Assembly: GCF_020164555.1 (NCBI RefSeq)
Contig: NZ_JAIQZB010000006.1
Span: 62,001 to 126,000, forward strand
Direction: 5' to 3'
Source: Salegentibacter lacus
Lineage (GTDB): Bacteria > Bacteroidota > Bacteroidia > Flavobacteriales > Flavobacteriaceae
DNA length: 64,000 nt
The notes under the pieces were generated by a model that was not told the DNA's origin, did no database searches, and was given only the letters and a program-made list of their open reading frames with translations. Below, in pieces: positions 1-64,000 of this stretch. A program made the translations under genes and the position numbers. Numbering within the stretch: the first letter of the stretch is position 1; every line of letters begins with the position of its first letter.

Positions 1-778
1 AATTTCCTTTCTCCTGGTCGGCCATTCGCATATAATCTCCCTCAAATGGAGAGTTTATAGTATATTTCCCACTTTCTTCGTCATAATTAATATTAATCGC
101 ACCCTCTGTAGGTTCATTCAGCGCAAATAAAACATTATGAATATTTTGAACTTCTCCTTCCTTTAAATAATGATCGTGACGCCCACCGCCTCCAGCTTCA
201 ACGAGTTTAAGATGATTTTCTCCATCTTCAGCAGGTACTAATTCTTCTTTAGCACCATAAATAAAGTTGGTAGCTTCAATAGTAACCGGCTGCCCGTTAT
301 AATCGGTATTCAGTACGTAATCATTCTCGGTTTCCGGAGCAAAAAGTACTGGTTCTTCTAAAACCCTTCGGCGAGGTTCGCCATCAATTTCACCGTCTAT
401 AAAGGCTGTGAAATAGGTCTTTTCTGAAAGCATGATATTGGTAGTTTCACCTTCAGTAATAGGCATCACCCCTTCGTAACTAATATACCGGGTAATAAAC
501 GCACCCACTAAAATTAAAACAAACGATAAATGGATTAAAAGTGAAGACCATTTTTCGCGCTTATGAAGATTGTAACGTTTAATATTTCCGGCGAAATTGA
601 TTACAAAAAACACCATAATGGCTTCAAACCACCAGGCGTTATAAATTAACACTCTCGCGGTTTCAATACTATACCAACTTTCTATAAATGTCCCGAACGC
701 CATGGCTATTGAAAAAACCACAAATAAGACTGCCATTATACGTGTAGAAAATATGACAGAGGCTATTTTATCCTGCAT
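1..778 (-). CDS. Cytochrome c biogenesis protein, ResB/CcsB-like N-terminal part (truncated by window edge)
   Basis: The minus strand is open from an ATG at 778 to the window edge, giving about 259 residues of an N-terminal part; the C-terminus lies outside. The start MQDKIASVIFSTRIM leads into a first membrane segment, a second one around NAWWFEAIMVFFVINFAGN, and a third around SSLLIHLSFVLILVGAFI, followed by a hydrophilic domain. This is the ResB-type layout found at the front of the large fused CcsB-CcsA proteins of Bacteroidetes, which carry heme across the membrane and attach it to apocytochrome c. The fusion with CcsA is inferred from the family; only the ResB-like part is visible. Confidence 0.75.
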   Translation of the reverse strand, partial: MQDKIASVIFSTRIMAVLFVVFSIAMAFGTFIESWYSIETARVLIYNAWWFEAIMVFFVINFAGNIKRYNLHKREKWSSLLIHLSFVLILVGAFITRYISYEGVMPITEGETTNIMLSEKTYFTAFIDGEIDGEPRRRVLEEPVLFAPETENDYVLNTDYNGQPVTIEATNFIYGAKEELVPAEDGENHLKLVEAGGGGRHDHYLKEGEVQNIHNVLFALNEPTEGAININYDEESGKYTINSPFEGDYMRMADQEKGN

Positions 779-901
779 GAAGTAACTCTTTTTACGGCTG
801 CAAATTTAAGGAATTTTAACGGTTTCATACCTTAAAAACTGAGACATTCTCCTACACGAATGTTAATTTTATTGCCTGATTATTTTTAATAATTTAGCCG
901 A

Positions 902-1663
902 ATGAAAGAAGTGGTAATTTTAGGTGCCGGGAATGTAGCTTTCCACCTTTTCAAGGCGTTTTCTGAAGCGGAAAATACCAGGGTAATCCAGGTATATAAT
1001 CATCGGGAAGAAAGCTTGAAGTATTTTGAAGAATTCACCGATACCACAATTAATATAAGCGACTTAAAACCTGCCGATTTCTATTTACTCGCTTTAAAAG
1101 ATGATGTGATTTCTGAAATTGCCGATAATTTAAATGATCTTCCGGGTATTGTTTTACATACTTCGGGTGCGGTAAGTATAAATGCTCTGGAACGGTTGGA
1201 TAATTTCGGGGTGTTTTATCCGCTGCAAACTTTTTCAAAAAACAAATCGGTAAGTTTTGCTAAAATTCCGGTTTGCATCGAAGCAAATTCAGCTAAAAAT
1301 CTAGAAAAAATAAAAAATCTGGCTTCAGAAATCACAGAAGATGTTCGCGTGATTAATTCTGAACAACGCAAAGCTTTACACCTGGCTGCGGTTTTTGTGA
1401 ATAATTTCAGTAATCATCTATATAATATCGGAGCTGAAATTTGTGAAAAACACAAGGTAGATTTCAGCATTTTAAAGCCACTTATAAAGGAAACGGCTTC
1501 AAAAATTGAAAGTTTATCACCACAGAATGCACAAACCGGCCCGGCTTTAAGAAATGACCAACAAACAATCGAAGCACATTTAGCACTTTTGTCAACTAAT
1601 TATAAAGATATTTACAGCCTTTTAACTCAATCTATTCAGGATTTCCATGGAAAAAAATTATAA
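902..1663 (+). CDS. Rossmann-fold protein with DUF2520 domain
   Basis: 253 residues. The N-terminus MKEVVILGAGNVAFHLFKAF is a classical dinucleotide-binding GxGxxxxHL turn, followed by a Rossmann domain to about residue 125 and a helical C-terminal half (about 130-250) typical of DUF2520 proteins. Relatives resemble NADP-binding 6-phosphogluconate-dehydrogenase-like reductases, but the substrate is unknown. It heads a tight plus-strand run with a KdsC-like phosphatase (17-base overlap), an arrangement common in Flavobacteria together with UbiA and Maf. Function beyond nucleotide binding is not assigned. Confidence 0.85.
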   Translation: MKEVVILGAGNVAFHLFKAFSEAENTRVIQVYNHREESLKYFEEFTDTTINISDLKPADFYLLALKDDVISEIADNLNDLPGIVLHTSGAVSINALERLDNFGVFYPLQTFSKNKSVSFAKIPVCIEANSAKNLEKIKNLASEITEDVRVINSEQRKALHLAAVFVNNFSNHLYNIGAEICEKHKVDFSILKPLIKETASKIESLSPQNAQTGPALRNDQQTIEAHLALLSTNYKDIYSLLTQSIQDFHGKKL

Positions 1664-2159
1664 AGAATACCTAAACCAGATCAACACTTTTGTATTTGAT
1701 GTCGACGGCGTTTTGACCGATGGTAGTATACAAATTAGCTCCGAAGGCGCTCTCTTACGAACAATGAACATAAAAGATGGGTATGCGCTTAAAGCAGCAA
1801 AAAATGCCGGTTATACTGTTTGTATAATTTCCGGCGGAAAAAACGAAGGCGTTCGTAAAAGGCTTAGAGATCTTGGAATTACCGATATTTATCTGGGTAT
1901 TCACGATAAAGTAGAACAAATGGATGAATTCTTCGATATATATGAAATAAACGCCGAAGACGTTCTCTATATGGGAGACGATATTCCCGATTATTACCCA
2001 ATGAAACTAGTTGGTTTACCTTGTTGCCCGCAAGACGCTGTTGCCGAAGTAAAAGAGCTATCAAAATATGTTTCGCATAGAAAAGGCGGTAAAGGTTGTG
2101 TTCGCGACGTGATTGAGCAGGTAATGAAAGTGCAGGGAAAATGGATTGATAAAGAATAA
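1647..2159 (+). CDS. KdsC-like HAD phosphatase (3-deoxy-D-manno-octulosonate 8-phosphate phosphatase type)
   Basis: 170 residues, the usual size of KdsC, a tetrameric HAD-IIIC phosphatase lacking a cap domain. The nucleophile motif FDVDGVLTDG lies at about residues 17-26, the SGG motif II at about 61-63 and the GDDIPD motif near 111-116, all as in KdsC. The enzyme would release phosphate from KDO-8-phosphate during lipopolysaccharide inner-core synthesis in the cytoplasm. The start codon lies inside the 3' end of the DUF2520 gene, so translation is probably coupled. A broader sugar-phosphate specificity cannot be excluded. Confidence 0.85.
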   Translation: MEKNYKEYLNQINTFVFDVDGVLTDGSIQISSEGALLRTMNIKDGYALKAAKNAGYTVCIISGGKNEGVRKRLRDLGITDIYLGIHDKVEQMDEFFDIYEINAEDVLYMGDDIPDYYPMKLVGLPCCPQDAVAEVKELSKYVSHRKGGKGCVRDVIEQVMKVQGKWIDKE

Positions 2160-2486
2160 ATGAACTGGATAATACTTATTCTCGCCGGACTTTTTGAAGT
2201 AGGATTCGCTTTTTGTTTGGGAAAAATGAAAGTGACTTCCGGTAGCAGTTCTAACCTTTGGTTTGTTGGTTTCTTATTTTCCCTCACTATAAGTATGCTC
2301 TTGCTTTACAAAGCCACCCAAACTCTGCCAATAGGTACGGCTTATGCAGTTTGGACGGGAATTGGTGCTGTAGGCACTGTACTCCTGGGAATTTTTGTTT
2401 TTAAGGAACCAGCGCATTTCTGGCGTATCTTTTTTTTAAGCACCTTAATTATTTCCATTGTAGGATTAAAATTTGTTTCTGAATAA
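2160..2486 (+). CDS. Small multidrug resistance (SMR) exporter, SugE/Gdx guanidinium-exporter type
   Basis: 108 residues with four membrane helices, the standard SMR length. The coupling glutamate is present as Glu13 in AGLFEVGFA, and LPIGTAYAVWTGIGAVG in helix 3 is the SugE/Gdx signature. SugE/Gdx proteins work as antiparallel dimers exporting guanidinium and some quaternary ammonium compounds in exchange for protons. The usual Trp after Glu-Val-Val is Phe16 here. The ATG follows the KdsC stop directly without a spacer, and the gene is inserted between the KdsC-like and UbiA genes. No guanidine riboswitch is possible in this zero-length gap. Confidence 0.85.
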   Translation: MNWIILILAGLFEVGFAFCLGKMKVTSGSSSNLWFVGFLFSLTISMLLLYKATQTLPIGTAYAVWTGIGAVGTVLLGIFVFKEPAHFWRIFFLSTLIISIVGLKFVSE

Positions 2487-2494
2487 TTATAAAT

Positions 2495-3409
2495 ATGATA
2501 GCATATCTAAAACTAATAAGGTGGCCCAACCTTATTTTTATAGCGCTCACCTTAATCCTGATTAAATTTTCATTTTTTGAGAAATTTGGCGCTGCTATTA
2601 TGCTCAGCACTTTTGGCTATGCTTTGCTTATCCTCGCCACGCTTTGTATCGCGGCTTCAGGATATGTGATTAATGATATTTACGATGTGCAGGCCGATAA
2701 AATAAACAAACCTGAGAAGCTGATTTTAGGTAATAAAATTTCAGAGAAAAAAGCGAATAATTTATTTATTATCCTGAATATTATCGGAGTGGGAATTGGT
2801 TTTTATTTGGCCAATTTACTCGGAAAACCGGGTTTTGTTGCAATTTTTATTTTTTCTTCGGCATTATTGTATTTGTATGCCAGTTACTTAAAGCAAATTC
2901 CTGTACTCGGGAATATTTTAATCAGTTTACTTGTAGGCTTTGTGGTGCTCTTACCATCAATTTTCGATCTTTTTCCCGCAATTAATGCTCAAAATAAACA
3001 AATTCAGTCTCTCTTATTTTCAATTTTACTCGATTATGCAATTTTCGCCTTTTTGGTAAATTTATTACGGGAAATGGTGAAAGATCAGGAAGATGTAAAA
3101 GGAGATTACAATGCCGGAATACAAACGCTACCCATTATTCTTGGTCATAGTCGTACTAACAAGATCATTTTTGGGATTGGTATTTTACCGATAGCTGCAA
3201 TTGTTTATTATAGTTACAATTACCTGTTTGAGAATAGCTTTCTGGTAATTTACACCTTGATTTTTATTCTTGCTCCACTACTCTATTTCCAGGTTCGAAT
3301 TTGGGAAGCAAAAAAGAAAAAAGACTATTCGCACTTGAGTTTAATGCTGAAAATTATTTTATTTTTCGGACTTATCTCTATCGGATTTTATCAGTTTCTG
3401 CTCACTTAA
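2495..3409 (+). CDS. UbiA-family prenyltransferase
   Basis: 304 residues with about eight or nine membrane helices. The two Asp-rich Mg-diphosphate motifs are clear: NDIYDVQADKINKP (NDxxDxxxD, about residues 61-74) and DQEDVKGDYNAG (about 195-206). UbiA enzymes transfer a polyprenyl group onto an acceptor in the membrane. Bacteroidetes orthologues in this KdsC/Maf neighbourhood are often labelled geranylgeranylglycerol-phosphate geranylgeranyltransferase, but the acceptor is not shown by the sequence. Starts 8 bases after the SMR gene, so it is probably co-transcribed. Confidence 0.85.
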   Translation: MIAYLKLIRWPNLIFIALTLILIKFSFFEKFGAAIMLSTFGYALLILATLCIAASGYVINDIYDVQADKINKPEKLILGNKISEKKANNLFIILNIIGVGIGFYLANLLGKPGFVAIFIFSSALLYLYASYLKQIPVLGNILISLLVGFVVLLPSIFDLFPAINAQNKQIQSLLFSILLDYAIFAFLVNLLREMVKDQEDVKGDYNAGIQTLPIILGHSRTNKIIFGIGILPIAAIVYYSYNYLFENSFLVIYTLIFILAPLLYFQVRIWEAKKKKDYSHLSLMLKIILFFGLISIGFYQFLLT

Positions 3410-3481
3410 ATTGAAATAGTGAAATTCGATACATTTTATAATTTCAACTAACAGCTCCATAGAAGCTCAAAAAATACAGTT

Positions 3482-4072
3482 ATGCTGAAAGACCTCTTGA
3501 AAAACAAAGAAATAATTCTTGCTTCCGGCTCACCCAGACGTCATCAATTCTTTAAAGACCTGGATATCCCTTTTAAAGCCGATGTTAGACCGGTTAAGGA
3601 AATTTGCCCGGATTATCTGAAAAAAGAAGAAATAACCGATTTTCTGGCACAATTAAAAGCCGAAGCTTTTCAGAAAGAATTAAAGCAGGATCAAATTTTA
3701 ATTACCAGCGATACCATTGTTTATAATGAAGAAAAAGCAATGGGCAAACCTGAAACAGCCTTGGAAGCCAAAGAAATGCTGAAATCACTCTCGGGCAAAA
3801 CCCATAGTGTTTTTACTTCGGTTTGTTTTACTACTCAAAATCATCAGTCAACGGTAAACTGCGAGACCAAGGTAACTTTTAAAGAACTTACTTCCGGAGA
3901 GATCGATTATTATGTAGATAACTTTAAACCATTTGACAAGGCCGGAGGTTATGCCATCCAGGAATGGATTGGACTTATTGGAATTACCAATCTGGAAGGC
4001 AGTTATTTTAATGTAGTTGGTCTTCCCACTCATTTGGTTTACAACGAGCTTATTGATCTATCATCAATTTAA
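3482..4072 (+). CDS. Maf-like nucleoside triphosphate pyrophosphatase
   Basis: 196 residues, full length for Maf. The N-terminal signature IILASGSPRRHQFF binds the triphosphate, SDTIV (about residues 81-85) carries the catalytic Asp, and MGKPET and the KTHSVFTSV stretch are also typical. Maf proteins hydrolyse dTTP/UTP or modified nucleotides to the monophosphate, which may keep non-canonical nucleotides out of nucleic acids. It ends the DUF2520-KdsC-SMR-UbiA run after a 72-base gap. Confidence 0.9.
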   Translation: MLKDLLKNKEIILASGSPRRHQFFKDLDIPFKADVRPVKEICPDYLKKEEITDFLAQLKAEAFQKELKQDQILITSDTIVYNEEKAMGKPETALEAKEMLKSLSGKTHSVFTSVCFTTQNHQSTVNCETKVTFKELTSGEIDYYVDNFKPFDKAGGYAIQEWIGLIGITNLEGSYFNVVGLPTHLVYNELIDLSSI

Positions 4073-4223
4073 TTTTTAATAATCTGATTTAAAATAATTT
4101 AAGTATTAATAACTAAAGCATAACATCAATATAAAACAACAGATAAAAATTTTAAATAAGTCGATATCTTTTATTTGATAATAGCTTTTAAAAATTACCT
4201 TTATATAAAAATACTGCACAAAA

Positions 4224-4763
4224 ATGTATGAAATTTTCACCCAATATAGAACTGAAATCACCTATACGGTAGTTACTGTATTTTTATTATTAATTGTTCA
4301 GTTTTTGCTAAAAAAAGCGGCGCATCGGGTTGGTAAACGCAGTGAGATAGACTTTACCAGAACACGGCTGATGTTTCAGTATATCAATATCCTTATTTTG
4401 TTTATTGCTGTTTTTCTTTTAGCTATTGCCTGGGGAATAGGTGTCACTGAACTTTCCCTAATATTTTCCTCGGTTTTTGCTGTGCTTGGAGTTGCGCTTT
4501 TTGCTATTTGGTCTATTCTTAGCAATATTACTTCGGGAGTAATTCTTTTCTTTTCATTTCCATATAAAATTGGCGACAAAATAAAGATCCACGATAAGGA
4601 TATGCCTATTGAAGCTATTATTGAAGATATAAAAGCTTTTCATTTACACCTCAGGACTTTAGAAGGAGAATTAATTACATATCCTAATAACTTAATTCTA
4701 CAAAAAGCGGTTTCCCTTATTGCAAAAGATGTTTACTTGGATGAGGATAAAAGTAGCCTTTAA
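4224..4763 (+). CDS. Small MscS-family mechanosensitive channel
   Basis: 179 residues. Three hydrophobic helices (about 11-30, 52-72 and 78-105) are followed by a short beta-rich segment (about 106-160) resembling the MscS pore helix and beta domain; IWSILSNITSGVILFFSFPYKIGDKIKI matches the TM3b-to-beta-domain transition, but the long C-terminal alpha/beta domain of E. coli MscS (286 residues) is missing. It probably forms a pressure-relief channel in the inner membrane. Preceded by a 150-base AT-rich stretch that probably contains its own promoter. Confidence 0.8.
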   Translation: MYEIFTQYRTEITYTVVTVFLLLIVQFLLKKAAHRVGKRSEIDFTRTRLMFQYINILILFIAVFLLAIAWGIGVTELSLIFSSVFAVLGVALFAIWSILSNITSGVILFFSFPYKIGDKIKIHDKDMPIEAIIEDIKAFHLHLRTLEGELITYPNNLILQKAVSLIAKDVYLDEDKSSL

Positions 4764-4931
4764 GTGAAATTATCGCACAGCACCCATTGAAGCATTAATA
4801 GGAGTATTTTAATTTCGAGATAAGTCCCGGAGCATTTAAATCTCGATTTTCGAGTTAAAGCAATTAATTTTCTATCTTCAGGCGACTAAAGTTTTTATAT
4901 TTGGTTTTCTTACTTAATCGCCTTGAAATTT

Positions 4932-7418
4932 ATGCGCAAACTATTTAGTTTACTTTTCTGTTTTTTCCTGTTGAATTTACACGCACAGGAACCCGAAAAA
5001 TTAAATGCTTCTGAAATATTCCAGGAAATAAAAAAATTGAATTTCCTCGGTTCTGTATTATATATTGGTGCCCATCCCGACGATGAGAATACCCGATTGA
5101 TCTCTTATTTTTCTAACGAAAAAAATGCCAGAACAGCTTACCTCTCACTAACCCGTGGCGATGGTGGCCAAAACCTTATCGGTCCCGAATTAAGAGCGCA
5201 ACTGGGACTTATTAGAACCCAGGAATTATTAGCCGCAAGGCGTATAGACGGTGGCGAGCAATTTTTTACCCGCGCCAACGATTTTGGTTACTCCAAAACT
5301 CCCGAAGAAACACTGGAAATATGGGATAAAGAAAAAGTGCTAAGCGATGTGGTGTGGGTAATTAGAAATTTTAAACCTGATGTAATTATAAATCGGTTTG
5401 ACCACCGTACTCCCGGCAGCACTCACGGTCATCATACTTCCTCTGCCCTTTTAAGTATGGAAGCATTTGATGCTGCTGCTAATCCCAATAAATTTCCCGA
5501 TCAATTAGATTTTACCGAAACACATCAAACAAAACGGGCTTATTTTAATACTTCGCCCTGGTTTTATGGTGGTCAAGACGCTTTTGAAGAAGCCAGCAAA
5601 GACCGATTTATAAGTTTTGATACCGGAGTGTATTTTCCACTCATCGGACTTTCAAATCCTGAAATTTCCTCTTTAAGCCGAAGTCAGCACCAATCCCAGG
5701 GTTTTGGCAGTACTGGTTCCCGCGGTCGGCAAATGGAATATTTAGAACCGATTAAAGGCGATACCATCCGCTCGCAAGATGTTTTTGAAGGCATTGATAC
5801 TTCCTGGGACAAATTAGAAGGTGGCACTGAAATTGGTAAAATTCTTAATGAGGTTGAAGAAAATTACAGTTTTACAGATCCCGCAGCGAGCCTGCCAAAA
5901 TTACTGGAAGCTTATAAATTAATACAGGAATTACCCAATGAACATTGGCGCGAATTAAAAACTAAAGAGATTAAAGACATTATTTATGCCAGCGCCGGTT
6001 TGTTTTTAGAAGCAGCAGCGGCGCAGGCATCTGCTACTGCACAGGATAGCGTTTCTGTAAACCTGGAGGCCATTAACCGCAGTGATTTCCTGGTAACTTT
6101 AAGTTCGGTTGAATTAAGTCCGAATAATTCTAAAATTAAGCCAAATATAAAGCTGGAGAACAACGAGGACTGGCAAAATGAAATCCCTTTAAAAGTTCCA
6201 AAAACCACGCCTTACACTACTCCTTATTGGTTAAAAGAAGAATCTAAAAATGGGATGTACATCGTAAAAGATCAGGAATTAATAGGCCTCCCGGAAACAC
6301 CTACCCTTACCAAGGCAGTTTTTCATCTTGATTTTAATGATGTTTCCCTGAGCTTTGAAAAACCTATCGTATATAAATATAACGATGCGGTTTTTGGAGA
6401 AACCTATCAGCCGTTTGAGATTATTCCTGAAGTTTCCCTCACTTTTGAAAACGATGTAATGATCTTTGAAAATGAAGAAACAAAAAAGGTTTCTCTAAAA
6501 ATTACTTCAGGTAAAGCGAATATTCATGGGGAAATTAGTCTTTCAGCAGGAAAAGCTTGGGAAATCAAACCGGAAAATCACAAATTCCAACTTCAGCAAA
6601 AAGGAAGTTCCATAACAGTTTCTTTTGAAGTTACTCCTCCAAAAGATCAAGATGAAACTTATATAATTCCCACAGCAACTCTAAACGGAAAGGAATTTTC
6701 AGAAAAACTCGTTAATATAGACTATAAACACATTCCTAAGCAAAACCTGGTAGTTCTTTCAAAATTAAAGGTTGCGCGATTGGAAATCGAGAAAAAAGGA
6801 GAATTGATTGGTTATATTGAAGGGGCTGGCGATGTTGTTCCTGAAAGCCTGGAGCAAATAGGTTATCGTGTGAATAAATTAAATGTAGCTTCAATTTCAC
6901 AGGCTTCGCTCCAAAAATATGATGCAGTGGTACTGGGAATACGTGCATTAAACACTGTGGAAGCTTTAAAATATAAACAACAAGCCCTTTTTGATTATGT
7001 AAAAAATGGTGGTAATCTTATTGTACAATACAACACCAATCGCGGCTTGATAACTGAAAATATTTCTCCCTTTCCGCTGGAATTGTCTCGCGAAAGAGTT
7101 ACCGATGAAACGGCTGAAGTCCGGTTTTTAGCTAAAGATCATCCCATTCTAAATTCTCCTAACAAAATCACCAAAAACGATTTCGAGAATTGGGTGCAGG
7201 AACGCGGACTCTATTTCCCGGGTTACTGGAGTGAAGAATTTACGCCAATTCTTTCTATGAACGATAAAAATGAAACTCCCAAGAATGGAAGTTTAATGGT
7301 TGCAAAATATGGAGAAGGTTATTTTATTTACACCGGCTTAAGCTTTTTTAGACAATTCCCTGCCGGCGTACCTGGTGCATACAGGCTTTTCGCAAATATG
7401 ATTTCAATAGGAAAATAA
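4932..7418 (+). CDS. Exported PIG-L (LmbE-like) deacetylase with C-terminal GATase-like domain
   Basis: 828 residues from the ATG at 4932; a TTG nine bases upstream is possible, but the ATG gives a clean signal peptide (MRKLFSLLFCFFLLNLHAQ). The PIG-L zinc motif GAHPDDEN follows at about residues 45-52, and the distal HGHHTS motif near 175 supplies further ligands, so it is a likely N-acetyl-sugar deacetylase acting in the periplasm or at the surface. Beta-rich middle domains and a C-terminal segment from about 630 (GYIEGAGDVVPESLEQIGY, then GIRALNT, NGGNLIVQYN) resemble a ThuA/glutamine-amidotransferase-like fold. Its stop overlaps the next small gene. Confidence 0.8.
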   Translation: MRKLFSLLFCFFLLNLHAQEPEKLNASEIFQEIKKLNFLGSVLYIGAHPDDENTRLISYFSNEKNARTAYLSLTRGDGGQNLIGPELRAQLGLIRTQELLAARRIDGGEQFFTRANDFGYSKTPEETLEIWDKEKVLSDVVWVIRNFKPDVIINRFDHRTPGSTHGHHTSSALLSMEAFDAAANPNKFPDQLDFTETHQTKRAYFNTSPWFYGGQDAFEEASKDRFISFDTGVYFPLIGLSNPEISSLSRSQHQSQGFGSTGSRGRQMEYLEPIKGDTIRSQDVFEGIDTSWDKLEGGTEIGKILNEVEENYSFTDPAASLPKLLEAYKLIQELPNEHWRELKTKEIKDIIYASAGLFLEAAAAQASATAQDSVSVNLEAINRSDFLVTLSSVELSPNNSKIKPNIKLENNEDWQNEIPLKVPKTTPYTTPYWLKEESKNGMYIVKDQELIGLPETPTLTKAVFHLDFNDVSLSFEKPIVYKYNDAVFGETYQPFEIIPEVSLTFENDVMIFENEETKKVSLKITSGKANIHGEISLSAGKAWEIKPENHKFQLQQKGSSITVSFEVTPPKDQDETYIIPTATLNGKEFSEKLVNIDYKHIPKQNLVVLSKLKVARLEIEKKGELIGYIEGAGDVVPESLEQIGYRVNKLNVASISQASLQKYDAVVLGIRALNTVEALKYKQQALFDYVKNGGNLIVQYNTNRGLITENISPFPLELSRERVTDETAEVRFLAKDHPILNSPNKITKNDFENWVQERGLYFPGYWSEEFTPILSMNDKNETPKNGSLMVAKYGEGYFIYTGLSFFRQFPAGVPGAYRLFANMISIGK

Positions 7419-7525
7419 TGGAAAAACCCGAAAAATTTACCTGGAAGAAATCGTATACATTCGTTCTATTGGCCAACGCAGCCTACATAGTTCTTTTTTA
7501 TTTTATAATGACTCAATTCACCTAA
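7418..7525 (+). CDS. 35-residue single-span membrane peptide coupled to the symporter
   Basis: The ATG overlaps the last base of the deacetylase stop codon (TAATG), and the frame ends one base before the symporter ATG. The peptide reads MEKPEKFTWKK followed by one hydrophobic helix SYTFVLLANAAYIVLFYFI and a short tail. The positive-inside end (Lys/Trp rich) precedes the helix. Perfect packing between two co-oriented genes and the amphipathic-then-hydrophobic design support a real gene. I know of no assigned function; a small accessory subunit of the adjacent Na+/solute symporter is an inference from position only. Confidence 0.7.
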   Translation: MEKPEKFTWKKSYTFVLLANAAYIVLFYFIMTQFT

Positions 7526-7526
7526 T

Positions 7527-9233
7527 ATGCAATTAATAGACTGGATTGTTCTCTTTGGCACACTCGCTTTTATAGTAATTTACGGCATTTATAAAACCAG
7601 AAAGAAACAAGGTGCCGAAGATTACATTCGCGGTGGCAACGAAACCCGGTGGTGGACAATCGGACTTTCAACAATGGCAACACAGGCCAGTGCTATTACT
7701 TTTCTTTCTACCCCGGGCCAGGCTTTTCACGACGGGATGGGTTTTGTACAATTCTATTTTGGGCTGCCCCTGGCAATGGTAGTGGTTTGTATGTTTTTTA
7801 TTCCTATTTATAAAAGGTTGAATGTTTATACTGCCTACGAATATTTAGAATCCAGGTTTGATAGAAAGACGAGAACTTTAACTGCGGTTCTATTTCTAAT
7901 TCAGCGCGGTCTTGCAGCGGGATTAACCATTTTTGCACCCGCCATTATCCTTTCGGCAGTTTTGGGCTGGAACCTCTCGGGATTAACGATTCTTATTGGT
8001 TCTTTAGTTATCATTTACACGGTTGCCGGTGGAACAAGGGCTGTTAGCGTTACTCACAAACAGCAAATGGCCGTGATCCTTACCGGAATGTTTGCGGCAT
8101 TCTTTATTATTTTAAGCTATTTACCCGAAAATATCAATTTCACTAATGCTCTCGAAATAGCCGGCGCCAGTGGTAAAATGGATATTCTGGATTTCTCTTT
8201 CGATTTTGAAAACCGTTATACTTTTTGGAGCGGAATTATTGGCGGGAGCTTTTTGGCACTTTCTTATTTTGGAACAGACCAAAGTCAGGTGCAGCGTTAT
8301 TTAAGCGGAAGATCGGTTAACGAAAGTAGAATGGGAATGATTATGAACGGTATGCTAAAAGTGCCGTTACAGTTCTTTATTTTGCTCGTAGGTGTATTGG
8401 TTTTTGTATTCTACCAGTTTAACAACGCTCCTTTAAATTTTAATCCGGCTGCGACTGAAACCGTTTTGAATTCCGATTACGGAAATCAGTATCAAGATTT
8501 AATGCTGGAGCACGATGAGATACAGCAGGAAAAACAAAACCTGCATTTACAATTTGCCGAAAACAATAACTTTACCCCCGAAAATAATTCAACTTATCGT
8601 GAAAACCTGGCCACTTTAAATGCTTCTGAAAATGAAACCAGGCAAAAAGCAAGGAAATTAATAGACGCCTCAGACAAAGACGCCGAGAGCAACGATAAAG
8701 ATTACGTATTTATTCATTTTATTCTGAATAATCTACCACGAGGATTAATTGGCTTATTATTGGCGGTAATCCTATCGGCAGCAATGTCTTCTACCGCTTC
8801 CGAATTAAATGCGTTGTCCTCCACCACTTCCATAGATCTATATAAACGAAGCCGAAAAACTGAAATGTCTGATGAGCATTATGTAAGAGCTTCAAAATGG
8901 TTTACGCTACTTTGGGGCGCAATAGCCATTGCATTTGCAAGTTTTGCTAATTTGTTCGATAATCTTATTCAGTTGGTAAATATTATCGGTTCTATTTTCT
9001 ACGGAAATGTTTTGGGAATATTTTTACTGGCATTCTTTATTAAAATTGTAAACAGTAATTCGGTTTTTGTGGCCGCTATAATTACCCAAATTATAGTTAT
9101 AATTCTTTTTAAATTTGATGTGATGCCCTATTTATGGCTCAATCTGGTAGGCTGTTTATTAGTGATGGGTATCGCTTTAATCCTGGAATTATTTATCAAA
9201 ACCCCGGAACACAAAATTAAAAAGAGCTCGTAA
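7527..9233 (+). CDS. Sodium:solute symporter (SSS family)
   Basis: 568 residues with about 13-14 membrane helices, the usual SSS size. The N-terminal region TRWWTIGLSTMATQASAITFLSTPGQAF contains the conserved unwound TM1 region, and the GGTRAVSVTHKQQM and SAAMSSTASELNALSSTTSIDLY (split here for length) stretches are typical for SSS carriers. A hydrophilic insertion at about residues 305-395, rich in Glu and Asn, lies between two helices. It probably imports sugar or acylated sugar acids with Na+. Co-transcription with the PIG-L deacetylase suggests uptake of a deacetylated product. Confidence 0.88.
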   Translation: MQLIDWIVLFGTLAFIVIYGIYKTRKKQGAEDYIRGGNETRWWTIGLSTMATQASAITFLSTPGQAFHDGMGFVQFYFGLPLAMVVVCMFFIPIYKRLNVYTAYEYLESRFDRKTRTLTAVLFLIQRGLAAGLTIFAPAIILSAVLGWNLSGLTILIGSLVIIYTVAGGTRAVSVTHKQQMAVILTGMFAAFFIILSYLPENINFTNALEIAGASGKMDILDFSFDFENRYTFWSGIIGGSFLALSYFGTDQSQVQRYLSGRSVNESRMGMIMNGMLKVPLQFFILLVGVLVFVFYQFNNAPLNFNPAATETVLNSDYGNQYQDLMLEHDEIQQEKQNLHLQFAENNNFTPENNSTYRENLATLNASENETRQKARKLIDASDKDAESNDKDYVFIHFILNNLPRGLIGLLLAVILSAAMSSTASELNALSSTTSIDLYKRSRKTEMSDEHYVRASKWFTLLWGAIAIAFASFANLFDNLIQLVNIIGSIFYGNVLGIFLLAFFIKIVNSNSVFVAAIITQIIVIILFKFDVMPYLWLNLVGCLLVMGIALILELFIKTPEHKIKKSS

Positions 9234-9310
9234 CCTAACCTGCCCCGTTCCATCCAGGCGTTTGGGCATTTGGTAATAAAAATTAATGTCGAAGATAAAT
9301 TCTGTATAAG

Positions 9311-10279
9311 ATGAAAAATATAAAATGGGGTATTCTTGGCCTCGGAAAAATAGCCGGAAAATTCGCAACCGGATTAAAAGATGTTGAAGGCGCCGAAATT
9401 TACGCCGTAGCCAGTAGATCAAAAACCAAAGCTGAAACTTTTGCAAAAGAGCATAACGCCACTAAATTATTTTCGAGTTACGAAGCGATGCTAAAAGATG
9501 AAGAATTAGACGTGGTTTATATCGCTACCCCACATGTTTTTCATCATCAGCAAACCTTACTTTGTCTTGAGCATAAAAAAGCAGTTTTGTGTGAAAAGCC
9601 TTTTGCAATGACCAAAGAACAGGTAGAAGAAATGATTGCAAAAGCCAAAAAGGAAAATGTTTTCCTTATGGAAGCCATGTGGACGCAGTTTCTACCGCAT
9701 TTTAAGTTTGTGATGCAGCAAATTAAATCTGGAAAATACGGTAAGATCAAAAACTTAAAAGCCGATTTTGGATTTCCCGCACCGGTAGATTTGGATAAAC
9801 GACTTTATAATAAAAACCTGGGTGGCGGCAGCTTACTGGATATAGGCATCTACCCTATTTTTATGGCAATGAGTGCATTGGGAATTCCGGAAAAAATTAA
9901 AGCAAAAGCCAGTTTTCATGCCACCGGGATTGATGAGGATTGCGATATGATTTTTGAATATAAAGACGGCGTAGAAGCCGAACTGGGAAGTTCTATTGTA
10001 AAGCAAACTCCCACCACTGCGGTTATTCAATTTGAAAAAGCAACAATCACCCTTAATACAAGATTTCACGAACCTTCAAGCCTAACCATACAAACTCGCG
10101 AAAACGAAGAAATTAAAGAATTTGATGTGAACTCTAACGGCTATAATTTTGAAGCCGAACATGTTCAAAAAATGCTACATGAAGGCAAAACCGAAAGCAC
10201 CGAAATGACTTTTGAAAAAAGCCTGCAATTAATTGATTTGCTGGATAAAGTTAGAAATCAAATTGGATTGGAATATTAG
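9311..10279 (+). CDS. Gfo/Idh/MocA family oxidoreductase
   Basis: 322 residues. N-terminal Rossmann motif WGILGLGKIAGKFA, followed by the family signature CEKPFAMT at about residues 94-101 that carries the catalytic Lys of the EKP motif, and GGGSLLDIGIYP (about 170-182) at the start of the C-terminal alpha/beta domain. These enzymes oxidise or reduce sugar-type substrates with NAD(P). It lies 77 bases after the symporter and may share its transcript, ending at the inverted repeat at 10383-10415. Confidence 0.88.
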   Translation: MKNIKWGILGLGKIAGKFATGLKDVEGAEIYAVASRSKTKAETFAKEHNATKLFSSYEAMLKDEELDVVYIATPHVFHHQQTLLCLEHKKAVLCEKPFAMTKEQVEEMIAKAKKENVFLMEAMWTQFLPHFKFVMQQIKSGKYGKIKNLKADFGFPAPVDLDKRLYNKNLGGGSLLDIGIYPIFMAMSALGIPEKIKAKASFHATGIDEDCDMIFEYKDGVEAELGSSIVKQTPTTAVIQFEKATITLNTRFHEPSSLTIQTRENEEIKEFDVNSNGYNFEAEHVQKMLHEGKTESTEMTFEKSLQLIDLLDKVRNQIGLEY

Positions 10280-10305
10280 CTTATAATAGCAATGACTAAC
10301 TTATC

Positions 10306-10331
10306 GTCATCCTGAACTTGTTTCAGGATCT
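10306..10331 (+). repeat. REP-like short palindrome
   Basis: GTCATCCTGAACTTG followed by TTTCAGGATCT forms a short imperfect stem (ATCCTGAA against TTCAGGAT). A related longer copy in the opposite orientation lies at 13454-13501, so this is probably one member of a dispersed intergenic repeat family of the genome. Confidence 0.5.
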
Positions 10332-10382
10332 AATCTGATTAGGTTTTTTGAGTTTCTTTTATATTTTTTTTCTATAAAACAA

Positions 10383-10415
10383 AAACCTCACAGGTTTTGA
10401 AAACCTGTGAGGTTT
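10383..10415. terminator. Bidirectional intrinsic terminator
   Basis: A perfect 16-base inverted repeat AAACCTCACAGGTTTT / AAAACCTGTGAGGTTT with its centre at 10399. A/T runs flank both sides, so it can end transcription from the oxidoreductase on the plus strand and from trxB on the minus strand. The same CCTCACAGG-type stem is reused at 28135-28183. Confidence 0.8.
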
Positions 10416-10438
10416 GAATTATAATAATTTCAGAAAAA

Positions 10439-11431
10439 CTAAGCTTCCACCTTCTTTGTGGTTTTCACTTCTTCTCCTTCTTCGCTTTCCACTACGGCTA
10501 AGTAACGTTCAGCATCCAAAGCTGCCATACAACCGGTTCCAGCTGCGGTTACTGCCTGACGGTAAATCTTATCCTGTACATCACCAGAAGCAAAAACTCC
10601 CGGAATATTGGTTTTAGTAGACTTTCCTTCAGTAATTAAATACCCGGTATCGTCCATTGTTAATTTACTTTTAAAGATATCGGTATTTGGTTTATGCCCA
10701 ATAGCTATAAACAATCCGGTGATCTCGATTTGCTCCTTCTCCCCGGTTTCTTTATTTAGCATTCTAAGCCCTTCTACCACCTGCTCACCAATTACTTCGT
10801 CAACTTCAGTGTTATATCGAACATCTATATTTTTAGTGTTGTTCACTCGATGTTGCATCGCTTTAGAAGCACGCATCTGGTCACCTCTTACCAACATGGT
10901 TACCTTACTGCAAATATTAGCTAAATATGTAGCCTCTTCAGCAGCGGTATCTCCACCTCCAACTATCGCTACATTCTGACCTTTATAGAAAAATCCGTCA
11001 CAAACGGCACAGGCCGAAACCCCACCACCACGTAAACGTTGTTCACTTGGCAGGCCTAGGTATTTTGCGGTAGCACCGGTAGAAATAATAATTGCTTGGG
11101 CTTCAACCCAAGTAGAATTATCTACACAGGCTTTATGAATTCCGCCGTGTTTATCACTAAACTCAACCTCAGTCACCATCCCAATTCTTACTTCGGTACC
11201 AAAACGTTCGGCTTGTTTTTGAAGATCCATCATCATTTTTGGTCCATCTACGCCATCGGCATAACCGGGAAAGTTATCCACTTCGGTTGTTGTGGTTAAC
11301 TGTCCCCCGGGTTCCATTCCGGTGTACATAACAGGTTTAAGATCTGCCCTTGCTGCGTAAATAGCCGCGGTATATCCCGCCGGTCCAGATCCTATGATTA
11401 AAGTTTTTATCCTTTCAATTTTATCGCTCAT
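10439..11431 (-). CDS. trxB: Thioredoxin-disulfide reductase
   Basis: 330 residues. FAD-binding GSGPAGYTAAIYAARA lies at about residues 14-29, the redox-active CAVC motif in SACAVCDGFF near 141-144, and the NADPH-binding GGGDTAAEEA near 157-166, in the order of low-molecular-weight thioredoxin reductases. GVFASGDVQD near the C-terminus completes the FAD site. It reduces thioredoxin with NADPH in the cytoplasm. The C-terminal tail (EEGEEVKTTKKVEA) is a charged extension. Convergent with the upstream oxidoreductase across the terminator. Confidence 0.95.
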   Translation of the reverse strand: MSDKIERIKTLIIGSGPAGYTAAIYAARADLKPVMYTGMEPGGQLTTTTEVDNFPGYADGVDGPKMMMDLQKQAERFGTEVRIGMVTEVEFSDKHGGIHKACVDNSTWVEAQAIIISTGATAKYLGLPSEQRLRGGGVSACAVCDGFFYKGQNVAIVGGGDTAAEEATYLANICSKVTMLVRGDQMRASKAMQHRVNNTKNIDVRYNTEVDEVIGEQVVEGLRMLNKETGEKEQIEITGLFIAIGHKPNTDIFKSKLTMDDTGYLITEGKSTKTNIPGVFASGDVQDKIYRQAVTAAGTGCMAALDAERYLAVVESEEGEEVKTTKKVEA

Positions 11432-11683
11432 TTTATCTTGTTTTTCTTATTTACAAAAGTAATAACTTTCAATATAAACTTAGGTTAATCTTATTAAGTT
11501 TTACTCGATAATCGAGATTTTAATGCTTTTAGACCTTTCCCGAAAACGAATACATTTGCCCGATTTTCAATTGTGCCTACCATCGGGTTAATTTGTTATT
11601 CAGTAATAATTTGAATGTATAGATTTCATTCAGAATATAAAAATTAACGGCTTCCATAATTTAACTATACCTTTGTTCCCTAA

Positions 11684-12310
11684 ATGGAACTTACCTTATT
11701 TAACATACTAGATATCCTGGGAACTATAGCTTTCGCTATTTCGGGAGCATTGGCAGCTATGGACCGGCGTCTGGATCTCTTTGGTATTTTCATTATCGGG
11801 TTCGTTACGGCCATTGGTGGCGGCACTTTACGTGATACTTTAATTGGAAATACGCCAGTCACCTGGATGGAAAACACTATTTATATTTACTTAATTGGCG
11901 GCGTTACCATTCTTGCTATCATTTTTAGAAACAAAATCAATTACCTTAAAAAATCACTCTTCCTTTTTGATACTATCGGCTTAGGGGTTTTTACCATTAC
12001 CGGTGTTGAAATTGGTATTAGAAACAGTCTTGATCCCATAATTTGTGTTGCTCTTGGCGCCATGACGGGTACCTTTGGAGGTGTGATTCGTGATATCCTT
12101 TGTAACGAAATTCCTGTAATCTTTAGAAAAGAAATTTATGCCACCGCCTGTATTTTTGGCGGACTCGTTTTTGTAATTATGCACGACCTTGGCGTAAAAC
12201 AGGATATTATTTACCTCACCACCTCGCTAATTGTAATTTCAATTCGGCTTATCGTAGTAAAATACCATATCTCACTTCCCTATTTCTATATTTCTTCGGA
12301 AAAAAAATAA
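11684..12310 (+). CDS. TRIC-family cation channel (UPF0126/YadS-like)
   Basis: 208 residues with seven membrane helices, organised as two repeats that each carry the conserved glycine-arginine motif: AIGGGTLRDTLIG at about residues 46-58 and TFGGVIRDILC at about 127-137. Prokaryotic TRIC proteins form homotrimeric K+-permeable channels. It stands alone in a 250-base upstream gap and is convergent with the YeeE pair. Physiological role in bacteria is not settled. Confidence 0.88.
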   Translation: MELTLFNILDILGTIAFAISGALAAMDRRLDLFGIFIIGFVTAIGGGTLRDTLIGNTPVTWMENTIYIYLIGGVTILAIIFRNKINYLKKSLFLFDTIGLGVFTITGVEIGIRNSLDPIICVALGAMTGTFGGVIRDILCNEIPVIFRKEIYATACIFGGLVFVIMHDLGVKQDIIYLTTSLIVISIRLIVVKYHISLPYFYISSEKK

Positions 12311-12345
12311 TCCCGTTTCCCCTTCTAAAATTTAATAAAGTACTC

Positions 12346-12759
12346 TTAATGTGGAAGTTTCTTCCGAAGCAATCCATAAAAGAAAGTTCCCAAAAGCGAT
12401 CCAAGAAACACAATTAAAATCGGCAAAAATCCTGCGCCAATTAAGGTGAAAATTGGTCCCGGGCAAGCGCCTGCAAGTGCCCAACCTAATCCAAAGATAA
12501 TTCCGCCGTACATATACCGGCTAAAACTTTTCTCCTTCGGAATAAATGAAATCCGTTCTCCATAAAAAGATTTCAGGTTTTTACGCTTTATAATTTGAAC
12601 GCCAATAACTCCTAAAAACAAAGCAGAACCAATAATTCCATACATATGAAACGACTGAAACTGGAACATTTCATAAATCCTGAACCACGAAGCAGCTTCA
12701 GACTTGAACATTACAATTCCAAAAAATATACCTATCAATAAATATCCTATACTTCTCAT
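12346..12759 (-). CDS. YeeE/YedE-family sulfur-compound transporter, second half (DUF6691-like)
   Basis: 137 residues with about four hydrophobic helices. GGIIFGLGWALAGACPGPIF contains the GxxFGxGxxxxGxCPG motif of the YeeE/YedE superfamily, whose conserved Cys binds and passes thiosulfate through the E. coli YeeE pore. This is half of a split transporter: the partner is encoded 9 bases upstream. The pair would form a channel for thiosulfate or a related sulfur compound in the inner membrane. Regulated from the operator-promoter at 13349-13392. Confidence 0.85.
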   Translation of the reverse strand: MRSIGYLLIGIFFGIVMFKSEAASWFRIYEMFQFQSFHMYGIIGSALFLGVIGVQIIKRKNLKSFYGERISFIPKEKSFSRYMYGGIIFGLGWALAGACPGPIFTLIGAGFLPILIVFLGSLLGTFFYGLLRKKLPH

Positions 12760-12768
12760 AAATTCAAT

Positions 12769-13326
12769 TTAAAATATTAGTGGAAATAATAAATGTACCA
12801 TCACCAATCCACCGATAAAAAATCCGATAACGGCGATTAAAGAAGGTAATTGCAAGTTACTAAGTCCAGAAATTGCGTGCCCGGAAGTACAACCACCGGC
12901 ATAACGTGCGCCAAAACCAATTAAGATTCCACCAACCAATAGAATGATAAGCGCTTTAATTCCGCCAACTGCTTCCCAGGTAAATAATTCGGTGGGCAGG
13001 TAAGCTTCACCCGCACTACTAAAACCTAAATCTTCCAGAATACTCACCGTATCAGGATTTATAGCTACAGAAAGGTCATTGCTCAGCAAATTAGCGCCTA
13101 TAAAACCGCCAATAATAGCTCCTGCAACCACAATTAGATTCCAGCGCTGAGACTTCCAATCAAAATCGAAGAAATCGGCTTTAGAATCTGCGCCACACAT
13201 TGTGCACATCGTTCTAAGGTTTGAAGACATTCCAAAACCTTTACCGATAAAGATGAGCAAAAACATTATTATTGCTATAAGCGGACCCGATACATACCAG
13301 GGCCAGGGTTCAAAAATCCATTCCAT
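12769..13326 (-). CDS. YeeE/YedE-family sulfur-compound transporter, first half
   Basis: 185 residues with about five hydrophobic helices. The core motif GGILIGFGARYAGGCTSGHAISG (about residues 135-157) carries the conserved Cys of YeeE/YedE thiosulfate importers, and CTMCGADSKADFF near residues 37-49 adds further cysteines at the cytoplasmic or membrane edge. It is the first gene of a two-gene operon. Its start lies 53 bases downstream of a GTAAC-N4-GTTAC operator, which it shares in type with the other sulfur operons of this window. Confidence 0.88.
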   Translation of the reverse strand: MEWIFEPWPWYVSGPLIAIIMFLLIFIGKGFGMSSNLRTMCTMCGADSKADFFDFDWKSQRWNLIVVAGAIIGGFIGANLLSNDLSVAINPDTVSILEDLGFSSAGEAYLPTELFTWEAVGGIKALIILLVGGILIGFGARYAGGCTSGHAISGLSNLQLPSLIAVIGFFIGGLVMVHLLFPLIF

Positions 13327-13348
13327 ATTTCATTTTTTTAATAAGCTG

Positions 13349-13392
13349 CAAATTAAAAGGAATTTACGAAGGAAGACAGTAACAATTGTTAC
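13349..13392 (-). promoter_or_regulatory. Crp/Fnr-type operator and promoter of the YeeE/YedE operon
   Basis: On the minus strand the palindrome GTAACAATTGTTAC (13379-13392) is followed after exactly 22 bases by TTAATTTG (13349-13356), a one-mismatch version of the Bacteroidetes -7 box TAnnTTTG. The operator centre falls near -41 relative to the expected start of transcription, the class II activator position. Four further copies of this layout occur in the window. Confidence 0.8.
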
Positions 13393-13453
13393 AGGTGACA
13401 ATAATTTCAGAGAAAGTTAGTATTTATAGAACTAAAGAGATTGTAATCTTTTT

Positions 13454-13501
13454 AGAACCTGAAATAAACCCGCCTGAACGGATAGGCAGGTTCAGGGTGA
13501 C
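13454..13501 (-). repeat. REP-like palindromic repeat, longer variant
   Basis: Read on the minus strand it starts GTCACCCTGAACCTG and ends TTTCAGGTTCT, matching the unit at 10306-10331 but with an inserted inner palindrome (GCCTATCCGTTCAGGC region). It lies between the YeeE operon promoter and the convergently placed dehydrogenase 3' end. Confidence 0.45.
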
Positions 13502-13527
13502 TTACTTATTTTCAGAATTCTCTTTAG

Positions 13528-14430
13528 CTAATTGAAATATGATTTTAAATTCTCCAGCACTTTTTCAGATAAACGTCTTTGGGTTTCGGCACTCCAACCG
13601 GCGCTTTTTTTATGAGAAATTACCCGATTTAATTCTTTTGTTTCTTTGGAAAGCGAAGCCCCACCATCACCATCAAAAATTGCAAAGTTGCCTTCAGACT
13701 TTATCCAGCTTACAAAGGCTTTTTCTTCAAAAGGAAGCCCAAGAGAGGTATTGATTAAAATTTTTCCTGTACCAAAAGTTTTAAATTCCTCTTCTCCCAA
13801 TAATTTTGTATTCTTAGGAAGGTGAAGTGAGATTATTTCAGTGGTTTTCAACAATTCTTCTAAAGATAAATATTGAAGTCCTTTAGCTTCCCAATTATTC
13901 TTTTTACTTCTACTGAAATAGTAAAGATCGGCTCCAAGTGGTAACAATGCTTCTGCTAACATTTGCCCAGTGGTGCCCAAACCAATAATTCCAATCTTTT
14001 TATCGGTAAGTTCTACCGGCATTTTTCGCCATTGGTGTTCACCAAAACCATGCAGTAACCGAATCAATTCAGAAACTATAAATTCTATAACCCCGGGATC
14101 TCCATAATCAAAAATCCCTTTGACGGTAATTCCCCGGTCCCTGGCGAAATCTACCGCTACGTTTGCCGATTCATCATCATACAGGCTGCAAGCCATTCCG
14201 ATGTATTTAAGATGACTACATTTTTCAATAACACTTTTTGGAATTTGGGTCTTCCATGAAACTATAACAGCTTCTGCGTCCCCAATTCGTGCTATAAGTT
14301 CCTTTTCTGAATCTGGACTGTCTTTAAAAACCTCAACCTCAGCTTCACTGTACTGCTGGAGTTCTTCAATAGCCCAGTCTTCTAATTTAGTATGATCTAC
14401 ACATACAATCTTTTTGAATTTTACTCCCAT
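13528..14430 (-). CDS. D-2-hydroxyacid dehydrogenase-like NAD-binding protein with altered active site
   Basis: 300 residues with the two-domain fold of D-isomer-specific 2-hydroxyacid dehydrogenases: a nucleotide-binding GIIGLGTTGQMLAEAL at about residues 148-163 and LHLPKNTKLLG near 198-208. The canonical N-T-(A/S)-R-G motif with the catalytic Arg reads INTSLG, so Arg is replaced by Leu, and the expected Glu in the DxFExEP region is not seen (FDGDGGASL). A His remains in ISHKKSAGWS. It may bind NAD without the normal dehydrogenase chemistry. Its start overlaps the stop of a 48-residue gene. Confidence 0.75.
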   Translation of the reverse strand: MGVKFKKIVCVDHTKLEDWAIEELQQYSEAEVEVFKDSPDSEKELIARIGDAEAVIVSWKTQIPKSVIEKCSHLKYIGMACSLYDDESANVAVDFARDRGITVKGIFDYGDPGVIEFIVSELIRLLHGFGEHQWRKMPVELTDKKIGIIGLGTTGQMLAEALLPLGADLYYFSRSKKNNWEAKGLQYLSLEELLKTTEIISLHLPKNTKLLGEEEFKTFGTGKILINTSLGLPFEEKAFVSWIKSEGNFAIFDGDGGASLSKETKELNRVISHKKSAGWSAETQRRLSEKVLENLKSYFN

Positions 14431-14567
14431 TCCGGTAGTGTAGTTTCATCATAAACCTGGTTCAGTAATATGCCGTCTTCACGAATCTTTCTGGAAGTTT
14501 CAAATTCCAGTTCTAACTTTTTTCTTTCGAATTTTATATTTGATCTAGTAGTCTCAGACACGCTCAT
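14421..14567 (-). CDS. 48-residue hypothetical protein, translationally coupled to the dehydrogenase-like gene
   Basis: An ATG at 14567 opens a 48-codon frame whose last codons (GGGAGTAA) overlap the ATG of the following gene by ten bases. The peptide begins MSVSETTRSNIKFERKKLEL and is highly charged and probably helical, ending DETTLPEWE. No domain recognised. Its position, 47 bases after the carboxyltransferase gene and overlapping the next gene, supports translation as part of the operon. Confidence 0.6.
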   Translation of the reverse strand: MSVSETTRSNIKFERKKLELEFETSRKIREDGILLNQVYDETTLPEWE

Positions 14568-14614
14568 TATTTTTTTAGGTTTAGCATTTTAAATATGATT
14601 AAAAACAAGATATT

Positions 14615-16159
14615 CTATAAAGGAATATTTCCGTGCTTTCGCTTGGGTCTAAGCACTTTTTTATTTTCCAGCATACTAAAGCCTTTCAACAATTTTCTTC
14701 TTGTTTCCCATGGCATAATCACCTCATCAATAAATCCGCGTTGTGCGGCCTCAAAAGGATTAGCAAAAGTTTCAGCATATTCAGCTTCTTTTTCGGCTAG
14801 TTTCGCTTCGCTATCCTCAGCTTCCTGAATTTCCCTTCTAAAAATAATTTCACTGGCACCTTTAGCTCCCATCACCGCAATTTCGGCAGTTGGCCAGGCA
14901 AAATTAAGATCTGCGCCAATGTGTTTTGAATTCATCACATCATAAGCACCGCCATAGGCTTTTCGGGTAATTACGGTCACTTTTGGAACCGTGGCTTCGC
15001 TAAGCGCGTACAACAATTTTGCACCATTTAGAATAATTCCATTCCATTCCTGATCGGTTCCAGGTAAAAATCCAGGGACATCTACCAAAACGAGCAAAGG
15101 AATATTAAAACAATCACAAAAACGTGTAAATCGTGCCGCTTTTTTAGAAGAATCTACATCTAAAACGCCGGCAAGGCTCATTGGCTGGTTGGCAACAATC
15201 CCAACACTTCTTCCGCCCAAACGCGCGAAACCAACGATTATATTATCGGCATAATCTTTATGAATTTCAAAAAATGAATCTTCATCTATAATTCCGGTAA
15301 TCACCTCGTGCATGTCATAAGGTTTATTGGAACTATCGGGAACTATGCTATCAAGGTCCTTTCTAATTTCGTCGCCCAACTCATAAGGAAGTTTCTCCGG
15401 CGCTTTTTTATTGTTCTGAGGCATATAGCTCACCAGCTTTTTAATATCTTCAAGACAGGCGATATCGTTGAAAGAAGTGATATGCGTAACCCCAGATTTC
15501 GTAGCGTGGGTTGAAGCACCACCCAATTCTTCTGAAGTTACTTCCTCGTTAGTTACCGTTTTCACCACGTTAGGCCCCGTCACGAACATATAACTGGTAT
15601 CCTGGACCATTAGCGTAAAATCTGTCATTGCGGGGGAATAAACCGCACCACCTGCACAAGGGCCCATAATCGCTGAAATCTGCGGAATTACTCCGGAAGC
15701 TTTTACATTTCTATGAAAAATATCGGCATAACCACCTAAAGATTTTACACCTTCCTGAATTCTTGCTCCACCTGAATCGTTAAGCCCAATCATTGGCGCA
15801 CCAACTTTTACGGCAAGATCCATTACTTTACAAATCTTCTCGGCATGGGTTTCTGAAAGCGAACCACCAAAAACAGTAAAATCCTGCGCAAAGACATAGA
15901 CCAGTTTTCCGTTTATAGTTCCGTAACCTGTAACCACCCCGTCGCCATAGATTTTTTGATCTTCCATTCCAAAACCAGTGGTCCTGTGGGTTACCAAAAT
16001 CCCTATTTCTTCAAAAGAACCTTCGTCCAGCAAATAATCTACGCGTTCACGGGCGGTAAGTTTCTTTTGGGCGTGTTGTTTGGCAATACGCTTTTCACCA
16101 CCACCAAGGTGCGCCTGTTTAATCTTATCCTCCAATTTTTCTATATTCTGACTCATCAA
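14615..16159 (-). CDS. Acyl-CoA carboxylase carboxyltransferase subunit (propionyl-CoA carboxylase beta type)
   Basis: 514 residues, full length for PccB/AccD5-like carboxyltransferases with two crotonase-like halves. Seen are [41 protein letters not shown] (N-terminal oxyanion hole, split here) and [20 protein letters not shown] with [10 protein letters not shown] (C-terminal half). It transfers carboxyl from biotin to an acyl-CoA, most likely propionyl-CoA. With the biotin carboxylase and carrier encoded just upstream it makes a complete three-gene carboxylase. Confidence 0.9.
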
Positions 16160-16193
16160 TATTTTTTTAACTTTAACTTAAACGATTCGAACA

Positions 16194-17636
16194 TTAATTT
16201 TGCGGAATGCGCAATTGTTTCCTGTCCTTAAGGTATTGTCTTAAAGCCACCAGGGCAGCTAGTTTTGCCTCTTCTTCAATTTCAGCTTCAAGTTTCTCGG
16301 CGGAATAGTAATTCTTTACAAAATGCGTATCGAAATTTCCGCTTCTAAAGGCTTCGTGCTCAAAAACAAATTTTCCAAACGGAAGCGTAGTCATCACGCC
16401 CTCAACTTCATATTGCTCTATGGCTTTTAGCATTAATTGAATCGCTTCCTCACGGGTTTTTCCATAAGTAATCAATTTTGCCAGCATCGGGTCGTAATAA
16501 ATAGGAACTTCCATCCCTTCTTCAAACCCGTTATCTACCCGTATATTATCACCCTTCGGAATACTGTATTTTTCCAGTGTTCCAACACTTGGCATAAAAT
16601 TATCCATTGGGTCTTCGGCATAAACCCGAAGTTCTACTGCGTGTCCTTTTATAGTTAGATCTTCCTGAAGCAATTTCAATTTTTCGCCACGGGCAATCCT
16701 TATTTGCTGTTCTACTAGGTCTATTCCTGTAATGTATTCGGTTACTGGATGCTCCACCTGCAAACGGGTATTCATTTCCAGAAAGTAAAAATTTTGGTTT
16801 TCATCGAAAAGAAACTCCACGGTGCCGGCACCAACATAATCGCAAGCTTTTGCCACTTTTACCGCGGCCTTACCCATTTGTTTTCGCAGTTTTGAATCCA
16901 GCACTACAGATGGTGCTTCTTCCACCACCTTTTGATGCCTACGCTGCACGCTACATTCCCGTTCAAAAAGATGAATATAATTTCCGTGGGAATCAGCTAA
17001 AACCTGAATTTCTATATGCCTTGGAGAAGAAACATACTTCTCAATAAAAACCGAACCATCGCCAAAAGCCGATTCAGCTTCGCTAATTGCGCGCTTCATC
17101 TGGTCTTCCAGGTCTTTTTCTTTTTCAACAATACGCATTCCTTTACCACCGCCACCAGCAGAAGCTTTTATTAAAATAGGAAAACCGATCTCTTTAGCAA
17201 TTTTTTTCGCCTTTTCGGGATCGGTAACCGCTTCGTCAATTCCGGGGACCATTGGGATATCGTAATCCTTCACCGCATCTTTCGCAGCAAGTTTGCTTCC
17301 CATAATTTTAATGGCTTTAGAACCGGGACCAATCCAGGTAATCCCGTTCTTCTCTACATTTTCGGCAAAATCGGCATTTTCACTTAAAAATCCGTAACCG
17401 GGATGTATCCCGTCTACACCGAGTTCTTTAGCTACTTCAATAATTCTATCGCCTTTAAGATACGATTCGTTGGAAGGCGCTTCCCCTATGCAAACCGCCT
17501 CATCGGCAAACTTTACGTGGGGCGCATTTCTATCGGCCTTAGAAAACACTGCAACGGTCTTGATCCCCATTTTCTGAACGGTTTTCATTACCCGTAACGC
17601 AATCTCTCCCCTATTGGCTACTAATATTTTCTTCAT
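16194..17636 (-). CDS. Biotin carboxylase subunit of acyl-CoA carboxylase
   Basis: 480 residues with the ATP-grasp fold of AccC. KKILVANRGEIALRVMKT at the N-terminus, the glycine-rich ATP loop KASAGGGGKGMRIVE at about residues 157-171, and the FLEMNTRLQVEHPVTE catalytic stretch at about 287-302 are all present. It carboxylates biotin on the carrier protein using ATP and bicarbonate. The C-terminal tail (about 445-480) is Lys/Glu rich and longer than in E. coli AccC. Second gene of the carboxylase operon. Confidence 0.93.
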   Translation of the reverse strand: MKKILVANRGEIALRVMKTVQKMGIKTVAVFSKADRNAPHVKFADEAVCIGEAPSNESYLKGDRIIEVAKELGVDGIHPGYGFLSENADFAENVEKNGITWIGPGSKAIKIMGSKLAAKDAVKDYDIPMVPGIDEAVTDPEKAKKIAKEIGFPILIKASAGGGGKGMRIVEKEKDLEDQMKRAISEAESAFGDGSVFIEKYVSSPRHIEIQVLADSHGNYIHLFERECSVQRRHQKVVEEAPSVVLDSKLRKQMGKAAVKVAKACDYVGAGTVEFLFDENQNFYFLEMNTRLQVEHPVTEYITGIDLVEQQIRIARGEKLKLLQEDLTIKGHAVELRVYAEDPMDNFMPSVGTLEKYSIPKGDNIRVDNGFEEGMEVPIYYDPMLAKLITYGKTREEAIQLMLKAIEQYEVEGVMTTLPFGKFVFEHEAFRSGNFDTHFVKNYYSAEKLEAEIEEEAKLAALVALRQYLKDRKQLRIPQN

Positions 17637-17685
17637 TATTTTTTATAAATTTTGTTCCACTAATAACTGCAACCTGTTCACTGAA

Positions 17686-18171
17686 TTATTCCATTTCAAT
17701 TAACAACTGGTTCTTTTCCACTGTTTGCCCATTTTTTACGGTAATGGACTTCACCACTCCGTCTCTGGGTGCGGTTAGCGTGTTTTCCATTTTCATCGCT
17801 TCCAAAACCAGTAAATAATCGCCTTCTTTTACTTCAGCACCTTCTACTACGTTTACTTCCAGGATAAGCCCTGGCATTGGTGCTTTGATATCGTTGATCA
17901 TTTGAGCTGTTCCCAGGGAAAGTCCCATCTCTTCAATGAGCAAATCCAGCTCGTTGGAAATTGCTACTTTGTAAGTGTTAGAATTGATCTTGATGTCGTA
18001 CTGACGTTGAAGAAAATTTTCGGTAAAAACCTCAGCCTTAAAACTGCGATTTTCCTGTAACAAGTGATAATGCTTATCGGTAATTTCTTGTGTATCTAAA
18101 GCCGTAATCTGGTCTCTGGTAAATTCAAATTCAAATACATCATTTACTTTAACCTTATATTTTTTTTCCAT
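17686..18171 (-). CDS. Biotin carboxyl carrier protein
   Basis: 161 residues. The C-terminal 75 residues form a biotinyl domain with the EAMKMEN motif; the Lys is the biotin attachment site. The N-terminal part (about 1-85) is a beta-rich adaptor as in propionyl-CoA or other acyl-CoA carboxylase carriers; it lacks the Pro/Ala linker of AccB. It shuttles carboxybiotin between the two subunits encoded downstream and is the first gene of the operon. Confidence 0.9.
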   Translation of the reverse strand: MEKKYKVKVNDVFEFEFTRDQITALDTQEITDKHYHLLQENRSFKAEVFTENFLQRQYDIKINSNTYKVAISNELDLLIEEMGLSLGTAQMINDIKAPMPGLILEVNVVEGAEVKEGDYLLVLEAMKMENTLTAPRDGVVKSITVKNGQTVEKNQLLIEME

Positions 18172-18300
18172 ATTTCGTAGTTTTCAAATCTAATTTGAAG
18201 CTTATGTTGTAAATATAGAAAAAGTTTGGAGCAATTACTTATGAGTTTTCAAGATTCAGGCTTAGATGAGGACAATTGAATTTACAATAAAATATAAAAA

Positions 18301-18332
18301 AAGCCCTGCAGATTCAAATATCTACAGGGCTT
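18301..18332 (-). terminator. Intrinsic terminator after the persulfide dioxygenase gene
   Basis: AAGCCCTGCAGAT and ATCTACAGGGCTT form a 13-base stem with one mismatch and a 6-base loop. Read on the minus strand the stem is followed by a T-rich run (18292-18302 is A-rich on the plus strand). It closes the desaturase/dioxygenase operon and separates it from the carboxylase operon. Confidence 0.75.
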
Positions 18333-18353
18333 GTAATAATTGTTGTTATGAAA

Positions 18354-19694
18354 TTATGAAAACTCTTTAATCGCTTCACTTAGGTCAAAAACTTTGGCAT
18401 TCTTAAATTTGTTTTCAAGAATACTGCTTCCTGCAGCTGAGCGATATCCACCGGCACAGTGTACCATGAAGGGTTTATCCTCTGGTAATTCATCTGCACG
18501 ATCTCTAAGCTCATTCAAAGGAATTGCTTTGGCATCATCAAAGATCTTACCTTCTTCAATCTCGCTTTCATTTCTTATATCTACGATGGTATAATTATCC
18601 TTATTAGATTTAAAATCTTCCAGTTTAAAATCATCTGATGATTTTGAAACTTTTTCAGATAAAGTCACTACTCCTTTCATTTGCTTTTCATAACCGATTT
18701 TAGCAGTTCTTTCTAGCAAATCGTCAATTTGATCTACGCTTTCAACAACAAGGTAAAATTCCTCTTCCGGCTCAATAATAGCGCCTAACCAGGTTTCATA
18801 CTTATCGCCTTCCGATCTTGCCATTATATTAATACTGTTTGGCAAATGTCCTTTTTTGTAAACATTGCCATCACGAGTATCTACAACGGTTGTTCCTTCT
18901 TCTTCTAAGGAATCTACATAAAGTTTAACCGGAACTTCATATTTTGCCTTTTGAACATTTAAAGCACCTTTTCGGTTTATTTCCACATTAAATCCAAAAT
19001 ATGAAGGAATAAAGGGTTGATCCTTTAGGATTTCTTCTAAAAACTCTTCTTCAGTTTGGTCTTTAAAAGCCCAGTTTCCCTGGCGCTCATTTCCTAATGT
19101 ACTGGAAGAAGCGTCACTCATATTTTTCCCGCAAAGCGAACCTGCACCGTGAGCAGGGTAAATTAATGTATCATCTGGCAAATCGTTAAATTTGGTTTGC
19201 ATTGTGTTGTACATTTGTTTAGCCAATTCTACACGCTTTGCTTTCATATTACCAGCTTTTTCGCGTAAATCTGGTCTCCCAACATTTCCAATAAAAAGCG
19301 TATCTCCACTAAACATAACGGTTTCGCCGTTTTCTTCAGCAATAAAAGTTAAACTATCTGGCGAATGGCCGGGAGTGTGTAATGGCTTTATACTTGCGTT
19401 TCCAATTTTCACTTCATCTCCTTCATCAAAAGGTGTGTGCGAATATTCTACGCCAACTTTTTCACTAATATAAATTGTTGCACCGGTTTCCTTCTGAATC
19501 TGCAAATGCCCACTCACAAAATCGGCGTGAGGGTGAGTTTCAAAAACCGCCACGATCTTTGCATTGTTCTCTTCGGCAAATTTATAGTATTGCATAGGAT
19601 TACGGCTTGGATCTACCAAAGCCATTTCTCCATTGCTTATCAGCGCGTAAGAATAATGCGCAAGTGGTTCGTCTTTAAACTGTTTTATTTTCAT
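18354..19694 (-). CDS. CstB-like metallo-beta-lactamase persulfide dioxygenase with two rhodanese domains
   Basis: 446 residues. An N-terminal MBL-fold domain carries THPHADFVSGH (about 53-63), HTPGHSPDSL, GDTLFIGNVGRPDL (about 130-143) and YPAHGAG (about 178-184), the iron-binding set of persulfide dioxygenases. A first rhodanese-like domain (about 255-350) has DTRDGNVYKKGHLPNS but no active-site Cys loop. A second (about 355-446) has HCAGGYRSA with the catalytic Cys. This MBL + pseudo-rhodanese + rhodanese order and length match Staphylococcus aureus CstB (about 444 residues), which oxidises sulfane sulfur to sulfite or thiosulfate. Starts inside the 3' end of the desaturase gene. Confidence 0.87.
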   Translation of the reverse strand: MKIKQFKDEPLAHYSYALISNGEMALVDPSRNPMQYYKFAEENNAKIVAVFETHPHADFVSGHLQIQKETGATIYISEKVGVEYSHTPFDEGDEVKIGNASIKPLHTPGHSPDSLTFIAEENGETVMFSGDTLFIGNVGRPDLREKAGNMKAKRVELAKQMYNTMQTKFNDLPDDTLIYPAHGAGSLCGKNMSDASSSTLGNERQGNWAFKDQTEEEFLEEILKDQPFIPSYFGFNVEINRKGALNVQKAKYEVPVKLYVDSLEEEGTTVVDTRDGNVYKKGHLPNSINIMARSEGDKYETWLGAIIEPEEEFYLVVESVDQIDDLLERTAKIGYEKQMKGVVTLSEKVSKSSDDFKLEDFKSNKDNYTIVDIRNESEIEEGKIFDDAKAIPLNELRDRADELPEDKPFMVHCAGGYRSAAGSSILENKFKNAKVFDLSEAIKEFS

Positions 19695-20604
19695 TTTCTG
19701 TCTTTTTTAAATTATAAACTGATTTCTGTGTATTATTTTTTTTAAATGGAAATACCATTTGATTTTTAAAATCTTGCGGAAATTCTTCATCTCCTTCAAA
19801 ACCTAATTCTATATCTTTTCCTTCCTGAGGAATATATGCTGTCCCAAACAAGTAATCCCAAATACTCAAGCTTAAGCCGAAATTCATTCCATAAGGTCTG
19901 TCTTCCGGAAGGGCTTTGGAGTGATGCCAGATATGCATTTTAGGATTATTCAACAGATATCCGAAAACACCATAATTCCAGCCCACATTCGCGTGATTTA
20001 AATGCCCAATGAAAACTGCAAACATATGCACCACAAAAAATTCCTGAATTCCAAAGCCAATCATTGCCAGCGGAATATACTGCACGGTTTTATAAATAAT
20101 GGTTTCCATAAAATGAAACCTAAACTGTGCGGCAAAGCCCATTTCCTTAGCGCTGTGGTGCACTTTGTGAAACTCCCAAAGCCACGGCTGTTTGTGCAAC
20201 TGCCGGTGAACATTCCATTGTATAAAATCGGCTATAATGAACATTATTAGCAATTGTACCCAAATCGGGAAGTTTTGTACTTCTATGGCCACAATATTGG
20301 TAATTCCGAATAGGCCAAGGAAATCGTTAAACAATTCCACGGCAACGTTCGAGATCGCATTATAACCAACCAGCGAAAACAGGAAAAAATTAAATAAAAT
20401 ATAGAACGTATCCAGCCAAAAATCCTTTCGAAAAATCTTTTGATCTTTTCTCCAGGGGATTAATATTTCCAGCACCCAAACTAAAAGCGACAATCCAATT
20501 AACCAATAGAAATAATTGGTCCAGGAAGGATTGCTAATTTCGTTAACCAGGTAATTAAAATACCCGGTAAAAGAATCGGCAATTATGTTTAAGTACTTTT
20601 CCAA
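19675..20604 (-). CDS. Sterol desaturase / fatty acid hydroxylase family membrane protein
   Basis: 309 residues with about five membrane helices. The di-iron histidine clusters are clear: HRQLHKQ, HKVHHSAKE (about residues 132-152), FIGHLNHANV and HIWHHSK (about 225-231). Family members oxidise C-H bonds of lipids in the membrane using O2. It is the first gene of the operon with the CstB-like dioxygenase (20-base overlap) and starts 54 bases from a GTAAC-N4-GTTAC operator. Its substrate and link to sulfur chemistry are unknown; sulfonolipid modification would be only a guess. Confidence 0.85.
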   Translation of the reverse strand: MEKYLNIIADSFTGYFNYLVNEISNPSWTNYFYWLIGLSLLVWVLEILIPWRKDQKIFRKDFWLDTFYILFNFFLFSLVGYNAISNVAVELFNDFLGLFGITNIVAIEVQNFPIWVQLLIMFIIADFIQWNVHRQLHKQPWLWEFHKVHHSAKEMGFAAQFRFHFMETIIYKTVQYIPLAMIGFGIQEFFVVHMFAVFIGHLNHANVGWNYGVFGYLLNNPKMHIWHHSKALPEDRPYGMNFGLSLSIWDYLFGTAYIPQEGKDIELGFEGDEEFPQDFKNQMVFPFKKNNTQKSVYNLKKTENENKTV

Positions 20605-20627
20605 CCGATTTATTAAGTTTTACAATG

Positions 20628-20671
20628 CAAAAATATAATAATCCTACACTAAGGGCAGTAACTTTTGTTAC
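20628..20671 (-). promoter_or_regulatory. Crp/Fnr-type operator and promoter of the desaturase/CstB-like operon
   Basis: Palindrome GTAACTTTTGTTAC at 20658-20671, then 22 bases, then TATTTTTG (20628-20635), a perfect TAnnTTTG box read on the minus strand. The geometry is identical to the other four sites of the window. Confidence 0.82.
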
Positions 20672-20827
20672 AGTAGACAAAACCTCCGTAACTTATTAAA
20701 TTTTGAGGTTCTTAACATAGGTAACCATTATAATGTTAGTCTTTGTTAAATGCCGAATATTTTAGCCTTTTCTATTTATTTTTATTGCTGAAAATTTCAA
20801 AAAAATCAACTATAAAATTATAATTAA

Positions 20828-21820
20828 ATGAGTCAGTTTAAGTTACAACATACGTTTGGATTAGGCGGAGTTGCCATCGGTAATGGATTTAATGAATTAA
20901 GCGATGATGAAGCCGAAAAGACATTGGAAGCCGCCTGGGAAGCCGGAGTAAGATATTACGATACTTCGCCCTGGTATGGTTTGGGTTTGAGCGAAAGGCG
21001 TTTTGGACATTTTCTGCATAATAAAAAACGAGAAGATTATGTGCTTTCCACTAAAGTTGGTCGAGTTTTAAAAGCTACTAAAAATGTCCCTGAAGTAATG
21101 TGGAAAAACCCATCACCATTTGATTATATATATGATTATTCTGCTGATTCTGTAAGGCGTTCTGTAGAAGATAGCTTGCAGCGCTTAGGCGTAGAAAGTA
21201 TAGATTATGCTTTTATCCACGACCTCTCCCCAGATCATAACGATGAATACGAAGAAGGCACAACCTGGGAAGACCATTTTGAAGTTGCGAAAAAAGGCGC
21301 AATGCCAGAACTTGAAAAAATGAAAGAAGAAGGTTTGATCAAAGCCTGGGGACTAGGTGTAAATACCATTGATCCCATTCTAAAAACTTTAGAAGTCGCA
21401 AAACCAGATGTTTTTCTTTCTGCTATTCAATATTCTTTGGTTCATCATAAAGAATCTCTGGAGCGTTTATTACCAGCAATAGAAAAAAGTGAAGCCACTT
21501 TAATAAATGCGGCACCTTTTAATGCAGGCTTGCTTGCCGGACAAAAACGTTATAATTATGCCGGGGAAATGCCAAATGATATTTCAGATCGATATAAAAA
21601 GATCCTTGAAATTGCTAAAAAGCATAATGTAAACCTTGTAGCAGCTTCGCTTCAATTTTCTTTAGCACCCAAAACGGCAGGAACGGTCCTGGCCGGTGCA
21701 AGTAAACCCGAACAGGTTCGTGAAAATATAAAAGCCCTGGAAGAAAAAATTTCGGGAGAATTCTGGTCAGATTTAAAAAAAGAAAAACTAATCGAAGAGA
21801 AAGCAGAAGTTCCTGCATAA
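20828..21820 (+). CDS. Aldo/keto reductase
   Basis: 330 residues forming a TIM barrel. GVRYYDTSPWYGLGLSERRFG (about residues 40-60, split here) supplies the Asp and catalytic Tyr, STKVGR the Lys, and YAFIHDL the His region. The start (FKLQHTFGLGGVAIGNGF) and the 330-residue length resemble the D-threo-aldose or L-fucose dehydrogenase / pyridoxal dehydrogenase branch. It would oxidise an aldose or reduce an aldehyde with NAD(P). Divergent from the desaturase operon. Confidence 0.87.
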   Translation: MSQFKLQHTFGLGGVAIGNGFNELSDDEAEKTLEAAWEAGVRYYDTSPWYGLGLSERRFGHFLHNKKREDYVLSTKVGRVLKATKNVPEVMWKNPSPFDYIYDYSADSVRRSVEDSLQRLGVESIDYAFIHDLSPDHNDEYEEGTTWEDHFEVAKKGAMPELEKMKEEGLIKAWGLGVNTIDPILKTLEVAKPDVFLSAIQYSLVHHKESLERLLPAIEKSEATLINAAPFNAGLLAGQKRYNYAGEMPNDISDRYKKILEIAKKHNVNLVAASLQFSLAPKTAGTVLAGASKPEQVRENIKALEEKISGEFWSDLKKEKLIEEKAEVPA

Positions 21821-21827
21821 AATATTA

Positions 21828-21875
21828 AGCCACGAATTCAGGAATACTTTTTATTTGTGAATTCGTGGCTTTTTT
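21828..21875 (+). terminator. Intrinsic terminator after the aldo/keto reductase gene
   Basis: A perfect 13-base stem AGCCACGAATTCA (21828-21840) / TGAATTCGTGGCT (21858-21870) with a 17-base loop, followed by a T6 run. Confidence 0.88.
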
Positions 21876-21997
21876 ACAAGTTATGATCAAAGCTCAAATT
21901 GCAAGCTTATTATTATATGTAAAATTCATTATTATCAATAGTTCTTTCAGAAATAAATCCTGTACTAGTTCACTTTAAAATTCAAATGAGGTGGAAA

Positions 21998-23236
21998 TTA
22001 ACTCTTAAATTTCAATAATTTCCGGGTTTTATTATCTCTATAATCCATTCTAATAAAAATAATAGCTGCTGAAATTAAAGTAAGAATACCAATTAACATA
22101 ATCGCGGCCTCAATACTTACCAAATCGGCAATTACTCCAGTTAGCACTGCTCCTATCGCATAACCTAAATCTCGCCAAAGTCTGAAAACACCGATACTTT
22201 TTGCCCGGTCTTGTGGATGGGTATAATCGGCAATAGTTGCCAGAAAAGTTGGGTATACCATTGCGGTTCCCCAGCCGAGTAAAGAAGAAAGTATCACAAA
22301 ATGTGTCATTGTTTCGGCCCAAACCAAAATCACCAAAACTATTGCTTGTAAGAGCATCCCGATAAACAGCATATCTTTCTTACTAAAAATATCGGCCATC
22401 CTACCGGTAAACAATTGCCCTATGCCCCAAACTGCGGGATAAAGCGCTGTAACAATTCCTATTTGTTCAAGATTAAAACCTTTTCCGGAAAGTAAGATTG
22501 GAAATAATCCCCAGGCCATCCCGTCATTAAGATTATTGATTAAACCTGCCTGACTTACAGAACCAAGGTTTTTATCTTTCCAGGTAGTATCCCAAAAAAT
22601 ATTCTTTAATCGAGACATCCCGCTGCTGCCTTCTTCTTTAGCTACGTGATGTCTGGTGTCTTTTACAAAGAAAATACTGAAAAGTAATCCCAATAACATT
22701 AATACAATCCCAATATAAAACGGATAAGGCCTTAAACCATATTCTGAAGCGATCCAACCAGTTAAAAATGCCACTACAGCTACCGCAAAATACCCGGCAA
22801 ATTCGTTTAATCCCATGGCAAAACCACGCTGCTTTTCACCTACAAGATCAATCTTCATAACCACGGTACTACTCCAGGCCAATCCCTGGTTAATTCCCAG
22901 CAAAACATTGGCAACAATAATCCAGTTCCAGTTTTCGGCATAAATTAGGATAAACGGAATAGGAATGGCAAAAATCCATCCTAACACCAGAAGGTTTTTT
23001 CTTCCAAATTTATTAGCAAGAGCACCCGCGTAATAATTGGAGATTGCTTTTACCACTCCAAAAACCACGATAAACGATAAAATAGCGCTAGTTGCCGCTA
23101 TGCCAAATTCTTTCTCGGCAATTTCGGGTAAGATACTACGTTCCAGACCTACCATCCCACCAACAAAAGCATTCACCAGAACCAGCAAACTAAATTGCTT
23201 CCAGTTTTCTTTTAATCCTAATTTTATATTTTCCAT
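21998..23236 (-). CDS. Major facilitator superfamily transporter
   Basis: 412 residues with 12 membrane helices. The loop 2-3 motif GALANKFGRKNLLVLG and its repeat GRMADIFSKKDMLFIG after helix 8 are typical MFS signatures. It follows the outer-membrane porin gene by 17 bases and is therefore probably expressed from the operator-controlled promoter at 24651-24694. The substrate is not shown. The shared promoter type suggests a sulfur-containing or oxidised sulfur solute, which is an inference. Confidence 0.85.
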   Translation of the reverse strand: MENIKLGLKENWKQFSLLVLVNAFVGGMVGLERSILPEIAEKEFGIAATSAILSFIVVFGVVKAISNYYAGALANKFGRKNLLVLGWIFAIPIPFILIYAENWNWIIVANVLLGINQGLAWSSTVVMKIDLVGEKQRGFAMGLNEFAGYFAVAVVAFLTGWIASEYGLRPYPFYIGIVLMLLGLLFSIFFVKDTRHHVAKEEGSSGMSRLKNIFWDTTWKDKNLGSVSQAGLINNLNDGMAWGLFPILLSGKGFNLEQIGIVTALYPAVWGIGQLFTGRMADIFSKKDMLFIGMLLQAIVLVILVWAETMTHFVILSSLLGWGTAMVYPTFLATIADYTHPQDRAKSIGVFRLWRDLGYAIGAVLTGVIADLVSIEAAIMLIGILTLISAAIIFIRMDYRDNKTRKLLKFKS

Positions 23237-23253
23237 TCGGTAAGCTTTGAAAT

Positions 23254-24624
23254 TTAAAAGTTAAAGTTCGTCACAAAATTCAACTGGTTAAAATTACTCT
23301 TATTAAAAATGCTTTGAGCATCGGTGTGGTTTTGATTTTTTCTATAAATCCATAAAATATCAAAACTCAGGCCTTCGAGAAATCCACTGGCATAATAACT
23401 TAAATGACTATTTACCTGAAAAGATTCATCTACATTATATTTATTAAATTTAAACTTACCGGTTTCCGGGCCTTGCAATTGTTGCATCTCCATCCCAATA
23501 TGAAAATCGGGCTTTGGTAAGTGATATTGAGCCTTAATTGTAAAAACATCTATATTTCCCAAACCTTCCAGGCGCGATCTTGGAATTGAAGTAAAAAATT
23601 GATCCCGCCCTAGTTCCTTCGGAAATAAAAATCGGCCCGAATCAAAAGCGTGGGTATAGGCAAACGTTAAATTTAAACCGGCATTCTCCCAATTAAGCTG
23701 TGAACTTAAAACCTGTCCATTTTCATCGGGTTGAACATATCGCTTTAAGAAATCCAGGTCTTCTGAATAAGAAAAAGGATTTTGATATACATATTGAATT
23801 CCAAATTTAAAATCTGCCAGGTCATAGCCGGCTTCTGCCCAAATCGTATTCATCACTTTATCCAGATAAAAATCATAAAATTTCAGCTCAAAATTCTCGC
23901 TTTTAAAATTATAATTTATAATCCCAATTCCAGAAGAAGGATAGGATTCATGATATTCAGCCATTTCTCCATTAGGCTGAAATCCGTTATAGAAAAGTCC
24001 TATTGTTTCTTCCATAGAGAACCACTCGGTAGTTGAACGAGGCGAAGCTCCATCAAGCCAACCTAAATTAACCTGATGTTTTATACCGAAATTTAAGTGT
24101 GCCCAGGCACCACGATGGGCAAAGGGTTTCATTCGGCCGTCGCTATGGTTTAAAAGCGGAGTAAATTCAGTTTCCAATTTTCCATAACTTAAATAAGAAT
24201 TCCCAAAACGATAGCGAATAAATAGTTCCTCTAACCTATCAAGATCATTGAAATTTCCTTTGTTTATCACATCATAAAGTTCATATTCCCACTTTGCATT
24301 TTTACCCGTGACTGCGTCTTCTATTCCCAGATCACTGCCAAAAGTCTTAAAAGTAAAAATTCCCTTTACCCCAATCTCAAAACCTTTAAAATTTCCCGTT
24401 GTGAATCCCACTGCACCGCCGGTTGCATTAGTATAATAATTTTGTAAATCGCCCCGGTTAATGGTATTCATAAAATAATTACGAAAGTGGCCATGAAAAT
24501 GGGCATTGATAAAAATATCCTTCAATTGAGGGTCTTCCTCTTTTAAAGATGTTTTGTGTTGTGCATTCAAATAAAAGCTCAGGAAAAAAGCAAAAACCAG
24601 AGGGGTTAACTTTATATTCTTCAA
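23254..24624 (-). CDS. Outer membrane porin, OprD-like
   Basis: 456 residues with an N-terminal signal peptide (MKNIKLTPLVFAFFLSFYLNA, cleavage near NAQ). The mature protein is rich in alternating aromatic beta strands and ends in a C-terminal Phe (NFVTNFNF), typical of outer-membrane barrels. The early stretch GHFRNYFMNT and TGGAVGFTTGNFKGFEIGV resemble the OprD family. It probably provides a specific outer-membrane pore for the solute moved by the MFS carrier encoded 17 bases downstream. The OprD assignment is from pattern only; the barrel call is firmer. Confidence 0.72.
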   Translation of the reverse strand: MKNIKLTPLVFAFFLSFYLNAQHKTSLKEEDPQLKDIFINAHFHGHFRNYFMNTINRGDLQNYYTNATGGAVGFTTGNFKGFEIGVKGIFTFKTFGSDLGIEDAVTGKNAKWEYELYDVINKGNFNDLDRLEELFIRYRFGNSYLSYGKLETEFTPLLNHSDGRMKPFAHRGAWAHLNFGIKHQVNLGWLDGASPRSTTEWFSMEETIGLFYNGFQPNGEMAEYHESYPSSGIGIINYNFKSENFELKFYDFYLDKVMNTIWAEAGYDLADFKFGIQYVYQNPFSYSEDLDFLKRYVQPDENGQVLSSQLNWENAGLNLTFAYTHAFDSGRFLFPKELGRDQFFTSIPRSRLEGLGNIDVFTIKAQYHLPKPDFHIGMEMQQLQGPETGKFKFNKYNVDESFQVNSHLSYYASGFLEGLSFDILWIYRKNQNHTDAQSIFNKSNFNQLNFVTNFNF

Positions 24625-24650
24625 AATAAAAGATTATTAGATTTGGAATG

Positions 24651-24694
24651 CAAAAGTCTTTTAATTCTGGAGCTACTACTGTAACAAGGGTTAC
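24651..24694 (-). promoter_or_regulatory. Crp/Fnr-type operator and promoter of the porin/MFS operon
   Basis: Palindrome GTAACAAGGGTTAC at 24681-24694. After 22 bases the minus strand reads GACTTTTG (24651-24658), matching TAnnTTTG except for the first base. Lies back to back with the operator at 24714-24727. Confidence 0.75.
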
Positions 24695-24713
24695 TTAGCC
24701 TTCAATTATGTGT

Positions 24714-24757
24714 GTAACATTAGTCACAAAACGCTTCACTTGTTTGCTTTATATTTG
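24714..24757 (+). promoter_or_regulatory. Crp/Fnr-type operator and promoter of the DoxX/DsrE/SoxB-like operon
   Basis: GTAACATTAGTCAC (24714-24727, one mismatch in the right half) followed by 22 bases and the perfect -7 box TATATTTG at 24750-24757. The ATG of the first gene lies 8 bases further on. There is no good TTTG -33 element at the expected place, in keeping with an activator-dependent promoter. Confidence 0.8.
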
Positions 24758-24765
24758 AAAATTAA

Positions 24766-25122
24766 ATGAAATTAAATACTTACATAGCGATTTTTCTTAC
24801 CTTGGTTTTCTTCGGAAAATTCCTGCTGCTGGACACAAAGGTGCTCAACAGCATTTTAGGTACCGATGAAATTGCATTAGTAAATACGTTATGTAAGAAA
24901 AAAATTAAGAAATCTGTAGATACGGTAAATCTTTCACAGAAATCTTCGGTACTCGTTATTAATTCTGAGGCATTGTGTAATGCCCCATTCTACATTCCAA
25001 AAATTAACTTGTCCGAAGTTGAACAAATAAATAATTTTCAGGATTTCAGTTACTTAAATCCTTCTGTTATTTCCACCTATTTTTCTAAAAATTACCCACC
25101 TCCGAAGTTATTAGTGGCATAA
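24766..25122 (+). CDS. Hypothetical protein with N-terminal membrane anchor, first gene of the sulfur operon
   Basis: 118 residues. A hydrophobic N-terminus (about 5-23, YIAIFLTLVFFGKFLLL) could be a signal or anchor, followed by a Lys-rich segment with CKKKIKK and a second Cys in ALCNAPFY. The C-terminus is polar with no domain I recognise. It starts just 8 bases after the -7 box, so the transcript would have almost no leader, and it precedes the DoxX gene by 61 bases. Function unknown; context points to periplasmic or membrane sulfur handling. Confidence 0.65.
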   Translation: MKLNTYIAIFLTLVFFGKFLLLDTKVLNSILGTDEIALVNTLCKKKIKKSVDTVNLSQKSSVLVINSEALCNAPFYIPKINLSEVEQINNFQDFSYLNPSVISTYFSKNYPPPKLLVA

Positions 25123-25183
25123 TCGAATCAAATTCCGGATCCAAATCTGGATAAATATGATTTTTCACTAATCTTAAATTAAC

Positions 25184-25591
25184 ATGAATACAAAAATTTT
25201 AGTAAGTCGTCGCTCTATACAAGTCTTTAGAGTGATGCTCAGCGGGATATTTCTCGTGGCCAGTTTACATCATTTACTCAATGTAGATAAAACGGTGCAA
25301 AGAATAGATCAGGCTAATTTTAAAGGAATTGCTTACTTCTTTGGGCATCCCGAATTTATGGTAATAATATCAGGCATTGTTATGCTTCTAGCGGGCTCCA
25401 GTTTGCTTATAGGCTACAAAACACGCTGGTCATCAATAATTTTACTGGCGGTTTTAATACCTATTACTCTAACCATACAGGTTGGACAAATAACCACATT
25501 AGGCCCCCTATTTAAAAATGTTGCGATTTCAGGCGGACTCCTGTTTTTTATACTAAATGATTTTAAAGATCAACAAATAACAAAAATATAA
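25184..25591 (+). CDS. DoxX-family membrane protein
   Basis: 135 residues with four membrane helices, the DoxX/DoxD fold. FRVMLSGIFLVASLHHLLN at the start and GIVMLLAGSSLLIGYKTRWSS in helix 2-3 follow the DoxX pattern. DoxD-type proteins are the membrane subunit of archaeal thiosulfate:quinone oxidoreductase, and DoxX in mycobacteria belongs to a membrane thiol-stress complex. Here it stands between the leader gene and two DsrE-like genes, so a role in passing electrons from periplasmic sulfur compounds to quinone is plausible but inferred. Confidence 0.82.
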   Translation: MNTKILVSRRSIQVFRVMLSGIFLVASLHHLLNVDKTVQRIDQANFKGIAYFFGHPEFMVIISGIVMLLAGSSLLIGYKTRWSSIILLAVLIPITLTIQVGQITTLGPLFKNVAISGGLLFFILNDFKDQQITKI

Positions 25592-25621
25592 CCGACTGTT
25601 TCAGTCACAAAAATTCAAAAA

Positions 25622-26038
25622 ATGAAAAAGATAATTCTAATTTTCACAGCTTTTATAATGCTGTTTTCAGTAAATACGCAAGCACAAAATCACGATACAG
25701 AAAAGAATAACTACGTGGTTTTAACCAAGAAAATTCCGCAATTACAACCTATTTTAATTACTGCGGAAGAATTGAAAAAAGAAGACGGACATCATTTTGG
25801 TGATTTCCAAATTATCGTTTGTGGTCAAACCGTGAAAGGTTTAACCGATAAAGAGGAAATGAAAAAATTCACCGAAAGGGCTAAAAAGGCCGGAGTTGCA
25901 ATAAAAGCCTGCGGATTTTCCCTGAATAAATTCGAAGTAAATCCCGATGAAATTCCTTCAGAAATAGAAATCGTAGAAAATGGTATTCTATACAATTTTC
26001 AACTTCAGAAAAAAGGATATTTCAGTATAGAGCTTTAA
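25622..26038 (+). CDS. Exported DsrE-like sulfur-carrier protein, copy 1
   Basis: 138 residues with a signal peptide (MKKIILIFTAFIMLFSVNTQAQ) followed by a DsrE/DsrF-like alpha/beta domain. Cys67 lies in FQIIVCGQ and Cys97 in IKACGFSL; the second is at the place where DsrE-fold proteins carry the persulfide-binding cysteine. Copy 2 is encoded 10 bases downstream, aligns over nearly its whole length, and keeps only the second cysteine. It probably binds or carries sulfane sulfur in the periplasm. The DsrE-fold assignment is made from motif and context. Confidence 0.75.
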   Translation: MKKIILIFTAFIMLFSVNTQAQNHDTEKNNYVVLTKKIPQLQPILITAEELKKEDGHHFGDFQIIVCGQTVKGLTDKEEMKKFTERAKKAGVAIKACGFSLNKFEVNPDEIPSEIEIVENGILYNFQLQKKGYFSIEL

Positions 26039-26048
26039 AAAAAGAGAA

Positions 26049-26468
26049 ATGAAAAAATTAACAGGAATATTACTAGTGTTCTTAACCTTAGGTTTTTCAA
26101 TGAATGCTCAAATGGCAGCTGGAGATCATAAGAATAATTACATAGTATTAACAACAAAGATCCCTCAAATGGAACCAATTATCCTTACCGCTAATTCTTT
26201 GAAAGAGGAAGACGGTGAGAAATTTGGCGACTTCCAGATAGTCTTGTATGGACTCAATATTAAAGGGCTTACTAACATAAAAGAAATGGATAAGTATGTA
26301 AATAAAGCTAAGGCTACAGGTGTACAAATAATGGTTTGTAAACTTTCCCTGGCTAAGCTAAAAATTAATTCCACAGATCTTCATCCATATATTAAGGTCG
26401 TAGATCACGCATTTACTCATGCTATTGAACTACAAAAAAATAAAAACTATTACAGTCTTGAATTATAA
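26049..26468 (+). CDS. Exported DsrE-like protein, copy 2
   Basis: 139 residues with signal peptide (MKKLTGILLVFLTLGFSMNAQ). It aligns with copy 1 without gaps for about the first 100 residues (NYIVLTTKIPQMEPIILTA against NYVVLTKKIPQLQPILITA). Position 67 is Tyr (QIVLYGLN) instead of Cys, while Cys97 in IMVCKLSL is kept. The pair arose by tandem duplication and then diverged, possibly into a heteromer in which one partner carries an extra cysteine. Its stop precedes the SoxB-like gene by 10 bases. Confidence 0.75.
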   Translation: MKKLTGILLVFLTLGFSMNAQMAAGDHKNNYIVLTTKIPQMEPIILTANSLKEEDGEKFGDFQIVLYGLNIKGLTNIKEMDKYVNKAKATGVQIMVCKLSLAKLKINSTDLHPYIKVVDHAFTHAIELQKNKNYYSLEL

Positions 26469-26478
26469 AATAATAAAT

Positions 26479-28128
26479 ATGAAATTTAATTTAAAAGCAG
26501 TTCTTGGGATGTTAACCGTCCTGGTAAGTGCAGGTCTCACCTCTTGTAAAGAATCAAGCAAAGAGGATTCATTAAGTAAAGATGCTAATAAATCAACTAA
26601 AATCACCATTTTACAAACTGCCGATATTCACGGGCAACTGGACTCTCACCCCGAATTATTCTGGGAAAATGAAGAAATAGTTTTTAAAGAACGTGGGGGC
26701 CTGGCGCATATTCAAACCTTATTTAAGGAAGAACGGGCAAAAAACCCGAATACGGTGATTTTGGATGGAGGCGATCTAATCCAGGGAAGCGGTTATGCCG
26801 CGTTGTCTGAAGGGAAAATTTTCCCCGACATCATTAAAAATATGGATTATGATCTTATTGTACCCGGAAACTGGGAAGTGGTTTACGGCAAACAGGTGAT
26901 GATGGATGTTTTACAGGCTTTTGAAACACCTGTAATTGTTCAGAATATGTTTCATAATGATAATAAAAAAGAGCTTTTCCCTCCTTACTGGATCAAAGAA
27001 ATCGAGGGTGTAAAACTCGGATTTATAGGTATTAACGATCCCGATGTTCCTGTGCGGCAAAACCCGATCTTTAGCGAAGGAATTGCTTTTAGCGGACTGG
27101 ACGATGGTGTGGAAGAATTGATCCAGAAAGTAAAAAACGAAGAAAAAGTTGATGCGTTGTTTCTCGTAACACATTTCGGGATTTTTAAGCAGGTAGAACT
27201 TGCAAACAACCCAATAGCAAAGGATGTAGATTATATTTTTGGAAACGATACCCACGAACGGGTTCGGGAGCCTATTGAAGGTAAATACGCCAAAGTTACC
27301 GAACCCGGAGCTTTTGGTTCCTTCGTTGGGAAATTAGATCTTTATTTTAAAGATGGCGAAATTGTAGACCAGGAATATGAATTGATGGATGTGGATCCTA
27401 AAAAATATCCAGCCGATCCTGAAATCGCCGAGTTGGTTAAGAAGGCTAAAGCTCCTTACAAAGAACATTTGGAAACCGTAATTGGTTATACTGAAACTCC
27501 ACTTTACCGCTACTTAACCGTAGAAAACCCAATGGATAATATGATTACCGATGCTGCACGCTGGAAAACCGGCGCAGATATCTCCATCTCTAACGGATTT
27601 CGATTTGGAAATCCTATAGTTCCCGAAAACGGAAAACCGGCTCCTATCACCCGGGCTAATTTATGGAACTTATTACCGGTAAATGAAAAAGTAAAAACGG
27701 GAAAAGCCAGTGGAAAGCAGATCAAAGACTGGTTGGAAAATGAAATGCATAATGCATTTGCCCAAAATTCAAAAGAACGCTTTGGTGGCTGGCTGGTAAG
27801 ATTTTCAGGAATGAAAGTCAATTTTAATTCTCAAAATGAAAAAGGTAAACGAATACAATCGGTTACTGTGAAAGGTGAAGAGATGCAGGATGATGAATAT
27901 TATACCATTTCAGCCTGCGTGAGACCAGGCGACCCGATAGATAACCTTTGCCGAATGCCAAATGTAAAAGATGTTGAGGTAAAAGATTATACCATTCACG
28001 AACTGGTAGAAGAATATTTGCAAAAAAATTCGCCTGTGTCCCCTAAACTGGATGGACGCGCTTATTGCGAATATTTAGGCGAAAAATCGTTTTCAACAGT
28101 TCCCGGAACCGATTATAAATTTCAATAA
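26479..28128 (+). CDS. SoxB-like 5'-nucleotidase-family lipoprotein
   Basis: 549 residues from the ATG at 26479, chosen because it gives a lipoprotein signal ending in LTSC (Cys23); an upstream in-frame ATG at 26419 lies inside the previous gene. The metallophosphoesterase domain has TADIHGQLD, DGGDLIQGSG and VTHFGIF, but the usual GNHE motif reads GNWEVVYG, which resembles the GHWEF motif of SoxB. The C-terminal domain has ISNGFRFGNPIVP and FGGWLVRFSGMKV, both close to SoxB patterns. SoxB cleaves sulfate from protein-bound thiosulfate. Function as a sulfur hydrolase is likely but inferred; nucleotide hydrolysis is the alternative. Confidence 0.78.
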   Translation: MKFNLKAVLGMLTVLVSAGLTSCKESSKEDSLSKDANKSTKITILQTADIHGQLDSHPELFWENEEIVFKERGGLAHIQTLFKEERAKNPNTVILDGGDLIQGSGYAALSEGKIFPDIIKNMDYDLIVPGNWEVVYGKQVMMDVLQAFETPVIVQNMFHNDNKKELFPPYWIKEIEGVKLGFIGINDPDVPVRQNPIFSEGIAFSGLDDGVEELIQKVKNEEKVDALFLVTHFGIFKQVELANNPIAKDVDYIFGNDTHERVREPIEGKYAKVTEPGAFGSFVGKLDLYFKDGEIVDQEYELMDVDPKKYPADPEIAELVKKAKAPYKEHLETVIGYTETPLYRYLTVENPMDNMITDAARWKTGADISISNGFRFGNPIVPENGKPAPITRANLWNLLPVNEKVKTGKASGKQIKDWLENEMHNAFAQNSKERFGGWLVRFSGMKVNFNSQNEKGKRIQSVTVKGEEMQDDEYYTISACVRPGDPIDNLCRMPNVKDVEVKDYTIHELVEEYLQKNSPVSPKLDGRAYCEYLGEKSFSTVPGTDYKFQ

Positions 28129-28134
28129 ATAAAT

Positions 28135-28183
28135 AAACCTCACAAGTCTCCGATAGCTTTATAGCTTGAGACCTGTGAGGTTT
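28135..28183. terminator. Bidirectional intrinsic terminator
   Basis: A 16-base stem AAACCTCACAAGTCTC / GAGACCTGTGAGGTTT with one G-T pair and an inner loop of 17 bases. A and T runs flank it. It separates the SoxB-like operon from the convergent methyltransferase gene and uses the same CCTCACAGG-type arm as 10383-10415. Confidence 0.8.
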
Positions 28184-28187
28184 ATTT

Positions 28188-28805
28188 TTAAATTATTGGC
28201 TTTTTAGCCACAAACCGAATTACAGCAGCTTTTCCCTGGTGATATTTACCTTCTGAAAGCTCCGTTATTCTGTCTTCAAATTCTTCAAATTTATAACCGC
28301 CAAAAATAGTTTGTAATTCTTCTTTGGAAAACAACATTTCAGCGTTCTTAGGTCCACCCGACTGAGGATTTTCTTTTTGAATATCTATTTGTTCTTTGCT
28401 AAAAGCTTCAAAGATAACAACTCCATCAGGCTTTAATAAACTTTTAAATTCTTCAATATAGTTTTGTTTATCCTCTGGAGAAAAATGGGCAAAGATTAAA
28501 GCTATAACATCAAATTGCTCCTTTTTATAACCCAACTCAGGCAATCTCCCTACTTTATAATCAATTTTGACGCCTTCTTCTTCAGAAAGTTTTAAGGCTT
28601 TCTCTTTTCCTTTTTCACTAATATCGAAAGCGGAAACTTCCCAGTCTTTAGAAGAAGCATAAACAGCATTCCGTCCCTCCCCTTCAGCTGGAAACAGGAT
28701 TTTTCCCGGCGCTATTTCACCAATTTTATTCTTAAAATATTTGTTCGGGGCTTTACCGTACACATAATCTTTTTCAGCATATCGCTCGTTCCAAAAATCT
28801 TTCAT
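28188..28805 (-). CDS. Class I SAM-dependent methyltransferase, TehB/thiol-methyltransferase-like
   Basis: 205 residues. It begins KDFWNERYAEKDYVYGKAPN, common in small TehB/thiopurine-type methyltransferases, and the SAM-binding motif reads ILFPAEGEGRNAVYA (about residues 36-50), with FDVIALIFAHF as motif IV. Possible substrates are thiols, selenite or tellurite. It is the last gene of a compact minus-strand run from cydA, with 6 bases to the preceding gene. A role in methylating reactive sulfur species would fit the context but is not proven. Confidence 0.8.
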   Translation of the reverse strand: MKDFWNERYAEKDYVYGKAPNKYFKNKIGEIAPGKILFPAEGEGRNAVYASSKDWEVSAFDISEKGKEKALKLSEEEGVKIDYKVGRLPELGYKKEQFDVIALIFAHFSPEDKQNYIEEFKSLLKPDGVVIFEAFSKEQIDIQKENPQSGGPKNAEMLFSKEELQTIFGGYKFEEFEDRITELSEGKYHQGKAAVIRFVAKKPII

Positions 28806-28811
28806 AAGCTT

Positions 28812-29426
28812 TTATTTTTTTCTAAAACAACAAAAAGTGAAATTTTGAATAGCCCCGGTTGGGGTTTTATGATCTATATTTTCTGAGCTTAAAAGCTCAA
28901 ATTTATTTTGTAATAATTCCTGAAGATCTTCTTTTGAATATTGTTTAATTGTTCTTCCGCTGCATTTTTCGGGACCGTTTTTTGAAAAGGTCGCTAAAAT
29001 TATAAATCCGCCTGAAGCTACTGAATTTTCTAAGTTTCGTATATAATTTTCAATTTGGTGTTCTTCGGTTAAAAAATGAAAAGCAGCACGATCGTGCCAG
29101 AGATGATAAACTTGAGTTACTTCAAATTCTGTAGCATCAGCAACTATCCAGTTTACCTTTTGAGCATCATCCTTTAGACGATTTTTTGCTTTTTCGATTG
29201 CTTTTTTAGAAATATCAAAAACAGAAATATCCCGATATCCCTCTTTTAATAAATAGTCTACTAGATTTGAATCTCCTCCTCCAACGTCTATAATTTTAGA
29301 ACATTGAGGTAAATCCAAATCTTTTATAAGCTGCAAAGAGGTTTCGGGTTTCTCCTGGTACCAACTTGCATCTTCATAAGATTTCTTTTGGTAAACCTCT
29401 TCCCAATGTGATTTTGTTTCTTTCAT
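28812..29426 (-). CDS. Class I SAM-dependent methyltransferase
   Basis: 204 residues. The start KETKSHWEEVYQKKSYEDASWYQEKPE and SAM motif IIDVGGGDSNLVDYLL (about residues 41-56), then VFDISKKAIEKAK, define a class I methyltransferase. The CxR-rich C-terminus FCCFRKK ends in two cysteines. It starts 2 bases after the cydB stop, so it belongs to the same transcript. Substrate unknown. Confidence 0.82.
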   Translation of the reverse strand: MKETKSHWEEVYQKKSYEDASWYQEKPETSLQLIKDLDLPQCSKIIDVGGGDSNLVDYLLKEGYRDISVFDISKKAIEKAKNRLKDDAQKVNWIVADATEFEVTQVYHLWHDRAAFHFLTEEHQIENYIRNLENSVASGGFIILATFSKNGPEKCSGRTIKQYSKEDLQELLQNKFELLSSENIDHKTPTGAIQNFTFCCFRKK

Positions 29427-29428
29427 AA

Positions 29429-30460
29429 TTAATCTTTTTCCGGTTTTTCCAGCACTTTAATCATATTGAAAGATTTCATTAAATGAAAAAGACCAGGTAA
29501 AATTACAAATCCGCCAATTAGTAACATAATCGCTAAATTGCTTATGGTAGATTCAGGAGCAATATTATTTAGCAGACTAATTTCTTCTTCTGCAGTAATG
29601 ATAATATAAGGAAAATGAGCGTAAAGGGCGGCGAAAAGTATTAAAACAACCTGAAAACCCGCTAAATACCTACTCGCAACTCTATATTCCTTTTTAATAA
29701 ATTTCCAAAGCGGAAATAATAAGATTCCCGATAAGCCCACGCAGGCTAGTGAAACCGGATTTTGAATAAAATCTTCAGCAAATTTAATCCCGGTGAAATA
29801 TCCATAACTGATAAGAATAACGCCTAGCACTACCAATACTAACGTGAAAAATGCTGAATTCTTAGCGTAATGCTTTCTGGCTTTTCCGTCAGCTTCCCCA
29901 ATTAAAAACGTTGAAGCTAAAAAGGCACAAAGTGCGGCATAAAATAAACCTACAAGTAAGGCGAAAATATTCAGCCAATGCTGCATAAAAAGGTCGTAAA
30001 AACCGAAAGTCTCATAATCTTCGGTAATAATTATTTCTCCACCAATTAATGCTCCGAAAGACATTCCCAGGAAAATTGGGGTCACAAAACTTCCAATTCT
30101 AAAAAGCCAGTTATACCAAAACTGAGATTTATCTAAAACCGCATCGTAATGTCGAAAAACAAAAGCTACACCACGCAAAGTAATTCCTAGTAGCACCAGG
30201 CTTAAAGGAATATGCAGGTAAATAATCATTAGATTAAAATAAGCCGGAAAAGCCACCCATAGAATAACCAGCATAATTATTAACCAGATATGGTTAGCTT
30301 CCCATATTGGTCCCATTACCCGATAAATTGTATCGCGGGTATGTTCTTTATTTCTGGCCGAAGAAAACAACTCAACGATCCCGGCACCAAAATCGGCGCC
30401 CCCCAGAAGCACATACAATAGAAGCGAAAACAATAGAAAAAACAGAACGATATAAAGCAT
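29429..30460 (-). CDS. cydB: Cytochrome bd ubiquinol oxidase subunit II
   Basis: 343 residues with eight or nine membrane helices. VLLGGADFGAGIVELFSS near the N-terminus and GPIWEANHIWLIIMLVILW (about residues 49-67, with the conserved WExNHxW) are CydB signatures. Together with CydA it oxidises quinol with oxygen at high affinity. bd oxidases are less sensitive to sulfide than heme-copper oxidases, which suits the upstream TauE-led sulfur operon. Confidence 0.93.
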   Translation of the reverse strand: MLYIVLFFLLFSLLLYVLLGGADFGAGIVELFSSARNKEHTRDTIYRVMGPIWEANHIWLIIMLVILWVAFPAYFNLMIIYLHIPLSLVLLGITLRGVAFVFRHYDAVLDKSQFWYNWLFRIGSFVTPIFLGMSFGALIGGEIIITEDYETFGFYDLFMQHWLNIFALLVGLFYAALCAFLASTFLIGEADGKARKHYAKNSAFFTLVLVVLGVILISYGYFTGIKFAEDFIQNPVSLACVGLSGILLFPLWKFIKKEYRVASRYLAGFQVVLILFAALYAHFPYIIITAEEEISLLNNIAPESTISNLAIMLLIGGFVILPGLFHLMKSFNMIKVLEKPEKD

Positions 30461-30528
30461 AATTAATCTTTGGTTTTATTCCCACCAGTGGGCTTAATAT
30501 TACACGGCTAGTCACGATCAAAAAAACT

Positions 30529-31848
30529 TTAAGTGGTCTTATCCTCATCCTCAGGTTCCTGATTTAAGGATTTAATTTGTCGGTTCATCAACCAAGTTAC
30601 CGTTATGGCCAAAACGGTATAGAGAAAAAGGTAATAGAAGAAGCTATATTTCATACCCGGCATTGGGGTTACAGCATCTTCAGTTCTCATAATTTGGTGA
30701 ATAATCCAGGGTTGTCTTCCAACTTCGGTCACTATCCAACCAGCTTCAATAGCGATAAAACCAAGCGGCGCAACTACAATAAACAATAACCAGTAATATT
30801 TATTTTGAAGCCAGTTTTTCTTTCTTAAACTGATAAAATAAATCAATCCTGCAAACATCAGCAAGGTACCTATGCCAATCATAGTCTGGAACGCATAATG
30901 TACAATTGCCACGGGTGGCAGTTCATCATCAGGAAAATCGTTTAGTCCCTTTACTTCGGCATCAAAATCACCAAAAGCAAGAAATGATAAAGCTTTTGGA
31001 ATTTCAATTTTATGTGAAATAGTTCGATTTTCTTCATCTACAATTCCGCCTATGTAAAGCGGAGCTCCTTTTTGAGTTTCATAATGTGCTTCCATAGCGG
31101 CGAGTTTCACCGGTTGACGCTCTGCCACGTCTTTTGCTGAAAGATCGCCACTTATAGGTTGTAGAAAGGCTGCAACGGCCCCAAAAACAATCGCGATTTT
31201 AAAAGCTTTGGTATGTAATTCTACATTTCTTTTGCGAAAAATCTGAAAAGCGTGAATTCCTGCCACTCCAAAACTGGTTGCAACAAAAGCAGCCAAAGTC
31301 ATATGCAGTGCCTGGGTAAACCAGGCCGGATTTAAAAATGCCGCAACAGGATCTATATTAGTAAATTCGCCATTAATATATTCGAAGCCGGATGGCGCAT
31401 TCATCCAGCCGTTAGCCGAGACAACAAGAATTCCTGAAGCAACCCCGGAAACTCCGATAATAATTCCGGTAAACCAGTGAAATTTTTCTGGCAGTTTGTC
31501 CCAACCATAAAGGTAAAAACCAAGAGCGATGGCTTCAACGAAAAATGCGGCACCTTCCAGAGAAAACGGCATTCCTATAATGGGACCGGCGTGTTTCATA
31601 AATTCTGGCCAGAGCATTCCCAGTTCAAAAGAAAGCGCGGTTCCCGAAACAGCCCCGGTAACAAAAAAGATTGCCACTCCCTTTAACCAGGCCATGGTCA
31701 ATCTTTTATATATCGGATTTCTTGTTTTTAGCCATTTATGGTGTGAAACCACCATAAAAAAGGGCATTACCATACCAATACAGGCAAAAATGATATGAAA
31801 GCCTAAGGTAAAAGCCATTTGTAGGCGGGCGTAATCTAAATTCTCCAT
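30529..31848 (-). CDS. cydA: Cytochrome bd ubiquinol oxidase subunit I
   Basis: 439 residues with nine helices. Heme ligands are at expected places: His18 in LGFHIIFACIG (His19 of E. coli), a His in LHMTLAAFVATS (about 183), and the Met late in the chain. GRQPWIIHQIMRT is the conserved GRQPW quinol-site motif. The Q-loop is short compared with E. coli CydA (522 residues), as in the short-loop class. It starts 55 bases after the PEMT/ICMT-like gene. A possible separate promoter in that gap is not obvious. Confidence 0.93.
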   Translation of the reverse strand: MENLDYARLQMAFTLGFHIIFACIGMVMPFFMVVSHHKWLKTRNPIYKRLTMAWLKGVAIFFVTGAVSGTALSFELGMLWPEFMKHAGPIIGMPFSLEGAAFFVEAIALGFYLYGWDKLPEKFHWFTGIIIGVSGVASGILVVSANGWMNAPSGFEYINGEFTNIDPVAAFLNPAWFTQALHMTLAAFVATSFGVAGIHAFQIFRKRNVELHTKAFKIAIVFGAVAAFLQPISGDLSAKDVAERQPVKLAAMEAHYETQKGAPLYIGGIVDEENRTISHKIEIPKALSFLAFGDFDAEVKGLNDFPDDELPPVAIVHYAFQTMIGIGTLLMFAGLIYFISLRKKNWLQNKYYWLLFIVVAPLGFIAIEAGWIVTEVGRQPWIIHQIMRTEDAVTPMPGMKYSFFYYLFLYTVLAITVTWLMNRQIKSLNQEPEDEDKTT

Positions 31849-31903
31849 TAAGTCTTAGTTTATTGATTTCAAGCCATTTCAAAAAGACTAATCAATATAA
31901 TTT

Positions 31904-32356
31904 TCAACGAATAAATTTAGGGAAAAATCTTCCCGTGTCCTGCCGGTAATCACGATATTTTGAATACTTTAAGCATAATTGTTCTTCTTCGTATTCTGAT
32001 TTAAACCAGAATAAAATTAGCAATAAAACCGTAATTCCTATCTTAAAGCCGGACGCGAAATACAGGGATAGAAAAAATAAAAAAATTATAACTCCGGAAT
32101 AAATAGGGTGTCTAACATATTTAAATAATCCGGTTGTAATTAACGTTGCATTTTTCTTTGGCTTCGGAAAAGGAGAGAGATTAGTATTGAGTTGAAGTAT
32201 TGAAATTATAATTATAAAAAAACCAATACCACTTAAAATTAAAAAAACCGGCTGAAACAATTCCAACCGGTTAAATTCTAAAGCTTTAATATCAATTACC
32301 CAGGCTATAAAAAGCACAAATTGCATCCCGACAAAAAAGTAGTTTTTAAATGGCAT
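31904..32356 (-). CDS. Isoprenylcysteine/phospholipid methyltransferase-family membrane protein
   Basis: 150 residues with about four helices. LFKYVRHPIYSGVIIF (about residues 90-105) contains the RHPxY motif that, with a distal Glu pair (EYEEEQLC), defines the ICMT/PEMT-like family. These are membrane SAM-dependent methyltransferases; the bacterial members, including NnrU/DUF1295 relatives, often have unknown substrates. It lies 25 bases after tauE. Confidence 0.8.
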   Translation of the reverse strand: MPFKNYFFVGMQFVLFIAWVIDIKALEFNRLELFQPVFLILSGIGFFIIIISILQLNTNLSPFPKPKKNATLITTGLFKYVRHPIYSGVIIFLFFLSLYFASGFKIGITVLLLILFWFKSEYEEEQLCLKYSKYRDYRQDTGRFFPKFIR

Positions 32357-32381
32357 CGCATCAGTTTTCTATTCCCTGAAT

Positions 32382-33179
32382 TTACGAAATTTCAGCCCAA
32401 ATAATATAAACACCCATTATTAGCACAAACCAGCCAAAACCTTTTTTCAGTTTTTTCCCATCTATAAATTTATTGAGATAAATTCCTATAAACATTCCCA
32501 CCATGGCAAGTCCGGAGAAAATTGCCAAGAACAGCCAGTTAATTTCCATATTTTGAATATCTCCAATAAAACCTATCAGCGATTTAATGGCAATAATTAA
32601 CAATGACGTCGCCACGGCTTTTTTCATTGGAAGTTTAGCCAAAAGCACTAAGGCAGGAATAATTAGAAATCCGCCACCGGCACCAACGATTCCGGTAAGT
32701 ACTCCAACCACAATCCCTTCAATAATAATTAGGGGATAATTATAAGTTATTTCAACATTTTCTAATTTTTCCTTACCATTATCGCGAATCATAGAAATTG
32801 AGGCCAATACCATAATAATGGCAAAAAACAACATTATTCCAATGTTCTTCGTGATTTCAAAATCTCCAATACTAAAAAGAGATTCTGGAATTGCAGGAAC
32901 CATCCACTTTCTTGTGGAATAAACAGCAATAAAAGCAGGAATGGAAAACACGATAGCCGTTCTAAAATCTACCAGTTTTTTCTGCATATTTTTAAACGCG
33001 CCCACTAGAGCAGAAGCTCCTACCACAAAAAGAGAATATGCTGTGGCAGTTACGGGATTAATTGCAAGTAAATAAACCAATACTGGAACCGTTAATATTG
33101 AACCGCCGCCACCTATAAGGCCTAAGACCACGCCAATTACTAATGCTCCAAAGTAACCCAGTATTTCAAGTATTTCCAT
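32382..33179 (-). CDS. Sulfite/sulfonate exporter, TauE/SafE (TSUP) family
   Basis: 265 residues with eight helices. The family repeat is clear: GVVLGLIGGGGSILTVPVLV near the N-terminus and VGVLTGIVGAGGGFLIIPALVLL after the midpoint. TauE/SafE proteins export sulfite or organosulfonates. In staphylococci a TauE-family exporter is encoded with CstB. Here it is first in a likely six-gene operon (tauE, ICMT-like, cydA, cydB, two methyltransferases) behind the operator at 33230-33243. Removal of sulfite made by the CstB-like enzyme is the likely task. Confidence 0.88.
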   Translation of the reverse strand: MEILEILGYFGALVIGVVLGLIGGGGSILTVPVLVYLLAINPVTATAYSLFVVGASALVGAFKNMQKKLVDFRTAIVFSIPAFIAVYSTRKWMVPAIPESLFSIGDFEITKNIGIMLFFAIIMVLASISMIRDNGKEKLENVEITYNYPLIIIEGIVVGVLTGIVGAGGGFLIIPALVLLAKLPMKKAVATSLLIIAIKSLIGFIGDIQNMEINWLFLAIFSGLAMVGMFIGIYLNKFIDGKKLKKGFGWFVLIMGVYIIWAEIS

Positions 33180-33199
33180 ATCTAAATTTTATTATGGCG

Positions 33200-33243
33200 C
33201 AAAAGTACCTGCAATATGGGTGTTTTACAGTAACAAGGGTTAC
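33200..33243 (-). promoter_or_regulatory. Crp/Fnr-type operator and promoter of the TauE-CydAB operon
   Basis: GTAACAAGGGTTAC at 33230-33243, 22 bases, then the perfect -7 box TACTTTTG read on the minus strand (33200-33207). It lies directly after the stop codon of the Crp/Fnr-like gene. Confidence 0.85.
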
Positions 33244-33249
33244 ACAGGT

Positions 33250-33882
33250 TTAAAGTTCTAAGACTTCTATGCTATTTCGTTGAAGTTTTATCCTTTCGTC
33301 CAGTTCAAGTTTTTTCAACAACCTAGAAATCACAACCCGTGAAGTATGTAAATCGTAAGCTATTTGTTGATGGGTAACTGCAATTACTTCACTCTGATTT
33401 ATCTTCGCTTTATCCTGAAGATATTTCATTAAACGCTGATCCATATTCATAAAGGCAATGGTATCAATGGTGTCCAACATTTCTGAAAGACGAGCGTGAT
33501 AACTTTCAAAAACAAAATCACGCCAGGATTTATACTTTGAGGTCCACTCTTCCATTTTTTCTATGGGAATCATAATCAACTTTGTATCGCGTTCAGCAAT
33601 GGCCCTGATTTCACTTTTGGTTTGGCCCAGACAACAAGAAAGCGTCATTGCACAGGTATCGCCTCGCTCCAGGAAATACAAGAGAAGTTCATCTCCATCC
33701 TTGTCCTCCCGCATGATCTTAATAGCTCCTTCAACTAATAAAGGCATCATTTTTACATAATCCCCAATCTCAATAATTTTTTCTCCGGCTCCAACAACCT
33801 GAAGCTTACCAACGCGGTTAATTTCTTCAATTAGTTCGTCTTCAAAAATAAATCCGTAGGCTTCCTTTAATTCTTGTAGCAT
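33250..33882 (-). CDS. Crp/Fnr-family transcriptional regulator, likely controller of the sulfur regulon
   Basis: 210 residues. A cyclic-nucleotide-binding-like sensor domain (1-115) with a central cysteine cluster, Cys77, Cys83 and Cys84 (GDTCAMTLSCCLGQ), a long dimer helix (about 115-140) and a C-terminal winged helix. The recognition helix reads TSRVVISRLLKKLE (180-193): Arg182 and Arg187 match CRP Arg180 and Arg185, but Val183 replaces Glu181. The cAMP-binding arginine and glutamate motif is not apparent. Cysteines may sense persulfide or hold a metal cluster. It lies next to one of five matching operators, so it is the obvious candidate regulator; this is inference. Confidence 0.88.
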   Translation of the reverse strand: MLQELKEAYGFIFEDELIEEINRVGKLQVVGAGEKIIEIGDYVKMMPLLVEGAIKIMREDKDGDELLLYFLERGDTCAMTLSCCLGQTKSEIRAIAERDTKLIMIPIEKMEEWTSKYKSWRDFVFESYHARLSEMLDTIDTIAFMNMDQRLMKYLQDKAKINQSEVIAVTHQQIAYDLHTSRVVISRLLKKLELDERIKLQRNSIEVLEL

Positions 33883-33977
33883 ATTGCTGAGCTATTTATA
33901 AATTCTGAAAATACAATTTTTTCAAAAACTAAAATTAGTATTTAAAATGGGAATGTGGAGCATTTTTAGCCGAAAGT

Positions 33978-34619
33978 CTATCCCGGTAATACATAAAAAT
34001 AAATAGAAAGGTAATGGCAAAATGTACCAAAAAGCACGAAAATATGAAAGATGGCGTGGTTAAACTTAAGCTTATCCAAACTAAATAACACAGCTCCAAT
34101 CGTGTAAGAAATTCCGCCGGCAAACAGCCACCACAAACCTTCTGAACTTAAGTTATCGTAAAGAGGCTTAATAGCGAAAACAATAATCCAGCCCATCACT
34201 ACATACATTACGGTAGACAGGGTTTGATATTTGCCAATATAGAAAAGTTTAAGGATAATACCGGTAAGGGCACAGCCCCAAACTACACCAAAGATGATCC
34301 ATCCCACCCAGCCTTCTAAAGTCACCAGCGCAAAGGGCGTATAGCTACCGGCAATAAGCACATAAATTGAAGCGTGATCCAGAATATTTAGCCTGTACCG
34401 CCAGTTTTTATTCGTGGCAGAGTGATATAAAGTAGAAGCCGCATACAACAGAATCATACTCGCACCAAAAATACTAAAGCTCACCAGGTGTACCGTTTCG
34501 CCAAGTTCGTTGGCTCTTAATATCAATAAAACAAGACCGAGTATACTTAAGGCAAAACCAAAAGCGTGCGAAATCACGTTTAATTTTTCTTCAAAAGGCT
34601 CGTATTGATTAAATGACAT
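33978..34619 (-). CDS. PAQR / hemolysin III family membrane protein (TrhA-like)
   Basis: 213 residues with seven helices. EKLNVISHAFGFALS near the N-terminus, ASTLYHSATNK (about residues 60-70) and the late NHAIFHIFVLFGTFCHYLS carry the Ser/His/Asp/His residues of the PAQR zinc site. Bacterial members help control membrane fluidity and lipid composition. Monocistronic. Confidence 0.88.
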   Translation of the reverse strand: MSFNQYEPFEEKLNVISHAFGFALSILGLVLLILRANELGETVHLVSFSIFGASMILLYAASTLYHSATNKNWRYRLNILDHASIYVLIAGSYTPFALVTLEGWVGWIIFGVVWGCALTGIILKLFYIGKYQTLSTVMYVVMGWIIVFAIKPLYDNLSSEGLWWLFAGGISYTIGAVLFSLDKLKFNHAIFHIFVLFGTFCHYLSIYFYVLPG

Positions 34620-34806
34620 TTTAAAAAATTTTGAAAAGAGAATTTCAGCTAAAAAAATTATAATCTATACCTAAGTGGTTAAAAAACCTCACAGGGTAGT
34701 TAATGATATAAAATTAATAAGTTTCAGCATTAATTGGAATATTTTAAACGGGCAATTTTTATTATTTTCGGGCTTTCACACCTGCATAAATCCTTAACCT
34801 ATTCCT

Positions 34807-36024
34807 ATGAAAATCCTGCATACCGCCGACTGGCATATTGGTAAAAAGCTGCATAAACATAGCCTGCACCCAGATTTTGATCTTTTTACAGATTGGCTTT
34901 GCGATTGTATTGCCGAAAATAAAGTGGAAGTTTTACTGGTTTCGGGCGATGTTTTTGATCTTGCCAATCCTTCTTCAGAAGCCAGGCAACAATATTTTAA
35001 AGCTTTGATGAAGCTGAAGCGTTTGGATTGCAAGATCGTTCTTACCGGTGGAAATCACGATTCGCCTGCGATGCTAAACGCGCCGCAAGAAGTTTTACGT
35101 GAACTGGATATTCATATTATTGGCGGTTTGCCAGATGAAATTTCAGAATGTATTATTCCTATCAAAAATAAAGAAAATAAAACCGAACTGCTCATCGCTG
35201 CCCTCCCCTATTTACGCGATGCCGATTTGAGAACAGCCAGCCAGGGAAATTCTTATGAAGACCGACTGGAAGCCTTACGGAAAGGGATTCAGCAAACATT
35301 TTTAGATACCGCTGAAATTTGTAAAACTCAATATCAAGGAGTCCCTGCCATCGCTATGGGGCATTTATTTGCTGCAGGAGCCGAAACTTCGGAAAGCGAG
35401 CGCGATATTCAAATTGGGAACCAGGCAGCTTTTAATGCGCTTCAATTTGGCGATTATTTCAATTATATCGCGCTAGGACATATTCATAAACCCCAAAGAG
35501 TGAACGCGGCCACGCCTACTTTTTACAGTGGATCGCCCATTCCGCTTTCATTTAGCGAACGAACCAATAAAAACCGTATTCTACTCCTGGATACAGCAAT
35601 CGGTTGGGAACCACAGAATATTGAAATTCCTGTTTTTAGAAAATTGTTAAAGATCACAGGTGACCTGGAAAGTCTTCGGCAAAAACTGCTAGAACTAGAA
35701 CCTTGTTCCGGACTCGCTTCTTTAATTGAAATTGAATTGAAAGAAGAAAATTTTGACTCCAATAAAATATATGAACTGGATCAATTAGTAGATAATTTTA
35801 AGGTGGAAGGCTATGAGATCGTAAAACACCGCGCCACTTTTGAAAATAAAATTAGTGGTAGTGGTGAACTTTATGAGAAAAAACAACAGCTGGAAGACCT
35901 TCAGCCTTTAGATGTTTTTCAGAAATTAATAGACCGACAGGAAGAAGATGAAGATACCCGCCAGGAATTATTAAGCGCTTTTAATGAAATCCTTGAAGAA
36001 GTGCACCAATCAAAACGAGCTTAA
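34807..36024 (+). CDS. sbcD: DNA double-strand break nuclease subunit SbcD
   Basis: 405 residues. The Mre11-type phosphoesterase motifs are in order: HTADWHIGK (about 4-12), SGDVFDLA (about 46-53), GGNHDSPAML (about 79-88), AMGHLFAAG and YIALGHIHKPQ. SbcD is the Mn-dependent nuclease of the SbcCD complex, cutting hairpins and blocked DNA ends. The sbcC gene starts three bases after its stop. Confidence 0.93.
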   Translation: MKILHTADWHIGKKLHKHSLHPDFDLFTDWLCDCIAENKVEVLLVSGDVFDLANPSSEARQQYFKALMKLKRLDCKIVLTGGNHDSPAMLNAPQEVLRELDIHIIGGLPDEISECIIPIKNKENKTELLIAALPYLRDADLRTASQGNSYEDRLEALRKGIQQTFLDTAEICKTQYQGVPAIAMGHLFAAGAETSESERDIQIGNQAAFNALQFGDYFNYIALGHIHKPQRVNAATPTFYSGSPIPLSFSERTNKNRILLLDTAIGWEPQNIEIPVFRKLLKITGDLESLRQKLLELEPCSGLASLIEIELKEENFDSNKIYELDQLVDNFKVEGYEIVKHRATFENKISGSGELYEKKQQLEDLQPLDVFQKLIDRQEEDEDTRQELLSAFNEILEEVHQSKRA

Positions 36025-36027
36025 ATA

Positions 36028-39000
36028 ATGAAAATCCTAAGCATAGCTTTTAAAAATATCAATTCCCTAAAAGGCGAAAACTATATAGATTTTGAAGCTT
36101 CCCCTTTTTCGGGAAATACACTTTTTGCGATAACCGGGCCTACGGGGAGCGGAAAAAGTAGTATTCTGGATGTGATCTCCCTAGCACTTTTTAATCAGGT
36201 GCCGCGATTGGGGAAAATCAGTAAAAAGGAGATCAGGGAAAAAGGCGCCATTCTTACCCGAAACCAGAAAGAAGCTTACGCGAAAGTGACTTACCAAACC
36301 AATGCTGGGCGTTTCACATCTTCCTGGAGTATTGAGGTGAACCGAAATGGAAACCTGAACGATTATAATATGGAAATTGCCAACCTTCAGGATAACTCGC
36401 TGTTGGACCTTAAAAAATCTGAGGTTCCGGCGAAAAACGAAGATCTTATCGGGTTAAATTACGACCAGTTTATTAAATCGGTTTTATTAGCACAGGGCGA
36501 TTTTGCAAAATTCCTTTCAGCCAAAAAAGAGGAACGTGGTGAATTGCTGGAAAAGATTACCGGCACCGGGATTTACCGCCAACTCGGGATTATGGCTTTT
36601 GAACGTTTTAAAACTGAAACTTCTGAAATTGAAAAGCAGCAAGACGAGATAAAATTGATTAGCTCCTATTTACTTTCTGAAGATGACCTGGAAACTTTCA
36701 ATAAGGATTTAAAGGAAAAAACTGCCCAAACTGAAAACTTGCAGAAGGATTTAAAGTTGATTGAAAAACAACTGGAATTAAAGCAGACCATTAAAAAACA
36801 GGAAAAGGAAATAAGCGGTTTAGAGACAGAAGAATTAAAACTGAAGGAGCAGCTAAAAGAATTTGAAAATGAATATGGCAATAGCCTAAAGCAACACGAA
36901 AAGCTACAACCAATTGTTGAAGAATTGCAAACCTGGAAACGCTATCAACAGGAATTAGGAGGTTTAAAAGTTAACCTGAATAAAACTTCAGAAAAAATTG
37001 AGTTGAATAAAGAAAACACAAGCAACTTTATTCTACAGGTAAAAAGTTTTATTCACGAGGAAGTTTCCGCAGAAAACCTAAAGGAAAAACTGAATGAATT
37101 TACGGAGAAAATAAGGAAGCTTCAGGAAGAAAAAACTTCGTTGGGACGCGATTATAAAAGTAAGCTCCAATTATTTAAAACCGAAATTAGAGAATTAAAC
37201 CTTGAATTTTCGGAGAATGATTTAAAAGTTGGAAAAGAAATCCTACAGAACCTTAAAACTGAAAAAACTGAACAAAAGCAACAGCTGGAGATTGAGTTAA
37301 AAGCAGTGGATTTAGAAAATATTACTACGGAAAAAAACAGGCTAAAAACCGAATTGGATAAAAGTCGTGACGCCCAGAAGTTTTCAGAAAAAAATCTTGA
37401 ACAAAAGCAGAAACACTCAGATCTCAAAAAAGAAATTGAGTCCCTTCAACCGGAATTGAAAAACCTTCCAAAGATTATTCAAGAAGAAAAAAATCTGCTT
37501 ATTTCCCTGAAAAAGGATTTAGAAATCCTTCAGCTAAAAAAGGAAAATCAGCTAAAAACCGCGCAATTAGAAGACCTTAGGAAATCACTTAAAACCGGGG
37601 AAGCCTGTCCGCTTTGTGGATCTAAAGAGCATCCTTATTCTGAACATCTCCCCCATTTTGAAGACGATCTAGCAGTGAAAATTGCAGTAAAAACTTCAGA
37701 AATAGATGAGCATAATTCAAAGCTCACCCAAGCCCAATCCAAATTATTACATTTGGAAGAGTCATTGCAAAAGGCTAAAAAACAATCAGGTGAAATTGAG
37801 GCTGTGATTAACAAAAATGAAGAGGATTTCAAGAAAAGATATCCTGAATTTGACGAGCTAGAAACTATAAATTGGGACACTCAAATTTCTTCGTTAAAAA
37901 TTGAAATTGAGAGTTTAGAAAGCTTTGAAGCTATAAATCAACAATTAAAATTAATTGCAACCGGATTACCCATTTTAGAAGAGTTAGAGAAAATACTTCA
38001 GCGAGGGAAATCACTGCAGCATCAACTTCAGGAGCAATATTCAGGAAAAAATATTGGTGAGGATAATCAGCGATTAATGGATAATTGGAATTCATTGCTT
38101 CAAGAAAAAAAATATCTTCAGGAGTACGAAAAGGATCAAAAAGAACAGTTTCAGCAGAAATCGAAGATTTTTAATGAGTTAGAGGAAAAACTGCAAAAGC
38201 AGGTTTTAGAAAAAGAATTTGAAAGTATTGAAAATGCATATCAGTCACTTTTGCCGGGAAATAAATTTTTTGATTTAAAAAAGCAAAAAGATAATTTTCT
38301 AAAACAAAAAAGCATTGTGGAGACTGGCATTTCTACCCTTAATAAACAATTAGAACAGTTTAAAGAAAATGAAAGTGAGCGTTCTATTGAGGACTTAACT
38401 GCCGAACAAAAACAGAAACAAGATAATTGTAACTCAACGAAATCAACTTGTGAAGAATTGAGAAGAAAACTGGGCAACAATACTGAATACCTTTCCCGAT
38501 TAAAAAGCCTTGAAAATCAAATTTCAGAAAAGGAAAAAGCTTGCAAACGCTGGCGGCTATTAAATACACTAATTGGCGATAGACAAGGCAAGAAATTCAA
38601 CGATTTTGCGCAAGATCTCACTTTATCCCAGCTCATCTATCTCTCGAATATCAGGTTAAAAGATTTAAGCGAACGCTATAAAATCGATAAAGCGATGGAT
38701 GGAGAAGACGACGGATTGGTAGCAATAGATGAAGATATGGGCGGGCAAAGACGATCGGTTAAAACGCTTTCGGGTGGTGAAACCTTCCTTTTAAGTTTAT
38801 CACTCGCCCTGGCATTATCTGACCTGGCCTCCAGAAACGTAGAAATAAACAGTCTTTTTATCGATGAAGGTTTTGGAACTTTAGACCCAGAAACTTTAGA
38901 CCAGACGCTGGATACCCTGGAAAAACTTCAGGCAGAATCTGGAAAGACCATTGGAATAATTAGTCACGTAGCTTCGTTAAAGGAACGAATTGGCACCCAA

Positions 39001-39051
39001 ATTCAACTTACACGGAATGGGCAGGGATATAGTAGTTTGGTGGTGAAATAA
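36028..39051 (+). CDS. sbcC: DNA repair ATPase subunit SbcC
   Basis: 1007 residues, the SMC/Rad50 layout. Walker A GPTGSGKSSILDV lies at about 38-50, followed by a long coiled coil, the zinc hook CPLCGSKEHP near 529-538, a second coiled coil, the signature LSGGETFLLSLSLALALSD near 915-933 and Walker B SLFIDEGFGTLDPETL near 942-957. Partner of SbcD in the same operon. Confidence 0.94.
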   Translation: MKILSIAFKNINSLKGENYIDFEASPFSGNTLFAITGPTGSGKSSILDVISLALFNQVPRLGKISKKEIREKGAILTRNQKEAYAKVTYQTNAGRFTSSWSIEVNRNGNLNDYNMEIANLQDNSLLDLKKSEVPAKNEDLIGLNYDQFIKSVLLAQGDFAKFLSAKKEERGELLEKITGTGIYRQLGIMAFERFKTETSEIEKQQDEIKLISSYLLSEDDLETFNKDLKEKTAQTENLQKDLKLIEKQLELKQTIKKQEKEISGLETEELKLKEQLKEFENEYGNSLKQHEKLQPIVEELQTWKRYQQELGGLKVNLNKTSEKIELNKENTSNFILQVKSFIHEEVSAENLKEKLNEFTEKIRKLQEEKTSLGRDYKSKLQLFKTEIRELNLEFSENDLKVGKEILQNLKTEKTEQKQQLEIELKAVDLENITTEKNRLKTELDKSRDAQKFSEKNLEQKQKHSDLKKEIESLQPELKNLPKIIQEEKNLLISLKKDLEILQLKKENQLKTAQLEDLRKSLKTGEACPLCGSKEHPYSEHLPHFEDDLAVKIAVKTSEIDEHNSKLTQAQSKLLHLEESLQKAKKQSGEIEAVINKNEEDFKKRYPEFDELETINWDTQISSLKIEIESLESFEAINQQLKLIATGLPILEELEKILQRGKSLQHQLQEQYSGKNIGEDNQRLMDNWNSLLQEKKYLQEYEKDQKEQFQQKSKIFNELEEKLQKQVLEKEFESIENAYQSLLPGNKFFDLKKQKDNFLKQKSIVETGISTLNKQLEQFKENESERSIEDLTAEQKQKQDNCNSTKSTCEELRRKLGNNTEYLSRLKSLENQISEKEKACKRWRLLNTLIGDRQGKKFNDFAQDLTLSQLIYLSNIRLKDLSERYKIDKAMDGEDDGLVAIDEDMGGQRRSVKTLSGGETFLLSLSLALALSDLASRNVEINSLFIDEGFGTLDPETLDQTLDTLEKLQAESGKTIGIISHVASLKERIGTQIQLTRNGQGYSSLVVK

Positions 39052-39078
39052 GGCTACGGGTTTGGAGTTGCTGAGTGT

Positions 39079-39098
39079 GGGTTGCGGGTTGCGGGTTG
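39079..39098 (+). repeat. Short tandem repeat of GGGTTGC
   Basis: Almost three copies of the 7-base unit GGGTTGC in the gap between sbcC and the convergent CDF gene. Probably a low-complexity remnant. Confidence 0.4.
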
Positions 39099-39121
39099 TA
39101 AACATAAAATGAGAACTATAA

Positions 39122-39997
39122 TTACTCCAACCGGCAGGATTCAGAATCTAACTCAAATTGGATGGTAAAGTGTTCAAAATTATATGCTTTCAAAGCATTC
39201 AATACTTCAGATTTACGATTTAGATATTCATCAAAATTATTAATATTTTCCAGTTTTACGTGGGCGGTAAATACGTGATGCTCTCCCTCCTGCGACCAGA
39301 TATGTATGTGATGTGATGAAGCCACCCCGGGGATATCTTCAATTTGTTGTTTTACTTCCTCCAGATTGATATCGCCAGGTGTTCCCTGAAGGAAAATAAA
39401 TAGTGTTTCTTTTAATCTTTTAAAAACATTCCATAAAATATAGAGTGTGATAACCAAAGATAAGGCTGGATCCAGATAATGAATATCTTTAAATTGCAAA
39501 ATAATTGCTACCACGAGAATTGAGGCCCATCCCAGAACATCTTCCATAAGATGCCAGGAAATCACTTTTTCATTTAAAGTTTTACCACTGCTTAATTTCC
39601 AGGCGGCAAACCCATTAACCGCTACCCCGATAAACGCAAAGATCATCATTCCTTCGGCATCAGAATGTTCAGGAGCCATAAGTCTTCCCACCGCTTCATA
39701 AATTACATAAACCGAACCTGCAATAAGTATCAAGCTATTAAGTAAAGCTCCTAGCAGAGAAAATCTTCGATATCCAAAAGAGAATTTTGAGTCGCTTTTT
39801 TGTTGGGATTTATGATCCAGGTACCAGGAAGTTCCCAGAGAAAGACTATCGCCAAGATCGTGAATTGCATCTGAGATAATAGCAATACTATTTACATAAA
39901 TCCCGCCGATAAATTCAAGAATGGTAAATCCGAGGTTTAGGAAAAAAACAAGTTTGAGATTTTTCCCTGAAGAATTCTTATGATGATGGTGCCCCAT
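39122..39997 (-). CDS. Cation diffusion facilitator family metal exporter
   Basis: 291 residues with six helices. A natural His-rich N-terminus (MGHHHHKN), DAIHDLGDSLSLG in helix 2 and SWHLMEDVLGW in helix 5 supply the HxxxD zinc-binding residues, followed by a cytoplasmic C-terminal domain with HHIHIWSQEG and ending ELDSESCRLE. CzcD-type proteins export Zn2+ and similar ions in exchange for protons. Confidence 0.9.
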   Translation of the reverse strand: MGHHHHKNSSGKNLKLVFFLNLGFTILEFIGGIYVNSIAIISDAIHDLGDSLSLGTSWYLDHKSQQKSDSKFSFGYRRFSLLGALLNSLILIAGSVYVIYEAVGRLMAPEHSDAEGMMIFAFIGVAVNGFAAWKLSSGKTLNEKVISWHLMEDVLGWASILVVAIILQFKDIHYLDPALSLVITLYILWNVFKRLKETLFIFLQGTPGDINLEEVKQQIEDIPGVASSHHIHIWSQEGEHHVFTAHVKLENINNFDEYLNRKSEVLNALKAYNFEHFTIQFELDSESCRLE

Positions 39998-40165
39998 ACT
40001 TTTGGAAAACTTAAGTCAATTGCGTTTCTCTTCGAAATTAGTCATTTTTAGTGTATTTATAAACCTTCTTCATCTTAAGTGAATAATATAGTGCTCAATT
40101 GAAATTACGTTATTAAATTCCTTTAAAATTTCGTATATTAGAATGAATATCAAAAACTTATAGCT

Positions 40166-41428
40166 GTGAAAAATTTAAAATCCCTAATGCTTTTTTTAGT
40201 GGGTATGCTAATTTGCTATACTCCCCTACAAGCTTTGCCATTTTTGCAAGATTCTGATCAGGATTATGTAGAATATAAAGGTGAAGTGATCAACTCTAAT
40301 AACGAGGATGTGATCGTAAACGCCCATTTGTCGGTAAATGAAACCAATATATCAACGGTTACGAATTCCGAAGGAAAATTTTCGCTTAAAGTACCATCAG
40401 GAACGAGTCCTGCTACGGTAAATATTTCTTATCTGGGCTACCAGAGTAAAAACTTACCCCTTAGTTATTTTAAACCTCAAGGTACAATTATTTACCTGGA
40501 TCCTGTGGTTGAAGAACTTTCAGAAGTTAAAGTATATGAAGCCGGGGATGCCCGCCGTTTAGTACGCACAATGCTGGATAACAGAGGAGCGAATTACATT
40601 GACGACCCTACCCAAATGACCGCTTTTTACAGAGAAAGTATCAGTAAAGGAAATAGAAATGTTTCTTTAAGTGAAGCTGTAGTGAAAATTCATAAAAAAC
40701 CATACAGTGATTTTGGCGAAGAAGATATAGAACTTGTTAAAGCTCGAAAAACAGCCGATTATGAACGTTTAGATACCCTTGCCTTAAAATTGCGTGGTGG
40801 TCCTTTTAATACACTTTTTATAGATGTGATGAAATATCCCGATTATCTTTTTTATGAGCGTGACCTTGATAATTATGAGTTTAGTTTTGAAGAACCAACT
40901 CAAATCGATAACCGATACTTATATGTGGTGAGTTTTGAAGATATGAATAAAGATATGCCCTGGTTTTTCGGGACGCTGTTTATAGATGCAGAAACTCAGA
41001 GTCTGGTAAGAGCAAAATTGAATATAAATGTAGATAACAGACGTGCAGCCACCAATATGTTTGTAAATAAAAAACCGGGAGGTACCAAAGTTTACCCTAT
41101 TGAAGTAAAGTATGACATAGATTATCATCAGCAGGATGGAAAATGGTATTTTGGTTATTCTAATGCGAAACTTCTTTTTGTAGTGAACTGGAGGAAAAAA
41201 TTATTTAATTCCAGGTATCAGGTAGATTCTGAGATGGCCGTTACAAACTGGCAACCTCGAACTGAAGATAGAATAAAAAAAGGTGATAACTTTCTTGATA
41301 AAAGAGTAGTAATGGCCGATGATATTTCGGGTTTCACCGATTTACAATTTTGGGGAAGCAATAATATTATAGAACCCGATAAATCTATACAAAACGCGAT
41401 AGAAAAAATTCAGCGTAATATTCAATAG
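40166..41428 (+). CDS. Exported carboxypeptidase-regulatory-like (CarboxypepD_reg-like) protein
   Basis: 420 residues, starting at a GTG; the first in-frame ATG (residue 8) would cut into the signal peptide KNLKSLMLFLVGMLICYTPLQA. Residues about 33-115 form a beta-sandwich like the DUF4480/CarboxypepD_reg-like domain (GEVINSNNEDVIVNAHLSVN, NSEGKFSLKVPSG, YLGYQSKNLPL). The remainder lacks a TonB-dependent barrel and resembles the soluble DUF5686-type neighbours. Probably a periplasmic or outer-membrane-associated protein of unknown function. Ends at a strong terminator. Confidence 0.7.
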   Translation: MKNLKSLMLFLVGMLICYTPLQALPFLQDSDQDYVEYKGEVINSNNEDVIVNAHLSVNETNISTVTNSEGKFSLKVPSGTSPATVNISYLGYQSKNLPLSYFKPQGTIIYLDPVVEELSEVKVYEAGDARRLVRTMLDNRGANYIDDPTQMTAFYRESISKGNRNVSLSEAVVKIHKKPYSDFGEEDIELVKARKTADYERLDTLALKLRGGPFNTLFIDVMKYPDYLFYERDLDNYEFSFEEPTQIDNRYLYVVSFEDMNKDMPWFFGTLFIDAETQSLVRAKLNINVDNRRAATNMFVNKKPGGTKVYPIEVKYDIDYHQQDGKWYFGYSNAKLLFVVNWRKKLFNSRYQVDSEMAVTNWQPRTEDRIKKGDNFLDKRVVMADDISGFTDLQFWGSNNIIEPDKSIQNAIEKIQRNIQ

Positions 41429-41449
41429 AAAATTGTCTAATTAACATAC

Positions 41450-41500
41450 AGGAGGTCGTTTAACAAGCGAATTTTGCTTTTTAAACAACCTCCTTTTTTG
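41450..41500 (+). terminator. Intrinsic terminator after the exported protein gene
   Basis: Stem AGGAGGTCGTTTAA (41450-41463) / TTAAACAACCTCCT (41481-41494) with one mismatch, followed by a T run. Confidence 0.82.
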
Positions 41501-41780
41501 ATTTAGAATGAAGATAATAAATTACTGAAGCTTAGAAAATGGCTTTTTAAAATATAAGAATTCAAGAAAACTGAAATCTGACTATCAGACACTTAAAATA
41601 ATGTGTTACTTAAGTTTTTAAAAAATGGACTTTTCGCTTTGATAATAGTAAATAAGCACTTTAATTTGTGGCTTGAATTCAATAGATGACTTATGGTCTT
41701 TGCTCAAAACAAGTCACTAAATTCAGGAAGTCTTTTTCATAAAGAATTTTGAAAAAATTGAAATGAGCTAAATTATTAAT
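41501..41780. other. AT-rich gap before tRNA-Pro
   Basis: No open frame or repeat that I can support. A minus-strand frame crossing the tRNA (MTGFEPATPRPPG-like peptide) is the well-known artefact of reading a tRNA-Pro antisense. Confidence 0.5.
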
Positions 41781-41857
41781 CGGGATGTGGCGCAGTCTGG
41801 TAGCGTATACGCCTGGGGGGCGTGGGGTCGCAGGTTCAAATCCTGTCATCCCGACCA
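41781..41857 (+). tRNA. tRNA-Pro (anticodon GGG)
   Basis: A 77-base cloverleaf: acceptor CGGGATG pairs with CATCCCG, D-stem GCGC, anticodon stem TACGC/GCGTG around the loop CTGGGGG (anticodon GGG), T-arm GCAGG-TTCAAAT-CCTGT, discriminator A and encoded CCA. A mobilizable element starts right after it, so the 3' end is a possible integration target. Confidence 0.95.
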
Positions 41858-41867
41858 ATGAATACGG

Positions 41868-41894
41868 GGCTTCCGAGAAATCGGAAGCCTTTTT
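41868..41894 (+). terminator. Intrinsic terminator after tRNA-Pro
   Basis: Perfect 9-base stem GGCTTCCGA / TCGGAAGCC closed by a GAAA tetraloop and followed by T5. It is followed by the direct repeat CGTACAAC-ATA-CGTACAAC (about 41905-41924). Confidence 0.88.
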
Positions 41895-42070
41895 ATTTTC
41901 TATCCGTACAACATACGTACAACAATTTTTCAAGTCTTCTTTTTAATGCAAAATCCTATACAAGATTTTATTGAAATAAAAATTCCCTCTTAAAATTAAT
42001 TTGAACCTTCCCGGGAATGGATGATTATTTTTCTTTTAACTATATTTAATAGACTATAGCGCTATTAATT

Positions 42071-42745
42071 ATGGAAAAGTTTATCCTTGAATCTGGAAAA
42101 GCACTGGCTAGATTAAGGTCTGGAATAAATGATTTCATTGAAGATAAAATAGAGGGAAATGCCTCCAACTTAATTCTTTTTATCCTTGCTTTTTTTATCC
42201 TGTTTGTTTTAAGTTTCAGTTTGATTTTTGGTGTAAAACCCATAATAGATGGTTATGTCTATTTTCTAATTCTTCTTATAGTACTGGCGGTAGTTTTGAT
42301 TTGGCTGGCCATATTCTATGAATCAAATAAACACGTGGAGACCGACCGGCATAATTTTAAGTTGGAACCTATTAATAAATTTCGGATAAGGTTTGAATAC
42401 ATCAATCTCAATAAAGACTCAAAAGAGCAGTTCTTTAGATTGCTTAAAGGAAGACGTGTTCAACAAAAGATCAATTTTACCGTTGGTAATAAAAGCGGGG
42501 ACTCTGCCAACCACCGAATTCTTTTTGTTTTGTTCGATGAACTATTAGTTGGTGGCATTCAGGATTTTTCCGGAGAACGGAAACGTGACTTTTTTCAATT
42601 GCTGATGGATTCCTTTTTGATGAACAACGAACCGCTTAAAGAAAACACTTTAAAAACCAGTTTTTCCGCCTGGAAAAACGACCAGGAAAAAATTAATTCC
42701 CGAAACCAACGGAAATTCATCCGACAGATGCTTAATAAAGAATAA
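42071..42745 (+). CDS. Hypothetical two-helix membrane protein, mobile element
   Basis: 224 residues. Two membrane helices (about 36-58 and 63-85) are followed by a basic cytoplasmic domain, including FRLLKGRRVQQKINFTVGNKSG and a C-terminal stretch LLMDSFLMNNEPLKENTLKTSF (shortened here). This kind of protein often sits next to the HTH excisionase-like gene in Flavobacterial mobile elements. No function recognised. Confidence 0.65.
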   Translation: MEKFILESGKALARLRSGINDFIEDKIEGNASNLILFILAFFILFVLSFSLIFGVKPIIDGYVYFLILLIVLAVVLIWLAIFYESNKHVETDRHNFKLEPINKFRIRFEYINLNKDSKEQFFRLLKGRRVQQKINFTVGNKSGDSANHRILFVLFDELLVGGIQDFSGERKRDFFQLLMDSFLMNNEPLKENTLKTSFSAWKNDQEKINSRNQRKFIRQMLNKE

Positions 42746-42869
42746 TTATAGCATAATCCCCTTTTTATTTGAATTATCCTATTGATTTATAGGTATTTAC
42801 TTTCCTAAGTTTGTCCTGTACAAAATCGTAAAAGGCCTTTTACTCATTTTTAATTTTAACCATATAGTT

Positions 42870-43160
42870 ATGAATGAGCAGGAACAAGTAGTGGGTTTAT
42901 TGGAGGATATTAAAGTTCTTCTTTCTCACACCAAAAAAGTAATGAACGTGGAAGATCTGGCACTATATACCGGACTCTCCAAAAGTAAGATCTACAAGCT
43001 TACGCATTTGAAGCTTATCCCGATGGGGAATAATCCTAACATTCGTCAGAAGTTTTTCGATAAGGAAAAGATCGATGCCTGGCTCCTGGGAGAACCGGAC
43101 TTGTCCGATACTTTCCTTGAGGATCAGTTCAATAAGAGCCTGATAAAAAACCGGAAATAG
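42870..43160 (+). CDS. Excisionase-like helix-turn-helix DNA-binding protein
   Basis: 96 residues. VEDLALYTGLSKSKIYKLTH (about 27-46) is a MerR/excisionase-type helix-turn-helix, followed by a wing with the F-D-K-E-K-IDAWLL ending common to HTH_17 proteins. Such proteins direct excision or control element genes. The VapE-like gene follows after a small ORF. Confidence 0.82.
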   Translation: MNEQEQVVGLLEDIKVLLSHTKKVMNVEDLALYTGLSKSKIYKLTHLKLIPMGNNPNIRQKFFDKEKIDAWLLGEPDLSDTFLEDQFNKSLIKNRK

Positions 43161-43193
43161 GCACTTGCCTTTTACTCATCCTTTAAAAATTTT

Positions 43194-43349
43194 ATGATGA
43201 AAAAGCTAACCTTTATCCAGGTGGGCATTAATTACTATACAATGGTAGTGACGCCTATTATTTCTTGGAATATCAATGAAGTTCCGATACTCTATAATAT
43301 ACTTTCAGGAATAGAAGGTTTTAAAGCTTTGGGTTATGAAGAAATTTGA
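43194..43349 (+). CDS. 51-residue hypothetical protein overlapping the VapE-like gene
   Basis: The frame opens with ATGATG at 43194 and overlaps the start of the VapE-like gene by 14 bases. The peptide begins MMKKLTFIQVGINYYTMVVT and ends GFKALGYEEI. The overlap in the same direction supports translational coupling. No domain recognised. Confidence 0.5.
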   Translation: MMKKLTFIQVGINYYTMVVTPIISWNINEVPILYNILSGIEGFKALGYEEI

Positions 43350-44520
43350 ATCCAAACTTTATCAGGTTTCTGAGCAGAAGAAAAAAACGATCTACGACGC
43401 CGTGGATGAGTATGTTTCTGATAAATATGATATCAGGTTTAACGAAATCTCCCACGAGTTTCAGATACGGATTAAGGAGTCAAATATCTGGGAAGATTTT
43501 GAAGTGAATTCTCTACTTATAGAATTAGCGAAATCGAACATAGAGATCAATCCGGGTAAACTGGACATCTATTTACGGTCGAACCTGATCCCCAGATTTA
43601 ACCCGATTGCGGAATACTTTGATAAGCTTCCAAAATGGGTGGGTGGAGATCATATAAGAACACTCGCTTCATACCTTCCGGCTAAAGAACCTGAGCAGTT
43701 TCTTTATCATTTTAGGAAATGGCTGGTAAGAACAGTTAAGGGTGCATTGGATGAAAATTACTTCAATAAGCAATGTTTGGTTTTAGTGCATTCAGAACAA
43801 AATTCTGGAAAATCTACCTGGTGTAGATTTCTCTGTCCACCGGCTTTATCAAAGTATTTTGCTGAAGATATGACTACGGATAAAGACGCCAGGATTCAAC
43901 TTACCAGGAATTTCATCATCAATTTAGATGAATTATCTGTGCTGGCCAGAAAGGAAATAAATGCGCTTAAAGCTTATTTCTCTAAAACGATGATCAATGA
44001 AAGGCTGCCTTATGATCGCAAAAACTCCAACCTGCGAAGGACCTGCAGTTTTATAGGATCGACAAACAGGGCAACCTTTCTTAATGATGAAACCGGTTCA
44101 GTGCGTTGGCTATGTTTTGAGCTAAATGGTAAAATTGATTTTGCTTACTCCAGGGTAGTTGATATAGATAAAGTATGGGCTCAGGCTTATTACCTGGCCT
44201 ATGTGGATGAACAATTTAACCCGGAACTGACCCTGGAGGATATCATTGCAAATGAAGAAAGGAACAAGACTTATCGGGAAGCCAGTATGGAAGAAGAGCT
44301 GCTCTGTAAGTACTATCTCAAGAGCTTAGATCCAGCCGACTTTAAAACGGCATCAGATGTAGTGTTACAGCTCAATTGTATTAATCCGAGACTGAATATT
44401 TACAATATGGGTAGAGCAATGAGGGCTCTGAACTTTGAAAGGATAAAATCAACCCAAAATGGAAGATATGGCTACCTGGTCAAACAGCGGTTCAAGGCCT
44501 CTCCTTTAGAAGTTTTATAA
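43336..44520 (+). CDS. VapE-like P-loop ATPase / superfamily 3-type helicase of a mobile element
   Basis: 394 residues. A P-loop in LVHSEQNSGKSTWCRFL (about 154-170), a Walker B-like INLDELSVL (about 197-205) and the sensor-like SFIGSTNRATFL (about 237-248) match the virulence-associated E family, whose members act as replicative helicases in satellites and small mobile elements. Encoded with a toprim primase 195 bases downstream, with a repeat array in between, which gives a plasmid-like replication module. Confidence 0.82.
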   Translation: MKKFESKLYQVSEQKKKTIYDAVDEYVSDKYDIRFNEISHEFQIRIKESNIWEDFEVNSLLIELAKSNIEINPGKLDIYLRSNLIPRFNPIAEYFDKLPKWVGGDHIRTLASYLPAKEPEQFLYHFRKWLVRTVKGALDENYFNKQCLVLVHSEQNSGKSTWCRFLCPPALSKYFAEDMTTDKDARIQLTRNFIINLDELSVLARKEINALKAYFSKTMINERLPYDRKNSNLRRTCSFIGSTNRATFLNDETGSVRWLCFELNGKIDFAYSRVVDIDKVWAQAYYLAYVDEQFNPELTLEDIIANEERNKTYREASMEEELLCKYYLKSLDPADFKTASDVVLQLNCINPRLNIYNMGRAMRALNFERIKSTQNGRYGYLVKQRFKASPLEVL

Positions 44521-44523
44521 AAT

Positions 44524-44696
44524 CTATTTACCCTAATTACCCAAACCTTGGAAAGGGCTGTTAACAAAGGGGGTTTCACTGGGTAAATAGAATTTAAAAC
44601 TATCTACCACAATTACCTTTTTGGGTAGATAGGGTAGATAGGAAAAACAGCAAAAAATGAATTAAAACCCCTGGTTTTACTGGGCTGGGTAAATAG
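44524..44696. repeat. Iteron-like array of GGGTARATAG, candidate replication origin
   Basis: Six copies of a 10-base unit in 173 bases: CTATTTACCC (44524-44533), GGGTAAATAG (44581-44590), CTATCTACC (44600-44608), GGGTAGATAG twice in overlap (44623-44632, 44632-44642) and GGGTAAATAG (44687-44696). The unit is found in both orientations between the helicase-like and primase genes. Confidence 0.65.
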
Positions 44697-44715
44697 GTAA
44701 CTTAAAAATTAAAAA

Positions 44716-45585
44716 ATGGACTTAAATAACTTATCGTGTAAAAGTGCCCGTAATATTTGCATCGTAAAAACGCTTGCAAAATTAGGGCACTTTCCCACCA
44801 GGACAACGGAAAAAGAAGCTTGGTTTCAGAGTCCCCTGCGGTCAGAAACCCAAGCCTCTTTTAGCGTCTCTTTAATTAAAAACTTATGGTTTGACTTCGG
44901 ATTGGGAATAGGAGGGAATACCATAGATCTAATTATGCTTATAAAATCCTGGTCAGTAAGGGAAACCCTGGAATTTTTAAAGAACGAAATGGGATCTCTT
45001 TCTTTTAGCCCGCCAAATATTGAACATCTTACTAAGGAACCAGAAATTAGTATACTGGACGTTCAAATTATTCACCTGAAAGCATTAATTGATTACCTGA
45101 ACTCACGTAACATACCTTATGAGATTGGTAAAAAATACTGCAGACAGGTTTGGTACCGCTGTAAAGGAAAACGCTTTTTTGCACTTGGCCTTGAAAATTA
45201 TAAAAGAGGCTGGGAACTTAGAAATAAATACTTTAAAACCTCCAGTAGCCCAAAGACCTTTTCTTTTTTTGAAAGAGGATCCAAACAGCTAATCATCACG
45301 GAAGGGATGTTTGATTTTCTTTCCCTGGCAACGATTGATGAAGACTTAGTGCAAAACTCAGACTGCATCATTTTAAATTCCCTGGCTTTTTTGGAAAGGA
45401 TTAAAATGTTCATCCCTAAATATGAAAAGGTCCTCATCTATCTGGATAATGACCCGGCAGGTAAAAAAGCAGCCGGTTCGCTTTTAAACCAGTTTGATAA
45501 TATAACCGATTGTAGCAATTCCTACACTGACTATGTAGATCTGAATGAAAAATTGAAAGCTGAAAAATTCTTGACTTTAAAATAA
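44716..45585 (+). CDS. Toprim primase-like protein of a mobile element
   Basis: 289 residues. The N-terminal part (WFQSPLRSETQASFSVSLIKNLWFDFGLG, shortened: residues about 35-63) is the CHC2-like module of DnaG relatives, but with few of the zinc Cys. The toprim domain has the Glu motif ITEGMFDFLSL (about 194-204) and the DxD motif IYLDNDPAGKKAA (about 238-250). It would make primers at the nearby origin. Common in Bacteroidetes plasmids and integrative elements. Confidence 0.82.
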   Translation: MDLNNLSCKSARNICIVKTLAKLGHFPTRTTEKEAWFQSPLRSETQASFSVSLIKNLWFDFGLGIGGNTIDLIMLIKSWSVRETLEFLKNEMGSLSFSPPNIEHLTKEPEISILDVQIIHLKALIDYLNSRNIPYEIGKKYCRQVWYRCKGKRFFALGLENYKRGWELRNKYFKTSSSPKTFSFFERGSKQLIITEGMFDFLSLATIDEDLVQNSDCIILNSLAFLERIKMFIPKYEKVLIYLDNDPAGKKAAGSLLNQFDNITDCSNSYTDYVDLNEKLKAEKFLTLK

Positions 45586-45638
45586 TGATGTGTGGGTAAC
45601 TGGTAAATGCCTATCGGAGAATTCAGTTGAAAGGGAAA

Positions 45639-45671
45639 AGCAAGATGTGTCATTGTAATGACAATCTTGCT
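45639..45671. promoter_or_regulatory. Inverted repeat upstream of mobC, candidate oriT
   Basis: AGCAAGATGTGTCATT and AATGACAATCTTGCT pair over 15 bases with one bulged base and a two-base centre. It lies 40 bases before the mobC ATG, the usual place of the nic region in MobC/relaxase elements. The region would also be read as part of a MobC start extension, which I reject. Confidence 0.5.
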
Positions 45672-45710
45672 TTGCGCCCGGTGGTTGCAAAGATTAAAAA
45701 AAGAAAAAAA

Positions 45711-46007
45711 ATGAAAAGGGAATACATCCAGGTTCGATGCTCGATCTACGAGAAAAAGCTACTCCAAAGAAGAGCGGCCAGGGCAGGAATTTCCCTTTCA
45801 GAATATATCCGAGCTACGGCCTTTGATAAAAATATTGTAGAACGGATCACTCCGGACCAATTAGAGACTTACAAGATGCTGGTACAATACAAGAACAATT
45901 TTACCCGCATTGGAAATATGTTTAAAAAGCGGGATCCAAAGCTGGCTAGCGCCGTGGAAGACCTAGCGAAAGAAATCAGAACACACTTAAAGAACTTTAA
46001 AAAATGA
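45711..46007 (+). CDS. MobC-like relaxosome accessory protein
   Basis: 98 residues from the ATG at 45711 (MKREYIQVRCSIYEKKLLQ), chosen because an upstream TTG or ATG would include the hairpin at 45639-45671. The N-terminus is a ribbon-helix-helix (YIQVRCSIYEKKLLQRRAAR, then GISLSEYIRATAF). MobC proteins bind oriT and help the relaxase nick. The stop overlaps the relaxase start by 4 bases. Confidence 0.82.
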   Translation: MKREYIQVRCSIYEKKLLQRRAARAGISLSEYIRATAFDKNIVERITPDQLETYKMLVQYKNNFTRIGNMFKKRDPKLASAVEDLAKEIRTHLKNFKK

Positions 46008-46876
46008 TAGGGAAGGGACACGCCGTATCCGGCACCAGGGTTTCCATATCCTATGGCTGGAACCAGGAGAAAGAGGCTGAAGTCGTCTTAAGAGAACACG
46101 TGGCCGGAGATACTCCCGCGGAGATAGCCGAAGAGTTTAGGATTATCCAGTCGCAAAACCTGCGATGTACCAATAATACCTTAAGTTTTATCGTAAGCCC
46201 AACGATTGAAGACGGTAAGGATCTAAGCAAAAAGGAACTGGAAGTCCTCGCTAAAAAGTTTTTAAAGGAGATGAATCTGCAAAACAATCAATCCATTGGA
46301 TTTGTTCATAGAGATAAAGCGCATACCCACGTTCATATTTATACCAACAGGATTGGCTTTGATGGCAAAGCCTACAATGACAGCTTTATCGGAAAACGAA
46401 GCCAGATCGCTGCCGATAATGTTGCAAAAGAATTAGGGCTTACCCGGGTTCGGGAAGTACAGCAGGAAAGACTTAATGAGTTAAAGGGCCTGCGACAGGA
46501 AATCAAAAATATACATGACCGTGTACTTCAGTCGAGGCCAAAATCCCTGGATGAATATATAAGCAAAATGAAAGCCCAGAGGGTGGAGGTTATTCCCACC
46601 ATCAATAAAGCCAATCAACTACAGGGGTGTCGGGTGGAATACAAAGGAGTGAATCTTAAAGCAAGTGAAGTAGACCGGTCGATGAGCGGCAATAGGTTAA
46701 TTCCCGCGATCTCGCAGAACAGAAGTTTAACAAGAGGAATGGAAGCACCAAAAAACCTGCAGGTCTTAAATAAGACGGTGCAGCTAAGCAGTAACCTGTC
46801 TACCAAAATAGCCAAAGAGCTTGTAAAAGGAGCAGTAAAAATTATAAGGGATACCGGAATAGGATATGGATATTAA
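46004..46876 (+). CDS. MobA/BmgA-type relaxase
   Basis: 290 residues. VHRDKAHTHVHIYTNR (about 102-117) carries the HxHxH metal-binding motif, with SYGWNQEKE near the N-terminus (Tyr for nicking) and LSFIVSP as the preceding strand. This is the MOBP-like single-domain relaxase of mobilizable elements such as those with BmgA. It starts the transfer of the element when a conjugative system is present in the cell. No such system is visible in this window. Confidence 0.85.
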   Translation: MIGKGHAVSGTRVSISYGWNQEKEAEVVLREHVAGDTPAEIAEEFRIIQSQNLRCTNNTLSFIVSPTIEDGKDLSKKELEVLAKKFLKEMNLQNNQSIGFVHRDKAHTHVHIYTNRIGFDGKAYNDSFIGKRSQIAADNVAKELGLTRVREVQQERLNELKGLRQEIKNIHDRVLQSRPKSLDEYISKMKAQRVEVIPTINKANQLQGCRVEYKGVNLKASEVDRSMSGNRLIPAISQNRSLTRGMEAPKNLQVLNKTVQLSSNLSTKIAKELVKGAVKIIRDTGIGYGY

Positions 46877-46887
46877 ACAGTTGAGTT

Positions 46888-47346
46888 ATGAAAAAACTAG
46901 ATGAAATTATGGAACTAATGGCCGATGAAATGGAGGATTTCAAAACTGCTGTGCTGGAGCTTCAAAAGCTTTCGGAACAATTAGTTAAGATGAGCATCCC
47001 CATTAGCACGGAAGCATTGGAAAAGAATTTGAACACATTCCTGCTAAAGCAGCAAGCGGAAAAAGAAAAAACAGATGAAACCCTGAAGGAGATAGATAAA
47101 AAATTAAAACACGCCAGGATCATACCCAATTATCTGCTGATCCTTTTAGGAATATTTGGGATTCTTGCTTTGGGATCTGTGGGGTATTTTGGTTACACCG
47201 ATAAAAAAAATGTAGAAGAGAATTTTGAAGTCTACCAAATGATTATGGAATCACAGAATAAGTCATACGAAGATTATTTTACAGCATACCCGGAAATCCA
47301 CGAGGCATACTGCAAGTGGCTAGAGAGTGGATACCAGGGTTTGTAA
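46888..47346 (+). CDS. Hypothetical membrane-anchored coiled-coil protein, mobile element
   Basis: 152 residues: a charged helical part (about 1-75) predicted as coiled coil, one membrane helix (about 80-102, YLLILLGIFGILALGSVGYFGY) and a short acidic C-terminal region ending in WLESGYQGL. It lies 11 bases after the relaxase and is probably part of the mobilization operon. Its last codons and following bases match the 3' end of the ORF at 60582-60812 (tttgtNatgacaaatg). Confidence 0.65.
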   Translation: MKKLDEIMELMADEMEDFKTAVLELQKLSEQLVKMSIPISTEALEKNLNTFLLKQQAEKEKTDETLKEIDKKLKHARIIPNYLLILLGIFGILALGSVGYFGYTDKKNVEENFEVYQMIMESQNKSYEDYFTAYPEIHEAYCKWLESGYQGL

Positions 47347-47373
47347 TGACAAATGGTTATGGTTAAAATTCCG

Positions 47374-47432
47374 TGAAATTTGCGTCAAATGCCCTGAAAC
47401 CCTCAGTAAACCCGTTGAAATTTGCGGCAAAA
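47374..47432. repeat. 59-bp repeat, copy A (flanks the 13.5-kb block)
   Basis: Aligns with 60838-60896 over 59 bases with five differences by eye, including the identical run ACCCTCAGTAAAC. Each copy contains two GAAATTTGCGGCAAA-like units 33 bases apart, of which TTTGCGGCAAA is an odd-length palindrome. Confidence 0.75.
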
Positions 47433-47539
47433 AATTAGTAAAAAATAATAGAAATTTTTTAGATCAGTGGATAATGAGTGGATATTCCAGTAAATGGGCT
47501 TAAAGGCCCTGATAACAGGTTCAAATTTACTGGTTTGGT

Positions 47540-47627
47540 AAAAACAGAAGTAGGTGGCGCCCCTATGCTGTTTTTACTTAACACTTAACTTCCCGTACGC
47601 TATAAAAACAGCATAGGATCCGGCGCC
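47540..47627. repeat. Palindrome-plus-direct-repeat structure
   Basis: CCTATGCTGTTTTTA (47562-47576) and its exact complement TAAAAACAGCATAGG (47603-47617) flank a 26-base loop. GGCGCC lies on both outer sides (47556-47561 and 47622-47627). A further related arm TAAAAACAGAAGTAGG with GGCGCC starts at about 47539. No gene explains it. Confidence 0.7.
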
Positions 47628-47802
47628 AATTATGGTAGATATTGGGGCTATAGGACTTAATGAATCCAATTAGCACATTATCTTGTTGAGAATTGAACCT
47701 CAATTATGATTAAAAGTATTAACAGAGCGATTAAATTATAAAATACATTTTGCGATATTTTTCATTTTTATTATATTTATCATAATTTAAAGTCTATTTA
47801 TT

Positions 47803-47892
47803 ATGAAATACACAAAATCATTACCTAAAATTTACTGGGTTTATATTTTTTTCATATTCACAGCTATACTAGCTTTCTTGATTTCCAACTAA
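47803..47892 (+). CDS. 29-residue hypothetical membrane peptide
   Basis: ATG AAA TAC ... TAA gives MKYTKSLPKIYWVYIFFIF and a hydrophobic continuation TAILAFLISN: a single membrane span after a basic head. It lies in the gap before the SulP gene with a T-rich leader. Coding is possible but unproven. Confidence 0.4.
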   Translation: MKYTKSLPKIYWVYIFFIFTAILAFLISN

Positions 47893-48012
47893 GGGCATTT
47901 TTGTATTCCGTTTACCAATAGAAAAGATGCGTATTTTCCAAACTCTTTAATGTTTTATTAACGTTAAACCTATTAAATATACTATTTTCGCGGCTTAAAA
48001 ATTTTTAAGCTT

Positions 48013-49590
48013 ATGAAAGAGAATTTTGAGTTTATGAAAAAACATTTTGTGACCGATATTTCTGCCGGTCTGGTGGTTTTTCTAATTGCTTTACCCTTAT
48101 GTCTAGGTATCTCACTTGCTTCTGGAGCACCTTTGTTCTCAGGTATTATTGCAGGTATTGTGGGAGGTATTGTTGTAGGGTTTTTTAGTAATTCAAGTAT
48201 CAATGTTAGTGGTCCTGCTGCCAGTGTGGCTCTTGTTATATTTACCGCCATTCAAACTTTGGGTAGTTTCGAAGCTGTTTTGGTTGCCGTAATTTTATCT
48301 GGTGTATTCCAGATTATTCTTGGTTTTTTAAAGGCAGGTACGGTAGCATATTTCTTTCCAAATGCTATGATTAAAGGTATTTTAGCATCTATCGGATTAG
48401 TACTTATTTTAAAACAAATTCCCCACGCGTTTGGCGTAGACCACGTTTTTGAAGGAATAGAAACTTTTAAAAATAATGATGGCACCAATACATTTTCTGG
48501 AATAATGAAGGTCTTTAATGAAATTAGTTATGGTGCAACCACAATTACTATAGTTTCATTAATTATTTTAATAGGATGGGATAACCCCCTGTTCAAGAAA
48601 TTTAAGTTCTTTAAGTTTTTTCCTGCTGCACTAGCCGCAGTTGTTGTGAGTATTTTATTAAACGAATTATTCAAATCATCTATTCCTAGCTTTGCTTTAG
48701 AACCCTCTCACTTGGTTACACTTCCAGTAGCGGATTCGTTTGGTGATTTTTTTGGCTTTTTCCAGTTCCCTGATTTTACTGTGATAAATAATCCTGAAGT
48801 TATAGGCATTGCACTTGCTATTACTTTTATTGCCAGTTTAGAGTCGCTATTGAGTACAGAGGCCGGTGATAAATTAGATCCTTATAAAAGAAGAACCTCT
48901 ACTAACCGTGAATTAAAAGCACAGGGTATTGGTAATATTGTAGCAGGCTTTATAGGTGGTTTACCAATTACAGCGGTAATTGTAAGAACAACTGCCAACG
49001 TTAGCTCTGGTGGTAGAACAAAAACTGCAACTATTACTCACGGTATAATAATGTTTGTGTGTGTGGCCTCTATTCCTATGCTACTTAATTTAATTCCATT
49101 AGCTGCTTTATCGGCAGTACTATTTGTAGTAGGTTATAAGTTAACCAGTATCCCAATTTACAAATCGGTATACAAGCAAGGAAAAAAGCAATTTCTTCCT
49201 TTTATTATTACCATTTTAGTGGTAATGTTTACCGATCTAATTACCGGTATCCTGGTGGGGGGAGCTATTGCGGTATTCTTTATTCTACGTGATAACTATA
49301 AAAATGCATACGTAACCCAGGAAAAAGTTGAAGAAAAAGATGGAACCAGAACTTTAAAACTCGCACAGGAAACTACTTTCTTAAATAAAGCTGATATTAT
49401 GCTTTATTTAGATCACCTTCCTAAAAAATCTCACTTGATAATAGATGGAACAGATGCAAAATTTGTACATCACGATATTTATGAGATCATTGATGAATTT
49501 AAGGAAACCGCTAAATACAAAGATATTAAGCTTGAGGTAGTTAACCTGGAGAGGAATCTTACTGAAAAATTTTGGAGAAAACAGAGTTAA
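48013..49590 (+). CDS. SulP-family inorganic anion transporter, copy 1
   Basis: 525 residues with about 11-14 helices and a C-terminal STAS-like domain (about 450-525). DISAGLVVFLIALPLCLGISLASGAPL starts the transport domain and INVSGPAASVALVIF continues it; the LESLLSTEAGDKLDPYKR loop is typical for SulP carriers of the BicA/YchM type. Substrate is sulfate, bicarbonate or another oxyanion. It lies on the plus strand and is convergent with the minus-strand array. Confidence 0.88.
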   Translation: MKENFEFMKKHFVTDISAGLVVFLIALPLCLGISLASGAPLFSGIIAGIVGGIVVGFFSNSSINVSGPAASVALVIFTAIQTLGSFEAVLVAVILSGVFQIILGFLKAGTVAYFFPNAMIKGILASIGLVLILKQIPHAFGVDHVFEGIETFKNNDGTNTFSGIMKVFNEISYGATTITIVSLIILIGWDNPLFKKFKFFKFFPAALAAVVVSILLNELFKSSIPSFALEPSHLVTLPVADSFGDFFGFFQFPDFTVINNPEVIGIALAITFIASLESLLSTEAGDKLDPYKRRTSTNRELKAQGIGNIVAGFIGGLPITAVIVRTTANVSSGGRTKTATITHGIIMFVCVASIPMLLNLIPLAALSAVLFVVGYKLTSIPIYKSVYKQGKKQFLPFIITILVVMFTDLITGILVGGAIAVFFILRDNYKNAYVTQEKVEEKDGTRTLKLAQETTFLNKADIMLYLDHLPKKSHLIIDGTDAKFVHHDIYEIIDEFKETAKYKDIKLEVVNLERNLTEKFWRKQS

Positions 49591-49607
49591 TATTGTTTCA
49601 GTAAAAT

Positions 49608-49643
49608 AGAAAAGGCCCGCATAATTAGATGCCGGCCTTTTCT
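49608..49643. terminator. Bidirectional intrinsic terminator
   Basis: AGAAAAGGCCCGC (49608-49620) pairs with GCCGGCCTTTTCT (49631-49643) with one mismatch around a 10-base loop. It separates the SulP gene from the convergent minus-strand array. Confidence 0.8.
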
Positions 49644-49661
49644 ATGCTTAAAAATCTTTAT

Positions 49662-51086
49662 TTAAGTGGTTTGGAATAATTGCTCTTCCTGTATCTGTTT
49701 AGCGGTTCTTTCAGGAAGCATGGATTCCCAGCCTTTTTCTCCTTCTTTGATCATTTCGTGTACTTTTCTGGAATGGATATCAAGGATTTCAGGTTCATAA
49801 TTCTTTATATCAACAACCCGCTTATTGTCTTTAAAATATTGGTAGAGCTCTTTCATTCCTTCAGGAATATTAATATTTTCACTGTTCAGTATTTCCTCAT
49901 TTTCTTTTAAAGGATAGAGATAAATTTTTAAATTTTTAAAAAATAACTTACCGAAAGCTTCCAAAATTCCGCCACTCAAATTCTTATAATATTCAGGGTT
50001 AAAAATATCTGTTAGCGTATTAACGCCCATAGTAAGTCCCATTTGTTTTTTGGTGTGCTGGGAGAAATATTCTACAACTTTATAATACTCCTGGAAATTT
50101 GAGATCATAACGGTATGCCCAAGGGAGCATAATAACTGGGCCCTATCCAGAAAGTCTTTTTCGTTGATATCGCCTTCAGACTTGAGGTTGTTCAGGGTTA
50201 TTTCAAAAATAACTACAGTATCCTCTTCTTCCACTTTTTTCTCTTGAAGAAACAGCTTTAAAGATTCTTCATACATATTCATATTCACCCTGGTTACCGG
50301 TCTAAAACTACCTCTTAAAGTGAGAATATTTTTTTTATAAAGTATACTGGCAGGTAAAACATTATTACCATCGGCCCCAAACATTACAGCTTCTGTTATT
50401 CCATTTCTAAGCAGTTCAAGGCTCATTAACCGGTTATCTACATTCTTAAAGGAAGGTCCGTGAAAATTTATGGCGTCTATTTCAATTTTATCGGTGTCAA
50501 TATGGTCGTAAAGACTTTTTAATAATTTCTTTGGATTATCGTGGTAATAATAGGAACCGTAGATTAAATTGACCCCTAAAAGTCCTAGTGTGATTTGCTG
50601 CTGGGCCGCATTATTTTCGTGAAACTGAATGTGAATTAAAATTTGATTGTATTCAGTTTCTGGCTGGGTTTGAAATTTTATTCCTAACCAACCATGACCT
50701 TTATATTTTTTTGCGAAATCTATTGTAGCTACAGTATTGGCATAGCTGAAGAATAATTTTTTTGGATGTTTATCCCTAGAAATTCTTTCTTCAATCAGTT
50801 TGGTTTCAAAGTTAAGCATATCTTTTAATCGAGCCTCGGTAACATATCTGCCTTGTGGTTCCAGGCCATAGATTGCATCGCTAAAATCCTTATCGTAAGC
50901 GCTGATGGTTTTAGCAATAGTGCCGGATGCACCACCAGCCCTAAAAAAATTCCTTACAGTTTCCTGCCCGGCACCAATTTCAGCGAAAGTGCCATAGATA
51001 TTCTTATTCAAATTTATCCTTAGGGCCTTATTCTTAATAGATCTGCTGGACTCAAATTTCTTTTCTCCCTCAATTATATTTTTCAT
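49662..51086 (-). CDS. Conserved protein of unknown function (FAEIGAGQE family)
   Basis: 474 residues. The N-terminal signature YGTFAEIGAGQETVRNFFRAGGASGT, here split as FAEIGAGQE and RAGGASGT, then AKTISAYDKDFSDAIYG and FFSYANTVATIDF, is a recurrent family in Bacteroidetes and other phyla. Database names vary (nicotinate-nucleotide adenylyltransferase or TonB-dependent receptor) and none fits the visible motifs. It has no signal peptide. It ends the minus-strand array after prfC (17-base gap). Function is not assigned. Confidence 0.7.
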   Translation of the reverse strand: MKNIIEGEKKFESSRSIKNKALRINLNKNIYGTFAEIGAGQETVRNFFRAGGASGTIAKTISAYDKDFSDAIYGLEPQGRYVTEARLKDMLNFETKLIEERISRDKHPKKLFFSYANTVATIDFAKKYKGHGWLGIKFQTQPETEYNQILIHIQFHENNAAQQQITLGLLGVNLIYGSYYYHDNPKKLLKSLYDHIDTDKIEIDAINFHGPSFKNVDNRLMSLELLRNGITEAVMFGADGNNVLPASILYKKNILTLRGSFRPVTRVNMNMYEESLKLFLQEKKVEEEDTVVIFEITLNNLKSEGDINEKDFLDRAQLLCSLGHTVMISNFQEYYKVVEYFSQHTKKQMGLTMGVNTLTDIFNPEYYKNLSGGILEAFGKLFFKNLKIYLYPLKENEEILNSENINIPEGMKELYQYFKDNKRVVDIKNYEPEILDIHSRKVHEMIKEGEKGWESMLPERTAKQIQEEQLFQTT

Positions 51087-51103
51087 ATGCTATATTTTGA
51101 TTT

Positions 51104-52690
51104 TTAAAATTCGGAAATTTCCTGGAAATTGATCTCCGGATAGGTTTTAATTGCCATTTCTAAAGTGAATGCTGAATCTGCAAAGAATACCAACTGATTC
51201 TCCTTATCTCGTGCCAAATATTTTCTTTTAAGTCTTTTAAATTCTTTAAAGTTTTCTGAATTATCATTGCCTGGGTCTATCCAACAAGATTTGTATACCT
51301 TAAGGTCTTCGTAAGTACACTTCGCCCCATACTCGTGTTCCAAACGATATTGGATCACTTCAAACTGCAGGGCTCCCACCGTACCGATAACCTTACGTCC
51401 ATTGATTTCAAGCACGAATAACTGAGCAACTCCTTCATCGGTTAATTGCTTTATACCCTTTTCCAGTTGTTTAGTTTTCATGGGGTCAGCATTATTGATG
51501 TATTTAAAATGCTGCGGGGAAAAACTCGGGATTCCTTTAAATAAAATTTCTTCTCCTTCTGTAAGGGTATCCCCAATTTTTAGATTACCAGTATCGTGTA
51601 CCCCTACAATATCACCCGGATAGGAAATGTCTACAATTTCTTTTTTCTCCGCAAAGAATGCATTGGGACTAGAAAATTTCATTTGTTTGGATTTTCTTAC
51701 GTGTAGGTAAGGGGAGTTTCTTTTAAAGGTACCAGAAACAACTTTTATAAACGCCAAACGATCTCTATGTTTTGGATCCATATTGGCGTGAATTTTAAAA
51801 ACAAATCCTGAAAAATTCTCTTCATTGGCTTTAATCTCGCGAGTCGAAGACGTCTTAGCTTCCGGAGGAGGGGCTATCTTCACAAAACAATCCAGTAATT
51901 CCCTTACCCCGAAATTATGCAAGGCCGATCCGAAAAAAACCGGATGTAATTTCCCCGACCTGTACAATTCATAATTAAAGTCCGGGTATACCCCTTGCAC
52001 TAAATCAAGTTCTTCTTTGAAGGTATCAGCTGTTGTTGCTCCGATGATTTTTTTTAATACCGAAGAGTTTAAATCGTGTATTTCTATGGTTTCCTCAATA
52101 TCTTTTTTGGGATCGCCGGTAAAAAGATTGATATTTTGCTCCCATATATTATATATGCCTTTAAAATCATACCCAATACCAATTGGAAAACTCAAAGGAG
52201 TTACTTTCAATCCCAGTTTAATTTCAATCTCATCCAATAGCTCAACGGCATCTTTTCCTTCCCTGTCTAGTTTATTTATAAAGACTATGATGGGAATATT
52301 GCGCATCTGGCATACCTCCACTAACTTTTCAGTTTGTTGTTCGACTCCTTTTGCTACGTCTATAACAACAATTACACTATCAACCGCCGTTAACGTCCTA
52401 TAAGTATCTTCCGCAAAATCTTTATGCCCTGGGGTATCTAAAATATTAATCTTTATATCCTTGTATTCAAATCCTAAAACAGAAGTGGCTACAGAAATCC
52501 CTCGTTGTCTTTCGATTTCCATAAAATCACTGGTAGCCCCCTTCTTTACTTTATTGGATTTAACCGCACCCGCTTCCTGAATAGCTCCTCCAAATAACAG
52601 TAGTTTCTCTGTCAAGGTAGTTTTTCCAGCATCGGGATGGGATATAATTCCAAAGGTTCTTCTTCTCTTAATTTCATCATCTAACTTCAT
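51104..52690 (-). CDS. prfC: Peptide chain release factor 3
   Basis: 528 residues, full length. Translational GTPase motifs are in order: GHPDAGKTTLTE corresponds to G1 as SHPDAGKTTLTE (about 17-28), RGISVATSV (G2), DTPGHKDF (G3) and NKLDREGKD (G4), followed by domains II and III with HDTGNLKIGDTL. RF3 uses GTP to release RF1/RF2 from ribosomes after termination. Its position within an accessory array rather than an RF gene neighbourhood is of note. Confidence 0.94.
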   Translation of the reverse strand: MKLDDEIKRRRTFGIISHPDAGKTTLTEKLLLFGGAIQEAGAVKSNKVKKGATSDFMEIERQRGISVATSVLGFEYKDIKINILDTPGHKDFAEDTYRTLTAVDSVIVVIDVAKGVEQQTEKLVEVCQMRNIPIIVFINKLDREGKDAVELLDEIEIKLGLKVTPLSFPIGIGYDFKGIYNIWEQNINLFTGDPKKDIEETIEIHDLNSSVLKKIIGATTADTFKEELDLVQGVYPDFNYELYRSGKLHPVFFGSALHNFGVRELLDCFVKIAPPPEAKTSSTREIKANEENFSGFVFKIHANMDPKHRDRLAFIKVVSGTFKRNSPYLHVRKSKQMKFSSPNAFFAEKKEIVDISYPGDIVGVHDTGNLKIGDTLTEGEEILFKGIPSFSPQHFKYINNADPMKTKQLEKGIKQLTDEGVAQLFVLEINGRKVIGTVGALQFEVIQYRLEHEYGAKCTYEDLKVYKSCWIDPGNDNSENFKEFKRLKRKYLARDKENQLVFFADSAFTLEMAIKTYPEINFQEISEF

Positions 52691-52711
52691 TCAGATCTAA
52701 AATTTATTTTA

Positions 52712-53326
52712 TTACTCCAGAACAATCAACCTCTCATCAATATCTAATTTACTGAACCCTATATTTTCCTTTATAAACTGAAAAGTTTCTTTTTGGTAAA
52801 TAAAAACGTGGGTGGGATCCATTCTATAGCGCCAATTTTTAAAATCAAGGTCATCATTATAGAGTAACGTCATAAGGATTAAAGCCCCTTCAGGCTTTAA
52901 TAATGATTTTAATTTCAAAAATTCAGCTCTGGGATTGTAAAAATGTTCCACTACTTCGCAAGCAAAAATATATTCGTACTTTTCTTCCAGAAGGTCTGGA
53001 TAATTAGCAAAGTAAGGATCATACTTTTTAACGATATAATTATGCTGTTCCAACATACTGGAAATTACCGGACCAGTTCCTGAGCCAAAATCAAGCCCTA
53101 TATCTAAGGGACTAAAATTTTTGAGTATATAATTGGTAATTGGGGACGTAAATTTTTGATAGCGTTCATCGGTAACATCATTATTATGTTCCAGATATCT
53201 TGATTTTTCATAAATGCTATCCGGCCACAATTCCTTTCTCTTCACCAAAGCCTTACAGGTATCACATTCGTAATATTCCGAATCCTTTTCGTTATTTAAT
53301 AAGTTCTGACACAAAGGACAAATCAT
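52712..53326 (-). CDS. Class I SAM-dependent methyltransferase with N-terminal zinc ribbon
   Basis: 204 residues. CPLCQNLLNNEKDSEYYECDTC (about residues 3-24, CxxC-x15-CxxC) is a zinc ribbon, followed by a methyltransferase domain with DIGLDFGSGTGPVISS (SAM motif) and FACEVVEHFYNP. The start overlaps the stop of the HelD-like gene by 4 bases. Substrate unknown; a nucleic acid or ribosome-associated target is one option suggested by context. Confidence 0.78.
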   Translation of the reverse strand: MICPLCQNLLNNEKDSEYYECDTCKALVKRKELWPDSIYEKSRYLEHNNDVTDERYQKFTSPITNYILKNFSPLDIGLDFGSGTGPVISSMLEQHNYIVKKYDPYFANYPDLLEEKYEYIFACEVVEHFYNPRAEFLKLKSLLKPEGALILMTLLYNDDLDFKNWRYRMDPTHVFIYQKETFQFIKENIGFSKLDIDERLIVLE

Positions 53327-55377
53327 TGCTTAATTTTTAAAAATTGTGATGGTTTGTTTACACTTGTTATTTCAAGACGGTGCATTGCCCTGGTACAGGC
53401 CACATAAAGCATTTGACGATCCGGTTCGGTTTTGTAATTTTTCTCGGTACAATTAGGCACAATTACCATATCAAATTCAAGACCTTTAGCTAAATGGGCT
53501 GTGGTAATCACCACACCGCTTCCAAATGCAACACTCTTTCCATCCAGCAAGCTTACCTGGAATTCTTCTTTTAGCTCCTCGTAAAGTTTGTTAACCTCCT
53601 TTTGTGTCTTACAAATGATCCCCAGGGAATTATGATCTTTATTTTTAAACCTTTCAATAAGCTCTTTTATGTAGCTCAATTCCTTTTCTTTAGTATTAAA
53701 GCTATGTACCCCGGGTTCGCTTCCGTGACGCTTTAGGGCTTCAACCTCAATCCTATCACTTATTCTTTTAGAAAATTGGGTAATCTCATACGTAGATCTA
53801 TAACTTTTAAGCATGGTCATTGCCGTAGAATCCGGAAATATGGATTGTATGGTCTTAAGATCTGAGGAACTGAAAGGATTTACAGATTGGTTGATGTCTC
53901 CCAGGATGGTTTTCTTACAACTGAATAATTTAGAAAGTACTTTATATTGAACCGGGGAATAATCCTGCATTTCATCAATTACCAAATGTTTTACTTGGCT
54001 AAAGGCAGGAAGGCCTTCTAATTTCATTTTTAAATAAAGTAGTGGGTAAACATCACTATATTCATAGGTCGCTCCTTTGCGCATTTTCAGCAAATCTTTA
54101 CGCTCCATCCATTCGTAAAAGCCCTTGTAAAGCATCCTAAGATTGGTAGAAGGAAACATTTTTCTAATAGTGGAGTGAAGTTCTGTACGCTCTTTACCTT
54201 TCACCTCGTATTTATAATACATAAAGGTGTTATTTACAATTTCACGAACCACTTCATTAAATCTTTTAAGAATAGGCAGGCGGTGAAACTGTTTAAATTT
54301 CTCTTCGATAAACCAGGCGGGAACCGGGTTTTTATTGATGAAAATATCCTGAGGTTGGAAAGCATTGTTTTCTAAATGAACCAGGTATTCATCCATCCTT
54401 TTCAGGATTTCCTGCGATGATTTAAACTCGATGCGTTCAATTAATTTCTCATTGGTACGCTCTAATAACTCCGAAACCTGCTCAAAAAAGCTTTGAAATT
54501 TAATTTGATAATCAAAAAGCCGGTCTGCGATTTCTTCAAGGCTGATCTCTTCTACGGTTTCTTCACCTAACTCAGGTAGAACATTAGAAATGTAGCTTGC
54601 AAAAACCTTATTAGGGGAGATAATTAAAATATCTTCAGAGGAAATATCATCTTTAAATTTATACAAAAGAAAAGCAATCCGGTGTAGTGCGATAGAAGTT
54701 TTACCCGATCCGGCAACTCCCTGGATAATTAAGTTTTGGGCCTCTTCATTACGGATAATAGCATTTTGTTCCCGCTGAATGGTAGCAACAATATTTTTCA
54801 TTTTACTGGAAGAAGCTTGCTTTAATTCCTTTTGAAGTACCTCATCCTGTATGGCAATATCATTATCCAGCATATATTCCATTTCCCCGTTTCTTATCCT
54901 AAATTGTCTTTTTAAAGACATTAGGCCATCCACTACCTTTTCCTGGGTTATGTAGGAGGAAGGACCAGGTTCATAATCGTAGAACATACTGGAAATGGGC
55001 GCACGCCAATCATAGACCAAATTTTTATTGGTCTCCTCATCTTTGAAATTATGCACCCCTACATAAATTTCATCTTTTGCGGCTTTTTTATCTTCTTTAA
55101 AATCCAATCGCCCGAAATACGTGACATTTTTTAAACGTAGCAAACGTTTCTTTTTATCCAGGGATGCCCGCCCCAACATTGCCATATTGGAAACCGACTC
55201 TCTAACGGCATTTTTTTCGAGATGGTCCATATCCCTCTTATGCTCTTGCATATGCTCATTGGCGTCCTTAATATCCCGCCCCTGTTTGTTTAATCTTTTT
55301 GTAATCTTAGTAATGGCAATATCTATTTTAGTCAGGGTTTGTTTTAATCGCTTTTTTTCTAAATTTTCCTGTTCCAT
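53323..55377 (-). CDS. HelD-like UvrD/Rep superfamily helicase
   Basis: 684 residues from the ATG at 55377 (MEQENLEKKRLKQ); an upstream in-frame ATG at 55416 lies within the broken DksA-like gene. A coiled-coil N-terminus precedes the Walker A motif VAGSGKTSIALHRIAFLL, then Walker B VIDEMQDYSPVQY, and the C-terminal helicase motifs ITTAHLAKGLEFDMVIV and QMLYVACTRAMHRLEI. HelD-type proteins clear stalled RNA polymerase from DNA. It follows the DksA-like frame with a 4-base gap, which suits a shared transcription-related role. Confidence 0.85.
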   Translation of the reverse strand: MEQENLEKKRLKQTLTKIDIAITKITKRLNKQGRDIKDANEHMQEHKRDMDHLEKNAVRESVSNMAMLGRASLDKKKRLLRLKNVTYFGRLDFKEDKKAAKDEIYVGVHNFKDEETNKNLVYDWRAPISSMFYDYEPGPSSYITQEKVVDGLMSLKRQFRIRNGEMEYMLDNDIAIQDEVLQKELKQASSSKMKNIVATIQREQNAIIRNEEAQNLIIQGVAGSGKTSIALHRIAFLLYKFKDDISSEDILIISPNKVFASYISNVLPELGEETVEEISLEEIADRLFDYQIKFQSFFEQVSELLERTNEKLIERIEFKSSQEILKRMDEYLVHLENNAFQPQDIFINKNPVPAWFIEEKFKQFHRLPILKRFNEVVREIVNNTFMYYKYEVKGKERTELHSTIRKMFPSTNLRMLYKGFYEWMERKDLLKMRKGATYEYSDVYPLLYLKMKLEGLPAFSQVKHLVIDEMQDYSPVQYKVLSKLFSCKKTILGDINQSVNPFSSSDLKTIQSIFPDSTAMTMLKSYRSTYEITQFSKRISDRIEVEALKRHGSEPGVHSFNTKEKELSYIKELIERFKNKDHNSLGIICKTQKEVNKLYEELKEEFQVSLLDGKSVAFGSGVVITTAHLAKGLEFDMVIVPNCTEKNYKTEPDRQMLYVACTRAMHRLEITSVNKPSQFLKIKQ

Positions 55378-55381
55378 TATT

Positions 55382-55700
55382 TTAATTTTTAACGCATTCC
55401 ATGCATAAAGAAGCATTGGAAATATTCACCTTGCTCATCAGAATTTCCTTACCGCATTTTTTACAGGTTCCCATCTTAGCCTTATTTAATTTCTCCAGAA
55501 GGTTAAATAGTTTTTCTATTCCTTTTTTCTGTTTTTTTGATTGCCAGACGGTTCACATTAGATTCTTGTTTATTTGCAATGCTTATATTCATATCCTTTT
55601 CTCGCGGCAGAGCCTCTGGAAAAGACTGATAAAGTTTAAGCACTTTTTCTTCTTTAGCTATTTCCTCAAATATTTTTTCTATTAATTCTTCTTTTTTCAT
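55382..55700 (-). pseudogene. Broken DksA/TraR-type zinc finger gene (frameshift in an A7 run)
   Basis: The minus-strand frame MKKEELIEKIFEEIAKEEK runs 65 codons to a stop, while a frame shifted by one base continues KGIEKLFNLLEKLNK, then CKKC...CMEC (C-x2-C-x16-C-x2-C) up to a stop at 55382. Removing one A from the A7 run near 55537 joins them into a DksA-like protein of about 105 residues. Either a real frameshift or a sequencing error. Related to the intact gene at 57513-57893. Confidence 0.65.
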
Positions 55701-55711
55701 AATCGATTATC

Positions 55712-55964
55712 ATCCGGAACAGTTTGAAGCTTTTCTTAAATTCATATTCCAGATTGGACTTAAATATCATATAAAAGAAGTCATCAAGGTCCTCACAATT
55801 CCACCATCCTTCCAAGTAACTTCTCCAAACCCCAGAGATCCATCTTTCCGGATACGATCGTAGAAAGATGGATTGCGAATTTGGGGATCAAAGGAATTCT
55901 TCCCATTGATCTTAATTGGTGTTTTTGCCAATAGTGTCTCAATTGTCTTTTTGGCTTATTTCAT
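55712..55964 (-). pseudogene. Remnant of a cyclopropane-fatty-acid synthase-like gene (N-terminal fragment)
   Basis: On the minus strand from about 55964: after an ATG and a stop two codons later the frame reads AKKTIETLLAKTPIKINGKN, then FYDRIRKDGSLGFGE, then a missing base, then SYLEGWWNCEDLDDFFY in the next frame. KINGKNSFDPQI...GSLGFGESYLEGWW is the N-terminal pattern of CFA synthase, which the neighbouring gene at 57883-59004 also shows. The rest of the enzyme is lost. It lies 3 bases after SulP copy 2. Confidence 0.65.
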
Positions 55965-55967
55965 AGA

Positions 55968-57509
55968 CTAGATTTTATCAGTTGCTACTTTATAATCCGG
56001 ATCTTCAATGATATTCACTTCAATAATTGCATCAGCATTACTTAATAATCTCCTGCAATCTCCGCTTAAGTATTTCAGGTGTAATTTTTTACCCTGTTTT
56101 TTATAGCGCTCCGTTAATTTATTTAAAGCTTCTATGCCGGACATATCTACAACCCTACTTTCAGAAAAATCAATTACTACTTCTTCAGGATCATTCAGAA
56201 CATCAAATTTGTCACTAAAAGCCTGCACAGACCCAAAAAATAAAGGACCATATATTTCATAATGTTTAACACCTTCTTCATCGATTCTTTTTCGAGCCCT
56301 GATTCTTTTTGCATTGTCCCAGGCGAATACCAGTGCAGCAATAATAACACCTACTAGTACAGCTAATGCGAGGTTATGAAGTACGATGGTTACCACCGTA
56401 ACTAAAACCATTACCAAAATATCTGATTTAGGCATTTTGTTTAGGGTTTTTAAACTGGCCCATTCAAAGGTTCCTATAGCTACCATTATCATTAACCCGG
56501 TTAAAGCAGCCATAGGTACTTTTTCAATTAAACCTGCACCGAACATTACAAAAATTAAGAGCATAACTGCAGCTGTAATCCCTGATAATCTCGCCCTCGC
56601 CCCGGAAGAAACATTAATAAGGCTTTGGCCAAGCATTGCACAACCACCCATTCCACTAAAAAAACCTGATAGAATGTTAGCACTACCCTGTGCCACACAT
56701 TCCTTATTTCCCCTACCGCGAGTTTCTGTTATTTCATCAATAATATTAAGGGTTAATAGACTCTCGATTAATCCTACCCCAGCCATAATTGCGGCATACG
56801 GTAAAATGAGTAAGAAGGTATCCAGAGTCAAGGGTACCATGGGTATGTGAAATGGTGGAAAACCACCTTGAATAGAGGCGATATCCCCAACAGTTTTGGT
56901 TTCAATTCCAAAAGCCAACACAATTCCAAAGGTTACTAAAACAGCTACAAGAGTTGCGGGAATAGCTTTAGTAAGTTTTGGAAGTCCCCAGATAATTAAC
57001 ATAGTAATCAATACTAATCCTAGCATTAAAAATAATTGCGCACCCTGCATCCAAACCAGATCACCGGCAGCATTTTCTACTTTAAACTGGTTTAATTGAG
57101 ACATAAAAATAATGACGGCGAGTCCATTCACAAATCCAAAAATTACAGGGTGTGGCACCAAACGCATCAGTTTTCCCAGACGCAGTAGACCTGCCGCAAC
57201 CTGGATAATTCCAGCAAGAACTACAGTGGCGAAAACATATTCGGGCCCATGACTAATAGCCAGGGCTACAATTACTACAGCTACGGCTCCGGTAGCTCCG
57301 GATATCATTCCTGGTCTGCCTCCCAGAATTGCAGTAACCAGGCCTACAACAAAAGCGGCATACAATCCTGTCAAAGGTGAAAGACCGGCGATTAAAGAGA
57401 ACGCTACGGCCTCAGGTATTAAAGCCAGGGCTACAGTTAGACCAGCGAGTATTTCTGTTTTATAGTCAACCTTTTGACTGAAATCGAATAAATTTAAATA
57501 TTTCTTCAT
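55968..57509 (-). CDS. SulP-family inorganic anion transporter with STAS domain, copy 2
   Basis: 513 residues, 11-14 helices and a C-terminal STAS domain with VVIDFSESRVVDMSGIEALN (about 437-456). YKTEILAGLTVALALIPEAVAFSLIAGLSPLTGLYAAF is the classic SulP start, ISGATGAVAVVIVALA follows, and LESLLTLNIIDEITETRGRGNKECVAQG the loop. Distinct from copy 1, which has a shorter STAS. Anion not known. It lies 3 bases after the DksA-like gene, so the two are co-transcribed. Confidence 0.88.
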   Translation of the reverse strand: MKKYLNLFDFSQKVDYKTEILAGLTVALALIPEAVAFSLIAGLSPLTGLYAAFVVGLVTAILGGRPGMISGATGAVAVVIVALAISHGPEYVFATVVLAGIIQVAAGLLRLGKLMRLVPHPVIFGFVNGLAVIIFMSQLNQFKVENAAGDLVWMQGAQLFLMLGLVLITMLIIWGLPKLTKAIPATLVAVLVTFGIVLAFGIETKTVGDIASIQGGFPPFHIPMVPLTLDTFLLILPYAAIMAGVGLIESLLTLNIIDEITETRGRGNKECVAQGSANILSGFFSGMGGCAMLGQSLINVSSGARARLSGITAAVMLLIFVMFGAGLIEKVPMAALTGLMIMVAIGTFEWASLKTLNKMPKSDILVMVLVTVVTIVLHNLALAVLVGVIIAALVFAWDNAKRIRARKRIDEEGVKHYEIYGPLFFGSVQAFSDKFDVLNDPEEVVIDFSESRVVDMSGIEALNKLTERYKKQGKKLHLKYLSGDCRRLLSNADAIIEVNIIEDPDYKVATDKI

Positions 57510-57512
57510 TTG

Positions 57513-57893
57513 TTATAATTGATTGGTTTTTGAATTATTTATTTTTAATGGGATAGGTTGTAAAGAACAATTAATACATTTACGGTTTGTAGGAGATGAT
57601 ATTAGTCTCCGGTATGAGATCACGTTATTGCAATTTTCACATCTAATTTTTTTGTTTTGCATTACCAAATCAAGAAGCCTGACAAGCTCTTGAAGATGGT
57701 TATTTAAGTTAAACTTCATAAATTCCATATGCTTTTTTCGTTCAATTTCTTTGGCAGTAATCCTGCCCCAATTTTCAATTTTATGTAACAGTGGATCTTT
57801 CCTTGTTTCATAGGAAGCCAGCATTCGATCACATTCTTCGATCTCTTTGAAAATTGCTTCTACTATAAGACCTTTCTTTTGCTTACTTTCCAT
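57513..57893 (-). CDS. DksA/TraR-type zinc finger protein
   Basis: 126 residues. A helical N-terminus (about 1-75) is followed by CENCNNVISYRRLISSPTNRKCINC, a C-x2-C-x17-C-x2-C zinc finger exactly as in DksA. DksA proteins act in the RNA polymerase secondary channel with ppGpp, but the usual acidic DxxA tip is not visible here. It overlaps the start of the CFA-like gene's reading frame end by 11 bases and precedes SulP copy 2. Could be a regulatory partner for a stress response. Confidence 0.75.
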   Translation of the reverse strand: MESKQKKGLIVEAIFKEIEECDRMLASYETRKDPLLHKIENWGRITAKEIERKKHMEFMKFNLNNHLQELVRLLDLVMQNKKIRCENCNNVISYRRLISSPTNRKCINCSLQPIPLKINNSKTNQL

Positions 57894-59004
57894 AGGTTTG
57901 ATTTTGATAGAACCTTACCGATTCATAGGTAAATGGATAAGACAGTTTTGTAAGTACTATTTCAAATAATTCAATTCGTTTCGTTCGTAATGAAGCAGCA
58001 AGGCAGGATAAATAATATTCCCATAACAAAAGACTGTCTTGAGGAAATTCAACTTTTAATTCATCGCTCTCATTTCGAAAATTTAAAAGCCAGTTTACCA
58101 CGGTAGTATCATATTGTAATCCAAAACTTTGAAGATCCTCTAATTTTAAAACTGTGGGAATCAACCTGCTTTTTTGCACAAATGATGGAAGGATGGAGGA
58201 AGGGAAAATATGCTTATTAAGCCAGGGATCAGTTCCGTTATTATCACCTGTTATAATATTTAATAAACTGATTCCATCTTCCTTTAAAATTTGGTCTATT
58301 TTAAACTGAACCTTTGAAAAATCAGCATTAACAGTATTATCAAAGAGGTCCCAACCAACTATTTTATCATATTTCTCAAATACCGCGAAAAAATCCTTTT
58401 TTTCAACGCGAACATTTAGTGAATTGCAGGTTTGACCAATATATTTTGATTGTTTGTTTGAAGGATTCAGCGCGACTACTTCAACATGATATTTAGAAGC
58501 TGCATAGGAAGTAAAACCTCCCCAGCCAGGTGTTATGTCCAAAATTTTATCCCCGGAAGAAATTTTTAATTTCTTGCAAATGAGATCGAATTTTTGCTCT
58601 TGTGACTCCTTAGAAGAATAAACCTCCTGCCAATATCCCGAGGAAGTGTTTAGGTTATTTCCGAGAACCGAGGTGAGCAGGTTTTTTTGTGTGACAGAAT
58701 GATATCTTTTATTTTCAAAGTCTTCAGGATACTTATTTTTTAGAACCTTTAATTTCATGTTGAAATTTTCAGCAAAATAAGATTGGACTTCCTTATTTAA
58801 AAAGAGCCTGTGAAATAAGCCAGTAAGATCTTTGCAATACCAGTATTCTTTAGAAAAACCTTCGGCAAGCCCTAAAGAACCTTTATTAAGGAAAAGAGAG
58901 TAGAATTTATCATCCCTAACCTGTAAGTCAAATGTGTTTGCACCATTTATGGTGATGTCCGCTTTCTCTAATAAATCGTTTACGACTTTTTTAGAATTTA
59001 CCAT
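57883..59004 (-). CDS. Cyclopropane-fatty-acid synthase-like methyltransferase with altered active site
   Basis: 373 residues, near the 382 of E. coli Cfa. The N-terminal domain (KADITINGANTFDLQVRDDKFY, then GSLGLAEGF) and SAM domain match the family, but the DIGCGWGG motif reads DITPGWGG (residues 156-163), so the active-site Cys is Pro159. MFEHVG, which carries the bicarbonate-binding Glu, reads LFDNTV (about 220-225). NKHIFPSSILPS and HYDTTVVNW-like YDTTVVNWLLNF are kept. SAM binding may persist, but normal cyclopropanation seems doubtful. First gene of the minus-strand array. Confidence 0.78.
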   Translation of the reverse strand: MVNSKKVVNDLLEKADITINGANTFDLQVRDDKFYSLFLNKGSLGLAEGFSKEYWYCKDLTGLFHRLFLNKEVQSYFAENFNMKLKVLKNKYPEDFENKRYHSVTQKNLLTSVLGNNLNTSSGYWQEVYSSKESQEQKFDLICKKLKISSGDKILDITPGWGGFTSYAASKYHVEVVALNPSNKQSKYIGQTCNSLNVRVEKKDFFAVFEKYDKIVGWDLFDNTVNADFSKVQFKIDQILKEDGISLLNIITGDNNGTDPWLNKHIFPSSILPSFVQKSRLIPTVLKLEDLQSFGLQYDTTVVNWLLNFRNESDELKVEFPQDSLLLWEYYLSCLAASLRTKRIELFEIVLTKLSYPFTYESVRFYQNQTYGK

Positions 59005-59703
59005 GCTAACAGATCTAAATATGTTTCAAAGAAGTATTTTTTAAGTTACAGTGTGAAATCAGGAATTATTTGGGAATAACTATGGTGGAGTAACAAAAAC
59101 CAATGGCTGGTTACATAGTAGATTTTCCGGTCGGAAAGTCGCTTTTAAAAAAGTAATTATATATGTGTTGAAAAAAAATTCCATAATAGGAAAAAAGGAA
59201 AATGATAGAAAAAAATAAATGAATGCGTTGATCCGAATGGATAGGCTTAGATGCCCGGATAATTAGGGGGGAGTAACTTTAATAAAGTATAAAGTTTGTG
59301 TTTCATTCATAACGGGGGCAAAAATATGCTAAAAGAAGGGTTAAACCAAATTCATACTGTCTTATAATTGATTAATTGTAGGTTTGTCAATTTAAGGTTA
59401 AAAAAATAATGATTTATTTTAAAGTTGGTTATTTCTATGTGAATAAATCAACCCCTAATATGATTAAAATCTTTTAACCTGCGCTTAAATCGTTAGATTC
59501 AACTGCTATATCTGGGGCGCCCCCATTAATCCTTTAACCACAATGAAAAATAAAATTCAATAACACCTATCCCATATAGGCAAAAGTTTGTTAGGCTCTT
59601 ATTCAAGTGATACAGATGATATATTATTATAAGTTAATACTTGGTACTATTAGTGATTTTCTTACATTGAAAGTAAGTGAAAAACCGTTCTTAAAAAATG
59701 TAG
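59005..59703. other. 700-base AT-rich gap with one GC-rich palindrome
   Basis: No ORF that I can support. It contains GGGGCGCCCC (59514-59523), a perfect palindrome that is very unusual in this AT-rich context, and GTCGGAAAGTC near 59131. The promoters of the two divergent genes (CFA-like on the minus strand, CysQ-like on the plus strand) must lie here, but no clear TAnnTTTG box could be assigned. Confidence 0.4.
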
Positions 59704-60507
59704 ATGACAGACCTTGAACAATCGGTAAGATTAATTGAACGTGCCGGTAAAGAGATTCTAAGATACCGTGATGCCCATACGGGTAACAGATCTTTTATTC
59801 AAAGATGTGAAACAGAAAGTTATGAAGTTTTAAAAAATCTCCAATCCCAAACCGGACTTCCATTAGTATCTAAATTTGATAATCCTGAAATTGACATCCG
59901 AAAGGACTGGGAAGAATTCTGGTTAGTTTCTCCCTTATTAGGAAAAAAAAGCTTGAAAGAGGGAAAAGATGATTTTGCAATTTCTATTGCTAAAATTAGC
60001 CACAAACGCCCTGTTCTGGGAATTATCTTTGCTCCCGCCGATAAAGTTATGTTTATAGCAACTGACAATAAACCGTACAAAATTAAAAATTTCTCTTTCG
60101 GAAAAGATGAAGATGTAAACATATTGTTGCAAGAGCAAAATGTAATTAGAAAGCCAATTGAAGGTTTCTTTTTAAAAATTTTAAAAAGTAAAAACCAGAT
60201 GAATAAAAAAACCGAAAGATTCCTGGAAAATTTCAAAGCCTATCAGGAAGGGTCCTTAAAGGAAGTGGTGGATCAAAGTCCGCTCAAATTATCCGGAATT
60301 GCAGAAGGAAAATACGATTATTATCCTCATTTAAAGCCAATCCATGAATGGGAGATTGCCGCTTTTGATGCTCTTATAACAGCAAGCGGAAATATGGTGA
60401 CCAAAAAGGATGGAATCCTTTCTTTAGAATATAATACTGTGAAGCTAAAATTCCCTGCCTTTATTGCCAAAAGTAACTTTCAATTTGATTCAACAGAAAT
60501 AAACTAA
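59704..60507 (+). CDS. CysQ-like inositol-monophosphatase-fold protein lacking the metal-binding motif
   Basis: 267 residues, the length of CysQ (3'(2'),5'-bisphosphate nucleotidase). Fold-level matches are clear (WLVSPLLGKKSL, RPVLGIIFAPADKV, GIAEGKYDYYPHLKP, EWEIAAFDALITASGNMV). The metal ligands are lost: SEE reads SKFD (56-59), DPLDGT reads SPLLGK (76-81), and WDxAA reads WEIAA. It is therefore probably not an active phosphatase. It may be a regulatory or binding protein derived from CysQ. Confidence 0.8.
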   Translation: MTDLEQSVRLIERAGKEILRYRDAHTGNRSFIQRCETESYEVLKNLQSQTGLPLVSKFDNPEIDIRKDWEEFWLVSPLLGKKSLKEGKDDFAISIAKISHKRPVLGIIFAPADKVMFIATDNKPYKIKNFSFGKDEDVNILLQEQNVIRKPIEGFFLKILKSKNQMNKKTERFLENFKAYQEGSLKEVVDQSPLKLSGIAEGKYDYYPHLKPIHEWEIAAFDALITASGNMVTKKDGILSLEYNTVKLKFPAFIAKSNFQFDSTEIN

Positions 60508-60581
60508 TATATTATGTTATCAGGTTCCTGAATAAAATTGACAAATAGCTGCGAGAATAAGATATCGATGAGATCCAACAA

Positions 60582-60812
60582 GTGCTTAATAAAAGCCTCA
60601 AAAAGAAATTACGTGATAATTTTTATCGGGAAATTCTTCCTATTTTCAGTAATACCTGCGACACCAAAGCCAATATAAGTAGTTCCAACAATGGCCCTGT
60701 CACAAGTGCGAGGGAAATTAATGGATCCTTTGGAAAAGCAGTTAAAGCAATTGCAAGTGCAATAGGGAAGTTTCAGGCAAGAGTGGATGTCGAAAACCAG
60801 GATTTGTCATGA
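60582..60812 (+). CDS. Hypothetical 76-residue ORF, possible remnant of a mobilization gene
   Basis: Opens with GTG at 60582 (MLNKSLKKKLRDNFYREIL) and ends EIQ-like tail KAIASAIGKFQARVDVENQDLS. Only its last codons and following sequence match the end of the mobilization-operon ORF at 46888-47346 and the 59-bp repeat. Not recognisable otherwise; it may be a decayed C-terminus. Confidence 0.4.
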   Translation: MLNKSLKKKLRDNFYREILPIFSNTCDTKANISSSNNGPVTSAREINGSFGKAVKAIASAIGKFQARVDVENQDLS

Positions 60813-60818
60813 CAAATG
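60803..60818. repeat. 16-base perfect palindrome
   Basis: ATTTGTCATGACAAAT is its own complement. It includes the stop codon of the 60582-60812 ORF. The related sequence after 46888-47346 (tttgtaatgacaaatg, from 47339) has one change. Confidence 0.6.
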
Positions 60819-60837
60819 CCCTGGTCGCAAAAACCAG

Positions 60838-60896
60838 TAAATTTGCGGCAAATACCCTGAAACCCTCAGTAAACCTGTTGAAATTTGCGGCAAAAC
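60838..60896. repeat. 59-bp repeat, copy B
   Basis: Matches copy A at 47374-47432 with five differences. Same orientation. The two copies bracket SulP copy 1, the whole minus-strand array and the CysQ-like gene, so they could be ends or a shared regulatory element of a larger mobile unit. Confidence 0.75.
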
Positions 60897-61043
60897 TTTC
60901 CAGTAATCAGGACAATTTTTTTAAATTAATTGGTGAAATGCGGCAATAGAACTTTTGAAGGAGTTATAAAAATTGAGGATTTAATATTTATTTTTTGCAT
61001 AAGTATATCCAATACCTATTAAATTATCTAATAACCGGATTAA

Positions 61044-61412
61044 TTATCCACAATTAAGAATCCAAGAGAGTGTACCCGCAATAGCTCCTCCTATTGCTGC
61101 TCCAACAGCGCCAGATATTAGGAGATTCGTATTTAAAACTTTCCATTTCTTTGGCATCCCCCTGGGCCTCAATTTCTCTGCGAGATGGATATATTTTTTA
61201 GGACCCAACTCTACCATTTCACTAAAATTTTCTCCAGGAAAAATTAAGTTTGGAGTCATACGAGTCGCTTGTAATACTGCTCGAAACTGTAAAAGTAAAG
61301 CAACGGCTTTTTCTTCATTAGGGGAAAGATCCTGAAGCGCATAACTCCCACTAGAATCAATTTTTCTTAATATTAGTTCCATTGTACGATAAACACTTTC
61401 ACTACTTTCCAT
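61044..61412 (-). CDS. Hypothetical protein with C-terminal glycine-rich membrane helix
   Basis: 122 residues from the ATG at 61412 (MESSESVYRTMELILRKID); a longer frame starting at 61505 would add a membrane helix and is possible. A hydrophilic helical middle is followed by a glycine-rich span GAVGAAIGGAIAGTLSWIL at the C-terminus, a tail-anchor-like pattern. Its upstream region is shared with the divergently placed ClC gene. Function not recognised. Confidence 0.55.
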   Translation of the reverse strand: MESSESVYRTMELILRKIDSSGSYALQDLSPNEEKAVALLLQFRAVLQATRMTPNLIFPGENFSEMVELGPKKYIHLAEKLRPRGMPKKWKVLNTNLLISGAVGAAIGGAIAGTLSWILNCG

Positions 61413-61534
61413 AAAAATTAAAAATATTATTTTAGTGCAACAGCCTAAAAAGGTAGCAAAAACTACATAGACCATAAGTGGTTCCTGAAAAAAACTTATA
61501 TTCATTAAAAATTAATTTATAACTGTCCAAGAAC

Positions 61535-63328
61535 ATGAAGTTTAAATCCTTCTTTTCATTGCAAAAATTTCTGGACTGGAAAAACACAAAACTCACCCCT
61601 CACCAATTCTTAATGATTATCAGTTCAATAGTCGGTTTTATCGCCGGTGTAGTGGCTGTGATAATCAAAAACCTTACTCACTGGATTCAGGCTGTTTTAG
61701 AAGGAGAATTGATTTCAAATTACCACAATGCATTTTATTTTATATTTCCAGTAATAGGATTATCAGTGGTACTAATAATCATAAGATGGATTTATAGAAA
61801 AGAGGTTGGTGCTGGCATACCGACTACCCTATTTGCAATTTCGAGACTAAAAGGTATAATGTCAAAATTTCAAACCTATGCTTCCTTAATTACAGCACCG
61901 ATAACGGCTGGTTTTGGAGGTTCGGTTGGATTAGAAGCACCTGCAGTAGTAACCGGTGCTTCTTTAAGTTCTAACCTTTCTAGAACCCTGAAAATGAACC
62001 AGGCTTCAAGAACACTCTTAATTGGCTGTGCTGCAGCTGGAACAATGTCATCTTTATTCCAGGCTCCAATAGCCGCTATAATTTTCGCTATAGAAATCTT
62101 TAGTCTTGATCTTACTTTAGTGTCAATGATACCGCTATTATTGGCTTCGATATCAGCTATTTTAACCACCTATTTTTTTTATGGCTCTGACGTAATGCTA
62201 CATTTCACCCTTTCTGAAGAATTCGATATTTCTGAAGTTCCTTTCTATATTCTTCTTGGTATACTTTCTTCGTTATGTTCTATATACTTTACCAAAATCT
62301 ATTTTAGGTTTGCTAAATTCTTTAAGAAGTTTAAATCTAAATGGAGACGTTTATTAATTGGAGGTTTTGGATTGGGAATTCTTACCTTCTTTATCCCACC
62401 CCTATATGGAGAGGGTTATGATGTAATAAACAACCTTCTCCAGGAGAATTATCTCACTGCTCTTGGTACTAATAATATCTTTAGTGAGTATTTGCAAAAC
62501 ATTTGGGTAGTAATTGCTCTTTTAGCCGGGCTAGCCATATTCAAGGTAGTAGCAACATCCTTAACATTTGGTGCTGGTGGAGTAGGTGGTATTTTTGCTC
62601 CCGTTTTATTTATGGGCAGCGCCATGGGACACTGTTTTGCTTTAATAATTAATAATTTAGGATTGCTTAAAAATGAAATTTCTGTAAGCAACTTTACGTT
62701 GGTAGGAATGGCAGGGCTAGTGGCAGGCATCATGCACGCCCCATTAACGGCAATATTCCTTATAGCCGAAGTAACCCGTGGTTATGAATTATTCATTCCT
62801 CTAATGATAACTGCAGCGATTTCATATATGGTGACTAGTCAGTTTCAAGCCCACTCCGTCTATACACTGGATTTGGCTTCTCGAGGAAATTTACTTACTC
62901 ACAATAAGGATCAGGCGGTACTTACCTTATTAGATATTAGCCAGGTATTAGAAACAGATTTTATTCCACTTAAAATTGAAATGACTTTAGGTGAAATAAT
63001 TCGGGAAGGAGTGGTGAAATCACAACGAAGCATTTTTCCTGTTGTAGATCAGGAAGGTGACCTAAAAGGAATTTTACTATTGGACGATTTACGGCCCATC
63101 ATGTTCGAGCAAGAGCTTTATGATAAATTAAAAGTAAGCGAAATAATGCAGGAAGCTCCTCAGGTAATTAATTTCGAAACAGATGGAATGCATCAAATAA
63201 TGAAAAAGTTCGAAGAGACAGGTGCCTGGAATTTACCTGTGGTAGAAGGGCAATGCTATAAAGGATTTGTTTCAAAATCTAAATTGTTAACTGCCTATAG
63301 GGAAATCTTAATTGATGTTACCCTATAA
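61535..63328 (+). CDS. ClC chloride channel/antiporter with CBS domains
   Basis: 597 residues. The four ClC signature regions are present: GAGIPTTLFAI (about 90-100), GFGGSVGLEAPAVVTG (about 126-141, with the gating Glu of GxEGP retained as GLEAP), FGAGGVGGIFAPVLFMG (about 347-363) and the late Tyr region. Two CBS domains follow from about residue 470. It probably carries Cl- or F- across the inner membrane, either as a channel or with proton exchange. Most likely a member of the CBS-containing bacterial group. Confidence 0.92.
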   Translation: MKFKSFFSLQKFLDWKNTKLTPHQFLMIISSIVGFIAGVVAVIIKNLTHWIQAVLEGELISNYHNAFYFIFPVIGLSVVLIIIRWIYRKEVGAGIPTTLFAISRLKGIMSKFQTYASLITAPITAGFGGSVGLEAPAVVTGASLSSNLSRTLKMNQASRTLLIGCAAAGTMSSLFQAPIAAIIFAIEIFSLDLTLVSMIPLLLASISAILTTYFFYGSDVMLHFTLSEEFDISEVPFYILLGILSSLCSIYFTKIYFRFAKFFKKFKSKWRRLLIGGFGLGILTFFIPPLYGEGYDVINNLLQENYLTALGTNNIFSEYLQNIWVVIALLAGLAIFKVVATSLTFGAGGVGGIFAPVLFMGSAMGHCFALIINNLGLLKNEISVSNFTLVGMAGLVAGIMHAPLTAIFLIAEVTRGYELFIPLMITAAISYMVTSQFQAHSVYTLDLASRGNLLTHNKDQAVLTLLDISQVLETDFIPLKIEMTLGEIIREGVVKSQRSIFPVVDQEGDLKGILLLDDLRPIMFEQELYDKLKVSEIMQEAPQVINFETDGMHQIMKKFEETGAWNLPVVEGQCYKGFVSKSKLLTAYREILIDVTL

Positions 63329-63362
63329 CTCAGAGATCCAAATTTCACTGATTTTTCAGGGA

Positions 63363-63905
63363 TCAGTTCGAATGACCGAAACGAAAATTTTTAAAATATA
63401 AAACAAAACTAATAAGGACTAAAAATATACCAGTAATACTGGTGATTGTAATTAAAAAACCGAGAAATAGAAGAAGAATACCTGACAGTAAAGTCTTTTC
63501 AGAAAAATGAATTAATTCCATGGCTTCTAAATTGTCAATGTTTCTTGAATATTTATAAAGTTCTCTATCTAGTTGAATTTGAGCAATTAAAATCCAAACT
63601 AGCGACAGTTTCATTACAATCAGCCCTATTTCATTAATGAACGGGTGATTCAGACGTTCTATTGGAAGTAAATATGAATATAGCTCGGGAGCTAATGTAT
63701 ATATTATTGTAATTAAAAGAAAAGCAATAAATAATAACCAGTAATAGCCACCCAATCTTTTTAACCGGTTATAATTAGTGATTTTTTCAATATTAGGATG
63801 TGGTACACGAATAGGGATTGCCTGACGTACATATTTCCAAAATAGCAAAATTAACATTGCTACCAACATTAAAGCGGGGATATAAATTTGTAGACTTCCT
63901 TCCAT
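63363..63905 (-). CDS. Hypothetical four-to-five-helix membrane protein
   Basis: 180 residues with hydrophobic segments at about 8-24, 50-71, 95-112 and 136-170. The basic loop KYVRQAIPIRVPHPNIEKI and the segment LDRELYKYSRNIDNLEAM are cytoplasmic. No family recognised. It ends 34 bases after the ClC stop in the opposite direction and starts 13 bases after the stop of the next upstream gene, so it shares that operon. Confidence 0.6.
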   Translation of the reverse strand: MEGSLQIYIPALMLVAMLILLFWKYVRQAIPIRVPHPNIEKITNYNRLKRLGGYYWLLFIAFLLITIIYTLAPELYSYLLPIERLNHPFINEIGLIVMKLSLVWILIAQIQLDRELYKYSRNIDNLEAMELIHFSEKTLLSGILLLFLGFLITITSITGIFLVLISFVLYFKNFRFGHSN

Positions 63906-63918
63906 AATTCAATACTTA

Positions 63919-64000
63919 CTAATCAGTCGGGATTTCAAATTTACTATAAATCATTTGCATTGATTCCTTATTCTCCGTTAAAATAACTAAGGTGTCATTT
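63919..64000 (-). CDS. C-terminal end of a gene extending beyond the window
   Basis: The minus-strand frame entering from 64000 reads NDTLVILTENKESMQMIYSK then FEIPTD and a stop at 63919. This resembles the end of a TrkA-C type or similar regulatory domain, but 26 residues are too few for an assignment. Confidence 0.4.
   Translation of the reverse strand, partial: NDTLVILTENKESMQMIYSKFEIPTD

Follow-up and report, generated by a model that had tools for sequence, protein, structure and literature searches.

A conserved operator-promoter composite links sulfur genes of Salegentibacter lacus to a candidate Crp/Fnr-family regulator

Regulators of reactive sulfur are known from several protein families: CstR belongs to the CsoR family and SqrR/BigR/SoxR to the ArsR family, all of them repressors, while FisR is a sigma-54 activator. 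Among proteins of the Crp fold, the consensus half-site of CRP is GTGA, and HcpR controls nitrosative stress genes. Class II promoters of NtcA carry GTAN8TAC at about -41.5, and for one of them a distance of 22 nt to the -10 box is described (PMC3898017). The same layout, GTAN8TAC at a fixed distance of about 22 nt from a -10-type box, was found at the locus analysed here, which is a likeness of working mode and not of membership.

The window, a stretch of 64,000 nucleotides, was scanned for the pattern GTAAC-N4-GTTAC. The exact palindrome GTAACNNNNGTTAC was found at 13379, 20658, 24681 and 33230, and the palindrome of a fifth unit, at 24714, has one mismatch. In all five units the gap from palindrome to the start of a TAnnTTTG-like box is exactly 22 bases. 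The boxes of the units at 20658, 24714 and 33230 are perfect matches; those at 13379 (TTAATTTG) and 24681 (GACTTTTG) each deviate at one position. The palindromes, gap and box grades described in the first-pass annotation were all recovered, and gene calls and domain scans placed the units in front of the five operons it had named (Table 1). With up to one mismatch the palindrome gave 7 matches against 0.94 expected, a number reached in 0 of 100 shuffles. As the first-pass annotation stated, the window has no further exact copy of the motif. One-mismatch copies lie also at 782 and 33374; neither is a composite match at up to two mismatches. The match at 782, without composite, and that at 33374, within the regulator gene, were left out as regulon sites.

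Table 1. Operators, promoter boxes, regulator and genes of the five units, in window positions
Feature	Position	Strand	Remark
Operator palindrome, exact	13379..13392	-	upstream of YeeE/YedE pair
-7 box TTAATTTG, one mismatch	13349..13356	-	22 bases from palindrome
YeeE/YedE-type Sulf_transp protein, TsuA-like C-terminal part	12769..13326	-	Pfam PF04143
Second YeeE/YedE half (DUF6691/Sulf_transp)	12346..12759	-	Pfam domains
Operator palindrome, exact	20658..20671	-	upstream of hydroxylase/MBL-rhodanese operon
-7 box TATTTTTG, perfect	20628..20635	-	hydroxylase/MBL-rhodanese unit
Fatty-acid-hydroxylase superfamily protein (desaturase of the first-pass annotation)	19675..20604	-	PF04116
CstB-like metallo-beta-lactamase (MBL) plus rhodanese protein	18354..19694	-	PF00753 and PF00581; function inferred from domains
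Operator palindrome, exact	24681..24694	-	upstream of porin/MFS
-7 box GACTTTTG, one mismatch	24651..24658	-	porin/MFS unit
456-aa protein (putative porin of the first-pass annotation)	23254..24624	-	Pfam scan: no match
MFS transporter	21998..23236	-	PF07690
Operator palindrome, one mismatch	24714..24727	+	upstream of DoxX operon
-7 box TATATTTG, perfect	24750..24757	+	DoxX unit
Likely operon: 118-aa protein, DoxX, two similar small proteins, SoxB-like/5'-nucleotidase-superfamily protein	24766..28128	+	
Operator palindrome, exact	33230..33243	-	upstream of TauE-CydAB
-7 box TACTTTTG, perfect	33200..33207	-	TauE-CydAB unit
Likely operon: TauE/SafE, ICMT-like methyltransferase, CydA, CydB, two SAM methyltransferases	28188..33179	-	
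Crp/Fnr-family regulator, candidate activator	33250..33882	-	PF00027, PF13545

The genes behind the units were characterised by domain scans. The first YeeE/YedE-type protein scored 38.9 bits with the TsuA NCBIfam model, under its cut-off of 400. The MBL-rhodanese protein has the CstB-like layout, MBL N-terminal and rhodanese C-terminal, and matches PDB 3tp9 and 3r2u over nearly its full length. In the DoxX operon, the Pfam scan gave no match for the first of the two similar small proteins and a weak DsrE match for the second (20.3 bits, cut-off 22.7). The protein at 26419-28128 was rejected as SoxB (TIGR04486, 264.7 bits, far under the cut-off of 550).

The first-pass annotation gave no regulator gene; the candidate is the Crp/Fnr protein encoded on the minus strand, six bases from the palindrome at 33230-33243. 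It belongs to the Crp/Fnr superfamily by an N-terminal beta barrel of the cNMP-binding type (PF00027, 39 bits, cut-off 27.5) and a C-terminal Crp helix-turn-helix (PF13545, 31.4 bits, cut-off 27), and Foldseek matches it to Crp-fold structures. The recognition helix reads S181-R-V-V-I-S-R187. The N-terminal cysteine cluster of FNR-type iron-sulfur proteins is absent, the only cysteines being Cys77, Cys83 and Cys84, which align with the place of the Crp cAMP cassette. That cassette (GEL...RS) is not intact in the alignment, read by eye, where the places of Crp Glu72 and Arg82 are Met79 and Lys89. The three cysteines are kept in 29 of 29 aligned orthologues, at all 80 named loci and at 27 of 28 phylum loci; among 56 rows listed, the triad is incomplete in L325 (CSG), L343 (CSC) and L361 (CCM), and the genome of L325 (G119) still has a composite site. 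The AlphaFold model, weak near the cysteines (pLDDT below 50 at 83-90), was set aside for placing them because its confidence there is too low.

The conservation of the composite, defined as palindrome plus box at +22, was analysed in 80 named orthologue loci, 120 family genomes and 296 phylum genomes, with the reversed composite as control. An unbiased scan around the named orthologues ranked the palindrome first among 13,312 inverted repeats (204 occurrences against 1.22 expected). At least one palindrome was present at 77 of the 80 loci, and 199 of the 204 had an ORF start within -60 to 300. The box was perfect exactly at +22 in 104 of the 204 sites and matched at least five of six positions there in 182, compared with counts of 1 to 9 out of 204 when the box was looked for at eleven other offsets. 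The family genomes contained 160 composite sites in 80 of 120, and the control gave 0 in the 120 and 0 in the 296 phylum genomes. That a short palindrome merely recurs by chance or through low complexity could be argued from its bare form, which shows no genome-wide enrichment (the own genome has 6 copies and 4 of the reversed control, and across the 120 genomes it is often rarer than the control) and was dropped as a genome-wide marker. The zero controls and the top rank near the regulator refute a chance origin of the composite, and the probability of this explanation is practically negligible. The composite with its box is specific and the palindrome alone is not, because bare counts do not rise above the reversed control. 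The composite is thus not randomly distributed, and its conservation ahead of orthologues was borne out in many genera.

The composite also followed the regulator. A strong regulator orthologue was present in 95 family genomes, 78 with the exact composite and 17 lacking it, while 2 of the 25 others had a composite (Fisher p 6.8e-12); 158 of the 160 sites fall in genomes with a strong orthologue. The reading in which another DNA-binding protein uses the sites, the Crp/Fnr gene being a mere neighbour, draws on the remaining two sites (G010 and G088), on two composites in phylum genomes G346 and G354, where the regulator found no match at E up to 1e-25, and on the fact that binding by the regulator here is judged from sequence comparison. 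It is very improbable, as regulator presence predicts the composite across the 120 genomes, and residue 183 and the operator base vary together.

Residue 183, at the place of Crp Glu181, is valine in the window protein. The GTAA palindrome was found at 44 of 71 V183 loci and GTGA at 4 of 71; GTAA was absent from 27 of the 71 within flanks of about 1.5 kb. At E183 loci GTAA was found in 0 of 13 and GTGA in 7 of 13. The Fisher values of 1.9e-5 and 9.4e-5 for these V-versus-E contrasts overstate independence, because the tree shows only about three changes between V and E. Genome-wide tallies, counted by hand, gave 39 GTGA composites against 5 for the control and 28 GTAA against 36 in 13 E genomes, and 70 GTAA against 31 and 4 GTGA against 3 in 13 V genomes. 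The two systems have the same spacing and overlapping targets; in E genomes, 10 of the 24 GTGA sites read (of 39) lie ahead of the same target homologues by BLAST. L368, an E183 branch nested in the V183 clade, has a GTGA site, which also speaks against another binder. G448 holds E183 and V183 paralogues and both site types; like it, G457 was tallied as an E genome although a V183 paralogue is present too. In these comparisons residue 183 and the operator covary, Val183 with GTAA and Glu183 with GTGA. The exception is G279, whose only regulator match (E up to 1e-20) has Glu183 and which carries two exact GTAAC composites, ahead of TauE and MBL-rhodanese; this case is a point for another binder.

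The own genome contains eight composite sites at up to one mismatch, against 0.005 exact and 0.25 one-mismatch sites expected. Three of them, each with one mismatch, lie outside the window. They lie ahead of a type III SQR (C41 target; NF049943, 658.9 bits against a cut-off of 525), a ResA/TlpA-type protein (81.5 against 170 bits) and two rhodanese-like proteins, of which one was scanned and fell under curated cut-offs and the other was assigned by eye. The one-regulon reading of the first-pass annotation is supported by the conserved composite and the regulator link; its claim of a complete programme within the window fails, since these SQR, rhodanese-like and ResA/TlpA-type targets lie elsewhere. 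Matches at up to three mismatches were noise (54 against 76 for the control), and the exact palindrome at C107:85223, within dnaJ, was taken as chance. The commonest first genes behind composites were TauE (31 of 133), MBL-rhodanese (29 of 133) and TolC (27 of 133). Some targets are not obviously sulfur genes, namely the TolC operons and the window porin/MFS pair, which is without assigned substrate.

The same regulator may activate the same promoters in response to a signal other than reactive sulfur (limited oxygen, nitric oxide, a metal or a small metabolite), with the sulfur genes switched on as part of a respiratory or stress response. CydA is the first gene in 2 of 133 cases and is found close to the regulator in 26 of 80 loci; targets often include TolC operons, the ligands of Crp/Fnr proteins are diverse, and vicinal Cys pairs can bind metals or arsenite. 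A signal of this kind is nevertheless rather unlikely: TauE and MBL-rhodanese head the first genes, SQR and rhodanese-like targets occur in the own genome, and the protein's cysteines, three in all, cluster in the former cAMP cassette and are kept in nearly every orthologue checked.

The architecture, its conservation, the regulator link, the covariation of residue 183 with the operator and the target genes are all shown by sequence comparison. The five units are best explained, with a probability of about 0.8, as class II activator promoters of one sulfide/persulfide regulon run by the Crp/Fnr protein at 33250-33882, for which we infer binding, activation rather than repression, start site and ligand. 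The regulator dimer would bind GTAA-N6-TTAC, usually GTAAC-N4-GTTAC. The palindrome ends 22 bases ahead of the Bacteroidota -7 box, and its centre would therefore lie near -41.5, where the bound regulator would occupy the position of the -33 element and recruit RNA polymerase as NtcA does. The targets mainly form a sulfide/persulfide programme: SQR, CstB-like MBL-rhodanese and rhodanese-like proteins, YeeE/YedE import, TauE export, DoxX/DsrE/SoxB-like proteins, the quinol oxidase CydAB and proteins of the thioredoxin fold. A reactive sulfur species, sensed through Cys77 and Cys83/Cys84, would most likely be the signal. A wider proposal, with only slightly better than even odds, is a Bacteroidota-wide direct reactive-sulfur sensor in which the cysteine triad replaces the Crp cyclic-nucleotide cassette, with a natural switch from Glu183-GTGA to Val183-GTAA that keeps the same kinds of sulfur gene. 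Such a one-residue, one-base-pair switch is of the kind seen in classic Crp specificity mutants.

Alternatively, the regulator might bind the sites as a repressor released by sulfide or persulfide, like SqrR/BigR and CstR. A repressor bound to the palindrome could occlude the -33 element, whose place it overlaps, and well-known reactive-sulfur regulators of other phyla are repressors. Repression is improbable, however: 182 of 204 sites keep the spacing to the exact base, as a class II activator would demand but a repressor need not, the site profile shows no conserved -33 TTTG, and NtcA promoters with the same layout are activated (PMC3898017).

With a candidate regulator, an operator and a promoter geometry named, sulfide detoxification in Flavobacteria and other Bacteroidota becomes open to direct testing; a listing-level literature search found no description of such a regulon, nor of flavobacterial or Bacteroidota sulfide sensing. 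The composite predicts regulon members with very little background, and the unassigned genes of the TolC operon, the porin/MFS pair and the DoxX/DsrE/SoxB-like operon may be sulfur-linked. The Val/Glu switch would be a natural case of a transcription factor and its operators shifting together at one base pair, regulon-wide.

The regulons of CstR, SqrR/BigR/SoxR and FisR have overlapping outputs (MBL-rhodanese/CstB, SQR, TauE and YeeE), and dithiol sensing is proposed here by analogy with them, but the regulator here is a Crp/Fnr protein of an unrelated family. With NtcA it would share the dimeric activator of Crp fold, GTA half-sites with N8 between, Arg-Val at two places of the recognition helix and, for one described promoter (PMC3898017), the 22-nt distance to a -10-type box. 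It differs from NtcA in sequence score (equivalog 45.5 against 244.95 bits), in its effector cassette, which binds 2-oxoglutarate in NtcA and contains cysteines here, in the Bacteroidota -7 box and in serving sulfur and not nitrogen genes. E. coli CRP has the same fold, helix-turn-helix and base-contacting positions 180/181/185, and half of the Glu183 loci have the CRP-type half-site GTGA with spacing N6, whereas the Crp equivalog score (50 against 266 bits), the replaced cAMP cassette and the promoter box set the protein apart from it. The best sequence and fold match is PDB 3dv8, a Crp/Fnr protein of Eubacterium rectale, which has Cys at the places of 77 and 83 but Glu at that of 183; the title of its entry names no role. 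A Bacteroidota regulator of the same fold is HcpR, from Porphyromonas gingivalis (PDB 9day).

The first-pass annotation had claimed that five operator-promoter units tie the sulfur genes of the window into one regulon. The four exact palindromes GTAAC-N4-GTTAC, the fifth with one mismatch and the fixed gap to the -7 box TAnnTTTG were all present as claimed. The gap was exactly 22 bases in all five units, and the box was perfect in three and carried one mismatch in two. At up to one mismatch the palindrome occurred seven times in the window where 0.94 occurrences were expected, a count that was not attained in any of 100 shuffles. The downstream genes were those named, with two changes. What had been called a desaturase belongs to the fatty-acid-hydroxylase superfamily, and SoxB was rejected as the identity of the 'SoxB-like' protein, which at 264.7 bits stayed far under the cut-off of 550. 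Thiol or sulfide methylation is a possible role of the methyltransferases in the TauE-CydAB operon.

Features of the proposed regulon and its surroundings in the window and, where no position is given, elsewhere in the genome
Feature	Position	Strand	Details
Unit, YeeE/YedE pair	13379		exact palindrome
Unit, hydroxylase/MBL-rhodanese operon	20658		exact palindrome
Units, divergent porin/MFS and DoxX/DsrE/SoxB-like operons	24681; 24714		exact; one mismatch
Intergenic region of these two units	24681-24727		short; site starts 33 bases apart
Unit, TauE-CydAB operon	33230		exact palindrome
Further palindrome matches	782; 33374		one mismatch; neither a composite match
Regulator gene	33250-33882	-	210 residues; stop six bases from the 33230 palindrome
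Biotin-dependent carboxylase genes	14615-18171	-	carboxyltransferase, biotin carboxylase, biotin carrier; same orientation as the MBL-rhodanese gene and ~180 bases downstream of it
Methyltransferases, TauE-CydAB operon	28188-29426; 31904-32356	-	two SAM, one ICMT-like membrane methyltransferase
Composite, type III sulfide:quinone reductase (SQR)			658.9 bits, cut-off 525
Composite, pair of rhodanese-like proteins			one scanned, below curated cut-offs; other by eye
Composite, ResA/TlpA-type protein			81.5 bits, cut-off 170

The composite of palindrome and box was searched in the whole genome, with the reversed motif as control. The bare palindrome was not enriched over the control in this genome (6 against 4), and in 120 family genomes the comparison was mixed, with no enrichment. 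The composite at up to one mismatch gave eight sites against about 0.26 expected from base composition, five in the window and three elsewhere. At two mismatches there was one more site, in front of another SQR-like flavoprotein (178 bits, below cut-off). The window genes scanned contained no starting enzyme for sulfide oxidation; the site before the type III SQR provides a candidate for it in the same proposed regulon. Across the 120 family genomes the composite occurred 160 times, in 80 genomes, and the control never.

The candidate activator is a Crp/Fnr protein with cNMP_binding and HTH_Crp_2 domains both above cut-off, and its nearest solved structures are 3dv8 (Eubacterium rectale) and NtcA. 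Its assignment as Crp or NtcA was rejected, the scores falling under both equivalog cut-offs. The S. tibetensis regulator is 95% identical to it. Matches at E <= 1e-20, some probably paralogues, were obtained in 103 of the 120 genomes, and strong orthologues (E <= 1e-60) in 95. A strong orthologue predicts the composite across this set, which was present in 78 of these 95 genomes against 2 of the 25 others (p 6.8e-12). Among 296 genomes of the phylum, 26 carried the composite and none the control; by hand count these were 21 of the 28 with a best regulator match at E <= 1.2e-70 and 5 of the other 268.

The surroundings of 80 named orthologues, the best 80 of 579 confirmed (1.51 Mb), were scanned for all 5-base inverted repeats with spacers of 0-12. 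Of 13,312 repeat kinds, GTAAC with spacer 4 ranked first (204 against 1.22 expected), followed by two overlapping sub-frames of the same palindrome. At least one copy was found in 77 loci, and 199 of the 204 had an ORF start within -60 to 300 bases. TAnnTTTG stood at offset 22 in 104 and at any other offset at most twice; when five of six letters sufficed, it was present at this offset in 182, compared with 1-9 for each of eleven alternative offsets. The order regulator-site-TauE was common. With at most 10 kb fetched per side and ORFs picked by a simple script, homologues of TauE were counted in 67 loci, MBL-rhodanese in 56, CydA in 26, YeeE in 23 and SQR in 16.

The family targets were surveyed from 145 distinct sites read of the 160 counted, 133 of them with a downstream ORF; one representative was scanned for most of the larger classes. 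The leading first genes were TauE (31), MBL-rhodanese (29) and TolC (27), followed by a protein of about 117 residues before DoxX (6), a thioredoxin-fold protein (6), YeeE (5), SulP (4), cytochrome c (4) and smaller classes. The TolC class (among L117-L146 and L177-L280) was unexpected and has no obvious link to sulfur; by eye, MFP-like and RND-like genes follow in six of nine loci viewed, and the substrate of this operon may be a sulfur compound. In some relatives (L337, at 1427, and L280) a composite lies before the regulator gene itself, which suggests autoregulation there; in the window no such site was seen.

Residue 183 of the regulator occupies the position of Crp Glu181, and Crp mutants with Val at 181 take A:T instead of G:C at the corresponding site position. 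Glu181 is one of three base-contacting residues there in a table of PMC12531629. Among 84 distinct loci, the 71 with Val183 had GTAA-N6-TTAC in 44 and GTGA in 4, and the 13 with Glu183 had GTGA-N6-TCAC in 7 and GTAA in none; the Fisher p values of 1.9e-5 and 9.4e-5 overstate independence, since the tree shows no more than about three changes of the label. A GTGA site also accompanies L368, a Glu183 branch nested in a clade of Val183 regulators. TTTG stood at the GTAA-site offset in six of nine GTGA sites of Glu183 loci. By hand count, 13 Glu183 genomes gave 39 GTGA composites against 5 for the control and no excess of GTAA (28 against 36), and 13 Val183 genomes gave 70 against 31 for GTAA and 4 against 3 for GTGA. 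BLAST placed 10 of 24 GTGA sites read (of the 39) before same-target homologues, namely MBL-rhodanese (3), a rhodanese-domain protein (1), TauE (2), YeeE, DoxX, CydA and the regulator itself, against none of four in Val183 genomes. Three more precede SulP, thioredoxin and peroxiredoxin by eye, and the other 11 showed no clear sulfur target. An exception is G279, one of the 21 composite-bearing phylum genomes with a regulator match at E <= 1.2e-70; its Glu183 protein is the only match at E <= 1e-20, yet two exact GTAAC composites (L289, L310) precede TauE and MBL-rhodanese. A Val183 and a Glu183 paralogue occur together in G448 (L400, L409) and G457 (L399, L410), and in G448 both kinds of composite, GTAA and GTGA, are present, as though it had two regulons side by side.

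The only cysteines of the regulator (77, 83, 84) lie in the segment aligned to the Crp cAMP cassette; all 80 named loci have them, as do 27 of the 28 loci from the phylum. The exceptions among 56 aligned rows were L325 (CSG), L343 (CSC) and L361 (CCM), and the more distant paralogues L411-L413 also deviate. The genome of L325 (G119), whose orthologue is without Cys83 and Cys84, keeps one exact composite. The position and conservation of the cysteines, together with the target genes, suggest that the regulator senses reactive sulfur. This is the least certain step, because the AlphaFold model (pLDDT 76.7) is poor exactly at the cysteine segment.

Canonical NtcA promoters are class II with the site at about -41.5, and in one described promoter it stands 22 nt from the -10 box (PMC3898017). 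The present promoters share this fixed geometry, with a Bacteroidota -7 box, and their site profile has no conserved -33 TTTG; from this we infer class II activation. In the alignment NtcA has Arg-Val at the same recognition-helix places as the regulator, and the same source gives GTAN8TAC as its site (PMC3898017). Among the openly licensed papers listed, none was found to describe such a regulon under a Crp/Fnr protein in Bacteroidota. Sulfide- and persulfide-responsive regulons of other phyla stand under CsoR-, ArsR- and sigma-54-type regulators, and the present regulon possibly contains a new sensor class.
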